NCBI GenBank assembly: GCA_015179045.1 | Contig: WHUZ01000027.1 | Span: 558,001-622,000 of the forward strand | DNA from: Kalaharituber pfeilii | Taxonomy: Eukaryota > Ascomycota > Pezizomycetes > Pezizales > Pezizaceae | Direction: 5' to 3' | DNA length: 64,000 nt | Shown here: positions 1-64,000 of the stretch, piece by piece | Numbering within the stretch: the stretch's first letter is position 1 | Layout of the letters: every line of letters begins with the position of its first letter | Made by a program: the position numbers and the translations under genes | Notes under the pieces: model-generated | What the model saw: only the letters and a program-made list of their open reading frames with translations | Told to the model about the DNA's origin: nothing | Databases searched by the model: none

Positions 1-1712
1 GGCATACAAACTAGATAAGACCAGGTACTGCTTTCTCAGCCTATTTGTTTTTACCAAAATATAATTTTTGGGGAATTACATATCATCTCATTTTCCCACA
101 ATGTCTTGACATTTGTTTATTACGGGATTCCTACACAAAATGTTTACCGAATTCAAGTGCAATATCTCCCAATTGTGTCACTTATAATGACCTCGAATTT
201 GGGACCGAAGAGTCTTTTTTAGTAATTGATATACTATATATTTCTCCATTTAAATTCAGCAATTGCAATGCAAGCATTCCAATACCTAGTTTTGGCAGAT
301 ATGTATATACAAATTGTGTTCTAGGAGAAAGTGAATATTATGAATATCTTCACAACCAATGCAGAAATCGCGTCACTGCTCTTTATATACTTTTACATAC
401 AATGCAAGTACCATATTCACAAACCTGAATACATTATTTCATCAAACTTATAGCGGGGTGCAGACCTTAGAATTTTTACTACTGCGAAAATGTATGCTAA
501 GAAGCACCAGTAATTGTAACTTTTCTTGTGCACACATATGGACTATAGTATTCAAGAAACCAAATTAGCAGCCAGTGTTGTAAGCTACTCAGAAAATATC
601 TTCCTATACGTGTATTGCGATTTCATGATTTCAAATAGTCCCTATTCATTTTCTTTGCATAATCACCTGGTATTACCTTTGCGTAAAATAGATAAAATGT
701 TCACTGGAGTATGATAGTGGTACTCTGTAGGTAATAGTGCAGTCATGACCTTGCTACACCTCTTCAGCATAGGTAGTAGAGTCTACATTCATTACATAAG
801 ACTTCAGGTATGCTCTTCCACACATGGCAACTTAAAGCATGTCTAACATAAGGGCTGAATATATACTAGAATATGATATGCTGTAAGTCAGCAAAAAGAA
901 ATCGTGAAAAACAATTTACTATATTCTCCCATGCACTGGCTTTAATTTGAGCACACTTGAGGGCCATTTTCATTCACAAGATCTTCATCCGTTGTTCTGT
1001 AAATTTGGGCGGTTTCCCAGTGATAGGTGGTTTCTAGTTAAAACACTCTACAAGTCACAAAATAAGTTGATAGGCACACTTCAATTCCCTAGTAAACAAT
1101 TTTTACGAACTCGTGAATCTGGAAAATCTATCCATCACTGATACAGTAGGTAATGGGTGCCTTCCGATAAGGATTATGTGAAATTCAAGCCAAATTTTAC
1201 TAGACTACATTTCCACCGTGAACAGGGGTAGTTTCGCTAAGCACTAAGACGTGTGTAAATAATAAATCGAGAGACCTCTTTTGTATGCAGACAATTACAC
1301 TTTGAATGCAGAAATCATGAGCCTTCGAACAAGCTGTCAAGCTCACCACGAGGATAACACGAACTCAAGTTCCAAGAGAGAGCACTAGGTCTCAAGACAC
1401 AGCAGTCAAGTTCTGCGGGCGAATACTAGGTATCAATATCTAACAAGCGAAAGAGCGAGGAGGCCGAACTGTAGGGGTCCATAATTCTTCCTGGAGGATA
1501 AAAATGCATTACAAGATATTACATATGCAAGGTGGAATAGGTGGCAAATGATGCAAATGGTATTGTTGATGAATCCTCTATATGGTATAGCAGTTATAAT
1601 CTGTACTACTTCAGCAGTTTTTTAAGAGTGCAGAATTGTTATTTTATTTTATTTCATTTTATTATTATTATTTTCCCCCCCTTGCATACGGCCAACTGAG
1701 AGTAATGACCGC
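1..1712. other. AT-rich spacer, no gene recognised
   Basis: No frame in this stretch shows a recognisable domain, a signal peptide or convincing splice signals. It ends in a T- and pyrimidine-rich tract near 1630-1680. I see nothing functional here. Confidence 0.5.
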
Positions 1713-1720
1713 GTAACTAA

Positions 1721-1788
1721 ATGTTTTTTTTTTTTTTTTTTTTTTTTTATCATCAGTACTCGCATGCCGTCCTATGGGCTACGGCGAG
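1721..1788 (-). mobile_element. Family A micro-retroposon
   Basis: Read on the minus strand, about 45 nt of family A 3'-end sequence (starting CTCGCCGTAGCCC and containing GCATGCGAGTACTGAT) is followed by a long poly(A), seen here as poly(T) at 1724-1748. It is bracketed by near-identical 8-bp direct repeats, GTAACTAA at 1713-1720 and GTAGCTAA at 1789-1796, which I read as an aged target-site duplication. Its 5' end matches that of other family A inserts in the window. Confidence 0.65.
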
Positions 1789-1796
1789 GTAGCTAA

Positions 1797-2560
1797 GACT
1801 CTAAGAGTACAGGTTATATTCGAAGTGTCACTGTACTCAGACCTCTGTTGCAATTGGTTCTCGAAGTGACATGAATTGTACTATGCGTCCGTTTTCCGAT
1901 CCTTTTTGAATTCAAGGGAACTTGCTTTCCGTCAATTCAATTTTCCTCCATTAGCCATGCCAGCAACCCCTCTCTTATTTCCTCCCCTCGTCGCCCACCG
2001 CCGGCAGCCGCTCCGGCAGTCCCTCCGATAAGTGCTTTGACATAGAATGCATACTCCACGTTTCATTAAATTTGTCTCAACTTGCCCCTCATATTTCTTA
2101 TACTTATTTAAATCTTTTCAAGAATTTGGGAGACTTCCGAGTACTCGAGTACTCGCGTTACAGTGCATTGGTTGGGTGAGTAAATAGAGGTATCGAAATA
2201 TAACGAGGTGCACTTTTTTTCAATCCATGCTTTTGCAAGCAGATGAAACAAGATGCTCTGGGTAAATGACACGGATTGAGCAAGCCCAAACCTCGTAACA
2301 CTACCCCATTTGACAAAATTGACTTGCGCATGGTTATGTAGACAAATGTTAGTTAGGAGTAGTAAAAATCAGTTACACAAGGCAACAGCCCTTAACAAAC
2401 TTTCGTGGAGTGGTTCATTCTCTGAATCGCTGATTGGAGCGAGGCTACTGTTCAATTTCTCGAACTGACTATAAGCGAAGACTCTCGTATAGGAGGGCAA
2501 TTACTAGAAGGCCTTTAGATATGAGGTTTACGTAGTTTTTGCTCCGTTAAGCACCAATTT
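1797..2560. other. Spacer, no gene recognised
   Basis: No coding signal is recognised. The strand composition is mixed, with short CT-rich parts around 1975-2030. Nothing further can be supported. Confidence 0.4.
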
Positions 2561-2576
2561 TACTGTTCTTGTACCC

Positions 2577-3121
2577 GTGGGAGTCTGGTCCTACATAGCG
2601 ATCTGTCTTCTCGGCCGATTCCTTTGCGAAGTTCCTGTGAATCTCGGGGCCACCACCTCTAGGGCCACTTCTACTACAAAGAGCAAGCCCCTTTTACCAG
2701 AAAAGCCAGAACTACGACCTGCCACTTCAGCAATAGTAGTTCATGGGATAGCAGTGACCAAGAGACTGGGGAATGTTCGGAAGTGGTTGGAGGTGGATAA
2801 TGAATTGGGCACAAAAATCGCTGGGGCTCGATGGCTGTTGAAGCAAGAGAGGAGGGCGGGAGGGAAAGGCGACTGGTTCAGTTGTTGTTTACCTGATGGG
2901 GTAAGAACCCATTGTATGTATTGTTGTGCTTGGTCCACTGTCTGTCTGCATTTGTTCATCCGCAGCCACGGTGAAGCCATGTAGAAAGATATGTAGTATG
3001 GGCGATCCGGCCCACAATCCGGTGTCACAGACCTGTCTCCGGGTAATAAAGGGGTTCTGCCATAGGCTGAGAGCCTCGATGCGGGGTTACGTGATCCAAA
3101 AAAAAAAAAAAAAAAAAAAAA
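2577..3121 (+). mobile_element. ORF1-only LINE remnant with family B tail
   Basis: Residues encoded from about 2725 (VVHGIAVTKRLGNVRKWLE, then AGARWLL) match the conserved RNA-binding-like segment of Tad-type LINE ORF1 and align with the copies at 47.5 and 57.6 kb. The frame breaks near 2880. About 180 nt of non-coding sequence follows, then a family B-type 3' end (CTGCCATAGGCTGAGAGC, GCGGGGTTACGTGA) and poly(A) at 3098-3121. No zinc knuckles, endonuclease or reverse transcriptase lie between ORF1 and the tail, so it is a non-autonomous derivative. The 5' limit is uncertain and I found no convincing target-site duplication. Confidence 0.6.
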
Positions 3122-3349
3122 GAATCCCGGGTCATTTAGGTTCTTGGTTGGTCCCCTCCAGAATAAGTAATCCCAAAGTGCTAAAACATGTTTTTGAACC
3201 TCTAGTGATCCATACTGGCATACACTGCTACGTACTATGTGAGGAAGTTAGGCTTTTTATATTTGCCAATTGAGGCCTTACGCGCAATGCTCCATTCCGG
3301 TACATACACACTTGGCATTGGACCTCTCACACATTTTAGGTGAAACTAA

Positions 3350-3408
3350 TTGCCCTGCCATGGCGAACAGCTGCAAGCGGGGTTACGGGAGGGAAAAAAA
3401 AAAAAAAA
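3350..3408 (+). mobile_element. Family B micro-retroposon
   Basis: A 44-nt unit, GCCCTGCCATGGCGAACAGC followed by TGCAAGCGGGGTTACG, ends in poly(A). The flanks are AGGTGAAACTAA (3338-3349) and AGGTGAACTAA (3408-3418), a target-site duplication with one indel. Confidence 0.75.
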
Positions 3409-4032
3409 GGTGAACTAACGTGTCCACGAAGGCTTGCAGATGCAAGTAAATACTCCATTCCTTCAGGAATGTGTTTGATATATGAGGTGGTTTACACCTT
3501 CCATCATGCTTCTTGGAGAGAAAACGTCGTGTTTACTGTACGGATGTACCTTACCTTTGCTAGCGAGAGGGAATTTTCTAAAGACAGCTGCCAATGGGTG
3601 ACAGCAGGCGCAGCACCTCGTAGTGGCAGGCAATAGTAATAGCAAGGAACAGCAGGTCCTTTTTTTTTTTTTTTTTCTTCTTTTTTGAGCACGTAGGCTA
3701 CGAATGGCAGGGAAACAACAAGTTCTCCCCGCCGCTAACAGCACTAATTGCCCTAAATTCACAGCGAATGAGTGAAACCTGAAGCGCGCATAAATGAATC
3801 TAGTACCAGTACTACTGATAAAATTGCTCTATCCTTTCGAATGATGTAACCAATGTATTGGTGAATCATTCGGACCTGCGCCAGATTGTGTGAATAGGTT
3901 GAGCTACGCAGCAATTCGAACGATTCAGCCATATTGGCGGATAGGTCGACCCCATTGGTCAGCCACACTCATTGGTGTATCATCGGAACAGGGATTGACA
4001 GGTGCAGGGCGCAGTTGGACAGAATCTATTAT

Positions 4033-4362
4033 AGTACTGAGTTACATCCCTCTTGGCGTACACCGAACCCCTGTCAAAAAAGACCTTGGCGACAACCGCG
4101 AATACCATCTATTATAGTACTGAGTTACATCCCTCTTGGCGTACACCGAACCCCTGTCAAAAAAGACCTTGGCGACAACCGCGAATACCATCTATTATAG
4201 TACTGAGTTACATCCCTCTTGGCGTACACCAACCCCTGTCAAAAAAGACCTTGGCGACAACCGCGAATACCATCTATTATAGTACTGAGTTACATCCCTC
4301 TTGGCGTACACCAACCCCTGTCAAAAAGGACCTTGGCGACAACCGCGAATACCATATCAACG
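4033..4362. repeat. 83-bp tandem repeat, four copies
   Basis: The motif beginning AGTACTGAGTTACATCCCTC recurs at 4033, 4116, 4199 and 4281, and a degenerate start recurs near 4361. Periods are 83, 83, 82 and about 81 bp, and the units are nearly identical apart from small indels. Open frames crossing it encode only repeated peptide and are not credible genes. Confidence 0.9.
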
Positions 4363-5019
4363 TACTGAGTGAAATGTTCACATACTCCTGAACCTCAACA
4401 TACCCCTGAACCTTCGTCATAAGGCACATATTAATGTGGAATATGCCAAACGCCCGACAATACCTATATCAAGAGTTTCCATCACATTTCGTATGGAATC
4501 AACCTTCACGGAAATAGACACCACGACAATGAGGAGTTGCAATTGGCCGTATCTATCACTGCAATCCCTTTATGTGAAATGTTCACATTCTCCAGAACCT
4601 CAACATACTCGGCATAAGATACAGAAGAATGAGCCAAATTTTATAGGTATGATATATCTCTCTCACTATCAGGAGATGAAGCATAACGAGTTCAATTTGA
4701 CAGGTACAGCAGCAACTTTCCATAGCACAATAGGAACAGAGTGAGCTGAATTTAACAGGTATAAGAGTACAATATGACTGGTATTGGATGGCACGAGATG
4801 CAGCTGAACAAGTCAAATTTGACAGGTATGGTAGGTCCATTTCACCTCGCGAGATACAGCAAAATGAGCTGAATTTGATAGGCACTTTGACAGGCACGAC
4901 AGCTCCTCAATGGTGTGAGGTGCAGCAGAACGAGTCAAATTTGACAGGTATGGTAGGTCCATTTCACCCCGCGAGATGCAGCAAAATGAGCCGAATTTGA
5001 CAGGTACTTTGACAGGCAC

Positions 5020-5157
5020 AACAGCTCCTCAATTTAACAGGCACGACAGCTCCTCAATCTAACAGGCACGACAGCTCCTCAATTTGATAGGCACGACAGC
5101 TCCTCAATTTGACAGGCATGACAGCTCCTCAATTCGACAGGCACGGCAGCTCCTCAA
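5020..5157. repeat. 25-bp subarray in the minisatellite
   Basis: A 25-bp unit (CTCAATTTGACAGGCACGAC plus AGCTC) is repeated about five to six times head to tail with few substitutions. It is much more homogeneous than the surrounding array, so it is probably a recent local expansion. Confidence 0.85.
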
Positions 5158-5542
5158 TAGTGCGACATGCAGCAGAACGAGTCAAATGTGATAGGTATGG
5201 TAGGTCTATATTACCTCGCAAGATGCAGCAAAATGAGCCGAATTTTACAGGCACTTTACAGGTATGATAGCTCCTCAATGGTGTGAGATGCAGCAGAATA
5301 AGCCGAATTTAATAGGTATAACAGTCTCCCTCAATGGCGTAAGATGTGGTCAAGTTGACAGATATGACCTTGACAGGGAAAAATGAGGCAGAATAAGCTC
5401 AATTTAACAGGTATGACAGCTTTCTCTCAATGGCGCAAGATGTGGCCGAATGAGCTCAAGTTGACAAGTATTACAGGACTCTTTCCATAGCGTAAGAGCA
5501 GCAAAATGAGCTGAATTTGACAGGTATAGTAGGTCTCTCTTG

Positions 5543-5596
5543 CCCTGCCATGGCGAATAGCTGCAAGCGGAGTTACGTGAAATTAAAAAAAAAAAG
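5543..5596 (+). mobile_element. Family B micro-retroposon in minisatellite
   Basis: The insert CCCTGCCATGGCGAATAGC, then GTTACGTGAAATT and poly(A), is flanked by a perfect 15-bp duplication AGTAGGTCTCTCTTG at 5528-5542 and 5597-5611. The target is a unit of the minisatellite. Confidence 0.9.
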
Positions 5597-6185
5597 AGTA
5601 GGTCTCTCTTGATAGCACGAGATGCAGCAAAATGAACTCAATTGGACCGGTGTGTAGGTCTCCCTTGACAATACAAGATACAGTAGAATAAACTAACTTT
5701 AACAAGTATATAGGTATGGCAAGACTCTTCTACGGCACGAGATACAAAAGAATGAGCCAAATTTCATAAGTATGGCACACCTCTCTTACCAGCGTGAGAT
5801 GTAGTAAAACGAACTCAATTTGATAGGTATAGTAGCACTTTTCCACAGGAGAGTAGCAGAGTGAGCCAAATTTAACAGGTATAATAGGACTCTTTCCGCA
5901 TTGTGAGATATAGTAGAATGAGCACAATTTGATAGTTATTCAATAGCACAAGATGCAGCAGAACGAGAGTCGAATTTGACAGATATGGCAGGTCTATTTG
6001 AGCCTGGCAGATGCAGCAGAATAAGCCGAATTTGACAGGGATTGGTAGATCTCTCTTGCTAACATGAGATACAGCAGGGCGAGCACAATTTGACAGGCAT
6101 GACAGCTCCTCAATAATGTGAGATGCAGCAGAATGAGCCGAATTCAATAGGAATGGCAGTCTCTCTCGATGGGGTGAGATGAGGC

Positions 6186-7484
6186 GGAACCTCTCCGGAC
6201 AGGCAGATTCTGCCTGCCGCTCCCGGACCTCATCAGACGATAAACTTTACGCCATGACACTGTTACACAGGTACCAACATTGTGGGGTAGGTATGATCAA
6301 TTGTTGGTACAGGCATATTGCAAGACAAGTTTTAATATGACTAGTGACGTAAGTGCGTACCGGCCCACTGGCTACCAAAAATCGGCCCATGCTGTGATCT
6401 ACTAGTTTGAATGCATGATTACTCAATTAAGTAAAAAATGAAAATGGAAAAATAATGGAAAAATAGACCTGAATTAATGAGCAGATGAAGAAACAAAAAT
6501 GAAATCTTGGGTTTCCTATAGTACCTCACTCTGTGATATTACTCCCTTATCAGTTCCTGTCACACTGCTAGTAGGCTTCGTCTTGCGGTGTCTCTTGCTC
6601 TTAGGATGTTACATTTGGAGTACACCACTCCAGATGCACAAGAGCTTATTCATTTGCAATGCGGAGCATTTTCAGGGTGTGCAATTGAGGTGCAGGTGTA
6701 GGTAGTAAAAGCTTCAGGATATCCTGCAAAACCTGACAATTTCGAAACTGCTGGATGAGTTGCGCCGCTTTACAGGCTTGAAAGTAAGCAAAGCGCTCTG
6801 CTTCTTCACTAGAAAGATTCGCATGATATTGCTCTGTTCAAATAATTTTGTTCACATAACCCCGCATACAAGCTACAAGCCTATGGCGGCGACCAAAAAA
6901 AATCACTAGAATATGTGAAGGTTGATTATCCAGCTGGCGCCGTTTGGCCATGGGTCACTAATCCACCCGTTTGCAATGATCACAATCCGGCAGCTTGAGA
7001 CATTGATGCTGTACCGTAGGTTCGGTTGATGTAGTTAATAGCTATCTAGGATGAATTAAAATGATTGGAATTGGGGTCTGCAATTCAAACAATGGTCCAA
7101 GCTTCTTGTGACATGGAGGCTTGTATTGGTACAGTAAGTAATACTACTCGTTACCAGCATTTAGTGCTGTAATAGCATGCCTTGGTTGAAAGGCTGTGGC
7201 TACATTGCTATTGACCCAGGCCCCCAAAGAGAAACGCTGCTGTTTTCCCTACAAAACTGTCCTCTCAAGAGAACGGATACCCTGCAGCCACACCAGGTCA
7301 CTGACCTCTCGCACGGACTATGCCCAGCCTCCATTTTGCATCACTAAATGCTGGTAACAAGTACCAACATTTGATCTACCTACCCCACAATGTTGGTAGC
7401 TGTGTCACAATGTCATGGCGTAAAGTTTATCGTCTGATGAGGTCCGGCAGCGGCAGGCAGAATCTGCCTGTCCGGAGAGGTTCC
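6186..7484. mobile_element. 1.3-kb long-TIR DNA transposon, non-autonomous
   Basis: The left end (6186-6310) and right end (7361-7484) are inverted repeats of about 120 bp with only a few differences. Outer tips are GGAACCTCTCCGGACAGG and its complement, and the inner limit is GTACCAACATTG-like sequence on both sides. The interior of about 1.05 kb has no transposase-like frame. Flanks share AGATGAGGC on both sides, consistent with a duplication of about 7-9 bp, but the host sequence is itself repetitive, so the duplication is tentative. Length of TIR and duplication would suit a Mutator-like MITE; that is an inference. Confidence 0.75.
6846..6891 (-). mobile_element. Family B-like 3'-end relic
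   Basis: On the minus strand this reads CCATAGGCTTGTAGCTTGTA, GCGGGGTTATGTGAACAAAA. It is the same subvariant as the insert at 56536-56595. It lies inside the long-TIR element. No clear target-site duplication is visible. Confidence 0.5.
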
Positions 7485-7860
7485 GGAGATGAGGCAGAAT
7501 GAGCTCAATTGAACAGGGTATGACAGCTTCCTTTCGATGGCATGAGATGAGCCAGAATGAGCTCAAGTTGACAAGTATCACCGGACTCTTTCCACAGTGT
7601 GAGAACAGCAGAATGAGCCAAATTTGACAGGTACGGCAGGACCCACCTGGCAGCGTGGAACATGGTAAAATGAGCTCAATTCACAGTTAAGGCTGGCCCC
7701 TTTCTATGGTGCAAAGTGAGGCGGTATGGCTCAATTTGACAGATACAACAAGACCTGCTTTGATGGTGCGAGATATGCCAAAATGGGCTCAATCTACAAT
7801 TTTACAGGTATGGCAGATTACTCTCGATAGTGTGAGATGGGGCAAAATGAGAATGCGCTG
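7485..7860. repeat. Degenerate ~50-bp minisatellite, right part
   Basis: The same unit as 4600-6185 resumes (GAGGCAGAATGAGCTCAATT, GACAGGTATGGCAG). The 1.3-kb transposon therefore split one continuous array. Confidence 0.8.
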
Positions 7861-9014
7861 GACTGGTACAGCATGGCGGGGTGATAAAGGGGCACCTGCC
7901 AAAGGTTACAATCATCGGCTACTAGCCTACTACAGTACCTACTGACTCAGGCTCCATTCCCCACCCTTTACTGTTTTTTTAAATCGCAAGCACTCTATAG
8001 ATAGCGATAGCTATGTCTACTCTTCATCATCACCCTCAGCCTTCAATTCTTCCACTTTCTCATATCCTCTTGCCATCATTCCAGCTGTATTAGTTATATC
8101 TTTTCAATTACCTTACACCTGTTAATATTCTCACTTGAATAGCATTTATACGTGGGTCTAGAGGGCGGATAAGGAAGCTGGGTACACCTAAAAGGGCATA
8201 TGCTGGACATCTGGCAATATCATTGTGGGTAGATATTAACCGGAATTTAGGTAGAGTTTATGGGCTGTAACGAGGGTTTCGCTATCCATAGGTTCTACAA
8301 TTATTAGCTCCACAAAATATATAAAATTAATACTAGAGCTCCCTGGATGCAGGAGTGGGATTACGTGATATTATAAATAACAATGAGAATATACCGATAT
8401 GAATAAATGCAGAGAAACGAGATTGTACGGCCATGGAACTGGTAAAGAGTGTGCAGTCACTTGACACCGACTTTACGGGTCCCTTATCCACTACCGCTAC
8501 ACCTACACTCACCCTCGCGGTCGCGAGGTGGCCACATGCTAGTATGTATGTACTGTACGTACTAGTAGCAGCGCCTATTCACGTCAGCCGCGTCTTCTCA
8601 TATTCTACAGGGCTGCATACAAATGTTTGCCTTGCACAAAAGCAAACAAAGTAACAAGAACAAAAAAAAATTAAAAGATAAATAAAGTAAAAAAAAAAAA
8701 AAAAAAAAAAAATTAAAAAGAAAGGAAAATGAAGAAAATGAAAGGAACAAAGATCCAGAGCAAAGGTTCGCTAACTGCTCGGGTTCCGCTCTCGCCTACA
8801 ATGTTAGGCACACCGTAGAGAGGCGCATGCAGGATATCGCTATACCCCATCCCAGTCGTTAGTGATGGCCTTAAAAATATGCGTATATGACTGTCGTAAT
8901 TGGTATTTGGATCAATTTTTGGTATGCGACGCCGGCTAAGTAAGGCTGGTAGCTCACCGGTACAGTATGCAAGGCAGACAGTTTCCATGCCATAGACTGG
9001 TGCAGCAGCAATGT
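7861..9014. other. Spacer with A-rich simple sequence
   Basis: No gene is recognised. An A-rich low-complexity block runs from about 8659 to 8755. The frame at 8713-9069 (minus) has no recognisable domain. Confidence 0.4.
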
Positions 9015-9737
9015 CAGTGCTCCCAACGGGCCGGCCATAGAAATCTAGGCCTGGGCCGGCGTGAAACATTCAGGCCATTCAGGCCATTCAGGCTGCAGTG
9101 TGAGTTAAGTTATACAGTAGCTATATACACAACGTACTTTAAATTCTACGCATACCTCATTCACTAATGTTTAGGATTTTGCTTGCTGATTTTTACACTG
9201 CCCAGTATCGCTTTCCATTAGCCATGCACAGCTTCACCATAGTGTCAAATCCAACTTTGTCAGCACCAGATTTTTGGAACCCAAAATTCCAGAAGACTCG
9301 ATATCGGCATCAGGTCGATGCAAGATCAAAACTTGAACTGCACTATGGAGAGAGAAGAATAGTAGAAAATACTAAAGGAATCATCATCGCCAGTACCGGT
9401 GGTTGGAATGTCTGTCTCCCTGCAATACTAATAAGAAATTAGTATATAGTCAAGCGATACAAAAAAAAAAATTACTTACCTGAATACCTGCGAAAAGCGC
9501 TGCTCAATAAAAAAAAAGTCTAGATAGTTATCCGAAAATATTGAAAGGTTCATATTAAATCCATGTCTAAGTAACCTGAAGGTGGCCCCTGAAATAGCCT
9601 CCCTCCTGCCCCTGAAATTGCTTGAACGGCCTGGACCGGCCTGGACCGGCCTGGGCTGTTTCAAGCCTGCCAAGCCAGGCCGCCAAGCCGGCCGGTCCAG
9701 GCGGCCTGGTCGGCGGTCTGGCCGGTTGGGAACACTG
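9015..9737. mobile_element. Possible hAT-like MITE with GC-rich ends
   Basis: The left end CAGTGCTCCCAACGGGCC (9015) and right end GGCCGGTTGGGAACACTG (to 9737) are inverted and agree at 16 of 18 positions. The CAGNG start fits hAT tips. Subterminal regions hold short direct repeats (CATTCAGGC near 9070, CCTGGACCGG near 9630). The 8 bp flanks do not match, so there is no duplication to confirm it. An ATG-started frame at 9167-9442 inside it has no recognisable product. Confidence 0.4.
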
Positions 9738-10243
9738 CTGGCGCTGGTAGCCTGTACTGTATGCTGGGTTAGTAATGTTAGGGGAAAAAAAAGCAGACGG
9801 TGAGATACTTGTAGTTTATGGTTCTGTGTAAACCACGTGACTGGTCACCTCATTTTTTTTCAACTATGTTCCAAGCCGAGCCGTTTCTGAGTGGAGTGGA
9901 CGTAGCAGCGTCGTATACGAGACCAGGCCGCATGTACAGCTTAGTCGGCCTTAGGCTTTCCCAATGACTGCCTTGCGCTTTCTATTGGTTATCGCATGCA
10001 GTTGTCACCTAATGGGTACATACTAGTAACGGTAGGCTCACAGCCTTTGCCAGAGCCCGGGAACAAAGCGGAAAAAAAAAAAAAAAGGACAGGCTTGCAG
10101 CTATGACTTTGTTAAGTGGTGACAGCGTGCAGTTGCCTAAGGATGATGTAGAACCGCAGTCATCAAGATCGGCAGTAAGATTCTCGCTGTGCACGCATGC
10201 ATGCATGCGCCCTTGGCGCTGATCACCGTCGGTGGGGGTACGG

Positions 10244-10250
10244 TATATAA
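10244..10250 (+). promoter_or_regulatory. Candidate TATA box
   Basis: TATATAA lies 42 bp before the ATG at 10292. It argues for the start at 10292 rather than the upstream in-frame codon at 10232, which would place the box inside the coding region. Confidence 0.5.
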
Positions 10251-10291
10251 CGGTTGCCAATTGTCCTAGTGTCGGCGGGCCAGTCGCAAAT

Positions 10292-11697
10292 ATGGACAGC
10301 AACCAGACAACTAACCCCGTTCTTGATCAGTACCTACGATCGAGCATGGCCGATTTGGACAGCTTACTCACCCCAGCAATAGCCTTCTTTTTCCTTCTCC
10401 TACTCCACTGGGCCAACCACGTGCTCCTCACGTCGCTTGAGCGCGCTTCACTCTTCACGATCCACTTCCGGCTCACACTGTACCGCCACCTCTGGCGCTC
10501 CTTTCTCGCAACCATCTGCGTCTTGGTCTTCCTCCGCTCGCTGGCCGACCTCGCGTGCATCCTCCCGCCGTCAATTGTGGTCCTCCTGCTCGGGGGGCTG
10601 TGCATTGGCGTATACACGTATGTCGGCCCCGCGTGGGCGAACGCGGCATACCTTGGCGCGCGATGGGCCGCCTGGAGCGGCCTCAGCCGGACTGCGATCG
10701 CGCCGGCGCTGGTCGAACATCTGCCCGCTACGGAGGAGGGATGGGAGGTGCTCGCAAGGCAGCTCCGAGGCCGCGTCGAGGTGCATCCCGTTGAGCGGGT
10801 CCCCACCAGCGTGTTTGCTTCGGCAGCCCTGGGTCTCAGGCGGCATGGCGTCCGCGAGGACGTCACCGACCTGCTGATCGCGACTGCGAGGGCCGCAAAC
10901 TCCGGGCGCGGTCATGTGGATGTAGAATGCCCGAGCCCCAAGGAGGCGCGCCTGCCGCCCGCAAACACGTATCGCCCGCTCCTCTCCGGCAAATCGGTCT
11001 CCTTGCTCTGGGCGAGGGCGCTGGTTTCACCCGCCGTATCTCCCGTGGCATCCTGTCGCTGCCACGGCACCTCCTCTCGCCTTACCCTGTGCTGCCGTCC
11101 GGTGTTCCTGCACACGGCCTCGTCCTCGCCTTCGGCGTGCTCGCGCGCAACAAGGGCCTCACCCCGGCCTCTCTTGTCTGCAATCTCACCACCCTCCCGG
11201 CCCTGCGCGTCTTCGAGGAGTATAGTGCGTGGTATCCACACCCAGCAAAGACACTTCGGGGCTACTTTCGTGCCGAGATCGAGTCTGCCATGGGTGGGCT
11301 TGGTCCCGCCTACGTCTCCGCCGCGACCGAGTTGGCACTTCTCATGGCCGACGCAATCGCGAAACCAACGGTGATTCGTGAATGGTTGGCGCAGAGGCTG
11401 GAGCACCAGGACCTGGCGTTGAACAGGCGTGTGGAGGTGCTTGGTGCAACAGAGAGAGAACTGGATAGGCTGTACAGAGGGAGCTATGCGGCAATGTTGG
11501 TAAGTCTGAACACGTACAGGGGCGGGGTTGGCATCAGGCCGGAGATGCTGGTGTTTGACGCTCTGTGCCGTAAGGAGGGGGTGCCGGTGCCCCAGTGGGC
11601 AAGCGGGCCGGAAATGGCTGAGAGGCGGCGGAGGGAGGTGGAGCATTGCGGAGGGCAAGAGATCGTGGATACGTTGGTAACGGCTGTTGTTGGCTAG
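10292..11697 (+). pseudogene. Frameshifted membrane protein, paralog of 12.6-14.4 kb gene
   Basis: I do not recognise the family. The first frame (from ATG 10292) has hydrophobic segments at about residues 28-43 and 70-115, then a soluble part. Near 11010-11018, in a G-rich run, the homologous reading passes to the frame that ends at TAG 11697. The C-terminal half (GFTRRISRGILSLP, VLARNKGLTPASL) aligns with the minus-strand neighbour (GFRRRVSRGISSMP, VLARNKGLLPNTL), whose frame is continuous there. The simplest reading is a one-base loss, either a real mutation or a sequencing error; an intron is less likely because the paralog has none at this point. Base composition is clearly GC-richer than the spacers. 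The product is probably a multi-pass membrane protein of about 470 residues. Confidence 0.75.
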
Positions 11698-12596
11698 TGC
11701 CCGGAGGCCCGGTGGCATTCGCCAGTTGGTTCAATAGTACGCTACTTCAGCACCGTTTTCATTTTCTTTGTTTTGAAGAGCACGGGAAGCATATGTTGCA
11801 GCGGAGGACTACGAAAGGCACTTATGACGCTCTTTACCACGATGTGGCGCTGAAAGGCACGATAAATGATTCTTCATTCAAAAGTGGTATTCAATATGCA
11901 AAATTCCCCATTTCTTTTTTTCTGTTTTTTTTTTTCTTTCTTTGTTTTTGATTCTAGGATGGCCAAAAAAGTTTGGTTTGGAAATTCTTTTTTTTTTTTT
12001 TTTTTCTGAGTTGGGAATATATGGAGTTGCAATCAAGAGCACCAATGTGCATAATTCTGGAAATATTACTTGGGTAGCTTTTTGTACGACACTGCGGTTT
12101 TGTGTTTCTCAAGCGGACATCTTTTAATCGTGTGATAACAAAAGAAAATCCCAAAATCTCCGAAAAAAAGTTCTTTCAAATAAGAGTTCTGCTGCTTCTG
12201 ACGGTATTTTTTTTATATTTGAATATTCCTATATACTAGAGTCCGTCCTTGCAACAGATACTTGGAGCGTGAGGTGTTTTTCCTGTGGTAGTTCAGTGCA
12301 GACGATCAGCGATAGTGTCCAGGTATTCGGGAGTAGGTTACTGACGTACTTTATATCGGTTTTGTGCCCAATCACGTCACATGCAACTACAAATCTATCC
12401 GCCATCCCCCCCTGTATAATATCTGTGGTGTGAACCCCTAGAACCCACGCTCGATATCACAGACAAGAAGCAAATGGAATCAAAAGAGTAATGAGCATAA
12501 ACAAACCCGCTTCCACCAGCGGTTTCTGTACCAACGGGACATTGGAACTTTAATCCCACTATGCAAGAGAACTCACGTGCTCATAATAGTACCGCC
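11698..12596. other. Intergenic region between convergent genes
   Basis: About 0.9 kb lies between the two stop codons and includes T-rich tracts at 11915-11950 and 11984-12005. No gene is seen. It should hold both 3' UTRs and polyadenylation signals. Confidence 0.5.
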
Positions 12597-14435
12597 CTAA
12601 CTTTGCGCGTCGCAGTCCACTGGCATCTCCGCCGGCCACTCCACCAGCCCCACTAGCCCCGCCATCGGCTTCCTCCACACTCCCGCCAAACTCTCTACCT
12701 CCTGCTGAACCCTATCCCTTGCCCACGCCTCTCCCCACCAAGCCGGCGCCTGCCCCGTCTCAGCGTACACTAGCAGCCCCCCACACAACAAATCCGGCCT
12801 CCTCAAGCTCCCCGCTGTGTCCCCGCGCCTCCACCGCATGTTATTGAGCGACATAACCATCGATACATAGCTCGCCCTGTACATTGCGTTCAAGTCCGCA
12901 GCGGTCACCGTCCCGCCCTGTGTATGCTTCTGGTGCATCAGCCTGTTCAGCTCGATGTCCTGCTGCGCCATCTCCCTTTGCAACCACGTCTTCGTCGCTT
13001 CCGCAGGGCAGTCCGCAAAAATGAGGGCCAACTCTACGGCAGCCAGCAAATAGTCTGCTCCGATAGTCCCGACCTGCGACTCCATTGCTTTCGTGTTGTA
13101 GCTTCGGAGGGCCTTCTGCGGGCGCGGGGCCCAGGTGGAACCGTTCTCGAGGTCCGCAGTAAGCTTCCACTGAGGTGGGAACGTGAGGTTCTTTTCTCGC
13201 TTTAAGGCGTGCGCGGCATCAAAGATGAGGGTGTTTGGAAGGAGACCTTTGTTTCGCGCTAGCACAGCCATGGCGAGGCATAGCCCTTCCCCCGAATACC
13301 CGTCCACCGTTACGGGCCGCGACAGCAGTAGGTTGATTGGCATGCTGGAGATGCCGCGCGAGACGCGGCGGCGGAAGCCCTGTGTGGAGCCCCACTGCAG
13401 CGACACGGTGGATCTGTCTGGCGCGAGGCCGTCGTTGTATATTGTCGAGCCGAGCGCAGCCGCATCTGCTAGATTCTTTGCAAGCACGAGCTCCGAGTCT
13501 GGCACCGCCTCTTTCTCTGTGACTTTGGCGAGAATCTCGGTTGCGTCCTGGGCGATCCCCGACGGCGGCCAGACTGTCCAGCCCCAATCGTCGGAGGGGA
13601 CACTCGTGGAGTGCAGGTCGGCGTCCGTACCTTTGCGATTCTGTGCAAGGTGTACACACAGCCGGGCCCATTGCGCTGCATCACCGCATAGCAGAGCCTT
13701 CTCGCGCGGGATGGCCGTCCGACTCGCGCCTGTCCACGCTAGCCACCTATTTACAATAAACCCCCTCCCACGCCAGGCTGGGACGGCATATCGCACAATC
13801 GTCATGCCTGTCGCGGACGACAGAACAAGGATGCCCAAAGCGTCGCCGTTGTTCCCGGCGAGAAACGAGAGCACGATGAGTATGAGGGAGATGCCGAGCA
13901 GGACCGAGATCCAGGTGTACCACCAGTGCTCGTAGAGCGCGAGGCGGAACCGGAACGTCCATGCTCGCGAGTCCTCGGCGATGGTGGCCATGGTTGCGAC
14001 GAGGGATTGGATAAGGGCGACGAAGACGGCGACGGCAATGCTGGTCCAGAGGAGTGCTTGCCGCGTGGTACTGTCGGTGGCGATGACCTCAGTTCCCGAG
14101 GCCCCGCGTGCGAGAATCGTTTTATCGGGAACCGGGTGCGAGCTAACGCATATCGCTAGCAGCCATGGTAGCGCAAAGGCGGCAGCTGGAGTACCCCGTC
14201 CTAATTTACAGACTGCGCGCATGGTCCTAGTGTGTATCCCCAGTTCAGTGACCTTGCCTGCAAGGAGAATTGCCCAGTAGTATGCCATACCTGCTGCGTA
14301 GTACAGTATCCTGTAGTGAACAGGGACGACTACGCCCAACTCTGATAAAACGTAGGTAGTTTTTCCCTTGTGTATTCGCTGCAAAGCTGACAGGGCGAAG
14401 TGCGAATAGGCAGCAAAGGCAAACCAAGCCTCCAC
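12597..14435 (-). CDS. Multi-pass membrane protein of unknown family
   Basis: A continuous frame of about 612 codons ends at 12597. Its first codon at 14435 is GTG, so the true start is unresolved: the first in-frame ATG is at 14288 (residue 50), or an upstream exon supplies the start. Hydrophobic segments lie at about residues 83-95, 123-147, 170-192 and 197-215, followed by a long GC-rich soluble domain. The soluble part carries GFRRRVSRGISSMP and LCLAMAVLARNKGLLP, conserved in the convergent paralog at 10.3-11.7 kb. No enzyme motif is recognised. The frame is intact, so this copy is the likely functional one of the pair. Function is unknown. Confidence 0.8.
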   Translation of the reverse strand: MEAWFAFAAYSHFALSALQRIHKGKTTYVLSELGVVVPVHYRILYYAAGMAYYWAILLAGKVTELGIHTRTMRAVCKLGRGTPAAAFALPWLLAICVSSHPVPDKTILARGASGTEVIATDSTTRQALLWTSIAVAVFVALIQSLVATMATIAEDSRAWTFRFRLALYEHWWYTWISVLLGISLILIVLSFLAGNNGDALGILVLSSATGMTIVRYAVPAWRGRGFIVNRWLAWTGASRTAIPREKALLCGDAAQWARLCVHLAQNRKGTDADLHSTSVPSDDWGWTVWPPSGIAQDATEILAKVTEKEAVPDSELVLAKNLADAAALGSTIYNDGLAPDRSTVSLQWGSTQGFRRRVSRGISSMPINLLLSRPVTVDGYSGEGLCLAMAVLARNKGLLPNTLIFDAAHALKREKNLTFPPQWKLTADLENGSTWAPRPQKALRSYNTKAMESQVGTIGADYLLAAVELALIFADCPAEATKTWLQREMAQQDIELNRLMHQKHTQGGTVTAADLNAMYRASYVSMVMSLNNMRWRRGDTAGSLRRPDLLCGGLLVYAETGQAPAWWGEAWARDRVQQEVESLAGVWRKPMAGLVGLVEWPAEMPVDCDAQS

Positions 14436-16490
14436 TTGATCAATAAATGCTGACGCGGAACACGCAAGGCGGTGGGAGGCTAGAACGTTGGGGCGACTCG
14501 GAGGATGACTTAATATATGAGGCGAGGAAAGCCTTACATTTATTCACGCGAATCATGTGCTTGCAGAGATACGCTACTTCATCGTCAGTGAATTCTGCTT
14601 GCTATCATAATAACAAAAACCCCTTTCGTGTGCATAAGAAATGAAACTCCTGATATCCAGCCCCACGATACAGTCGTAAGGCTACGGCATGCTAATGGGC
14701 GTCTTGCATAGCCCAATTACAGCGCTCGACGAGCACCTGCTGTCGGCGGCAGAAGCAAGAAACTATGGGCCAGTACGTCAACCCGCAATATGTCTGTCAT
14801 TTTTCTTTTTGCGCTTGGTATGAACTTCACGATTGATAAGAAATCCCTCAATTATCGTTGCAGCGGTGCGTCTAGACATGGGAATGCTAGTACTAGAGGT
14901 ACTCAACCTATGCCGCAGCAGGTAAACCGGTGAGTGCCCTGGCGCCCTTCGACATATCATATTCAGAGACTGGTGGCACAATATTAATGATTAGACCGCG
15001 CGCATTTCTGTCAGATCTGGGTTGGGAGCTGCGGCGATCTTCGGGAACTACCATCGGAATGTGACCATATGGGACGTCCAAACAGGGGCCCCGGATCCCC
15101 TTCCGCCAGGGATCCCGTCGCTAATGTGAATACATACGACTGTAGAACTTGGTGTAACAGACTCTCTTTACTCTATCTCTTCGCCCAAAATGATGGTAGA
15201 GACATGTTTAATAAAGCTGCTAGTATAATTCTACCCGATCCATCCATAGCTGCAGTATGATATGGCAATAAACATGGGTCGGCATGCGCCATGTGTATCA
15301 CTAGCTATAGGAAAAATGGGCATCGGTAAGCGGCAAGACAACCCATCCCAGGAGGTGTGGAGAAACAAAGTACATACTTCACATGTGCTGCGCTTACTGT
15401 GGCTTTTACTCATCTTAAACTGTTTCGTAGATCCTGAAGTACCTCCATGAAAAGTGGGATCTATTATAGACTCTCAACATCACAGAAAGTAAAAGGATTT
15501 TGCATTAGTGGATGTGCAAGCTATGCGAACCGTGATGCTGTCCTTTGCGAAACTCAAAGGGTGGTTTAAAAATGTGTGGCTTTAGAACCAGATTAGGTCC
15601 TGGGAAACAGCAAAGTGAAGAGTTGGGGAAAGTTATGCACTGGTGTTTTTTCAGGCAAATTAATGCCTGACGTTGCGAATAGTAATAGCGTTCATGAAAA
15701 CCTAGTTGACAGGGATCTGTAGGCGTAAAAAGGTTAATCAGGTCTCCCACTGAAATTTGACATACCCACGGACCCAAGGTGTAGTGGTTGCAATGTCAGC
15801 AAGATAGCCAAATTGACAGCACATGTATACTCGCATCGAAGCATTTTTTTCAACCAGTGCCGGACCATTGGTAAATAGTCCTACAATTCACATGATATGC
15901 AAGATGCACAAACGTTTGGCGTTCGCGTGGATGCCAAGCAGATGTCAGCTGCAAGAGCTGGTGTCCTGGAAAAACTTATCATAAAGCATTGTTTGTAAAA
16001 CTAATAATAAACGTATTCCGTTGATGCTTTCGAGGTTTGATTAATCTCAAGTGCCATTACAATATCAACCTTTCGGTAGCAACTTCCTATATACTTTGTG
16101 CTGAATTGTAGTTATTGCTACCTTGTTAGTTTTTCTTGGTGGCTGTGATTAGACCTATTATGTGTTATGGTTTCGGAAACAGGTACGAGAACAGGTCGAG
16201 CTGGGGCGCACGTGGTAGACATAGTGTATAATGGCGACCTGAATTTCCTGGGACATTGGGTAGCCGGAGCTCAGAAACCCAAAGGGCTGGGGAGGAGCTG
16301 ACAGGGTGGATCCCATGTGCGGAAAACGACTCCGCCAGCTCTACATGTTGATCGTGAGGCTGGGGAGGCCTATTTGGCCATGGTCTACAAACCTGGTCTG
16401 GTGACCCTGTGCTACAACGGGCATAGGGGAAATTCGATCAGTATGCAGTAACCGAGTGTGGACCCTAACAGACGAAAATACTCGGAGCGT
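14436..16490. other. Spacer, no gene recognised
   Basis: Several short frames occur, but none has a recognisable domain or supported splice structure. I see nothing else of note. Confidence 0.4.
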
Positions 16491-16503
16491 ATGCGGACTG
16501 CAG

Positions 16504-16689
16504 AATGCTGACTTTTTTTCTTTTTTTTTTTTTTAATATCATTAATCGCGTGCCGCCCTAAGGGCTATGGCGATGTTTAGCTACATATGTAATAACGGAA
16601 AGAAAAGAGTATAGTAGAGATCCCCGGGTCCTCCTGTGTGGTGGGGAAGTAACATTTACCGTAGAAAAAGAAAAGATGTTGCCCGTAGA
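16504..16689 (-). mobile_element. 5'-truncated family A LINE 3' end
   Basis: Minus-strand copy with poly(A) (poly(T) at 16511-16534), then the family A tail (ATCGCCATAGCCC, GGGCGGCACGCGATTAATG) and about 110 bp more of upstream LINE sequence. A perfect 13-bp target-site duplication, ATGCGGACTGCAG, lies at 16491-16503 and 16690-16702. Confidence 0.85.
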
Positions 16690-16702
16690 ATGCGGACTGC
16701 AG

Positions 16703-18880
16703 GAGGAAATCATGCGGTCCCCATCAAGGTTAGAGAGTGTCAAGCGCTGCTGGGAGATACCAGAAACGAGGTCACTGAGGCAGGCAGTTGGGGAGTAATG
16801 TATGTAAGCGGCAGGAGCTTAACGTGACATGTCTTCAACCTCGGCAATAGTCGCATGGCGACAAGACCCATATGGGAGCTGGATATCAATGAGAAAAGGG
16901 GAGGCGTGGAAAGCAGTTTATATCTATGCAGCTCACTTCATATGATGATGGGCTTGTGAAAAAGGACAGCGGTATTGTTGAACACCTCTTGATTAGCCTC
17001 TAGGCAGCACTACATCCCCATGACAGCCTCAAACGTGCACCAGTCATTACTGGTACAAATTACCTGCGCTCTGGGCTGCAAAAGTCTAGCACTAAACGTA
17101 ATGACCCAGGTTCTGCACCCTCTTTTCGGTCCAAAACTACCTAGTCTTGTGTTCAGACGATGCCACGTGCCACAACCAAAAGCATTTAGCTATCGATATG
17201 TCAGCGGTAGAAGACTAATTTGTCACAGGTCTCAGAGCGGGGGAGACATATGCAGAATGCATCCATATAGATCGCTGAAAAGCGATAGACAGGGTTGGGC
17301 GCGGAGTGTGCTTGCGCATGTCCTGACGGGCAAAAGGTCGGTGGAGACCTTGCCAGAACCAGATCAGCAAGCTGGGTGGTTGGGCAGGCGCACTACAGAC
17401 GAACCTTTATATGGATAGGGGACCGGCGTGTTTTATCCAATAAGAGAAAATATCCAACAGTCCCCACCGGCCCAATTGTCTTGGGCCGGCAAAGCTGATC
17501 CAATAAGACAAGTTGTTCAATATTTTAGGATCCATTTTGAGAAGTTCAACTGTATTACGAACGTAATGCTCAAACAGAAAGATGTTTGATGTAGGTATAC
17601 TTAAGGTTCGGAAAGGGATCAAGATAGGATGCTTTCATCATGTTACAGCAAACAGAGCTGCCATACCGGCTTAGCCTGGAGGTTAAGGTTCCTGCGCCAT
17701 GCGTTGAATTAAGGTGGTGTCGTTGTAGCTCAGCTGCAACTACCACAAAATCTGCGACACGCCTTCCTGCAGCTATATCTCGGCGCCCCGCAAGACATGA
17801 TCTGTCTCGAAAAAGTGCTGATCATGTCTTTTCTGGACATTGAGTGAAAAATCAAATCAACTTTAGGCATTCAGGGGATGTGTGTCCTGGAGCCCAAGCA
17901 TACGGAAGGAGCAATTATAAATTCCATTATAGTAATATATAACATATTCCGCGCCATTTTCAATCCGCGCTCGTTTGCCACCTTCTTGGCACCAGTTGTC
18001 AATGTCTCGGCCATCCGCAACCTGCATATGTCTTGCATACCTGTGTGCATTCTCAACGAAATTATGTCCCTCAAGATTTCTTACTGGTTGGAAATACTCT
18101 AAATACCTTTTCTGCATTGGATCAAACGCACAAATTTCAATTTATGCAATTGGCTAAAAACCAGGTAAGTTTCCAAAACATGCTGAGAGACGTCACTGAA
18201 TGCGAATAAATATCTCTGTAATAAGGTTCTGCCATGGTTACACCTAAACCACCTATAGCACGCCCAATGAAAGTAATCTTTCCTGATTAGATAGAAAAGA
18301 TAGTACTGTTTTTATGTTTACTGAAGGAAGCTATCAAGGTTCTTGTGGTCAACAACCTAAACTTTTGGCCAGAAAATTACATTTTAGGACTGTACCATGC
18401 AACACATCAATAATCTTGAACCAATCTGTCTAGTCAGCTCGGGAACTTTGTTAAGTAGTTCACGAACCGATTAGGTTCTGAAGGAACACCATCTAGCCAC
18501 GAGCATCTAGTCTGGTTTGGAAATGATGCACTTACTCGCTTATGGCCCAAGGTTATAGTGAGTTACAGTCTACCCTTGCTATGTTTGCGGAGGCCTTTAA
18601 TCAACACATTTTGATCCTAGACTTCAAACTCGATAAGAACACAGCAAAAATCGTAAAAATGTCAAACTGCATAAAGATATGAACAGAATTGAGTAAAGAA
18701 TTGATCTATGTTGCATTTTTAATTTTGCGAATTTCTTTAAAAACGTTATCGAAAGTTAAAGAAGAGCAAATTTTAGTGGAAGACCCCTAGCTGAGGTACA
18801 TGCTACTAGCACAAATCAGGTAAGATTATGTAAGAACATCTTGAAAGGGTTAACTCTAAAGGATATGTACTCTACTTTTA
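16703..18880. other. Spacer, no gene recognised
   Basis: Frames at 17020-17418 and 17863-18157 have no recognisable product. Two copies of ATCCAATAAGA lie 60 bp apart (17439 and 17499) next to GGCCGG-rich sequence, possibly a transposon-end relic. Confidence 0.35.
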
Positions 18881-18885
18881 TTCCA

Positions 18886-19256
18886 GCATAAATACCGGTA
18901 CACCAGGGGTTGTGGGCAGGGGTACTGGTCAGGGAACAATGCCTGTTTTTGAAATTTGAATTGAATATTCACAAAGTAAACACAGGAATCACTACAACTC
19001 CATTTGTGTATCCTCCCATGAGCAGCAATTTCGGCAGCCATACATATAGGCATGTTTTCTAGAAGATAAAGAAAAGTATCTGCACTCAGCGAGTCCCACT
19101 CCCTCACTACAGCTTTCTACAACACACAGACCAGCCCTGCCATGGCGAACAGCTGCATGCGGGGTTACGTGAAATAAAAAAAAAACAAAAAAAAAAACAC
19201 ACAGACCACTTCACTACCCCTCCCAACAACCCCTGGTGTTCCGGTATTTATGCTGG
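18886..19256. repeat. Inverted repeat, ~45-bp arms
   Basis: CCAGCATAAATACCGG, then ACACCAGGGGTTGT, near 18886-18931 recurs as its reverse complement at about 19211-19253. The arms are about 280 bp apart and could form a long hairpin. Similarity does not extend outward. The family B insert at 19134-19196 lies between the arms. Confidence 0.65.
19134..19196 (+). mobile_element. Family B micro-retroposon
   Basis: GCCCTGCCATGGCGAACAGC, GCGGGGTTACGTGAAAT and an impure poly(A) are flanked by a perfect 12-bp duplication ACACACAGACCA at 19122-19133 and 19197-19208. Confidence 0.9.
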
Positions 19257-19499
19257 TATACAAGTAATTACCACTTGCTTTTACATATTCCCAAAATTGT
19301 TTAGTTGCACAGATATATCCATTAGAGTATGCATTAAGAAGTCGCATACAGTGCTCGTAATAGTGAAACATACAAGCAGTACTTATAGAATGTAAAGCAG
19401 CGGGTACTGTACAGTACTTCATAAATGTTCACAGTTATATTGACAGTCCCCATGAGCATAATATTTTGCTGTACACCGAAATTGTTCAATAAAATGTAT

Positions 19500-19600
19500 G
19501 GTAGGAGGCAAGGGAGCGACGTGCAGGAGGCGTGGTATTCTGCACAGTAGAAGACGAGGAAGCGAAGTGCAAGATGTGTGTATTGTGCACAGTAGAGATC
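19500..19600. repeat. Two-copy ~46-bp tandem duplication
   Basis: On the minus strand, CTACTGTGCAC(A/G)ATAC followed by TGCACTTCGC/TGCACGTCGC occurs twice, about 46 bp apart. It is a short diverged tandem duplication of unknown origin. Confidence 0.5.
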
Positions 19601-20680
19601 GAGGACGGTATTCCATATGGTATAGGGAGGGGGACCAAAGAGCAAAAAAAAAAACAGAAGAACAAGGGCTATATTAGTAAGCGAACAGCAGTGTTACATA
19701 GTGGGCGCCCGCAACCATATACTGGATGACCTCTGCCAGTTCCCACACAAATCGCCCTTGCTATACCGGACGCCCTAACAATTCCGGACCCGACAGAAAT
19801 CTCCAGCCAAGTACTCCCCTGTCTCCATACAAATAATATATATTTGCTACACTGGATACACTAATACTAATATATCTTAGACTACTCCACTTCACACTTG
19901 GCTGCCATCACTGCTACTACCACTGCTGTCATCACCGCTGCTGCTACCGCTACTAGCATCACTTCCTGTAATGAAAACTGGGCACTTGGTTGCTTCTTTT
20001 TCCATGTACTATCATTTCCAAGATTAATTGCTGACCACTTATCACTGTGTTTCAAAATATCTGACAAGGTAGATACAGCTACTGGTTGGCCATAGATAAT
20101 AGGTTCGATATTTAGGATATCAAAGTTAAGTTAAAGTACAGTAATCTTACCATACCAAATTCACTTAATTTTTCTCTAGCATACTTTGGTCCTAGTCTAC
20201 GTTTACATATTTGGTGCTTCTTAAGCACACTCAAGACCCGACGTTTTTCCAGATTTTGTGAGTGATGCATATTGATGATCATCATCTATGAGATTACAAT
20301 AGTGCTATCAAGATCATCACTGTCCTCTTTCCCTTCCAGACCTGTATGCCGGGTTATGTGATCAAAAATAAAAATTCTCCTCCTGATTAGGACAGTTATT
20401 AGTATTGCCTTTATAACATTGATTTGAAACTTCTGCAGCGACGTGATACTGTGGCCAGAGGGCTGTCCTAGGGGGCAGTAACTGGCAAAGTACATCAACC
20501 TACACTTATTGTCCATGCCACATAGAGGTACTCAGTGGTACTTGTGCTGAGGTATCCTGTCTGTTCATCCACAGACCAATCTGCGCCAGAATTAGTCTGT
20601 TCTAGTCGATTCATGAACAATTTTTGAGTGGTTCTACGAGAACGTGTCCATTTTCAGGTATTTAGCGTTGTCACATATGT
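19601..20680. other. Spacer, no gene recognised
   Basis: It contains a GCT/ACT-rich triplet-like stretch near 19905-19965 and a possible family B-like tail at 20338-20375 (CTGTATGCCGGGTTATGTGA then A-rich). No gene is recognised. Confidence 0.35.
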
Positions 20681-20682
20681 TA

Positions 20683-22019
20683 CAGTCACTGAGCAAAAGT
20701 CTTGGTGAAACAGGTCAGTGCGCCCAGTTGCGACGCTGTCTGCATGAACAAAAATTGATATATCTCAACAACCATTGACCCGATCAATAAACAATTTAAA
20801 CCGATGATAGTGTACATGAAACTGAAGAAGATACAGCACAGGAATAGGCTATAGTACAAGAAGCTGAATTTAATATCGAGTGTACCATCCCTTTGCATCA
20901 ATTACCGCAGTCACCCGATCCGGCATGCTTTTCCACAGGCTCTCAAACAAGGACTCGGGTAGGCTGTCCCAGACTTTGGGAAGCACTTCTGCTAACTTAG
21001 CTCTAACAGTATCTGGGCCTCCGGGAGTGTTGCCAATGTTGGGGTACTTCTCATGAAGTTTCTTTTTTAGGACCACCCAAACATGCTCAATCAGGTTGAG
21101 GTCGGGTGAGTAGGGAGGGAGCAAATCAACAGGAATTTTACACCGCTTAAAAAAAGCCTGCATAATCTTTGCTTTATAGACTGGTGCATTATCTTGTTGA
21201 AACCTAGCACCACCAGTAGTATTGTTGACGTGCTCTACTACTGGTAGAATTAAGGGCTTCACAAGACGCCGGTATAAGACTGCATTGACAGACCGTACAA
21301 CTAAAGGTACAAATGTACCCTTAGTTTTACCGTAAAAGCAACCCCAGACCATAATAGAAACACCTTTGCCCTTCTTTTTTGGTGCGATGCAGTCGGCATT
21401 CCATTTTTCATGCGGAAATCGAAAGACCCATAATTGCCGAGGATTGTCGGATTTCTCCACACTACACTCATCACTCCAAATTGTTGTTTTGAAGTCTTCA
21501 ATAGTCCAAGCCTTGCGTTCTAGAGCCCATTAGAGTCTTGCGGAAGCTCGTTCTGGCATTAATTTTGGTCGATGCTTGGCTAGCCACTTCTTAAGGCCAT
21601 ATTCGCGTAAATACCGGTCCAGGGTCCACCCCAACACGTCAGGGCAGCATGCATCTCGCACTTCCTCATGTGAGGCTCCTTTATGCTTTCTAACATATCG
21701 CCAAATATGCCGCCTTTGTCTTCTGTTCAATTTCGAGGGTCTGCCGCTTCTGGGAAGGTTTTCATCTGACTGCCGAATTTCACGCCTAACAACAAAATTC
21801 TTGATAGTTGACCATGGGCGTCCGACTATGCTACTAATTGCAGCAATTTTATATTGTAAATAAAGAAGAGCAATTATCATACCCTTCTCTATGTTTGTCA
21901 TCTCTCGTCGGGTTCTTTTTGGTGGCATCGTGGTTGTTATGGTACAAAATATCAAGCGTGTCACATTATCAACACGTGACGCTCAGGCCCTTTTCACCAA
22001 GACTTTTGCTCAGTGACTG
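20683..22019 (-). mobile_element. Complete Tc1/mariner element with TA duplication
   Basis: Terminal inverted repeats of 28 bp (CAGTCACTGAGCAAAAGTCT and eight more bases) lie at 20683-20710 and 21992-22019 and are perfect. TA dinucleotides flank both ends (20681-20682 and 22020-22021), the standard Tc1/mariner target duplication. The 1,337-bp interior holds one transposase gene on the minus strand. Confidence 0.95.
20870..21928 (-). pseudogene. Tc1-type DD34E transposase with one stop
   Basis: Cut-and-paste transposase of the Tc1/mariner superfamily. The likely start is the ATG before PPKRTRREMTN, near 21928. An N-terminal helix-turn-helix region (IAAISSIVGRPWSTIKNFV, then a GRPSKL linker) is followed by the DDE domain: WSDEC (first Asp), FQQDNAPVYKAK (second Asp) and PPYSPDLNLIEHVW (Glu). 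There are 34 residues between the last two acidic residues, so it is DD34E. The frame is otherwise continuous to the C terminus but has a single TAA at about 21529-21531, before WALERKAWT. A C-to-T change of a CAA codon explains it, in keeping with repeat-induced point mutation, which favours CpA sites. The catalytic triad is intact. Confidence 0.93.
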
Positions 22020-22021
22020 TA

Positions 22022-22481
22022 GTTTTTCACCACATTAAATCTGTGGAGAAATTATGCGGAACCTTACACAGACTTGTTGAACACCATTGGCTCCATAGCA
22101 ACGGAAATGCCACGTGAGCGCACGTGAGTACCTTCCACAGACCCTATCCCACCGTCGAGTACACTGTCATCAAGTACATATGATGTTCCGAGAGTTTCTT
22201 GTTTGCATAACGTTAAGTATATCGTGATACCACCCCAAGGTCATCATGGTCAAATTGCATTTTTGCAGGCCTAAACATCTTTGTGTCGAAATAACATGCT
22301 TACTTGCCCCGTCAAGCCCTGACGAGCTGCCCCCAACGGGTAACAGGCCGCCTGAATCCCCACATATGTTATTATTGTACGTTGTAGTTCGCTGGTGTAG
22401 CAATTCGCTACCTGCAGTACTAGTATGTCACGGAAGCGCCCCAGGCTCGAGGCGAATTTCTCTATATTCCTTCAATCATAC
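22022..22481. other. Spacer, no gene recognised
   Basis: Frames at 22170-22403 (minus) and 22246-22497 (plus) are not recognisable. Nothing else is seen. Confidence 0.4.
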
Positions 22482-22487
22482 TACAGT

Positions 22488-22550
22488 CTTGCCATAGCCC
22501 GTTGGGCGGCCTGCGAGTAATGATAGAAAGAAAAAACAGAAAAACAAAAA
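22488..22550 (+). mobile_element. Family A micro-retroposon, aged
   Basis: CTTGCCATAGCCC, GGGCGGCCTGCGAGTAATGA and an interrupted A-rich tail. A 6-bp TACAGT occurs on both sides (22482-22487 and 22558-22563), too short to be decisive as a duplication. Confidence 0.5.
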
Positions 22551-22563
22551 TTGACAATACAGT

Positions 22564-22987
22564 AGCACAGGCACTCTATGGATTACCGCAGTGCTTGCGT
22601 TCCCATTCGATTGAGTCTCCAGATGCGGATCCACTCGTGCTGATAGTATTGACGGCGCTGGATCCGAAGCGCCGCTGCAAAGAGAAGGCGAAGTTTTTAC
22701 TCAATCATTCCGCTTCCATGAAATACCAGCACTGAGTCTGCCTTGCGACAAAAAAATTTGTTTTCAACTGGTTGGTTGGTCGGCGTATCAACATGGGACA
22801 ATAAGGCTTTGTGAGACGTTACACGTGCAACATGTACTTACCACAACGTTTATCATCTATTCAGTCACTCCCTTCAACTAAATCTCATCATGAGGTTTGC
22901 GGCGGATCTTCACAGAATATATCACCAACCTTCGAACAAACGTGATTTTCATCTTCATATCAGTTCAACTTCGAAAAAGTTTGCAAG
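22564..22987. other. Spacer and probable promoter of CFEM-like gene
   Basis: No gene is recognised. The last 150 bp are pyrimidine-rich and AT-rich, as expected upstream of the gene at 22988. Confidence 0.35.
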
Positions 22988-23452
22988 ATGCTTACCAAAT
23001 CAACCATTTTTGCAGCGCTTTATATGATTCTCGGCTTGGTCGTCCAACTCGCGGATGCCACTCCTCCAGCGTGCATTCTTGCGTGCGTGAACGAGCATGA
23101 GAGGGTCGGTGATATGAACGCTATCTGCAAGGAAGAGACTACCACCATGGTGAGCTGCCTCCAGAGAGCCTGCGACGCTGCCGTTTTGGAGGATGCCATT
23201 GCTAGCTACAAGCGCTCTTGCAAGGAGAAGGGTATAGATGTTGTTATTCTTCAAATGCCTTCTGGCGCAGCTACCCATACAACGGCCTCCACTACCACTG
23301 CCACTAGCACTCCAACTATCACAGGCAACACCAATCGCACCAACCACGCTAGTGACCATGATGGGAACGGCGATGACAGTGCCTTCCGCCGCACCTACTA
23401 TAACAGCATGCTTGCTCTCATGGCCATTTTCGCCACTGCTGTTGCATTATAA
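22988..23452 (+). CDS. CFEM-like GPI-anchored cell-surface protein
   Basis: A 154-residue protein from a true ATG (context GCAAGATGC). Residues 1-24 form a signal peptide. A compact cysteine-rich domain follows with PPACILACVNEHERV at 26-40 and six cysteines at 29, 33, 47, 57, 62 and 78. The Px-C-x3-C opening and the C-x4-C pair fit the fungal CFEM family, but the classical domain has eight cysteines, so this is a reduced or variant form. A Thr/Ser-rich stalk (about 94-120) and a C-terminal hydrophobic tail (about 138-154) indicate GPI anchoring at the cell surface. CFEM proteins act in haem or iron uptake, adhesion or host interaction; which applies here is unknown. A LINE fragment begins about 10 bp after the stop. 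Confidence 0.8.
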   Translation: MLTKSTIFAALYMILGLVVQLADATPPACILACVNEHERVGDMNAICKEETTTMVSCLQRACDAAVLEDAIASYKRSCKEKGIDVVILQMPSGAATHTTASTTTATSTPTITGNTNRTNHASDHDGNGDDSAFRRTYYNSMLALMAIFATAVAL

Positions 23453-23463
23453 ATGGTCTAACC

Positions 23464-23956
23464 GTGCACATTGTGGCCAAGGCACAGCGAGCCCAGGAAA
23501 GGAACGGATTGGGTATGAGTTACACACCGCTGAAGAGACTGCGGAGGATGGTACGCGCCCTGGCGGGCCTACTTGAAGGAAAAGGCTTGAGGACCTGGAG
23601 GCACAAGGTGGGTAAGACGGACAGTCCAGAATGCCGGTGGTGTGGGGAGGAAGAAGAAACTGCGCCACATATCTAGGACAAGTGCCAAGTGTGGAGGAGG
23701 AAATGGCCGGGGGGTTGGGAGAAATATACAGGCCCTGGCAATAGGCGAAGGGGGAGGGACGCCTTGGTGGAATTGTTGAGGTGGATAGAGACATGATTCT
23801 CCTTGAATCAGGCATATAGTGCTGATTATGTGGATTAGGTTGATTAGGTTAATTATTTTCTGTTTTACCTCCTTTATCTCCTATGTAGCTATCTTCGTAT
23901 ATCCCATAGGGCGGCAGACGAGTAATGATATTTTTTTTTTTTTTAAAAAAAAAAAA
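23464..23956 (+). mobile_element. 5'-truncated family A LINE, ORF2 C terminus
   Basis: Encodes the end of LINE ORF2: a C-terminal zinc knuckle (CRWCGEEEETAPHI, stop, DKC) then WRRKWPGGWE, homologous to the C terminus of the LINE at 34-36.6 kb. The 3' UTR ends with the family A tail (CCCATAGGGCGGCAGACGAG). Imperfect flanks GGTCTAACC (23455-23463) and GGATCTAACT (from 23960) suggest a target duplication. The tail is odd: about 15 T followed by about 12 A. Confidence 0.8.
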
Positions 23957-24177
23957 GAAGGATCTAACTTTCTGCTGGTGAACAAGGGGATCTAGATTCC
24001 ATGTTATAATTTGAGTAGGTCTTCTTTCTAATTTCTTTTGTACTGCCAAATACCACCTGAGATATCAGGCGAATATAGGATTAAATTACTATTTTATGCA
24101 TTCTTGTGCCTTTGCCTTACTTCGTTGCTGTTGCAATTACTTCGTCTTAATTTTTGAATCTTGTTGAGCAAGGTGTT

Positions 24178-24239
24178 TGCCCTGCCATGGCGAACAGCTA
24201 CAAGCGGGGTCACATGAATAAAAAAAAAAAAAAAAAAAA
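24178..24239 (+). mobile_element. Family B micro-retroposon
   Basis: TGCCCTGCCATGGCGAACAG, CAAGCGGGGTCACATGAAT and poly(A) are flanked by a perfect 12-bp duplication GAGCAAGGTGTT at 24166-24177 and 24240-24251. Confidence 0.92.
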
Positions 24240-24251
24240 GAGCAAGGTGTT

Positions 24252-25852
24252 ATATATTTTTTGGGCTGATATGTTTATTTTTTGTGTGCTTCTCCATACA
24301 ATTGTTGCGCAGGTCGTCCAGTAGGGCAATAAGGTTACAAAATGTACGTATTAATGCGGAGGACTACTGGTGGAAAAGTTTTTCTTGAATTGTTTTATGT
24401 TTTATTGTATCCACTTCGTTTGAGAATGGATGGTAATGCATTTGTTTCAAAGAACATTCAAAATAAGGGAGATGCCTTAAATGAAATAAATTTAACATAG
24501 AATATAATAATAAAATTTAAAAAAAATACAAATACAAATAGAAATAAAATAAAAATTGCCAGTGCTACCTGGAGATCTACCTGCTAACCCTTGGCGATGG
24601 CTTATACACGTCTCTGTGAAGAGGCGGAACTCACAGCAATGTGCGGACAAAGTCATGTACCGTCGAGTTGTGGGGAACAAAGGAATTCTCCATAAAATGT
24701 ATCCATTTACAGGGTGTAACCTCGCCTAGTGTAATTCAATCCCAGTGCGGAATTTTCAGACTTGCTATTGGCTGCAGTCCTCAAGATGCTGCGCACTCGA
24801 TGCTTTTCTACGTAAAGTTGGTTGCAGTTCATGGTTAATCGACGTCGCGAGGTCTCATCCAGCAAATGGATACTATTTTTATACAGGACTGCAGCGCGTG
24901 ATCGCAACGTCTAGATCTCTCAGTTCCGGAAATGATCTGCAGTTGCCTTCAGGACGCTGTGTAGCTCAATCGCAAGGCTAATTGGAGAGGGGATTAAACA
25001 TTCATCCTAGGCATAGCCTCACTGGGAACCGACTTCTGTAGCGTCGGCACCACCACTACCACCAATACTGACACTGCCAAAGCAACGCCCTCCAACTGTT
25101 CAGGTGAGTCAACTATGGAACCTAGGATACAAGCCTCAAAACTATCGAAATGCCCCGGTTTCATATTCACAGAACAGGAGCTTCCAAGTGGCTTTTCCAG
25201 AAGCTTCGGATATCGTTTCCTTTTACAACGACTGCCTTGCGTAATATGACTACACATTTTAGTTATCCCAATGCGCACCCTCTGAACTGCCACGGAGCCA
25301 AGTCGCTGCGATAACCTAAAACAACACATAAAGTTACGTTCTGACATGTTTGATACAAATCTTATCGCATCACCTCCCCAGCTTAATAAGAAAAAAATTC
25401 GCTTAATTAGGATTTTTGACCGTCATACAGCTACTAGGTTGCCCTATTTCCTTCGCCTCTTCCTGCGCCCCGCAGCGAAACCCTCGCCAGCTTTTGCTTT
25501 TTCTTTTTATTTGGAACCTTCATTTGAACTCTTAATAGTCGTCGATATTTCGTCTCTGAATTGTTTTGTACCTTCATTGACACCACGCGGTTAGTATTCA
25601 TATATCCTAAAAGGTACGTATATTCTGAAGTTATGTTTGCGATGAATTGGAAACCCAAGTTGAACTGCTCTTGAATTTTTGTGGGAATCTTGAAAATTTG
25701 CGTTTTTGCGTTTAGTTGGAATGTTATTTTTGGTGATTGATATCTGGCAACTATGGGTTTGCGGGGACATACATGATCGTTGAAGCTAACTTGAATTATA
25801 TATTTACTGCACCAACAGTGTGGTTCGAAGATCACTCCCTTTGCAACTCACA
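24252..25852. other. Spacer; one weak frame
   Basis: Mostly unremarkable AT-rich spacer. A minus-strand frame at 24994-25347 ends with a hydrophobic run (LAVSVLVVVVVPTL) preceded by SFEACILGSIVDSPEQLEG, which could be the end of a small secreted or membrane protein, but I cannot identify it or find exons. The last 250 bp are the probable promoter of the gene at 25853. Confidence 0.35.
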
Positions 25853-27264
25853 ATGAGCACGCCAAACATCGTCCTCTCCTTACCCTGTCCATCAGGGTCC
25901 GGGACTCCAGCAACTACTACCTTCCCTCTCACCCCCACCCTCATCAACTCCATCCTCAATTCCCCTTCCTCGCAATACTCCAAACTTGCCAATACCATTT
26001 CCCACGCCCTATCTGCATCACCCTCCTCCTCCTCCTCCGCTTCTTCTACCACCACCATCTCCCTCCCCTCCACCCTATCCCTCCATCCCCACGCCGTCCA
26101 AGTTCTCCTCTCGTTTCTTGAAAGCGGCCCAAGCGTTTACAGCCCGGCGTCAAACGAATTCCGTGCCCGCGTTTCCGAAGTCGAGCTCGTCAAACGCGAC
26201 GATGTACGGAGGGTGTTTGTGGCCATGGGAGTCGCGTGGCCGTGGTCTGCGACTGGAGGGGGTGGCGAGTTTGAGGTGTCTGGTCTGGGCGACGAATATG
26301 TAAGGGATGTAGGGGATTATTCGTCGCCAGAGGTGTACGAGGCGTTGAGGGAGCAGGTGCAGGAAGAGCTTTTTAATGTTGTGGTGGAGACACCAGGGGG
26401 GGCCAAGGCGGGGTGGGTAGAAATGTAATTGTGGTGTCTGGAGAATCCAGTGTGTCAACGGGGTCGAATGGGAATTCAGATTTCCTGTCTTCACCGCCTC
26501 CTCCGAGCTATGAACAATCCACTTCCTCATCACCATCGGCATATCCTTCCGACATCAAGAAATCTCACCAAAGCGCTACAGGCACCACGTTTTGCACAAC
26601 CCTCACCACCTCCGTTAGTACGCACTTACACTCCCTGATCCTCAAGCATCTCCAGCCGTCCCTGCACGAACAGGCACGCCGCGGCATGTTCAAGGGTTCT
26701 TACATCCTCCTAGTCTCCTCCCCAAATTCACCCCAGCCACGGGAAAACGACATCACAACGTCGCACCCGAACCACACGGACTACAAGTCCATCATCTACC
26801 TTCCGGAGTATCATCCCGGCGTCGGTGAGGGCTTCACGATGGAGTTCCTAGTGCAGGAGCAGGTGATGGAGGGGATCAAGAAGGCGGTAGAGGAGGCGGT
26901 GGGGATCCAGCCGTCGTCTAATACTCCCGCCGCACCTCCGGCACCGCCGCCGCCGCCCGCACGGCATCAAAAAGCAAAAAGCGGATTATCGTCAGGATGG
27001 CTCAAATCACTGCTGCGCAGACCTAAAGATCCGACTGAGGAGGCCAATTACATCGACAGCATCCATGGGCGGGTGACCTCCGCGCCAATTTTACCACCTC
27101 TTTTAAACACCACTGGTGCCCCGCAGTCATCCGAGACAAAGATCGATGTGAGCGTGCAAGATGTTTGGATCCGTAGGGAGACGGAGGTGGGGTTGATAGA
27201 GACGGAGCAGCTGAAGGGGGTGGTAGTGTGGGTGCAGGTTGGGAAGGGCTATGGAGGGTTTTAG
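25853..27264 (+). pseudogene. Unknown protein, two frames (frameshift or unseen intron)
   Basis: The ATG at 25853 has a good context (CTCACAATG). The first frame runs to a TAA at 26426-26428 and encodes a Ser/Thr/Pro-rich N terminus, then RARVSEVELVKRDDVRRVFV and an acidic region. A second frame, open from 26413 to TAG 27264, continues in similar composition (VIVVSGESSVSTG, PPPPSYEQ, then FKGSYILLVSSP, APPAPPPPPARHQKAK and QDVWIRRETEVGLIE). The shift falls in a G-rich stretch (seven G at 26396-26402, more at 26410-26417). No GT-AG pair that restores frame at a normal intron length was found, so a one-base indel or assembly error is the simplest explanation. The total would be about 470 residues. 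I do not recognise the family; the PPxY-like and polyproline motifs suggest protein-binding surfaces only. Confidence 0.65.
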
Positions 27265-28073
27265 AAGGGTTTTAGGAGGGAGGGAAGGGGGTTAGCGGAG
27301 GTACGGGGGTGGATACTTTGGTTTGTTTGGAAAGTTAAATCAGGATCGGAAACCAAGAGTATATGAGACGGAGGTGGGAAAATCGAAGGGAAAGCTCAGT
27401 CATCACGAATTAGAATATATATGCGGAGAAGGAGTTGAGCATTGCTTTTTCTTTATAAAAACGAATCTAAGGTTCAGTAAGTCCAGTATATGGGGTTTTC
27501 CACAGCTAGGTTCTTGGAAATTTTTGTAATAACTGGAAATAGTGAGCAATCAAATCATCATGCCTAGTGATGTCAACGCGCAATAGCGCCTGCATGCATA
27601 TCGTAATGGTAGATGATGGGTTTGATATCGGTTTACTGATGGCCAGCAGTCTGAATGGTCGGGGTGGTAGAGAGCATGTAGTTCAGTGGGCATCTAGATA
27701 TTTTCCCGCTGTTGCTAAGTATGAGCAAGCGCAGGAAAACTTCCTTCGGGATATCCCCTAGCAGAACCAGAGCATCAAATTTATTGGGAAATAGATTTAT
27801 CTATCACATAACTAAGTCCATCGATAGAGGGGGCAAAGAATGCAAGCACCGGAATACTTTTTTTTTTTTTTTTTTTTTGTTCTTTGAAGGCAGCAAGAAG
27901 TTCCCACTAATTCAATGTTAGGGTCTCCTTGAAAAAAAAAACTCTAGTTTACTTCATGATCATCAAATACACCTCATGTTTCTCTCTTCAGATGAATCCC
28001 CCCAACCTCCCTCCTTCCGGCGATATGCTCCCATCGCAGCTTTCATTCATTCGATTGCCGTTGGCAATTTCAT
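27265..28073. other. Spacer with T-rich tract
   Basis: Contains poly(T) at about 27859-27878. No gene is recognised; it includes the 3' ends of both neighbouring genes. Confidence 0.4.
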
Positions 28074-28655
28074 TTAGGATTGAGTGGTGTAGGTGGCATC
28101 CCGCTCCACATGCTTCACATTGGGGTTACTCCCAAGCGTGGTGATGGTGCCCGTAGGGAGCTCGTAGCTACGTGTATACAGCATCTCCGGGTTAGCACAC
28201 AATGGAATTAAAGAAAGAAAAAAAGCGGAGCATATGAAGCAGCGATGTGAATATCTATAAAGATGAAGTGGGATAATGGGAAACCGAAAATGGAAGTTTG
28301 GAGGGGGGAGAGGGAAGAGGTACCTGAATGACTTAATCAGTGTGTATTCATGGGTGATTTTGCCGCCTTGGGATCTAATTTGGTCTTTTACACTGCGGCA
28401 CCGGGCGGGGAGAAGTAGCATGAACGTTAGTCTAAATATTGCCCTTTCAAGTTTCGCTGCAGGAAGTCCAGGGGAGGGTCAAACGAGGATGCAAAGGGAA
28501 GCGAAGCAAATGTACCTTTTGATCTCGTCGTCGGTGCAATGGTCATGGAAAGTTATCTAGGAAATGCACGGCCGCCGCTCAGGTTTTAGCTGGGTATACG
28601 GAAGATATAAAATGCTCTGATCGGAGAAGGGCACACTAACGATGAATGAGTCCAT
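28074..28655 (-). CDS. Serine-protease (proteinase B) inhibitor, I9 family, four exons
   Basis: Splicing four short exons gives an uninterrupted 72-residue protein: exon 1 28655-28641, exon 2 28556-28516, exon 3 28392-28324, exon 4 28167-28074. All three introns (84, 123 and 156 nt) are GT-AG and phases match. The product contains DHCTDDEIKSVKDQI, QGGKITHEYTLIKSFS, YELPTGTITTLGSNP and VKHVERDATYTTQ, the layout of fungal inhibitor I9 proteins such as yeast PBI2 (75 residues), which inhibit vacuolar subtilisin-like proteinase B and resemble subtilisin propeptides. There is no signal peptide, so it should act in the cytosol or vacuole. The start (MDSFI before the first intron) is the least certain part, but the next residues IITFHD fit the family's first beta strand. 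Confidence 0.85.
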
Positions 28656-30486
28656 ATCTTTAACTTATTTCGGGAGCAACGGGATTTAGATCGGGAAGTG
28701 TGCGTGCGCAGGAATATTCTAGGCGGGGATTGCGGAAATAGAGTCGAAGTCGTCTGCGAATGGGCAAGTTGGTGTCGTGGTGGAGGAGGAAAGAAGGAAG
28801 AAAAGGAGAAAAGCGATGCGTTTAAAACAGGCTGAGCTTAAGACCTATTACGATAAATATGAGAGCCTCGGAAGCGGAATCACAAAACGTTGGCTTTGCT
28901 CTGTTGGTTTCCAAGCTTGATGTGAGGGGTAGCAGTGATGATGCCTTGGCATCGAGTGCGGGGAAGAAAGCTACTCGTCAGCGTCAGCTGGTTGGTTTCG
29001 TTGGAAACGCCGGTTGGATCTCGTTTAGTTGCGGCAAGAGCGGAAAGATCGGCGCCCTTGTTTAATCATACCGGTTGGTTTTTAAGCCTAGATCGAAATC
29101 GTTAGATCAAGTGCGGCCTCGGAATTTAAGTACGGTAACCGTTGTTATCCTAGCTATTCTTTCCCTCAACTGTCCGTCGATGGAATACGAGCAATCAAGC
29201 CACTATTGATTCTCCAAACAAGTCCACATTAAAACCAGTTATGATAGAATAAACAAGTATCTCGTTGATTAGGTTCATAGTAGTCTTGTGCCTCGATTAG
29301 GTTTTTAGGTCTTACGGACATACGGGCTTCTCGGAAATGCCTCAGAAAGAAAATCCAAACATTTGGAATGATCTGCAGCTGAAATACGGAGTATGAACTA
29401 GTTCCTTAGTGCTTGAATGACCATTGGGTCGGATCAAAGGTGAGGGTTATGCAAACTTTCTAGACAAAATGGCAGGTCCCATCGGACCACCCCACCCATG
29501 CTCCCTGCCCCGGTACGAATATATGCATACATAGTCGGAATATAGGCGCTAAAAACTCAGTGCAACAAAGTGAGGCGGAGACGTATCTGCACCTCAACCT
29601 CACAATTTTCAATTCCACTAATACGCCCTATTATCTCGCATAAAACGGCAAAAATGGAGCTTACACCCATGGGAAATAGCATTTACTTGCAGGAGTAAAA
29701 ATAAAATAGTAGATGATAATAGTACTCGGAATTTCATTATGGGTTTGCAGAAAAGGTAGATTGAGGTGTCGTACTACCTTACTAGGTGATATTCGAATCT
29801 AGGAACAGCCAATAGCCACTCCTGGTGAAATATGCAAGAGTTCAGATCGGGATATGGAGATAAACAGTTCCAGGTATTCAGAAATATGTACAAAAAGAGA
29901 TTGAAAGTATGAATTCGAGTGACATTGTTCAGCGGTACATGGAGTCTGGCTATAGATATTGACAGAGCTCCAATACAGATGGTCTGGTAAGTAGTCTTTG
30001 TATTACTTAACCTAAAGTGGTCTTCCTTACAATAGGAGTTATCGACGATTAATTGGGAATGGTTACCAGAAGTTACCAGGGAAAATACGCCGGCAGGTGT
30101 CGTGAGGTACGCCTTTTACCCCGGCGAAATTTATTGGGAAGTAATCTGAATTACCACGAATATGTCCCTACACATCGTTGCATACATACGCATATCAACT
30201 TTACGTGCAACATGCCCTCTCTAAGTCAACGAGCTGTGTTACATTAGGCGATTAGGAGCAACATAAAAGCTATCATGACACTTATGATTCTTAATTCAGA
30301 TTCAGACTCCAATTCAGATGTGAAGAAAATTGATGTGTGATGAAGACACAAATATGTATGTGTTATTTGTGTTTGTAGATACGCGCTGTAAGTTTGACAT
30401 GAAGCGGGTTGTGAATACATGACTGCTGCATACGGTGCGAAATAATGCGGGTGTATGCAGCAAAGGATGTTACTAACTGAGCTCTA
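28656..30486. other. Spacer, no gene recognised
   Basis: The first 200 bp are the likely promoter and 5' UTR of the inhibitor gene. Beyond that the frames are short, with no recognisable domain. Confidence 0.4.
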
Positions 30487-30513
30487 CTGTTTTATATCGG
30501 GATACGATCTAGC
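30487..30513. mobile_element. Solo terminus of the 49-51.5 kb TIR element
   Basis: TACTGTTTTATATCGGGATA followed by CGAT matches the terminal inverted repeat of the element at 49002-51526 with one difference. No partner end was found nearby, so it is a relic of one end. Confidence 0.55.
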
Positions 30514-30690
30514 TTGTTATTATTTAATGTCCCCGACGGTGCCTGGCTATCGCACATTTTCCGGGACTATACGCAGTATAAGACTTTACATAGGAAACGG
30601 GGTTGCCCCCTCTAGGAAAGAAAAGCAAAAGCAAAAGCAAAGAAAAAATGTATTCCCCCAGCAATCCTCCCATCGCCTCCTTCCACCCTC

Positions 30691-32237
30691 CTACCCTTGG
30701 CCCCGCTTCCCAAAGTTGGCAGGCCGAATCCGCTCTGCTACCCTCATGCAGAAATTCTGCGTCCTGGACCACTCCTCTTTCCCGAACCAGATATCAAAAT
30801 CTGTGGGTACCACCCGCCCATTCCTGCGCGTCCCATAGAGGCCTTCCTCTAGCCTCTCCCTCTTGAGCTTCTGGCATTTCCGCATGATATGATCTCTCAT
30901 TGCCGGCTTGTCTTTCCCACAGAGAGGGCACGCTACCCTCTTGCGAGATATCTCCATGAACGCTCTCACTCCCTTGTTGGTCCAGTGCCGCAGCCCTAGA
31001 CCCCACGCCTTTGCCCCCAAGTCCTTCGCAAACTCCGCTCCATCTCGTGCCCTAACTTCTGTGACCGTAAGTTGGCCGGGACCCCCTGCATCCTCCACCC
31101 CGGTTCTACTACTGCCCTCTTGGCCTCTTTGTCCGCTCTCTCGTTCCCAGCAATCCCCAGATGTGCCGGAACCCAGATTATATATCCTTCTATGCCTTTA
31201 TCCGCCAGCTTGCTGTTCATCCTGAGGAGTTCGTGCTCCAATCTTGAGCGTGCTTTGCACTGTCCGTCCAACGCTGTCCGTACCACATATTGTGAGTCTG
31301 TCAGGATATACATCTTTCCTTTTCCGAGGCCCCTATCAGCTCGCAAGAGCGCCACCCGGCATGCCTCCAGAACCGCAGCTAGCTCAGCTACGTCGTTGTC
31401 ATATGTGTCCGGCAATGCTACCCTGTATGCCTCATACCTGTTTGACTCTTGCTCACTCACACCCCCATATGCTCCCAGTGTCGGCCTGCGGACTCTAACT
31501 GCTGCTGCCCCTACTCCAGCCTCTGAGCGGCTCCCATCCGTATACCACACCTGTGCCCCACTCCAAACCTGCTCTTCTTCCCACACTGCCACTGCAGCAA
31601 TCCACCGTTCACATTCCTCCTCCTTTGGTCGCCTCTGCTCTGTCTCTATACTTCCCAAGATTATTCCCTTTCTCCACGGCTCCCACTCCCGAGCTACGTG
31701 TAACTCGATTCTGGTGCCTAGCTCTTCCCCCACCGCCTCCTGTATCAGCTTATCAACTAGACTTCCTTTCCCTATCCTACTCCGGTTTATATGACCTGGG
31801 ACTGTTGCTATCCTAATGGCTGCTCTCCTCCGAAGCTTATCAATGTATGCATCCGTTGGTATGACCCCCAGTGCCCCTACTGCCACCTTGAACGAGACGC
31901 TCGTAGGTAACTGCAGTAGTGCCCTAACCATTCGTGTGTGCTCTTTTCTCAGTGTTTCCCGATCCTTTGTAGACTTGTATATTTCCGCTCCATAGGTAAG
32001 TGTTGGAAGTAGTATTATGTTAATTAGCTTAACTATAACATTTATCCCTAGACGTCTCTCTCTTATAGCTTGTGCCATCTGCCATGTCCGTCCCCATGCT
32101 TTCTTGACCCTTATACTTACTGTATCTTGGTAATTCCCCTTTATTGTATTCGGTGTCTTAACTCCGAGCCTCTCATATTCTCGCTTCTGATCACCGTCCT
32201 TCTCTCCTCCGTATGCAACGGTATGCCGCTTTTCCTT
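30691..32237 (-). pseudogene. LINE ORF2 RNase H and zinc-knuckle part
   Basis: The frame downstream of the micro-insert is open through the RNase H domain (aspartates in YTDGS and LTDSQ, glutamate in the AELAAVLEA region, and NERADKEAK), then shifts by one base near 31010 before the HWTNKGVRAFMEIS and CPLCGK knuckle segment. It degrades RNA of the RNA-DNA hybrid and probably binds nucleic acid. It cannot be translated as one piece with the reverse transcriptase because of the insert and the frameshift. Confidence 0.8.
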
Positions 32238-32297
32238 TGGTTTTTTTTTTTTTTTTTATTTCATTAATCGTATGCCGCCCTATGGGCTATGACGATG
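32238..32297 (-). mobile_element. Family A micro-retroposon inside LINE ORF2
   Basis: On the minus strand: CATCGTCATAGCCCATAGGG, GCGGCATACGATTAATGAAA and poly(A). An 8-bp duplication TTTTCCTT lies at 32230-32237 and 32298-32305. It is in the same orientation as the host LINE and breaks ORF2 between the reverse transcriptase and RNase H. Confidence 0.8.
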
Positions 32298-32893
32298 TTT
32301 TCCTTCCAGGTATCCTCGAACTCCTTAAGCGTATCTTCTATGAGCCCAAGAAAGTTATCCCACTGTTTGCCAGGTAATAGACCCGTAATACCTATAAACC
32401 CATCATCCATATAGGCATCCGTGTCAACCTCTATATTGTGTTTGTTCTTGATTCTCCAGTCGACTACTCGCTTTTGTTGCTCTGATAGATGTCCTATACC
32501 TGCCTTCCTCTTAGACCCACCGGAGGACCCCTGCTTAGCCATATAATCCCAGATCCTCTTCTCTAGACTCCGCCTCGCCATTCGCAGTGCCACATCCATT
32601 ACTAGGCACCAAATAAGAGGTGACGCTGGCCCTCCTTGTGGTAGCCCATTGACTATTACTGGCCTTCCCTCCCCTCCCGGCCCATCCCACTGAATCCAGG
32701 CAGTCCGTTCCGTTGCCCTATCAATCACTGCATCTGCCCATTCTACCAACTCCGGATGTGCCATTAAAGCGTATAGAACCTGTGCCCCTGACGTTCCCGA
32801 GAAGGCCGACTTGACGTCAAAATAGATACCGAGCCTAGCGTGAGTATTGAAGAAAAACAGTAGTGCCTCAAATGCCGAAAGGGGTAGGGCGAT
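32264..32893 (-). pseudogene. LINE reverse-transcriptase fragment
   Basis: Contains the conserved RT blocks DVKSAFSG, GLPQGGPASPL and YMDDGF with catalytic aspartates present. It is truncated upstream at about 32893, where poly(T) of another insert begins, and downstream by the family A micro-insert. Confidence 0.8.
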
Positions 32894-33045
32894 TTTTTTT
32901 TTGATTTTTTTTTTTTTTTTTTATCAGTACTTGCATGCCGCCCTATGAGCTATGACGAGGTTTTTATTAAAAGAAAAAGATTTAACGGCTAAATACATGT
33001 AGTGCCCGCGGTGCTAGTAAATGATGCGGGTGGAGCTCAGTATGG
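32894..33045 (-). mobile_element. Family A LINE 3' UTR fragment
   Basis: Minus-strand 3' UTR (GCGGGCACTACATGTATTTA, then CCTCGTCATAGCTCATAGGG) and poly(A) (poly(T) around 32895-32922), the same layout as the 3' UTRs at 47.4 and 57.8 kb. The upstream limit near 33045 is approximate. No duplication is clear. Confidence 0.65.
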
Positions 33046-34036
33046 AATGGGCCCTTCACTTCCTGCCACGCCATAGTGGAGTCTACCCCGTCACCTCCAG
33101 GGGTGAGTCTTGGTCTCGTTTCTGACTCTTAAGGCTGAGACGGCCTTATATACCCCTTTCAGGGCCACTATGTGGATTGCGCCTTTGCACCTTAAGTCCC
33201 TTCGCTAAGCTTCCGCTCCCTTCAGAACCAACTGCCGATAACTACACCCGCCGAGTTGCAGTCCATGCCCTCACCTATGCCCAGTGGCATTTCGACCCTT
33301 AGGACCCCCACAGGACTCGAAGCACAGGTTTAACATTTCATGACTAGTGGTTCTGTAGCATAGTGGTGAGTACTAATCCTGAAGCTTTGAGCATTGAAAC
33401 CGCTGGGACCGACACCGGCTTTAGAACCGTCCTGTCGAGCCCTCTAAGCCCCTACAGCTTAGAGACAAGTTTTCAGGCTTCCTTCCGGCTATCAAGGCTA
33501 GTCCACTGCTAGATCAAACTTGTAGCTTTCCAGGCCCTCGAGGATGATCTTTCTGCAGTTGTGACTACCATGGCCCACAGTGTCTCGCCAGGTATCCTAA
33601 TCCTGAAAGTAGTCCTCTTGGATAGAGGTGCACGTACTCTCAGTGACCAGTCCTCTACCCAACGAACCAATAGGTCTGCGGGAGAGCTCCAGCTATGCAA
33701 AGTCGGTGCTGCACATTCCGGACATCTAAATAGTACTACACATTCTGGTGACGCCCAGCTATGCAAATTCATTCTGCCCTGGCTATGCACACCCAATCCT
33801 GCACATTCCGGTCACTCAACCTAGCCACTCCTGTGACTGCCCACGAGGGGTGACCTGTCTCTCACGCTAGCACTTGCACATTTGGGCCAGTTCGTTAACC
33901 TGGTAGCAGACAGTCAGTTGGTTTTAGGAGGTATGTCTACGAAGGTTACTCCCTCTTCCCTTGGTTGGATCGCTCTCACCAGGGCTCCTTCGTGGGTGGC
34001 GGGCTCCGGCTTTGCCGGTCGCACCTGCCACCGACT
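33046..34036. other. Unexplained ~1-kb segment between two LINEs
   Basis: No gene or known element is recognised. It holds a tRNA-like stretch at 33349-33410 and short internal repeats between 33690 and 33830 (CCAGCTATGCAAA, GCACATTCCGG, ACACATTCTGG). It could be a 5' UTR of the plus-strand LINE or an independent repeat. Confidence 0.35.
33349..33410 (+). ncRNA. tRNA-like sequence, possible SINE head
   Basis: TAGCATAGTGG at 33356-33366 matches a pol III A-box. The two ends GGTTCT and GGGACC can pair as an acceptor stem, allowing G-U pairs. The T-arm region (GCATTGAAACCGC) is a poor B-box and the length (62 nt) is short, so it is not a functional tRNA gene. It is more likely a tRNA-derived repeat or chance. 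Confidence 0.3.
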
Positions 34037-34661
34037 AGGGCGAGGAGGATACTAAGAGAAATAATAAGAGATAAGAAGAAAGAGTACTGGGAAAACTTCC
34101 TCGAGGAAGAAAGGACAACCTCACCCTAGGATGTGTTCAGACTAGCAAGGGACCCTTGCCGACAGAGGGATCTAATGGGGATCTAAGGAAGCAACAAGGA
34201 AATTGCAGACATCCTAATAAAACACAACTTCATCATAGAGGGACAGGACCAACCAACCCCCACTGCTCTCCCCATAGGACTCACGAAGGACAGGGAACAA
34301 GCCAGAATAGCAATAGACAAAGCCCTTTCAAGAACCAAATCCAGATCTGCCCCGGGACCAGATGGCATACAGTATGGACTCCTGAAGTTGTTGAAAGGCA
34401 CGACCCTTTGGACGGTGGTAAGAGAAAAGATAGCGGACTACACCAATGACAACTACGATTTCGCAAGAGGTTTTGATGTAGTGATGATACTAAAAGAGGG
34501 AGACCAAGGGACCAACTAGGCAGCTGGAGGCGCATAACCCTAGTCAATACAGTGGCCAAATTGGGACAGAAGGTCATAGCTAACATGTTACAGAAACAGG
34601 ATGACTTCTTCCGAGACACACAACTCAGAGGAAGACACCACCAGGGAGCAGAGGACTTACA

Positions 34662-35339
34662 GTGTCAACATTGAAGGAAATGAATAACAGACTCAAAAAG
34701 AACCACTGGGTAGCATTGGTTGGAGATGACATAAAGTCAGCATTCAACTTCCTCAGAAGGGACAGAGTAGTAGCACGCATAAGAACAATCAATGCTAACC
34801 TTGCAAGCTTCGTGAAGGCGTTCCTAATGCCAAATGACTTCAATATGGTGTGGGGCGGACGGAAGCGCGCTAAAGGCAGAATGATGGATGGCACCCCACA
34901 AGGGTCGCCATTATCTCCTGTCCTATTCCTAATACGCGTAGCAACAGTAGTTGAGAGGACAGAACAAAGGACTTTCACTCGGCCCTATGTGGATGACTTC
35001 CACAGTGTGATATCACATCCATCACTTCCAAAACTCTGGCAAGCTATCAAGGCCCACGGAACAGTCCTCACCTCCGAGGCGGCAACTCACGGTTTCAAAA
35101 TTGACCCCAACAAGTCCGAGACCTTAATAGTCGGGGTAAAGGGACCTTCATACAGACTAGTGGGACTAACTGTGGACTGGGAAATGAAGTTTCAGGAACA
35201 CCACAGGAAATGCCTACAACTCGGCAAAGCCGCATGGAATGTAGTGGTAAGACTAACCCACCTCACCCCGGACAAGAAACGCCAGATGTATACTAGCGCA
35301 GCCCACAGCATCGCCACATGGGGCTGCTGGGCATGGTAA
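34662..35339 (+). pseudogene. LINE reverse-transcriptase core
   Basis: About 225 codons without a stop: DIKSAFNFL (first catalytic Asp block), GTPQGSPLSPVLF, RPYVDDFHSV (catalytic YVDD) and the following thumb. The upstream part back to 34037 is broken by several stops and shifts. It copies LINE RNA at the target site (target-primed reverse transcription) when intact. Confidence 0.8.
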
Positions 35340-35696
35340 GACTATGCAGAGGGAGCCCAGCAGGACACAAAAGCAAGAGAACTGGAGAAGTGGTAGTACG
35401 GGGTTGCCTAAAAGATCACCGCCGCCCCGTGGGGCACGAGGCGAGACCTAGTGGAGCGACTAGCAAACTTAGAATCGACACACACATTCATAGAAGGAGA
35501 ACGAAGGAGAGTAGAGGCGCGGGCCCTACGCTTCCCCAACGAACCACTGCTACGAAAAGAGACACAGGACAGCCGGCACCTGAGAGGATCCCTAAACCAT
35601 AGACCCCCTCTCCCATTAGTAATCCCACCCACCCTTCCAGCAGGCACAGGCAAGGACGACTAGGAGAAGACCATAGCAGACACAGAAGATGAGGGC

Positions 35697-36425
35697 TTGC
35701 ACACCTTCTACACGGACGGGAGCCGAATCAACAACCTCACTGGCTCCAGTATATGGAAACGGCCACTCCACATTACTATATCTAGGTACACAGAGCATGG
35801 TCAACGACGTAGAGCTCATAGCTATGGGCGAAGCATTAGACCACCAAGAAGGAGAGCTGCTAATAGTTACAGACTCCAAGGTGACCATCACCAAGCTTCA
35901 AAACATAGCACGGGGAGATTCCACACACGAGGGTGCCGCACAACTGGTCAGGGAGAAATGGGAGGCGAGAGCCCGGAAAGGTGACCTCGATGTGGCAATA
36001 ATGTGGGTAAAAAGCCACAAAGGGGTCACGGGGAACACGGAAGCAGACAGAGTGGCAAAGATAGGCACACACCTCCAATATCAGGACGAAATCTTAACTA
36101 AAGCAGGGACACATCAGCTATCCAGAACCTGGAGAGTTGCGGAGAGGAACCGACTGGAACTCAGCTACCGACCACTAACAAGGCTGGGAAGAAGAGTATT
36201 AACACTATCAGGCATACTGGGGGCAAGGGGCTGAGAGAGTGGCAACACACAATTGGCAAAGTAGATAGCTCGGAAAGCCGATGGTGTGGAGAAGAGCAGG
36301 AATCCACCACACACGTGCTCAACAGGTGTAGGATATGGAAAAGAAAATGGCCAGGAGGGATGGCAGATCTAATTAAGCCACCCAAGAGCAAGGACCAGGG
36401 CCCTCTGATAGATATTCCAGAATAG
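35697..36425 (+). pseudogene. LINE RNase H and zinc knuckle, frameshifted
   Basis: FYTDGSR starts the RNase H domain in one frame (near 35705). The rest (IAMGEALDHQEGELLIVTDS and MWVKSHKGVTGNTEADRVAK) is in another frame to about 36234, and the terminal knuckle is in a third frame to 36425. At least two indels are needed, so the copy is dead. Confidence 0.75.
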
Positions 36426-36702
36426 GCGGAACTATAGCTATCTTCGATTTCTTTCTCTTATTTTCCTCACTACTGACTGTTTCCTACTATTGACGGAAAT
36501 TTCCTATCACTGACTTCCAATACATAATTGATTACGGGCGACGGAGACTACTTCCTTAATTTTTCTTTTCTACTACATGTAACTAATTAGTCTCGCCATA
36601 GCCCATAGGGCGGCATGCGAGTAATGATATAAAAAAAAAAAAAAAAGAGGTCTGGTACATATAGTACTGATTCAAGTATTCACAGTCGGTAGCTATAGGA
36701 GT

Positions 36703-36732
<30 letters not shown>
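36703..36732. repeat. Poly(T) tract at copia truncation point
   Basis: About 30 T mark the junction where the minus-strand copia element stops. On the minus strand this is a poly(A) directly after protease-coding sequence, which is unusual for an LTR element. Confidence 0.8.
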
Positions 36733-36733
<1 letters not shown>

Positions 36734-37867
36734 CAGTACGTGGTTTGGCTAGTCTTTTGTAGCTGGTGAAATCCGATAAGGTAAAACCTATGTGGTCAGA
36801 AGCACCAGAATCAATCTACCAGGTTCTATTTGGCTGTTGCTGAGAGCAGCTCTAGTTATAGAGGTCTTTGTGGTAGTGTAAACTCTTGGCAGCTTGACAT
36901 TTGAGGGGCCTTCATCTGAAGTTAGTTTTTTCCGTCTATTTTTGACCTCATTTGCCTTCTTCTTGACTTTGCAGTCTTCCTCCTTATACTCTTCTCTTGT
37001 GCAGTACCAGCATACTACTGCAGTACATTTGGCCCGGGGTCCATGGCCTCATTCCGATGGTTTCTTTTATTGTAGTGACTGTGACCTTTCTTCTTATCCT
37101 TGAAGCTGTTGTGCTTATGTTGTTTATTAACACAGTTGGGCTTGGTGTTAGCTGCAAGAGCTCCTGCATTATCAACCGTCTTAAGCTGCTTTCGTTTCTC
37201 ATAGGTGCCCAAACTGTTGAATACATGTGCTCAGGCTCGTGTCTGGAGCTCAGCAGGTTGGCTCAGAATTATGTCGACAATATGTTCGAAGTTTGGACGT
37301 ACTATTGTAAGTAGGTGATAAGAGCGCCATCAGCAATCTTTTGGTTTTCTGAGTGGCCAGTTGAGACTGGTAGTCTAGGACTACGACACTGATATATTGA
37401 TTGATTGATTGTCCTTCCTGTTGTTTTCCTGACTCAAACTGCGTACATGGATAGGTGGGTCCAGCACGGCTTTCTGCGGTATCAAAGTGGTCCTGGGGAG
37501 TGTTCCAGATAATGTTGGATTCACTGTCTTCATCAATGTAGGCCTGGATTGCCCTGGTGGCGGACCAGTAGAGGGTGGAGGCAGCACACCACTTGCGCTG
37601 TTCATAGGATTCAAGCTGTGTTTCGTATACTCTCTCAGCTTCTAGAATTGCTGCCTGTCTGGTATTGGGGGCATGGACAGGGAGCGCAGGTGGTTGTTCT
37701 ATTCCCTGTATAATATCCCAAGAACGGTCAGCACTGAGAATATACTTTACACCTAAGCGCCATTCCCTGTAATTTTCAGTGGTCAGCTTAGGGACTGAAC
37801 CATGTTTACTGGTATAGACTTCGGCGATAGTGGAATAGGTAGTAGTAGCAGTAGAAGATGTAACCAT
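36733..37867 (-). pseudogene. Copia gag and protease start, broken
   Basis: ATG at 37867. The first frame to 37250 encodes gag (KLTTENYREWRLGVKYIL, a typical copia gag opening, and later SINQYISVVVLDYQSQLA). The frame then breaks. A knuckle-like CWYCTREEYKEEDC follows, and the protease site IDSGASDHIGF lies at about 36790-36825 after a TAG. Gag forms the particle and the aspartic protease processes Gag-Pol. Several stops and shifts make it non-functional. Confidence 0.75.
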
Positions 37868-37891
37868 TGTAGAATGAAGAGGTGAATAACA

Positions 37892-38015
37892 AGCGAGGAG
37901 TACGGCGAGCGAGGAGTGCGATGAGCTGATGAGTGCGGTAAGCGAGGAGTACGAGGAGTGAGGAGCAGGGAGTGCGATGAGCGAGGAGTGCTGCGAGCGA
38001 GGAGTGCGGTAAAGA
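37892..38015. repeat. Short tandem repeats in copia leader
   Basis: Ten or so imperfect units of GCGAGGAGTGC / GCGAGGAGTACG lie between the LTR-adjacent primer site and the gag start. Frames through them are not genes. Confidence 0.75.
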
Positions 38016-38053
38016 TGCGGCTTGAGTGCGGTGGATTATTTGGCACGAGCCGA

Positions 38054-38063
38054 GCTCATAACC
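38054..38063 (-). promoter_or_regulatory. Primer-binding site, half initiator tRNA-Met
   Basis: On the minus strand GGTTATGAGC follows the LTR directly. It is complementary to the anticodon loop region of eukaryotic initiator tRNA-Met (GCTCATAACC), as in Drosophila copia and yeast Ty5, which prime with a cleaved tRNA half. The other copia element here has the same site. Confidence 0.7.
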
Positions 38064-38321
38064 TGAAGTAAATATAAGGGTGATAGTAAGGCATGCAATG
38101 AGACTGAATTGCTTGATGATCTATCCAATACAAGATAACGCTTCTAGACTGATATAAATACACAAAGAAATACATAACACGAAGTTGCATAAAAAGAATA
38201 CCACTGTAGCTAAGTGCATGATGCAAGGGCCCACCTCATGGTCCCCAATCTGTCATTTCCGCATTAATTCCCGAGACCGGACATTGCTGCGGCGCACCTT
38301 AGCTAGCCGTGGGTTCCAACA
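38064..38321 (-). repeat. Copia LTR (258 bp), single copy
   Basis: Limits are set by TGTTGGAACC at the outer end and CA next to the primer-binding site. No second LTR is present, so the outer limit rests on the TG start alone. Confidence 0.65.
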
Positions 38322-41001
38322 CATACATATCTTATTTTTACTTCTTTTCTCTAATGTATAGAGTCTCTGGTATTTGACTAGTTCTACCTATCCCCTCCAG
38401 ATAAACAACTGAACTACTTGCCTTTCCCTTCCTCCTCTCTTACTTCACAAGCCCCAGCGATCTTTGTACCCAGTTCATTATTCACCTTCAACTACTTCCG
38501 AACATTTCCCAGTCTCTTGATCACTGCTATCCCATGAACTACTATTGCCGAAGTTGCAGGTCGTAGGGCACGAGAGCACGTTTTCCCCACTTTCTATGAT
38601 ACTCACGCGTACAGTTGAACCGGGTTATATGACATCCTTGTGCATACTCTCATGCCCAGTCAGTACTGCAGGGACGATTCACTTTTTCATGCAATTGATG
38701 CCCAAATTTTATTACACCATTGGCACCATCTTTATCTATAAAATGTCAGATCGGCCTCTGGCCACGAATGTCAAACACAGCATGCAGTGGGAAATGCAGA
38801 AAAGATTATGTTAACAATAGAGTTCAAATCTAAAGGAGTAATAAAGCAGAAAAGAAAAAAGGGAATGCACAAGAGAAAGTGGTTTGAAAATGAACACCAT
38901 CACTGCCTTATTGGCTCAGCACTGGGTACGAGAACAGGCTCAGCATAAGATTCACCCTAGCCCACAATTTTAACCCAGGCCACGTGAAAACAAAACTGTC
39001 TATAGGCCATTTTAGGTATATTCTGGTTGACTACTTCAAGTATGCAATGCTCTATGGTCGCATAATAAGTACTATCCTGACACGAGAACAGTACTAAAGT
39101 ACTATCCTTGCCTTTTTATAACATCATTGCTACATATGGTTCGTAGCTCAGTCTGGTATAAATCTTTTCTTCCTCCCTGTGCACCCCCTGGCTCCGGCCT
39201 CATCAAAAAACCCAGTGGGAAAAAGAGTGCCATCCTTGTCAGACTGCCGAGCCCGTATCCCTTCTGTCCTCCGCTTTCCCCATTTCCACCACTATCCTCA
39301 TCCTAACTCCCCGAAGGCCCGATTTCCCCTCTTGCCAATTTTCTCCCATCCTCCATTTCCCTCATGCCAAACTTCCCCCTTTCGCCTTCTTTCCCAAGTC
39401 TCTTCCTGCATCCAATTCCTGGCACTTCGAGTGTTGGTGAATGCTATTGTGAGTCGAGTGGTTGTTGTTGTGTGGAGAGTTCAGTGCTGATTCGAAGTTT
39501 ACTAGGCCGGCGCTTGGCGATATGTTGCTGGTTAGTAGATGTCAGCCAGTTGTTGAGGTTGTTGCGCTGGCTCCGAGACTAGTTGTTGCGGTGGCTCAGT
39601 CCAAAGTCGAATCGAGTGCTGAATGTACTGTCGAGAGCAGTGCTTAATGCAGTTCCAGTATGGTGTCTAAGTGGGCTAGGTGAGCTCGTTGGTGCAGTTG
39701 CTGAGTCGAGATTGTAAAGTTCTGATGGTTTTGCGCGCCGGCCAGGGGTCGAGGGATGGGGATGAAGGGGCCTACGTATTTATACCCTTTCCTCTCTCCC
39801 GCCAAGCTCGCGCTTTGTCGGCGGCAACTCTCCTGTGCGAGGGCATAACCCTCCCCAAGGAATTTCTTCCCTGTGAATCTAGAACTCTCTCCGTCGCAGA
39901 TCGGCAAGCTTTGCAGTGCACGTGCCACCATTCAATGGTTTGACACTGGTCATTCTATTGATTCAGGGTCAGGACCGAGTGAATACCTGCTGATGCACGA
40001 CGAGAAAGCTTGATTTACTTCCTTATATTGCGCTCGGAGGATCTGAAGCGAGGTGTGGTGGGCGGGCGGGGGGATTGATTGGCTGGAATCGAAGGTGGTT
40101 TCAGTATGAAGGATGGTGATATTGCTGCATAGGGCAGGCTGATGCTGCAGCAAGTTTCGGACTGGCGTTGTAGGCGCGGCACAAATTATTCCGGCCTAGG
40201 CTAGGTACAGTTGGGTATGGCGTTCTACTACGGCAGAAGGCATGAGGGTCTATTAAGGGAACGGGATGAGAAGATATGCAGAAGAGTGATTCAAGGGCAG
40301 ACGAAGCAGGGACAGTGTCCGTAGACCGGTTATTTGAGTCGGGGCAGAATGTGGTTGCACAGTTTCAGATTGGCCTCCTGGCATAGGCACGCACTCCATA
40401 TCATGAAGCCGCCAAGGGCCGAAACTTCAAGTATTCCTATCGACGGCAGCGCGCAATGCTACTGAGCCAGCTTTGGGTGCAACAAATAGTACATCGGTTG
40501 GTTATTATCGGTAATATACTGGTCTAGGTTTGATATTGCATGTCAGTACATTTCGAGCGCCAGTTCTTAGACGTAGTTCTCCAAACGGGCGCTATAGCGT
40601 GTAGACTGGTTGAGGCACTGTAACACTTTCAGGATCTAAATAGCTCTTGCCTGGATGCTGAGACTGATATGACTATTAGGCTGTATAGAAGAACTGCATT
40701 CGTGAGAAGTCGTTTGTTCTGATATACCCATGTCTTGGCAGCGCCGTTCGCGTTTGAAAATGCAGTTAAGAGACCAAAGCCAGAGATTTATGTCTACCTT
40801 GTAGCGGCAGCCCAAACACATGCGTTTGGGCCCAAGTCAAAGCCACAGCTGTGGTATTGACATGAGGGCAGTCATCAAACTTATGCCTAATATTGAAATG
40901 CTTATCATACATAGAACATCTCTAGGCTAGTACAAAACTTAAAAACTTTCTGCAATTGGAGTCAGGTACAGTTGCAGCCAACTGCAGATGTTTATAGCTA
41001 A
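38322..41001. other. Spacer, no gene recognised
   Basis: Pyrimidine-rich around 38380-38530 and 39170-39420. A motif AAAACCCAGTGGGAAAAA near 39208 also occurs at 52043 beside the copia RNase H region, hinting at an old element relic. No gene is recognised. Confidence 0.35.
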
Positions 41002-41013
41002 CTTCGCGACTGT

Positions 41014-41488
41014 TTTTTTTTTTTTTTTTTTTTAATAATATCATTGGCCGCTTGCCGCCCTAAGGGCTATGCCGGTGTTATTTACATCTGAAATAAAGAG
41101 ATAAGGTAAAATAATCAAACTGACATGTCCCTTGGGTATATAATGAAATAAAATGATAAAGTGGAATAGGCAAACTGTAATGACCCTCGATAGATAATGC
41201 AGATCCGAAAGGCTCTGATTCCGCCGACTTCACCCACGTCAGCAGCGTCACCAGTTGGTCCCCCCCCAGGTCCTCCTCCTTGCCCCCTTTCTTCGCTTTC
41301 AGTACGGCCGACCGGCGCCCCGGCCATTTCCGTTTCCACGTCCGACATCTCTCCCATATATGCGTCGTCGTTTCTTCCTCTTCCCCGCACCAGCGGCACT
41401 CCGCCTTTCCTATCTTGAATCTCCACGACTTTGAGGCCTTTGCCCCCCCTCCCCCCCCAGCCGGCCTCCCAGTGTTCCAGTCAATCGG
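41014..41488 (-). mobile_element. 5'-truncated family A LINE, ORF2 C terminus
   Basis: Minus-strand copy with poly(A) (poly(T) at 41012-41033), family A tail and the end of ORF2 (KAECRWCGEEEETTTHIWER, C, then RTWKRKWPG). The target-site duplication CTTCGCGACTGT is perfect at 41002-41013 and 41489-41500. Confidence 0.92.
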
Positions 41489-41500
41489 CTTCGCGACTGT

Positions 41501-43672
41501 AACTACCTTATCCTTACTTATAGGTCAAGGCCCAAGACCACGTACAGAAGCGAATGAAGTCACTTGAGTTCTAAGCTTGAATGCATCCAAAGTTTGTCCC
41601 AACCGTACGCCGTACCCAATAAACTAATCGCCACTCCAGCGGTTATGCAACCAGACTAAGCGCAGGCATACCCAAACAAGTCCTGAAAGTTGCTGTTCGA
41701 AGTTCAACAAGATTATTCAAAGTTGTTTTATGAGCGCACTGATTATTCTACTACAATAGTGGGCCAGAAGCCACATATAAAGTGTGGTTACATTGAGAGT
41801 TAGTACACCCAAGGAACTATCCCAGTTGATTGGAGGACCAGCACTAGCCTGGTCAGGACTTAGTCTCGCTGCATTGAAAGATGGACGTAGAGTAGCCTCG
41901 CCTCGCATTGTGCACGACTTGATATGTCCTTGGTACGTGGTTGCACTACCCTTCGCAGAGGATGACTTGAGTTACGAGATAGTCCAGGTGCTTCTGTTGC
42001 GAGATGAGCTCTTCCCTACTTACACTCAAAAGTGGCCGAAGACTCGCGCTAAGTAGACTTGGTAAGTACAGGAAACAAACCGGTAATAATTTGGTTCAAT
42101 GTCACCACAGCTACAATGTTTGTCTATTCTACCGTCTAGAGAGCTAGTCTAGATGCCGAGATTGCCTTTTGTCGGAATTCACTGAGGAAAGAAGCAGAGA
42201 ACGGGAGAGAGGCTAAGCGACTACCACAATGGGAAAGGTAGAGGGAACGGAGAGGAGCTCAAAAAGAGCCAAGGAAGGGCCTAGACCTAGAACACTACCC
42301 CACTCTTAAATCAGGAATCCTTGCTGCACTACTCACCCCGAGAGCGCATCGGTTATGATAGTACTCTCGTTAGTTAGCCACCAAAGGTCGTTGTTGCTAA
42401 CTCAGGATTAGTCTTGTAATCTAGGCTAGTCGTTATTATAAAGCTTTCTGATGCGCACATAGGTTTGTCCCTACTGGTACTGCACTTGATCATAATACAC
42501 TCTGGGCCTGATTTGACTGTGGATTACCCTCAACTCACAGTCCCGAAGGAGTGCCAAGATTAGTCCCTGCCATGGCAGGGCTAGCGGCCGATTCCGAAGT
42601 AGAAATTTAAGAATCAATATTATCCGGGCCCGGGCATAAGAGTAATTTTGTTCTTTAAATAGTGCCGGTTAAGCCTATTTTCCTTATATTCTTTGGCACA
42701 GGCCAATCAAAGCCGTACATCTCCTCTAGTTTTATACCCCGGACTTGATAATTTACTGTTGCCGCGCCAAAGTTGCTTAAGAGGGTGAACTTCAAAGTAC
42801 CTGAATCGAACCAATCCTAAAGTATTAAAGCTGAAAATACCAGCGGACACATGATGTTTTTTGTTATTGGTGAGCCTTTTGCAAAGTAACAATCTATCAC
42901 AGAGGCTCTGCAAAATAATTTATCCTGATAGTTTTGATCTACCGGAACACCCAATGCAGCCGGTGAAATCACAATTGGTGTCAATATTTCCGATTGCCTT
43001 ACTTTAGCCTTTACTCTATCTCCTTTCCTATCTTGTGCCCTTATCTCAACTGGAGGAATTGTTGAGAGATTGACAGACTTATGTGAGGTTAGAATTGTGG
43101 GCTCTTGTGTGACATTAACTTCGCGCTGTTTCCTCCTGAGATCAAAATACTTGGCAGCATGTTGCAGAGTTTCACCGGAATTTGCGGTAAGAAATGAATG
43201 GGAGGTTTTAAGGTAAGGAGCATATCAATTCCAACGTAAAGTACGCAATACACCCGCAAATAGCTTCTCGACTTCGTCCATATACATACATCCTACACAC
43301 CGATGGTAATTCAAACCTCATCCAGTACATCACATCATTTCCCGACACACCAATCCAATCATCCACACTCCAATTATCCGAGAAGTATCCTCCTCTATTG
43401 ACATCTATTCCAGCTGAGGTGAAAAAAAATGAAAGAAAACAGATAACTGTGTCATACACTCAAACTTCCCGACAATACCGCTATGAGAAGGATCCGGAGG
43501 AAGAAGATACGCGAAATACGTGCTACGGTATTTGATCCGGAGACCAGCGCAGAAAGTATATTATCGGGATTTGTAGCACGGCTGCTGAGAGCTGGTGGAG
43601 CCTGTAACCACCATGTTAATAAAAATGTTCCTTACGTCTTTGTAGGGGTAAATATGAAGATAAGCATACCAT
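41501..43672. other. Spacer; one unidentified frame
   Basis: A plus-strand frame at 41784-42056 (no ATG at its start) encodes KELSQLIGGPALAWSGLSLA and CPWYVVALPFAEDD; its compact globular look suggests a gene or retroelement fragment, but I cannot place it. The rest, including 42060-43670, shows nothing I can support. Confidence 0.3.
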
Positions 43673-44107
43673 TTATGGCATGTTACAGCTGGCTCCCGAG
43701 CTCAACTGCTCCCAATCAACATTCACCCTTCCTAACATATCCGCCTGTCCGTTTGTCAAAGTATTCATCGCCGCCTTACTCACGACAAATCCGCCCGAGC
43801 TCCGACTGCTGTCCACCCCGGTGACAAAAATGGATTTCCCATTATATGTGACCTTGAAGCATTTCCCGCAGTTTGGCGAATTCCAACCGGTGATGCTGGG
43901 TGCTGCGCCGACATTGGGGAAGTTGCCGATGGAGCCGAGGTTCTGGTAGCCCTTGGTGTACAGGCCGTTGGCACCGTCAGAGCACGCAAGGGAGAGGGTG
44001 CTGGTGCTAGGGGAGTCGTAGATAGTGTCGTAAGCAAGAGTGCCCGCCACAGCAAGCGAGGAGGGGAGGAGAGAGGCGAGGGAGAAAAGAGCAGCGGTGA
44101 GCTTCAT
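43673..44107 (-). CDS. Cerato-platanin family secreted protein
   Basis: A single-exon 144-residue protein, ATG at 44107, stop at 43673-43675. Residues 1-21 are a signal peptide. The mature part has the family hallmarks YDTIYDSPSTSTLSLACSDG, NGLYTKGYQNLGSIGNFPNV, GWNSPNCGKCFKVTYNGKSI and AMNTLTNGQADMLGRVNVDW, with four cysteines at 42, 80, 83 and 141 forming the two conserved disulphides. Length is typical (about 120 mature residues). These small double-psi beta-barrel proteins are secreted or wall-associated, bind chitin oligomers weakly, loosen polysaccharides and are recognised by plants as elicitors. No break is visible. The role in this organism (growth, surface, host contact) is inferred from family only. 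Confidence 0.95.
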   Translation of the reverse strand: MKLTAALFSLASLLPSSLAVAGTLAYDTIYDSPSTSTLSLACSDGANGLYTKGYQNLGSIGNFPNVGAAPSITGWNSPNCGKCFKVTYNGKSIFVTGVDSSRSSGGFVVSKAAMNTLTNGQADMLGRVNVDWEQLSSGASCNMP

Positions 44108-44276
44108 TTTGATTTGGCTTGGTGCTTTGGGGTATCGTGAGTGAGGTGGTTGTAGCGAGTGTGCTGTGAAGCGAAAGACTGTTGTTGGCGATAGCGAAGC
44201 TGGAAGATAGATGAGGATTCTGATGAAGACTCTGCTGATGGTGAGAGGGAGGGACTGAGAAGGAGGAACGGGATAA

Positions 44277-44284
44277 CCTTTATA
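44277..44284 (-). promoter_or_regulatory. Candidate TATA box of cerato-platanin gene
   Basis: TATAAAGG on the minus strand, 170 bp upstream of the ATG. The distance implies a 5' UTR of about 140 nt. Confidence 0.45.
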
Positions 44285-45070
44285 CCTCCTACATTCCCTC
44301 TGTTGATGTCTATCTCACGAGCAACTACACCCTTCTTCCCTCACATGATCCTGTTTTTGCCCCAAAGTCTCTCTGGATACTTGTGTCTGCAGCTGTCTGC
44401 GTGTTCCTGCCTACAGGTTAGAAATTCAATCATAATCTCAATCTGTTTTTGGGCATGGGACCGGAATACCTGATTTGGATATGCGCGACTCATCTGTCAT
44501 CACGCTCAAGTCACTGCTGCTGATTAGCTTGATGTTGCATAGCTCATCTCAAACACCTGCCTTACTCAAACTTTTTTTAAACAGGAAGCAGAGCCACGAA
44601 CCTTCACAATCGACCCGACGAAAGACCGGGGACCTCACATGACGGATGGCATGGATATGTACTGCACAACATGTGGGTCTGCTGGGGTGTGGACCCCATC
44701 AACGTCGACGTGCAGGAAGTCGTAGATCATTAATTCTGACATTGATGTTTATTGGAGTGGCTAGCAATGTAATCCTGGTTTTGCCGTCTTTCCCGGTTAG
44801 CATCGTGTCATGTGTTGAGAATGTGCTGCAACGAAATAGCGAATTGAGGCTAAACCGATTGGATACTGTGCAAGTATACATGCAGGTATTAAACTCGATG
44901 AATTTTTCCGGAATCCTGGCAAGTGCTCAACGTTGCGAGCATTGAATGCACCCTAGGGGTTTACGGAACGCTAACGTTATGATTATTCATTCAGAGGCAT
45001 ATCATAGTAGCAACGGTATAATGTCATACGACCACACAAATCCACCTACACTTCAGATCGGAGCTCTTAA
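44285..45070. other. Spacer, no gene recognised
   Basis: The part up to about 44450 is the likely upstream region of the cerato-platanin gene. An ATG-started frame at 44646-44945 has one hydrophobic stretch but no recognisable family. Confidence 0.35.
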
Positions 45071-45080
45071 GTTCGCAGCT

Positions 45081-45150
45081 ATGCCCTGCCATGGCGAACA
45101 GCTGCACGCGGGGTCACGTGGAAAAAAAAAAAAAAAAAAAAAAAAAAAAG
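45081..45150 (+). mobile_element. Family B micro-retroposon
   Basis: ATGCCCTGCCATGGCGAACA, GCGGGGTCACGTGG and 28 A are flanked by a perfect 10-bp duplication GTTCGCAGCT at 45071-45080 and 45151-45160. Confidence 0.92.
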
Positions 45151-45160
45151 GTTCGCAGCT

Positions 45161-46955
45161 TAGAGCTACAATTGCAAGAACGTGCATTGACATGCAATGG
45201 AACTCAATGTTTAGAACTATAGTACCTTTCTTGCAGCCTTATATAGAGCAACTTTATATAGAGCAACACAGATACATTGAGTACTTCATTATTTAAGTTA
45301 ACATTAACTTCCCCGTGGTCGACCTCAATGTTTGCTACAAATTGCTACTGATGCCTGAACTGTGTTCATCGAGAACGTTAGCGGGTTCTGTAACTCCGGC
45401 TTGACATATGCATGCGCTGGCCCGGAGGTGAAAGGCTCGTGATCATTTCATGTGCCTTAATATGGAATTTGGAAGGTATAGGTAAAAATTCGCAGAGGGC
45501 GAGTTCGTTGATCACGGATTGAAAGGGGTTGTACCTTAATAACGGATTGAGGCGGATGATAGTATCCGTAGCGGGCAGGATCCAGAGTATCGTATCATGG
45601 GTATAAGCCAGTAGATACTGAGACTCTTGGGGTAAAGGGGCTGCTCGCTGGATGCGGTAGGAGTAGGGAATGGACTTCCTTCTAAGTATAACATTACTCT
45701 ATTCAATCAAGCACACCCAAAAAACCTCCGGACTGACTCTAGAGAAATTCAGAGGGGCCAGGCGAGCATCGCTGGAACCATGAATTGGTAGAAGTGGGTT
45801 AAAAGGATAGAGTTAATCAATAAAAAGAAAATTCTAACGTATTTCTATTTCACTACATGCGAATAGCAATCAAATGTTTCCATTTATATCCACCCCATGT
45901 TTATACCGCAATTAAAGTTTCTGCCAGATCCAAGTGATCAAGATTAGGTTAGCCATACAAAATCGCATCTTTCAGATGCTCAAATTTGCATTTACAGAGC
46001 ACTGATCAGCAAACGTATATGCCAAGTGAAGAAGAACATACTACAATTCTGGAAACTGTCAGAACATGATTCAGTTGCTTGCTCCAAGACTAGTTTGCTC
46101 CAACTATCCCCACCAACACGACACTTTCAGGCAATGCAAACCTGAAATGGACTCAAAGGCTTCTCGAACATCTGTTCATCAAGCGATTATGACTTGACCC
46201 CAGAGCGCCAAGAACGCCACCCTGACCCAAGCATACCCGGCACTAACGTACAGTACTTCGAGTTCGGAGTATCATACAGTACTTGTGCTTCAATTTACGC
46301 TGTTATGCGTTACTAGCTTGCCCGGTAATTATGTGCAGGGAATCTTTGTCTATACAGGGCTTAGTGGACTTATATTTAGATGAGCCGTTGAGACTAGAGT
46401 AATATTTACAATGAACCTCAATATGCTCGCTTCTCATGACGGTCAAGCAATTCTACGTAAGTAGGGGGACATGTGGAGCAATAGTGGAGAACTAGAGTAG
46501 GAATAGTGAGTGGCTTCTATAGTAATGCTTGGAGTACGGATATGCAAGAGGAGGGATGGACTTTCAATGCGGAAGCCGAGTGCCGGCACGCCTGCAGATC
46601 TAGAGGTCCCGGACCGGTGCAATTTGGCCCGGAGACATACACAACATATGTCTACTTAGAAATTATAGCAGTATTTGTACAGTACGGTACAATGCCAATT
46701 ATACATCCTCTTCTGCCATTTCCGCGACATTATGTATTCATTCGATATGCCTGATGTTCATAAGTTGCAGGTTTGTGAAACAAACTATTGCAAGCTGTTA
46801 TTCTGGTACACCTATCCCTTGGGATCGCAAGACATGCAGCCCAAGTAACCCCTGACAAACCACAGCAACTCAGCGGAAAATGCTGGGAATGAAATTTTGA
46901 GAATTTGAAATTCCTTGATGATGGCTTAGAAAGTCTACTGTTTTTCTGTAAGTTT
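45161..46955. other. Spacer, no gene recognised
   Basis: AT-rich, with no coding or repeat signal that I can support. Confidence 0.4.
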
Positions 46956-46959
46956 TTCT

Positions 46960-47170
46960 CTCTTTTTTTTTTTTTTTTTTTCTTCTTTTCCTCCGCTTAT
47001 TAATTGAATTTTTGGTAAATTCTGGAGGCGGGTCCGCTCGGGGTGCATGTCATGGCGATTCCAAGGATGGATCTAAAAACAGCACGGGAATTCGAACCGT
47101 ACCCCACATTTAGTCATCACAGTACACACTAGCGGTATTACGCTAATCATCCGCCACCTTCCGAGGACGT
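46960..47170 (-). mobile_element. tRNA-derived SINE with 28S-like 3' end
   Basis: On the minus strand the head carries a pol III A-box-like TGGCGGATGATTAGCG (47156-47141) and a near-perfect B-box GGTTCGAATTCC (47098-47087) at tRNA-like spacing. A body of about 80 nt follows and the element ends in poly(A) (poly(T) at about 46962-46980). Just before the poly(A) lie 19 nt, AATAAGCGGAGGAAAAGAA (47001-46983), identical to the universally conserved 5' region of the large-subunit rRNA. Target-site duplications are not obvious and the 5' limit near 47170 is approximate. Confidence 0.6.
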
Positions 47171-47308
47171 TCGCTAAGCGACTTTTGGAATCTCGGATTA
47201 AACGAGCACCTGATCTGCTGGCTTGTGCATCCACAAGAGATATCGATCATTGGCTGCTATGTACTTCGCATGGTTGGAGTAAAATTTTAGAACACGGTAT
47301 CCCATTTT

Positions 47309-47832
47309 TTTTTTTTTTTTTATATCAATACTCGCTTGCCGCCCCACGGGCTATGGCGAGGTTTTTATTTAAAATAAAAACAAAAACGAAGAAGAAGTCA
47401 AAGTCCCCAAGCTATCTACTCCTAACTACATGTGGTGCCCGCGGACTCTTCAATAACGCGGGTGGCGCCCGGTATAATCCCCTACTCCCGTCCCCTCTCC
47501 GGCTCATACCGGACCGACTTTAACCATCGTCCACTGAGCCTGACCTTATCAACCTCCATCTCCTTACCCAAATACACCACCACCGAACTCGTCTTCTTTC
47601 CTTCCTCTTCCAGTATCGTCTTCCTCCTTAGCCAGCGAATCCCGGTTATCCTTCCCAATTCCCGGTTCGCGGCTTCCAGCCACGCCTCCACCTTTCCCAA
47701 ATCCTTCCGCAAGGCGATTCCGTGTATGACGATGCCATGTTTACCTCTGGTGGTGGCATCGGGTTTGGCTGGTGGGGGGGTGACGGTTGGGCCCTTGTTG
47801 CCGGAGCGACGGCGGGCGTGGTGTCTCTGGAA
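47309..47832 (-). mobile_element. ORF1-only LINE derivative, family A tail
   Basis: A discrete 524-bp minus-strand insert with perfect 12-bp target-site duplication ACGGTATCCCAT (47297-47308 and 47833-47844). It encodes the RNA-binding-like middle of LINE ORF1 (HGIVIHGIALRKDLGKVEAW, GIRWLRRKTILEEEGKKTSS, VVVYLGKEMEVDKVRLSG) and stops after RYEPERGRE, just where zinc knuckles would normally start. The LINE 3' UTR and family A tail follow directly. A sibling with the same junction lies at 57.5 kb. Confidence 0.85.
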
Positions 47833-47844
47833 ACGGTATCCCAT

Positions 47845-49001
47845 GACATTTGTAGTGTTCTGTCGTACTGAACAAATGGAGGCGACACTTCCAAGCACAC
47901 GTACATATATGCCTTCAAAGGAACTAGTTCAAACCCGTAGACTCTACAGTTGGAAATTACTTCTTACACAAACCAGTCCTGTGCGGAATGACTTCTCATG
48001 GAAGATGTGTTGTTTTCTATACAGGCTGACGGTACCTATACTGATAGAGTTCCTCTAAAGAGCTTAGGGTTTCTAAGGGCACTAGGCAAAGGGGATCACA
48101 AAGTGTTGAGAAACATATCGTTTCATATAAGCGAAGGAAGGAAACCCGAATGACCCATTTATATGCGACTCTATTGTTGGCTGTCGTGGCTTTGCTACGG
48201 TTTCCTTTGAAAATAGACTGGTGTTTTCGTGAACTTACCAAGAGCATCGGAGGTCGCAAGGTGCAATCGACGCTACATGCAAAAATTTTCCTATAGTAGA
48301 CTGGTAAGCTTAAGCCTCGAGGGTGGACGTCATCTTAACTGCAGAGCCTCTTCGTGGGCCTACTTTTATCTAGTTACTTAATTAAGTACATGAGTACTTC
48401 GTACATGGATACCCACACCACTGTGCAACAAGTGAGCTCATTGACATTTTCTTAGCCCCTGCCAGGGTTTCCCGCAAGGATACAGCCCCCACTACGTAGT
48501 TTTATAACTCTACTTCCTTGATTTGTATCTACAACATATATACGTGCGAACTCAGACATGAATGTGAGAACGAATGGTGCTCAATCTTTGTTTATCAGGC
48601 TCGGCTTAGGTGAGCACGCAAGGATTCTCAGAATAGCAACCTAGATTTTATGAGGACAAGCAGGCATAGCTAGCTGTTGAATAACTTACTGCTCAGGCCG
48701 ATTCTATATCTAGTATTGTTATCACGATGTCAGCGCTGTTATTTATATCAGCCGTATACTCCACTTGCGGGGACTGGGCATGGGGACAATCAACTGCAAT
48801 GTTTTCAAGTTGGCGGTGCTTGGGATCTAGATGTAGAGATATCTAGTCAAGCTAGAAGAAGCTCTGCTCCCACCCTCCCACATCGATAGGCAAATACGTG
48901 TGCAAAAGTGCCCTGTACTTACAGCACATCTTAAGACGTTAATCATCCCAAGCTTCAGACGTTCTAGATAGGCATATTTCACATTTCGCTTATGTATAAT
49001 A
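47845..49001. other. Spacer, no gene recognised
   Basis: No recognisable frame. Nothing else supported. Confidence 0.4.
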
Positions 49002-51526
49002 TACTATTTTATATCGGGATACGATTGTCGACCGGGATACGACGTTTCTTGGCACGCCTGCTGGAGATACTACATTTGGCTATATCTCGTGCAACAGACA
49101 TGCTAGCAGCTTACAGTAAACAGTTATATGTACAGCATAGCTGATACTACAATTCTAGCATATTATATCAATTCTGTCAACAATGGTTCACTTGCTATAT
49201 CAATATATGCATTAATAATGTTAAATTACTACCCCCCTCTTCAATCTTCTGCATATTATCTATCAATAGGTCTATATCTACCTTTCCTATAGTAAGACCT
49301 AGTCATTAATGGCTATAGTATATGATAGCATATGCAATATAGGCTAGAATAACTTACAGCTCTATTCGCAAAGCCTGAAACTAGCTGCTACACCTGCTGC
49401 ATTTGCTGAATTACTTCCTCAAGTGTAGAAGGAGAGGGTGGCAGTGGCCAAGAGTCAGTAGCTCCAGATAATGCTATTGACTTTACTACTATCTTATTAT
49501 CTGTATCTTTTGCAGCCCTAGTTCGTCCCCTTTTACCACTCCCTTGCCCTCTAGCCTGCCATTTTCCTCCTTTCCCACCAGTAGTTGACCCCCCCCCCTT
49601 AACTTCTAGTATATTAGTAATAAGCCTATCTGTCGGAGTACTTTGGTTCGGACCCTCTACAGAAGACTTAGGAGAGTTATTAGAGTCTGAATCAAGGTCA
49701 ATATGATAATCATTCATATTTTTCTGACCCTCCAACTGTCGTAGTCGAGCAATAAAATAATTTCGATCCAGGACTCATCTAGATGATAGTTTTTTCCAAC
49801 CTCAAGTTTGTAACGGAGGTGGAGAGTTACCGTCCACCAGACCAGGCCGATCCTCGCTAGTCCTCTGCGTAGCTCATGTAGCACTCATTTGTGCGATTGG
49901 GATGCCGCCTACCAGCGTCGGCTCGTATATCGCTTGCGTCGCATATGCGCATTTCGTATGCGCCTGCATTTGTCGCATTTTCGCGTGCTCCACCGGCCGC
50001 CCACACAACTGCCAGTACAGTTACTTCAGCGGCTGAATTTGACTTTGACTTAGAGTGTTGAGAGCGGTGGTGAACTGGTTTGGAGGGTATATTCGGGCCT
50101 GAGGGTATATCTGGTAGTGAGCGGCACGAGCTAGCTCGAGCCGAGCTGGAGGGTGAGCTCGAGCTGGCGTGGCATGAGCTCGAGCTAGCTCGAGCCTGGA
50201 TTGACTATATACATAATATTGACAAACTAAAGTAAACTAAGCTAAATTTTCATCTTTCTCACTACTATCAGCTAAATTGTGCATTTCGAAGTTGTTGGTA
50301 GGTCAGAATGAGCTCCAAGTCTCTAATTTTTACTATCTTAGGTATTTACAGTTTATGAAACCTTGCACTGGCTAAGCATTTTAGCGAGCTGTCAAGAAAA
50401 ACACAAGCATGATCTTGGCTCGTTTGAGCTCGAGCCAGCTCGAGCTCATGCCAGGCCAGCTCGAGCTAGCTCGCGCGAGCTGGCTCGGCTCGTGCCGCTC
50501 ACTAATATCTGGGGGCGGGGATGTGAGCAGCGAGCCGGTTTGAGAGGCATATCTGGGCATAGGGGTTGCGAGCGGCGAGCCGTCGAGGACATATCTAACA
50601 GCTGGGAATAGCAATTCGGTTTAGGAAGCAAATTTGAGGTTTGGCAGCAGCAAACCAGTACGAGAGTATTGCTATTAAGGAGTATCAACACAGAGGGAGC
50701 TGCAGCTCATGTGAGACAGCGGCTGCCGTGAATCATGAGACACGTATCCGAGCACCCCTTGTATCACCTGTCAGTGCTATTCAATAAAATCACAAAAAAA
50801 ATTAGTAAAAGAGCAAAAAAATTAAGGAAAAATGGTGGGTTATATAAGTAAATATTAGAGAATCCAAATCCTTTCTCAAAATGCATATTCGTGCAATTTT
50901 GGTTGAGCTGTGAGGGTTTTTGTTAGGGGGCTCCGCTTGACTGCATGTCTCATACTCTTAGAGATGTTAGCTGGGAATGAGTATATCATCTTCAACTGGT
51001 AAACTAGGAGAGTCTAAAGGTGCAGATAACCCTATATCAATCTTGTAAGCAGCTGTAAAGTATATAATAGTATGTTCAGCCTCTGTACCTTCTATTTATT
51101 ATAACTAAGTATAAATTGGTACAGCTACAGTGGCTGCAATTGCTCACTTTTAGACTTGCGAATAGAGCTTGAAGTATCCTACCTCCCTATAGCATATGCC
51201 ACCATATACTATGGCCATTAGTGAGTGACAGCAGCTATAAGAGCATAGACGTTAGTACTATTTAACTAACAATATGTAGGAGTGTAAGAGGGAGAGGGGT
51301 TAAATTGACCTGTTGATATATATATTGATATAGAAAGAGCTTGACATTGAGTATAGGCAATAGAATATGTAGATAATGTTGTCCCGACATCATTGTATCT
51401 ATATCACTTTATTTGATATTACTGGCATATAAGTTGCCGAAGATATTGTGAAAATAGTTTCTCATGTGGCATGCCAAGATGCGCGTCGTTTCTAGGTAGG
51501 CGATCGTTTCCCGATATAAAATAGTA
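49002..51526. mobile_element. 2.5-kb long-TIR DNA element
   Basis: The ends are inverted: TACTATTTTATATCGGGATA at 49002 and its near-complement ending at 51526, with GGCACGCC/GGCATGCC about 50 bp in. Diverged similarity continues inward for roughly 380 bp (AATGGCTATAGTATATGATA and AGCTCTATTCGCAAAG on the left against 51140-51240 on the right). TA follows the right end and precedes the left end, allowing a TA duplication. A minus-strand frame at 49388-49717 (from MNDYHIDLDSD) is Ser/Gly/Lys-rich and not identifiable as a transposase, so the element is non-autonomous or decayed. Superfamily unknown. A MITE is nested at 50115-50504. Confidence 0.7.
50115..50504. mobile_element. 390-bp hAT-type MITE
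   Basis: Tips TAGTGAGCGGCACGAGC and its reverse complement are perfect for 16-17 bp, and a perfect 8-bp duplication ATATCTGG lies at 50107-50114 and 50505-50512, diagnostic of hAT. Both subterminal regions (50118-50200 and 50425-50500) are built from GAGCTCGAGCTAGC-like repeats that form an imperfect 80-bp inverted repeat. It has no coding capacity. Confidence 0.92.
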
Positions 51527-51853
51527 AATTACAGATTACGAGCTAAAGTGCGGTGGGATACAGTTGATTAATTCTTACAGAATGACCCCAAATATGCGTC
51601 CCAAAACAGCCCTATTTATGCAACAAAATTCAGGAAATACCTTCGTACCCAACTAAACAATTATTGGTGCGGAATGAGGTTGCGCATAGCAGTGGTTTCA
51701 GACGGTAAAGAGGATATAATCAGTATAGGAAATAGAAGACCATAGAATCTTGAAACGTCAGTCTACATCATGGCCACAGCTCAGGTTGCATATGTTCAGC
51801 ACACCCAACCACTATGTATGATGTTTCACTTCAGCGCTGCATATTCTTCAACA
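51527..51853 (-). repeat. Copia 3' LTR
   Basis: About 327 bp matching the 5' LTR with around a dozen substitutions. It begins TGTTGAAGAATATGC on the minus strand. The terminal TGTGGT of the other LTR (plus-strand reading) is replaced by the end of the neighbouring TIR element. Confidence 0.9.
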
Positions 51854-51866
51854 CTCCCACTAAACC
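51854..51866 (-). promoter_or_regulatory. Polypurine tract
   Basis: GGTTTAGTGGGAG on the minus strand directly precedes the LTR start, the usual plus-strand primer position. Confidence 0.65.
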
Positions 51867-52261
51867 GAAATATCCGCACAATCAATGCTTCAGAAAATTC
51901 ACAATCAGTCAGAAACAGATGCTTTCAAAAATAGATAGGTAACATGTAGACAGTACAACGTTCGAAGGGCCATATAATCCAGAGTCATAAAAAATATAGC
52001 CTCATTAAAACTCTCGATGCCTTTTTGCATGCCACCACAGAAAAACCCAGTGGGAAAAACCTGTGTGAGAGAAAGAGTACTACTCCCAAAAAATACCCCA
52101 AAAATCGGAAAAATCAGAGACGAGATTGAGTTATAAAATTCAGTAAAATCAGTATCATCGCAAAATGACCAGAAATCAGAAATATAATAAATCTCTCAGG
52201 AAATTAAACGAATGCCCATTGGGGTCATGTGCCTCTCATGTTTTTCTCTCCCCAGCAGCTT

Positions 52262-52590
52262 CGTAAGGATATCGGCTATATTTGATTCGGTGTGAATGTA
52301 ACGAAGTGACGGAGTGAAACCGATCCGCGTTCAATGACTTCACGGATGAAATGATGCCTGATAGCAATGTGTTTCGTTTGATCATGCTCATACGCGAGTT
52401 TTAGCTCGTTGAATAGCCTGCGCAGCCCGATAGCTTCCTTGCAAGCTTCAATTGCAGCCATATATTCTGCCTCAGTGTATGATAGAGCCACGGTGGGTTG
52501 TTTTTGCGATTTCCATGAAATTGCACTACCATTGAGTGTAGGTAACACATATCCTGATGACGAACGCCATACACGAGCCATGATTGAGCA
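52262..52590 (-). pseudogene. Copia RNase H, internally deleted
   Basis: The minus-strand frame contains RSSSGYVLPTLNGSAISWKS, QKQPTVALSYTEAEYMAAIE and KEAIGLRRLFNEL, the signature of copia RNase H. The segment that normally carries the third acidic block is missing: the frame jumps from YEHDQ to TKHIAIRHHFIREVIERG. Confidence 0.85.
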
Positions 52591-52839
52591 TCTATAGAAA
52601 GTATCGAAAAACTCGTTTTGTAGCGGCAGCGTGCTCCGCTTGTAGGGTTTGAGCTGAAACGCCCTAATACTGTGTAGGTGATCTGGGGCGAGTTCCTAGT
52701 ATGCATAAATCGATTTCCCACTAGAGAGTTTGGAGTGAGAGGCGCTGAGAGGCCTTTTAACGTGAGTTGAATACCAAACGTCTTTATCATTGAGGTAAAG
52801 TATCAGGTTTGATGGAGGCGTAAAAGTTCGGTTCACTCT

Positions 52840-53370
52840 GTCTCTCTCAATCTCAAGCCCTATAAACGGCGTGCAGCTCCCATATCCTTCATCTTGTATT
52901 TCTATTTCAGCCCATATAGCGCCTTTTTTAACCGGCAGACTTTCGTACTTCCACTCGCCTCAAATCCTTCCGGCTGTGCCATATCAACCTCTTCGGCTAG
53001 TTCTGGATGTAAAAGGGCAGTAACAACATCCATCTGATCTATGTCCCAATCTTTATTAGCCGCTAAGGGGCGGCACGCGAGTAATGATAAAAAAAAAAAA
53101 AAAAAAAAAAAAAGCCGCTAAGGCCATCAGCATTCTAACAGTAGCAAATTTTGGGACAGGGGCGAAGGTCTCTCTATAATTCACTTCTTCTATCTGCTCA
53201 TACCCCTTGATGACTAGCCGAGCTTTATATCGAGTGGTGCCGTCAGCATTCACTTTGATTTTAAAGTCCCACTTGCATCCAATCATACCCCCCCTTGCTA
53301 GCGGCACAACGAGCTCCCAAGTCCCGTTGGAAATCAGAGAGTCATACTCCTCTTGCATTGCTTGCTACCA
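52840..53370 (-). pseudogene. Copia reverse transcriptase, interrupted and deleted
   Basis: Upstream part (53113-53370): [59 protein letters not shown]. Downstream of a micro-insert it continues DWDIDQMDVVTALLHPELAE, then QPEGFEASG and KKALYGLK. After that a stop and a deletion remove the YVDD catalytic block, and KYKMKDMG from the thumb follows directly. Frame is exactly restored across the micro-insert if the insert and one copy of its duplication are ignored. Confidence 0.85.
53069..53112 (+). mobile_element. 44-bp family A micro-retroposon in RT gene
   Basis: GGCGGCACGCGAGTAATGAT plus 24 A, flanked by a perfect 11-bp duplication AGCCGCTAAGG (53058-53068 and 53113-53123). Only about 20 nt of unique sequence were retroposed. 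It runs opposite to the host gene. Confidence 0.95.
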
Positions 53371-53503
53371 TTCCCAGCACTCACAACTTTGTATAGCCTC
53401 CTTGTAGGCTCATCAGTGCTATCAGGTAGAGCAAGAGTCTGGTCATGTTTTCTGTAAGCCTCTGCCAGACAATTGAGTATGCGTAGCCTTGCCGGCTCAA
53501 GGT

Positions 53504-54001
53504 CTACTGGGGGGTAGATGTCTCCAGTGCTGTACAGCACCTGGATATCTGTCTCGCAATGCATCTTGCAGCATTGGATGTGGGCTTATTTACCTTGTCT
53601 GCATTTGTATTTTCATCATCACTGAGGGTAATAATACGAGGACTCGGCTCATCTGAAGTCAGACCTGGCACTGATTTATCTAGACTCACAGTATCAGCCA
53701 TCTGCACTTCAATCAATTGATTGCAGTCCTCACTATGCGCTTCCACTTCGTCGTATCTTTCAACGACGGAACTCTCTTCGTCATGTCTTTCAATGACGGG
53801 ATTCTCTTCGTCATGTCTCTTAATGACGGTGTTCATTTCGTCGACGGTTTTGCACATTTCTGTATCTGATCTTATGCCTTGTCTTTCAACGACTTTTCTC
53901 AAATCCCAATCAGTGAATGCAGACTTGCTTTCATCAAATATCGCTGGCTTCAAACACCTGACGGCTTTGGGGTTCCCATATCTTCGTGGTATTATGAACA
54001 T
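53504..54001 (-). pseudogene. Copia integrase-to-RT linker
   Basis: A 165-codon acidic frame overlapping the integrase end in another phase, with repeated DEENPVIERHDEESSVVERY-type units encoded by three to four imperfect 30-bp repeats (53755-53840). It corresponds to the variable region between integrase and RT. No domain. Confidence 0.6.
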
Positions 54002-54332
54002 AGCCTAAGAACGTACATCTTAGAGACTTCACTTGGAGCTTTACTCTTTTCTTTGGCACGAGTATAAGGGCATTGCAGCCAAAAATTTTTGTGATGCAGC
54101 TCCAGCACCTTTCATACCACGCTTCATATGGTGTTAGCTTTCTATCATCTTTGTCTGTGACTGCTCGTGAGGGTACACGGTTTAGTAGGTAGACAGCTGT
54201 ATTAGCTGCCTCACCCCAGAATTCCTTACCGAGTCCAGAGTTACTCAGCATACTCACCACCATTTCTTGGATCAATCTGTTCTTCCTCTCACTAACACCG
54301 CTTTGGTGCTGGGTATAAAACAGATGACTCAA
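53934..54332 (-). pseudogene. Copia integrase, C-terminal part
   Basis: Encodes QSGVSERKNRLIQEMVVSML, EFWGEAANTAVYLLNRVPSR, KLTPYEAWYER and RCTFLGYV: the end of the integrase core and the GKGY-like region of copia integrases. The zinc-binding N terminus and the first catalytic aspartates are absent, because gag lies only about 330 bp upstream, so protease and half of integrase have been deleted. Confidence 0.85.
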
Positions 54333-54526
54333 ACGTGCTTCTGTTGTAGTATGCTCTTAAACCGTGCATAGTCATACTCCCCACGCCCATTATCGCGCCG
54401 GAATCTATATGTCAGTTCAATATATACCCATAGTTCAAGTGCCCAAAATGACAGTCCCATATATCGTTAGTCGGAAGACGACGATAACGAAGACAAAGCG
54501 GCGGCAGAGAAACGAGAGGATAAACG

Positions 54527-54603
54527 ACAAGGTGACAGACGACGAGGCGACAGACGACGAGGCGACAGACGGCAAGGCGACAGACGACAAGGTGACAGAC
54601 GAA
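54527..54603. repeat. Short tandem repeat GACGACAAGGTGACA
   Basis: Five to six 15-bp units (GACGAGGCGACAGAC and variants) at the junction where protease and integrase sequences are missing. Possibly a deletion footprint or slippage product. Confidence 0.7.
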
Positions 54604-54663
54604 ATAGCAAAAAATCGAAAGGTATGCTGCTCATATAGACGGATGTACCAAAGTGGTGTTTGC

Positions 54664-55609
54664 TTAATTCGATTCGGTGGTAGAGTCCTCTGACTTCGAT
54701 CTTCGGAACCGATTTCGTAATTCCTCACTCTTTTTTCGCAAATTACAATCCTTAATTTTGTGTCCCCTTCTCAGGCAGTGCCAGTATGTTAGATGTGAGT
54801 CACTTCTATTCTTATGACCACCTCTTCTACCTCTATATCCTCCTCTGCCTCTTCCTCTATCTTGAGCAACCATGACTGTGGACTGTACGGCATTTTCTTG
54901 ACCTAGCTCGAATTCTAGGAGGAGGTTCAGGGTGTAGTCAATGGTTCTGCAGTCTGCAGGTCTGTCAAGTATATAGTGTTTATAGAACTCGTACTTCGGT
55001 GTAAGTCTCTGCATTGCGTGGGTTATAAGCTGCTCATCTGTCACAGCATAATCAGTGTATGCGAGTTCGGTTTGGTAGCCCATTAGTCACCCTAGAAATT
55101 CATTGACTGATTCTGTATCTTTTATTCTATCTTCCTTGAAGGCGTTGCTTATTCGTATTGCTCGTGCGTTGTTCTTTTGCGCGCTGAGCCATTTCTCCAA
55201 CGTTTCCCATACGTCGGCAGGGTCAGAGATCTTTGAGAGCTGAAACTTAATGCGATCTGATAGCGTGGCATATATTATAGATGCAGCTTTTGACTGTCGA
55301 ACCTCAAATCTATGCTTGTGACGGGTTGGTGAGGTCGGTTGTGCTTTAGACGTTGACGACGACGACGACGACGATGATGATGATGATGTTGATGAGTCGC
55401 TGTCAGTACTTGTAGTTGGAGCCTTCTCATTCCGTAGCACTATATCTAAGAGGTTATATGACTTGAGTACAACTTCGATTTCCTTATGCCACTGCCTGTA
55501 GTTAATTTCTGTTAGCTTTGTTACTGCCTCGTACTTATCTCGATATACGTCATTGTTTGATAGCGCAACAGTGGCAGGAACAGTGGGAACGGAGGTTGTA
55601 TTCGACATT
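54664..55609 (-). pseudogene. Copia gag with internal stop
   Basis: ATG near 55609 (MSNTTSVPTVPATVALSNND). The gag domain has KLTEINYRQWHKEIEVVLKS and KISDPADVWETLEKWLSAQK, and a serine run encoded by GAC/GAT triplets. After VNEFLG a single TGA at 55085-55091 is followed in the same frame by LMGYQTELAYTDYAVTDEQL and a knuckle-like YWHCLRRGHKIKDC in which the first cysteine is replaced. TGA is one C-to-T step from CGA. Confidence 0.85.
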
Positions 55610-55619
55610 GTAGGAGAGT

Positions 55620-55745
55620 ATGTAGGTATCGTAGTATGTAGATGCAACGAGATCTATGTAGAAGTGACGAGATGTATGTAGGAGCATCGAGATGTATGTT
55701 GAAGCGACGAGGTGTATGTGGAAGTATGTTGGTGATGCAGGTAGT
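55620..55745. repeat. Tandem repeats in copia leader
   Basis: Four to five units of about 26 bp (GAGATGTATGTAGAAGCGAC-like) lie between the gag ATG and the primer-binding site, in the same position as the leader repeats of the other copia element. Confidence 0.7.
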
Positions 55746-55839
55746 AAGCTGGGCAGCTATAGAGATGTGTGGCACCAGTATAGGCGATAACGGTGTATGC
55801 GATAAGCTATAGAAAAGTGGTAGGTTAAGAAAGCGCCGG

Positions 55840-55849
55840 GCTCATAACC
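55840..55849 (-). promoter_or_regulatory. Primer-binding site, half initiator tRNA-Met
   Basis: Minus strand GGTTATGAGCCCGG directly after the LTR; same type as at 38054-38063 and extending further into the anticodon stem complement. Confidence 0.75.
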
Positions 55850-56246
55850 TGTGGTAAATTACAGATTACGAGCTAAAGTGCGGTGGGATACAGTTGATTA
55901 ATTCTTAAAGAATGACCCCAAATATGCGTCCCAAAACAGCCCTATTTATGCAACAAAATTCAGGAAGTACCTTCGTACCCAACTAAACAATTATTGGTGC
56001 AGAATGAGGTTGCGCATTATCGGGCGGCCTGCGAGTATTGATATAAAAAAAAAAAAAAAAAAAAAAAAGAGGTTGTGCATAGCAGTGGATTAAGACGGTA
56101 AAGAGGATATAATCGGGATAGGAAATAGAAGACCATAGAATCTTGAAACGTCAGTCTACATCATGGCCACAGCTCAGGTTGCATATGTTCAGCACACCCA
56201 ACCACTGTGCATGATGTTTCACTTCAGCGTTGCATATTCTTCAACA
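55850..56246 (-). repeat. Copia 5' LTR carrying a micro-insert
   Basis: Matches the 3' LTR except for the 51-bp insert and its 12-bp duplication at 56006-56080. Starts TGTTGAAGAATATGC (minus) and ends in CA beside the primer-binding site. Confidence 0.9.
56018..56068 (+). mobile_element. Family A micro-retroposon inside LTR
   Basis: TATCGGGCGGCCTGCGAGTA, TTGATAT and about 24 A. The duplication GAGGTTGCGCAT / GAGGTTGTGCAT is at 56006-56017 and 56069-56080. The other LTR is the uninterrupted empty site (GAGGTTGCGCATAGCAGTGG), proving a clean insertion. Confidence 0.95.
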
Positions 56247-56312
56247 GAGGACTCACCTGCCTAGTCAGCAACAATGGTCTGGTCCTATCCACCTCCGTCG
56301 ATTTTCACAACC

Positions 56313-56373
56313 TTTTTTTTATTTTTTTTTTATCTCACGTAACCCCACTTGCAGCTATTCGCCATGGCGGAGC
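56313..56373 (-). mobile_element. Family B micro-retroposon
   Basis: On the minus strand: GCTCCGCCATGGCGAATAGC, GTGGGGTTACGTGAGAT and an A-rich tail. Flanks GATTTTCACAACC (56300-56312) and GATTCACACAACC (56374-56386) look like a mutated duplication. Confidence 0.75.
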
Positions 56374-56535
56374 GATTCACACAACCGACAACATCCATCT
56401 CCATCATTTCTTCTGTATTGACCCTCTATCACAACCGTCATAGCTCACGAAGTTGGTATCACCTAGTTAGACTTGCGTAGCCAGTCTCCTTTTTCATGCA
56501 AGACATATCCATTGGCAGAGCGCAAGCCACAGCAA

Positions 56536-56595
56536 TCCCTGCCATAGGCTTGTAGCTTGTATGCGGGGTTTTGTGAACAAAAAAAAACCAAAAAA
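56536..56595 (+). mobile_element. Family B variant micro-retroposon
   Basis: TCCCTGCCATAGGCTTGTAG, GCGGGGTTTTGTGAAC and A-rich tail, with a perfect 9-bp duplication CCACAGCAA (56527-56535 and 56596-56604). Confidence 0.88.
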
Positions 56596-56879
56596 CCACA
56601 GCAAAGCCTATGGGCAACTTACACCTCGGTCTGACATTCGCCTCGAGGCTTGCCCGTGAATTGTCCTCAAGTATCTGAGCCTCTTCAGCCCTATGGTTTC
56701 TCTCCTTATAGCTGTTCTGGCCTACCGACGAACATTGCGGTTCGCGAACCGGCCAGGCCCATTCGCGAATCGGCCAATTCGTCGGTGGGCTGGCTGATTC
56801 GCGAATGGGCCAGCCCACCGACGAACACTGTTTTAGTACAAGTACCACTAGGTACCTCTACGTACTACCAGTGATTGAG

Positions 56880-57450
56880 TATAGAGAAACATTCTGCTAC
56901 CAGCGTTAATTGATAAGCCAGTTACTGTGTGCTAGCACAGCCCTATTGCCACTGACAAGTTGCCACCTACAAGTTGCCACTTGAAAGTTGCTGTCGGTGA
57001 TAAGTTGCTACTTCTTACCCACATACTAGAAGATAATACATACAGTTTAATTAATAATTCACTACGCTTCTAGACTGCTATAGTTAAGAATACCAATTTG
57101 TAATCATAACTTAATTATTGTTAACCGAAACACTAGAAGAAAATTACTAAATATGCTTCTAGTATTCTTCTTACTCTAAGCGAAATTTTGGAGTGTTATC
57201 TTCATAGGTAGAGATTTCCGGAATCCTCCGCCATTCTGGTATTATATTGTGGCAGTAACAGGGATTGCGTTGATGCCAAGAATGAAAAGTTTGGTGGTTG
57301 TATACCAGAAACCGTAGATAATAAGAGCCCTGCAAGTGCCAAGTACCCACTTTAAGCAACCTCATCATGGTAAAACTTGTCAAGGCAAAATTTCATGTTC
57401 TTGTCTAGGTACCTGTTCTTCTCTTCGTTGTACATGCATATGTCAAAAGG
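56880..57450. other. Interior spacer of the putative TIR element
   Basis: No gene recognised. Small direct repeats AAGTTGCCACTT / AAGTTGCTACTT occur near 56955-57015. Confidence 0.35.
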
Positions 57451-57529
57451 TTAAATGTTCTTATTCTTGTAATAAAAGCAATGCTGGTCAATGTACCAAC
57501 CAGGAGAATGAGAGTGAACATAGTGATGT

Positions 57530-57905
57530 ATATTTAGGGAAGGTCCGGAAATGGTTGGAGTCCGGAATGATAGGCTAGGCAAGACCGTGGGGATAAGGTG
57601 GCTGAGACGAAAGACCGCGCTACTGGAAGAAGGAAAAATGACCAGCTCGGTCGTGGTGTACTTGGAGGCAGCGACGGGCGTAGACAGAGTTAGGTTAGGT
57701 GGGAAATGGTTGAGGACCACTCAATACGAGCCGGACAGACGGAGGAAATAGGCTGTATTGACCAGTGTGTACATTCTACCCGCACCATGTATGAGTATTG
57801 CGGGCACCACATGTATTTAGTGACGGTTAATTTTCTTTCTTTAATAAATACCTCGCCATAGCCCATACTGCGGCATGCGAGTAATGATATAAAAAAAAAA
57901 AAAAA
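57530..57905 (+). mobile_element. ORF1-only LINE derivative, family A tail
   Basis: Encodes LGKVRKWLE, GIRWLRRKTALLEEGKMTSS, VVVYLEAATGVDRVRLGGKW and stops after QYEPDRRRK, the same stop position as the 47.3-kb copy. The 3' UTR (TGCGGGCACCACATGTATTT) and family A tail (CTCGCCATAGCCCATACTGC) with poly(A) follow directly. The 5' end is not fixed and no duplication was found. Confidence 0.8.
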
Positions 57906-58011
57906 GTACTATTGTTTGTACATAGATGACTGCATAGGGGGATAGGAGACTGTGGAAATTGCTTAGCTGGCTGTATGATAGATCACTATTACATTAAATC
58001 ATAAGCGAGTA

Positions 58012-58189
58012 CATAGGGGGGGGAGAGAACGTTGGCGGAGGTGATGGACTGGGCGGCGGAGTAACCGGTCATATTTTCACTTTATCTCCTTATCTGTTAC
58101 TTATTTTTCCGTTGATTATCATTCATGTATCTAAACCCTCGCCATAGCCTGCAAGGCGGCATGCGAGTAATGATATATAAAAAAAAAAA
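58012..58189 (+). mobile_element. 5'-truncated family A LINE 3' end
   Basis: About 160 bp of LINE 3' UTR ending CCTCGCCATAGCCTGCAAGG, GGCATGCGAGTAATGATAT and poly(A). The perfect 11-bp duplication ATAAGCGAGTA lies at 58001-58011 and 58190-58200. Confidence 0.92.
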
Positions 58190-58404
58190 ATAAGCGAGTA
58201 TATATATTACATATAGGTACATCGAGGTACATTCATGTTCGCCGCTGGGCCAGGTGTTCGTGGCTGGGCTGGCCCCGTGAAAAACGCCGTATGTTTTTCA
58301 CGGGGCCGGCCGGTTCACGAATCGGCTGGCCGGTTCGCGAACCGGAAAATGTTCGTCGGTGGGCCAGAACATAGCCAGTTTCAGGGTCGGGTATAATTGA
58401 TCGG

Positions 58405-58444
58405 CCTCGCCGTAGCCTGATAGGCGGTATGCGAGTAATGAAAG

Positions 58445-58476
<32 letters not shown>
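58405..58476 (+). mobile_element. Family A micro-retroposon
   Basis: CCTCGCCGTAGCCTGATAGG, CGGTATGCGAGTAATGAAAG and about 33 A, with a perfect 12-bp duplication ATAATTGATCGG (58393-58404, 58477-58488). Confidence 0.95.
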
Positions 58477-58479
<3 letters not shown>

Positions 58480-58488
58480 ATTGATCGG

Positions 58489-59675
58489 AGGGTCTACGGT
58501 ACGCCGGTATTCCTATCCTATATTACGTGCCAGGTGGTTGCAGCTACTCTTCGACTCTCCAGCCCTGTCTCCTAACGCAACAGTTTGCGGAATTACCGTC
58601 TGCAGCAAATCATCCCATTTATGTGTCTCCATCTGATGTCTGCAGCTCAAAGCTGACCCTCCTGAACTGACTACTGTGCACTTCATCCTCTCAACTCGCC
58701 TGGAAAGTCTTGGATCGTGCTTTTCTAGGGGGGAAAAAACGCGCTCTGTACTTCGAATTGACCCCCGTCCTTGTATGGTCTGATAAAATTACCTTATAGG
58801 CTATTGACAAGCTTTCCAACAAATTCGGCGACATGGGTGGTCCAGAAAACATTGATACACTTGGGGTCACACTCTTGCCAGAAATGCAGAGTCCCTTCTG
58901 AACGCATAAAGATCCAGCACATGCCATGTGTACACAGTTGATGCCTCGTGGGTTACGAGTTTTCCAATCGGCTACTCACCAAACAGTGTTAGAGGAAGGA
59001 CAAAGTCGATTGAGTGAAGTTTGACCTACGTACAGGAGGAAGTTCGAGACCTATTTATAATTGAGATCTCGGGTACAAAGAGAATGTAGAGACAGAAACA
59101 TCGAGAATATTGTGTTCTACCGGGATATTGCGCACAACCGGGATTTTGTGCACTTTCGGAACATGAGAATTTTTGCAGCAGTGACTGCAATTCATGTGCA
59201 AGTATTATAAAACTTAGAATAATAATTTTTTAACATGTTATAAAATATATCCTGTGCTTCAGATTGTATCTGTCAGAGGACAAAATGGTGGACTGTGCTG
59301 AAATTTACCAAATTAGATAATTGGAAACCTCTGCTTATAAAATAAATCGAGAGTAGCTAGAGTACTAATGTAGCTAATTATGTATTACTATATATTTATA
59401 ATAAGTTCAGTACTAATACAAGTATTATAGTAGAAGTGCTACTTAAAAATATTTATAAAAAGTAATAATTTAGTAGTAATTGAAGTAGATAAACTAATAA
59501 AAAAATATAATAAACTGCAGGCGGGCTGTACTGGCAGGCGGGCTATACTAGTATTAATAATCATTACTATAGTATTAATACAGATGAGGTATGTATTTTT
59601 TTTAATATCTTATAAGTAATAACTACTGAAAATCTAACTACTAAAAATCTAGGTATTATGGCTTTTCGGCGATGT
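58489..59675. other. Spacer, very AT-rich toward 59200-59660
   Basis: No gene recognised. The minus-strand frame at 58691-58927 is not identifiable. Confidence 0.4.
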
Positions 59676-59680
59676 CGTGT

Positions 59681-59915
59681 GTATATTCTTTGTCGCCGGA
59701 GACGGTCCTTAATGAAGCTGTTTTTCCTATCGCTGGAGGGGTCCTTAGTAGAGCTTTTCTTTGCTGTCGGAGGAGTTCTTTGTTGGAGCTTTTTTTCCTA
59801 TCGCCAGACGGGTCCTTGATGAAGCTGATTTTTCCTGTCGCTGGAGGGGTCCTTGGTAGAGCTGTTTTTTCCTGTGGCCGGGAGGGGTCTTTAGTGACGC
59901 TGTTTTTTTCAAACA
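59681..59915. repeat. ~50-bp tandem repeat, about five units
   Basis: Units of the type CTATCGCTGGAGGGGTCCTT, AGTAGAGCTTTT recur four to five times with substitutions. The minus-strand frame across it (59656-59931) encodes repeated KTPPAIGK-like peptide. Whether that is ever translated is unknown; I favour a non-coding minisatellite. Confidence 0.65.
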
Positions 59916-59984
59916 GTGGATGTGTGGACACACGAATGTGTGTGTGGGAGTTTGAGAGGGTGAATTGTAGGTAGAATGAGAAAA

Positions 59985-60080
59985 TTCAATTCTGAGTGGC
60001 CCGGGCCACTCATGAACCAGCGCTCCGTTGAGTAGTCCGGGCTAGTGGCCACTGGAACGTTGTTACGAATGGCCCGGCAC
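59985..60080. other. Palindromic GC-rich island
   Basis: Contains GAGTGGCCCGGGCCACTC, a perfect 18-bp palindrome, and AGTGGCCACT, in AT-rich surroundings. The style resembles the hAT-type ends elsewhere in the window. No partner end was found. Confidence 0.5.
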
Positions 60081-61193
60081 ACATATATTATGAAGTAAAT
60101 CAGAATAAAGGCATCAAAAGTATCCTTGCCAGAATTTAGTTGCTAGTAACTAATATTACATAGAGTATTCTCATGAATTATCGAATCTTTAAATGCCCCA
60201 TCCTTCCCTTAGCTCTTTTTGTGGCGCGTTTGGCCTTGACGCTCATTAGCCCACATGAATTAGCTTGCAAGTTCGTCCTAAGTTTGCAGAAGTGCAGGAA
60301 AGCATGCAGAACGTTATTTTTCTCTCCATCGCATAATTGATTTTGTCACAAATCAGCGACGCATGACGGAAGAGGGAGGTTGAATGGATCGATCAGGCTC
60401 TAGGAACGCTGAACTGATTCTCGATCTGTTATAGGTTTCTATGATAGAGTAAAAATTTGATAACAGTCAATGATGATAGCGTTGAGAGTATGTGTTCCTG
60501 GGACGCCTTTCCTTATAGGCTGCTGTGAGTTTCTCGTATTCTCTATATGTGGCATTGACCCCGCATGTAACATGACGCTGGCTCGCGCTCCATGGCTTTA
60601 CTCATGTTGTAGGTTATGCATTTGACGCTTCATCCCTCATGTGCATGTATGCCGATCTATCGTATGTAGATCCGATCACTGAGCAGCAATATCAAACTCT
60701 TGTAATATTTAGCTGTAACCAACTGTACTACCCACATTGTTCACTGGCAGCCTCACGCATCTCTCCAGAAGCATCCCCGTCTCTGTCTCGGAAGTCCTTG
60801 AAACTACTATGAGATCTCTAGTAGTTAGTAAACCACAAATAAGTCTATCTGTCACATGCCAGTCTACTATCTTGTATCAATTACATCAATCACTAGCTAC
60901 AAACTTACTTGCTAGCACGCTGCACAACACCATGTCTAGCTAGTGAAGGAAGACAAACAAATTGCAGCTAGAGAGTTTTTTTTTTTTAAATACCAGCTAC
61001 CGTGAAATGTCACGGGTTCATGTATTCTATTTCCTCTTGTTGGAAGCAACTGCCTTATGCAAATATTACTGTACTTCATGAATCCATGTACGTAGTTTCG
61101 GTTAATCATTTCTGTAGTTATATGTGCATGTTGTAATAGCATGCAAGTGTCAATTCGCTGGTAGGTTTTACAGGCGACATAAGCGGGCTGCTC
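60081..61193. other. Spacer, no gene recognised
   Basis: No coding signal. A short poly(T) lies at 60977-60987. Confidence 0.4.
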
Positions 61194-61207
61194 CTGGAAG
61201 GGGAGCT

Positions 61208-61265
61208 TTTTTTTTTTTTTTTTTTTATCACGCGACCCCGCTTGTAGCTGTTCGCCATGGCAGGG
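61208..61265 (-). mobile_element. Family B micro-retroposon
   Basis: On the minus strand: CCCTGCCATGGCGAACAGCT, CAAGCGGGGTCGCGTGAT and poly(A). The perfect 14-bp duplication CTGGAAGGGGAGCT lies at 61194-61207 and 61266-61279. Confidence 0.95.
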
Positions 61266-61387
61266 CTGGAAGGGGAGCTGAGTCCCCAGTTGAATGAGTT
61301 GAAGATGTTGTCCAGCGTCTTTCTCGATAGGATGGATATAAATCCTACTCCTATTTGTTTTGTTTTTTCATGCAAAATTCACTACTA

Positions 61388-61445
61388 CCCGACGGCCTCG
61401 TGGTTAGCAAATGATCCGGCTCACGGTTAACTGGTTGCGACAGAG
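61388..61445 (+). ncRNA. tRNA-like sequence, possible SINE head
   Basis: GGCCTCGTGGTTAGC resembles an A-box/D-arm and GGTTGCGAC, about 35 nt on, resembles a damaged B-box. No complete cloverleaf forms and there is no clear poly(A) end, so it is at best a tRNA-derived relic. Confidence 0.25.
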
Positions 61446-62035
61446 CTCTGCGAGCAGTAGTGGCAGGCCCTTTTATCAACTACTGTGGGCCGTATACCCA
61501 GTAGCTGAACTATGCGAACGTGACATCACTGTACAGCCTCCGCTAAGTATGAGTTTTGAACTGATAGAATATTCAACATCTCTACAGCCAACTGCTGCAG
61601 CTCCAACTCGCATGCTGCTATCTGCCTGCTCGTCTCTTTGCAATTAATACTGCAGCCTTCAGCCTTGTGATATTTATAGTGCTGATGTAGCACTGGCAAA
61701 AACTGAAACAATAGGCTGACCAGCTACTCCATTGGACAAAGTAGTAGATTCGACGAGACAATAGACAGTAGTTGACTTGGTAATGGATAGTGGAGTTACC
61801 TAGCCGATCTGCAAAGCATACAATTTCACGAGAGCTCAGCTACCAGTCTGATGGGGTTATCTTTAGCGGGTTGAGATTCACAACAGATAAATACTGTTGA
61901 GGAATTGCTTCACAATCGTCTAACCTCCCCATTTCTATCACTGGAGTCTCATAAATTCATTCCTGAGTTGAGTTACATTTCTGCCATCAGAATCCACTTA
62001 AGTATTCTCTGCATCCAACAACTATACCAAAAGCA
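61446..62035. other. Spacer and probable promoter of ankyrin gene
   Basis: No gene recognised. The last 100 bp before 62036 are pyrimidine- and A-rich, typical of a fungal 5' UTR. Confidence 0.35.
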
Positions 62036-63831
62036 ATGTCCGACCCAATATCCATAGCTGCATCAATCGCTGGCCTCGTTGCGATCTCAGGACAAATTTT
62101 AAGTTTGCTGAAGGACCTCTATGATTTTCGGGCTCGAGCCAAGCAGGCGCCAGAATCCATCAAATGCCTAATGGATGAAATGAACGATATGAATGCCATA
62201 TTCTGTCAGGTTCAGCTGTTTATTGAGGGGAGAACCAAGATCCCAAACCAGAATGGATTGAAAATGTTGTCTGTTCAGCACCTTCTTGCGACTTTGACTG
62301 GATGTGTTTTGGTCACTTCTAACCTGGATAAGTTTTTGAATGAAGTTCTGGGGGTTAGTGATCCCAGAAGCATACAACCTCCAGCAAACAAAGTAGGCCT
62401 TTTCGAGAGGATTAAATGGGCACTATGGAAGGAAGAAGAGGTTGTGGTCTTCATTGAGGACCTGCAACGACATAAGCTAAGTTTGAACTTGATGTTAGGA
62501 ATCATTCAATGGTAATTTGAAAGGCCTACTACTCTATCAACTTTCTTGAGAGATTAAAAGAACTAATCTTTTTGTACAGCCATACTGCAGCAGAGGCTTC
62601 TGAAAGCGTTGGGAAATTGCATGAAGCAGTTAGTCAAATATTAGATTCCAACAATGCACTCTCAAATCAGTTACGAGGACTTATCAGCCGGCAAGAAGAC
62701 CTTCTCAGTCGTCATGAAGAACTTGTCGGCCATCATGAAGCTCCGAAAAGCGTAATCGAGTCTGCGACAGGTCATATCCATTCCCAGGCTGCAAAGATAG
62801 TACCCATAATAGATGATGTCAGCACACCATTATCCACAATAAAAGATGACCAGACCTCCAACGACAATGATGATGCTGCATCAATCAGAACTACAGCAAC
62901 ATCACATAGCATATCATCCTTACGATCCATACAATCCATACGAGCCATACGATCAATACGACCATCATTTATAGATGAATTGAAAGATTCAAGGCCCTAC
63001 AAACGGCTCCAGAAGTGGGGCGGCCTGGACAACGATTCTGCCTCCACATTCTCTAGAAGTAGCTCCAAGAGAGGGTGCAGCTGGTCGATGTTTTCGAGCG
63101 TGAGCTTGGGTGATCTCTCGATTTCAGAAATCTCAGTACTTGAGCTATCTATTTGCCTTTCTGATATCTGGGACTCACAGCCCTATCAAGTTGAAGTTTC
63201 ACTTCATTCAACTGCCGGTCAGCAGAGATTTCGTCGACGACCGAAAGTGGAGTGGTCTTTATTGGGCCGCAAGTATATTGCTCGAACTTTACTCGCTCCA
63301 AGTTTAGGCACAGATATAGAGAAGAGGGATTCCAACGGCATGTCAAAACTAAATTCTGCAGCTGCAAATGGGCACGTTAGGATGGTAAAACTGCTGTTGG
63401 ATGATGGCCGGATTGACGTCAACATGGCCAACAACAATGGCTGGACACCACTGAATTGTGCAGCTACAAATGGGCACGACAAGGTGGTGGAGCTGCTGCT
63501 GGCAGACAGCAGGGTTGACGTTAATATAGCGAGCAAAGGTTGGACACCATTGCATAGCGCAGCTACCCAAGGGTACGACAAGGTGGTGGAGCTGCTGCTG
63601 GCAGACAGCAGAGTTGATGTCAATATGGCTAGCAAAAATGGCTGGGCACCATTGAACAGTGCAGCAGATGAAGGGCATGACAAGGTGGTGGAGCTGCTTC
63701 TTGCACACGACAAAATCGATATAACGATGGCCAACGCTGTTTCCAAGACTGCCCTGGATTTGGCCACTGAGAATGGACATCACAACATTGTGGCAATGTT
63801 ACGCGCAAAGCTTGAAAATAACGAGTCTTAA
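62036..63831 (+). CDS. STAND-type N-terminal domain with ankyrin repeats
   Basis: Two exons, 62036-62511 and 62580-63831. The 68-nt intron is GT-AG with a branch-like ACTAATC about 15 nt before the acceptor; phase 2 is kept, giving a 575-residue protein. Residues 1-158 (MSDPISIAASIAGLVAISGQ, LKDLYDFRARAKQAPESIKC) match the N-terminal domain found on fungal NOD-like (STAND) proteins and their relatives. A coiled-coil-like region (about 160-210) and a Ser/Arg/Ile-rich low-complexity part follow. About five ankyrin repeats lie at about 405-570 (GHDKVVELLLADSRVDVN three times). No NACHT or NB-ARC P-loop lies between. Such proteins are linked to recognition and non-self responses; ankyrins bind proteins. 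Specific partner unknown. Confidence 0.88.
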
Positions 63832-63932
63832 CTGGTGCTTGTCTTTTATTTTTCGCTTCCTTTTTCATTGGCAAGAAAGTTGTGGAACAGTGCCGTTTTT
63901 GTTGAGCTTATGTATGTGCTTCGAGATAGGAG

Positions 63933-63965
<33 letters not shown>

Positions 63966-64000
63966 ACCTTTGATGTATGTCTTTCGTCTACTTATCAATT
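63832..64000. other. Downstream of ankyrin gene, poly(T) tract
   Basis: Contains about 31 T at 63934-63964 just before the window end. It might be the poly(A) end of a minus-strand insert, but no family A or B sequence follows within the window. Confidence 0.4.

Follow-up and report, generated by a model that had tools for sequence, protein, structure and literature searches.

Hundreds of ~45-nt inserts in the Kalaharituber pfeilii genome are retrocopies of the LINE terminal RNA hairpin only

A stretch of 64,000 nt of Kalaharituber pfeilii DNA (GCA_015179045.1, contig WHUZ01000027.1, 558,001-622,000 forward), called here the window, raises the question of what its eight ~45-nt inserts are and what sets their common 5' end. 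All eight are real and lie at, or a few bases from, the places given in the initial annotation (Table 1), and the direct repeats claimed for them are confirmed as six perfect target site duplications (TSDs) of 9-15 bp and two imperfect repeats, at inserts 1 (3350) and 6 (56313), which were called by eye only, the scripted TSD search having returned none for them. A shared unit with a shared start stands for most inserts, the start being G followed by CCCTGCC in six of the eight and G followed by CTCCGCC in the one at 56313, but not for the insert at 56536, which begins with T followed by CCCTGCC and carries an F2-type sister tail. An extra T (24178), TT (3350), and AT (45081) sit between the duplication and the unit.

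Table 1. Positions of the inserts and related tails in the window
Feature	Position	Strand	Sequence features	Flanking direct repeats
Insert 1	3350..3408	+	TT + GCCCTGCC...unit + poly(A)	3339-3349 / 3409-3418, imperfect (ggtgaaactaa vs ggtgaactaa), by eye
Insert 2	5542..5596	+	unit + poly(A)	AGTAGGTCTCTCTTG, 5528-5542 / 5597-5611, 15 bp, perfect; final G possibly the unit's
Insert 3	19134..19195	+		AACACACAGACCA, 19121-19133 / 19196-19208, 13 bp, perfect
Insert 4	24178..24239	+	one extra T ahead of G	GAGCAAGGTGTT, 24166-24177 / 24240-24251, 12 bp, perfect
Insert 5	45081..45150	+	two extra bases (AT) ahead of G	GTTCGCAGCT, 45071-45080 / 45151-45160, 10 bp, perfect
Insert 6	56313..56373	-	unit 56335-56373, start G then CTCCGCC, poly(A) below unit	ggttgtgtgaatcg vs ggttgtgaaaatcg, imperfect, by eye
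Insert 7	56536..56595	+	F2-type sister tail (CCCTGCCATAGGCTTGTAGC...), start T then CCCTGCCATAGGCTTGTAGCTTGTATGCGGGG	CCACAGCAA, 56527-56535 / 56596-56604, 9 bp, perfect
Insert 8	61208..61266	-	unit 61228-61266	61266-61279 / 61194-61207, 14 bp, perfect
Ninth insert, tail family G	58405..58476	+	58405-58441 + poly(A): CCTCGCCGTAGCCTGATAGGCGGTATGCGAGTAATGA + poly(A); starts at own hairpin base	ATAATTGATCGG, 58393-58404 / 58477-58488, 12 bp, perfect
Family G terminal stem-loop, longer copy	36591..36627	+	comparison copy; upstream similarity in other copies by eye	
Long copy with F4-type tail	3057..3096	+	CTGCCATAGGCTGAGAGCC...GCGGGGTTACGTGA with F4 upstream sequence	

The inserts are abundant in the genome, and their anatomy is that of retrocopies. 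The exact 14-mer GCCCTGCCATGGCG has 1858 matches in 78 Mb, short and long copies pooled, and its reversed control has 0. Exact duplications of at least 7 bp at the unit start were scored in 87 micro copies and found in 66, a set that holds one duplicated locus (L073/L075, both with a TSD) and a longer copy wrongly filed as micro (L051, without a TSD); with the 3' flanks reshuffled among copies in 200 rounds, the mean was 2.46 and the maximum 7. The TSD is 12-14 bp long in 44 of the 66 TSD-bearing copies, and 21/87 have no exact TSD of at least 7 bp. The 3' end is fixed and followed by poly(A), the first A-run having a median of 17 (range 0-33). A search for paralogous empty sites, attempted for 62 sites, gave two gap-free pairs, L101 vs L001 (96.5%) and L126 vs L032 (97%), both spanning 200 bp. 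The originally proposed retroposition, with its TSDs and poly(A), is thereby upheld, and neither a flat spread of 5' ends nor a lack of excess duplications, the outcomes named in the initial annotation as speaking against it, was seen.

What found no support is the status of a separate family. The unit corresponds to the 3' terminus of the F5 LINE, comprising the terminal stem-loop, TYACGTGA, and poly(A), and long copies bear the same tail as the micro copies. Frames upstream of an F5 tail match PF14529, PF00078, and PF00075 (endonuclease, reverse transcriptase, and RNase H), and a pair of F5 copies has 99.7% identity across 3.2 kb; an element with this set of domains may be a Tad1-like fungal LINE. 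The unit haplotype occurs also in longer copies for 42/80 sampled micro copies, the other 38 having no exact long counterpart, and the same is true of 7/9 haplotypes recurring in at least two sampled micro copies; of the remaining recurrent haplotypes, that of L045/L079 is absent from the long sample and the other represents the duplicated locus. These matches indicate many source copies. The F1 LINE, frequent among the long copies and coding, judging from its translation, for a putative ORF1-like protein, was considered as the source and found no support in the sample, since it has mostly A at -1 and the sampled micro copies have mostly G: G was found in 21/25 scored T-sample micro copies and A in only two, L018, where it may be a TSD base, and L082, which is F3-like. 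Another candidate source in the window, a LINE at 30996-32400, was also set aside, as reading its 3' sequence revealed no unit tail. The hundreds of ~45-nt inserts are retrocopies of the terminal RNA hairpin of a LINE only, and about their anatomy and LINE origin, taken alone, we have very little doubt.

The 5' edge of the F5-type micro copies is sharp to one nucleotide. Sampling by the 3' end gave 60 copies, of which 51 start at the terminal stem-loop and eight run on into LINE-type sequence, and identity to the LINE drops to background one base past the start, so the fixed 5' end noted at the outset does go beyond random truncation. The LINE-templated G stands at -1 in 49/51 and at -2 in 9/51 of the C-sample micro copies. 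The commonest 38-nt haplotype, with 368 copies genome-wide, has G at -1 in 363, GG (-1, -2) in 84, and the LINE context CAGGGG in 41. In F2-type short copies the base at -1 is T, that of their own LINE, in 11/12 independent copies scored by eye, the twelfth being ambiguous, and none of those 11 has the LINE's G at -2. A G copied from an RNA cap is therefore rejected as the origin of the -1 base, since the F5 LINEs encode that G and the F2-type copies carry T.

The position of the edge coincides with an RNA structure. The conserved 3' terminal stem-loop, a tail feature of stringent-type LINEs, is present, with the helix CCCUGC/GCGGGG in the F families and CUCGC/GCGAG in family G, and it covaries across families: 93.2% of cells are paired, two-sided changes in the helix number 23 vs 6.6 in shuffled data (0 of 500) and no more than 8 under sliding, and the covariation score is 0.316 vs 0.156 shuffled and at most 0.103 when slid. 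The family G stem-loop resembles that of F2 (GCCATAG, ATGCG), so the G tail is diverged rather than unrelated; no coding sequence of family G, a putative LINE family, was found, the frames in L205 and L036 having been listed and none of them tied to the G tail. Ten of the 22 TSD-dated family G copies start at -24 to -28, the base of their own hairpin. The F5 tail has, moreover, a second edge, with 16 TSD-bearing copies starting at -36 to -41, and in 8/9 such copies folded a predicted hairpin starts at the second-edge base; its predicted pairing is AAGCCUG/CGGGCUU, a CCUG/CAGG pairing considered earlier having been dropped on refolding. The middle one of the hairpins predicted in the F5 tail showed no edge, so hairpins do not always produce one. 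The same truncation in the F2-type sister tail and in family G makes the 5' start look like a rule set by RNA structure and not by a single lineage.

The bases at the junction bear on how this rule might operate. The extra bases between duplication and unit are T in 15 cases, C in 10, A in three, and G in one (pyrimidine in 25/29), and the -2 base is T or C in 53/70. Where the TSD ends directly at the unit, -2 is T in 12 and C in six of 25 copies, a pyrimidine excess even there, so a preference in joining may explain part of it. The untemplated pyrimidines look as if reverse transcription had run off a short template. The R2 non-LTR reverse transcriptase adds mostly untemplated adenosines under balanced dNTPs, and most strongly on a blunt-ended duplex (PMC8857657), and the R2 template RNA has been proposed to be lost from its 5' end onward, folded structure being a barrier to 5'-3' exonucleases (PMC11331408).

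We propose that the LINE's own enzymes insert the terminal stem-loop with TYACGTGA and poly(A), chiefly of F5, by target-primed reverse transcription, and that RNA structure sets the 5' end at the terminal helix base or one nucleotide outside it. The template would often be a 3' fragment that has been shortened to the hairpin base beforehand, generated by 5'-to-3' decay or cleavage halted by the hairpin or a hairpin-bound protein; retaining hairpin and poly(A), such a fragment would still be a substrate. The enzyme would copy it to its end, often with addition of one untemplated base (A or G), after which the product would be joined to the target. A free 45-nt RNA we only infer. That a shortened template is what is inserted, taken jointly with the anatomy, the LINE origin, and the edge, we regard as somewhat probable.

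The initial annotation set a discrete transcript against a defined stop of reverse transcription, and these are still the two alternatives to weigh. Release of the enzyme at the hairpin base would give an identical edge, and untemplated addition may also take place where an enzyme stops. Such abortive target-primed reverse transcription, in which an enzyme tethered to the hairpin of an intact RNA copies and thereby destroys it and releases one nucleotide past the helix, and likewise past a further hairpin, is a tentative second possibility. It accounts for helix-base edges in two diverged tails and for the two-step ladder of edges in F5, and the template-switch sites of a Magnaporthe LINE have strong predicted hairpins immediately upstream, read as pausing sites (PMC2104539). 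Four TSD-dated family G copies whose starts (-4 to -11) fall within the hairpin region also fit a stalling enzyme and speak against a shortened template. On the other hand, the one-nucleotide precision (363/368) and the untemplated pyrimidines are more suggestive of a template end, and the 45-nt segment preceding the family G hairpin, which is weakly folded when taken by itself (0 to -1.2 kcal/mol in 5/6 copies, -4.8 in one), offers no obvious stall there.

It is unlikely that the inserts are true micro-SINEs, that is, products of a 45-nt RNA made from its own promoter at several master loci and mobilised in trans by means of the LINE tail. The exact start would suit them, and copies of the commonest haplotype without LINE context exceed those with it by about 8 to 1 (327 vs 41 of 368, a long copy with changes at those five positions being scored as without context). 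However, scans of the window holding the eight inserts detected neither a tRNA (ARAGORN) nor an Rfam family, though a promoter of another type may lie upstream, 45 nt would probably leave little room for the usual internal promoter, the recurrent haplotypes are mostly common to longer copies, the -1 base tracks each LINE, and family G shows the same truncation; haplotype sharing and family G likewise weaken the idea of a single SINE lineage. Ordinary random 5' truncation, frequent near the 3' end by chance, fits the scattered ends of other copies of F1 (-468, -526, -615, -887, and -1322 to -1425 in longer copies) and family G (-70 to -248), a few of whose dating repeats are due to chance according to the controls, but is refuted for the micro copies by their one start in 51/60 and by background identity one base further.

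The old questions touched here are the cause of LINE 5' truncation and the origin of SINE tails from LINE tails. Truncation is non-random in a single genome, with many copies ending at hairpin bases in two diverged tails, and the size of an abundant retroposed unit is lowered to ~40-45 nt plus poly(A), a length that repeat annotation probably overlooks. We give an even chance to the broader reading that the LINE recognition hairpin alone is the smallest abundant mobile unit known to us, with hairpin-edge RNA fragments being regularly inserted. If it is true, the genome records to the nucleotide, for diverged LINE tails, where LINE RNAs end or reverse transcription halts, and the hairpin fragments are ready-made seeds for SINE tails. 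Shortened template and enzyme release can now be distinguished directly at the bench.

A literature search, mostly at title or abstract level and with few subscription journals, brought no report recognised as describing hairpin-only LINE copies. In the UnaL2 and ZfL2 systems the SINEs carry a separate head, unlike here, where the stem-loop alone is the insert. The likeness lies in the tail: the stringent-type LINEs UnaL2 and ZfL2-1/ZfL2-2 also have a conserved 3' terminal stem-loop adjoining the tail, which the LINE protein recognises, with compensatory changes in the stem and nonautonomous copies sharing the stem-loop (PMC4176376). SINEs whose tail derives from a LINE, as well as fungal SINEs of tRNA or 5S origin, are likewise short, flanked by TSDs, and presumably mobilised by resident LINEs (PMC5063351). 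The inserts described here share the LINE tail with the former and differ in that no promoter-bearing head (of the tRNA, 7SL, or 5S Pol III type) was found in the window and in their 45-nt size, their probable origin from more than one lineage, and their end at the helix base. With 5'-truncated LINE copies they have in common a LINE-matching 3' end, poly(A), haplotypes, and TSDs, but the ordinary ones start at scattered points and lack a start pinned to a single nucleotide at a helix base. Untemplated bases at the cDNA 3' end, T or C on the sense strand here, are also known for the R2 reverse transcriptase, an enzyme of another clade studied in vitro (PMC8857657). In the chimeric retroelements of Magnaporthe, reverse transcription of a fungal LINE likewise has favoured break points, hot spots of template switching near predicted hairpins; there it yields chimeras, in which the MGL parts measure 230-5461 nt, with a GCC*A/U motif (PMC2104539), whereas the K. 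pfeilii copies showed no chimera and break off at the terminal hairpin base.

The eight inserts reported for the window all exist, and the earlier observation of them holds, in a stronger form than first stated. The initial annotation took them for a separate family with one common unit and direct repeats. The unit is instead a product of a LINE, truncated LINE copies being a known kind, and corresponds to the last stem-loop of the tail of the LINE named F5 (CCCUGC...GCGGGG), followed by TYACGUGA and poly(A). The insert at 56536 carries a sister tail and the others the common unit; perfect target-site duplications (TSDs) of 9-15 bp are found at six of the eight, those of the other two being imperfect and called by eye. 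The rule behind the fixed 5' end looks structural. The insert at 5542 lies in a repeat unit related to the diverged tandem repeats, with a period of about 122, at 4795-5319 and about 5400-6076 of the window.

The best match among named proteins for one conserved protein of the window is from Tirmania nivea (64% identity), which makes a fungus of the Pezizales the probable source. In the assembly (78.0 Mb in 360 contigs), the 3' 14-mers GCGGGGTTACGTGA and GCGGGGTCACGTGA occur in 1211 and 1237 exact copies, respectively, of which the first 90 (T-sample, contigs C1-C12) and the first 60 (C-sample, contigs C1-C6) among the matches listed were read. Both samples come from the first contigs and require the exact 14-mer; being 3'-anchored, they carry no bias regarding the 5' end. 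Many copies contain longer sequence upstream of the unit, by which tail families F1-F5 were named. The wider family comprises 3651 copies with at most 3 mismatches in a 23-mer, long and short copies pooled.

Tail families defined upstream of the unit, with exact genome-wide counts of a string typical of each
Tail	Upstream sequence	Unit start	String searched	Copies	Read
F1	..GGACTTCGGTCCAGGGA	CCCTGCC	GGACCCTGCCATGGCG (F1 context)	284	
F2	..GGGT	CCCTGCC	GCCATAGGCTTGTAGC	102	20
F5	..GGGTCTAGACCCAGGGG	CCCTGCC	GACCCAGGGGCCCTGCC	262	40

F5 is a LINE, with Exo_endo_phos_2 and RVT_1 in one frame and RNase_H in the following frame upstream of one copy, and with two copies 99.7% identical across 3.2 kb. 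Micro copies, i.e. inserts of the unit alone, stem from many sources, as their haplotypes are shared with longer copies: this is so for 42 of the 80 sampled and for seven of the nine haplotypes seen at least twice, the remaining two being a duplicated locus (L073/L075) and a haplotype one mismatch away from a long copy (L045, L079). Among the 38 micro copies lacking an exact long counterpart, 27 are one or two mismatches off, three differ in length, and L016, L037, L089, and L097 are five or more mismatches away. F1, with A at -1 (counted 5' from the first C of the unit), is frequent among long copies; A is found at -1 in 2 of 25 scored T-sample micro copies, L018, where it may be a TSD base, and L082, which is F3-like.

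An F1 element of ~1.4 kb (L028/L029, also L030; two copies 99% alike across 1.38 kb) has TSDs at -1340 and -1322, the shared F-type tail, and an ORF1-like reading frame, no RT having been noticed in its translation. It looks like an ORF1-only nonautonomous LINE, which we take to resemble HAL1. F3 copies L012, L068, and L098, whose starts, as dated by their TSDs, fall between -154 and -207, perhaps represent a distinct short nonautonomous family of ~200 nt.

The 5' edge of micro copies is defined to one nucleotide. Of the 60 C-sample copies, 51 show a recognisable unit start without LINE-type sequence 5' of it, eight extend into such sequence, and one is of another kind; the T-sample comprises 52 long, 29 micro-like (including L051, really a long F4 copy), and nine other copies. 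The base at -1 is that of the F5 template in 49 of the 51 C-sample micro copies, that at -2 in 9, i.e. at background. The commonest haplotype is present genome-wide in 448 exact 3' 21-mers and 368 exact 38-mers, the latter with G at -1 in 363 and GG in 84. The LINE context CAGGGG accompanies 41 of the 368, so 327 are without it, a number that would include any long copy mutated in those five bases; 322 of these retain the templated G.

Exact TSDs (at least 7 bp, ending at -4 to +6) flank 66 of 87 micro copies (80 sampled and seven from the window), against a mean of 2.46 and a maximum of 7 of 87 when the 3' flanks were dealt anew 200 times, and 44 of the 66 are 12-14 bp long. Those of at least 9 bp (n = 61, a duplicate removed) have a median of 13 bp, begin with A in 38 cases, and are preceded by T in 29. 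At 62 sites the two flanks were joined without the insert and compared with the sequence retrieved; two of them (L101/L001 and L126/L032) gave gap-free matches to paralogous empty sites across 200 bp, the other spanning matches being shorter, less similar, gapped, or self. At L013 and L014 several micro units are stacked within ~120 bp, one adjoining the poly(A) of an earlier unit, which is nested or tandem insertion. Of the 33 exact 5' matches on C1, 26 fall within the initial ~600 kb of this 3.0-Mb contig, a strong clustering that suggests compartments.

Twenty-one of 24 extracted stem-loops, picked to span F1-F5 and family G, which has a diverged tail (GCGAGTAATGA), were aligned to one common structure. 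Paired cells amount to 93.2%, absolute pairing being favoured since rows were picked by motif. Two-sided changes occur in 23 cells vs 6.6 in shuffles (0 of 500 reach 23), and the covariation score is 0.316 vs 0.156 shuffled and at most 0.103 in slid versions. Two-sided changes affect three pairs of the outer helix, one of which varies this way in just one sequence; further pair types show no excess (9 vs 9.5 in shuffles), and 10 of the 21 sequences leave one inner pair unpaired. The F and G stem-loops are probably related, because they have GCCATAG and ATGCG in common.

The same edge rule is found elsewhere. Repeats of at least 9 bp were found in 38 of 101 longer copies (control mean 6.8, maximum 15). 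In 16 of these, each an F5-type copy, the repeat ends between -36 and -41, and the copy starts at or beside AAGCCTG. A hairpin, AAGCCUG(CCUC)CGGGCUU, is predicted from this start base in eight of the nine such copies extracted by script and folded (six pairs in one of the folded copies); it is followed 3' by a small middle hairpin, at which no edge was seen in this survey, and the terminal stem-loop. Other starts are scattered (F1 at -468, -526, -615, -887, and -1322 to -1425, with -581 and -696 doubtful). The 20 F2-type loci comprise one in LINE context, seven with one common repeated flank, counted as non-independent, and 12 independent ones, including L009 of the T-sample. By eye, 11 of the 12 share with the F2 LINE a T at -1 (L212 is ambiguous), and the LINE's G at -2 occurs in none of the 11; exact TSDs of at least 8 bp are found only at L206 and L211. 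An F2-type hairpin copy inside a multicopy repeat (window 6862-6891, L210, L213, L217, L218, L220, L221, L223) was apparently multiplied by a second element.

Family G is represented by 54 3'-anchored copies that turned up incidentally, either in the window or in loci retrieved for unrelated reasons; its coding part was not found among the reading frames of L205 and L036. Of the 22 with a repeat (control mean 2.2, maximum 5), ten have their start at the base of the family's own hairpin (-24 to -28), four between -4 and -11, and eight at -70 or farther upstream. Starts at or close to GGGCGGC, located on the inner hairpin's 3' arm (window 53077 and 56031, L011, L013, L022; TSDs called in 53077, L011, and L022 only), make this a possible further preferred stop.

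In 20 copies whose TSD of at least 9 bp ends short of -1, the 29 extra bases between TSD and unit are T15 C10 A3 G1, the equivalent downstream bases being A9 T8 C8 G4. In 70 G-bearing micro copies the base at -2 is T35 C18 G10 A7, and -3 is flat; -2 is T or C in 18 of 18 G-bearing copies with the TSD ending at -2 to -4, although these two bases are likewise overrepresented, at 18 of 25, with it ending at -1. On the cDNA strand these are A or G. PMC8857657 describes R2 RT as adding mostly untemplated adenosines with balanced dNTPs, most addition being on blunt ends. We infer run-off at the template end, possibly aided by pairing of the added bases with the target.

The LINE RNA is most likely cut down to its terminal hairpin, or copied just that far, and the hairpin with poly(A) would be the sole requirement of target priming. 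The main rival is that the enzyme lets go after copying the hairpin; PMC2104539 shows breaks tied to predicted hairpins in one fungal LINE. We favour a template that was shortened to the hairpin base beforehand, given the edge sharp to one nucleotide, the untemplated bases, and the lack in family G of a stable structure directly 5' of the hairpin that would halt the enzyme (the 45 nt 5' of the hairpin, folded alone in six longer copies, give 0 to -1.2 kcal/mol in five and -4.8 in one). For R2, PMC11331408 proposes that templates are limited by 5'-end degradation, which a folded 5' structure resists, and the terminal hairpin is the type of element bound by stringent LINE proteins (PMC4176376).
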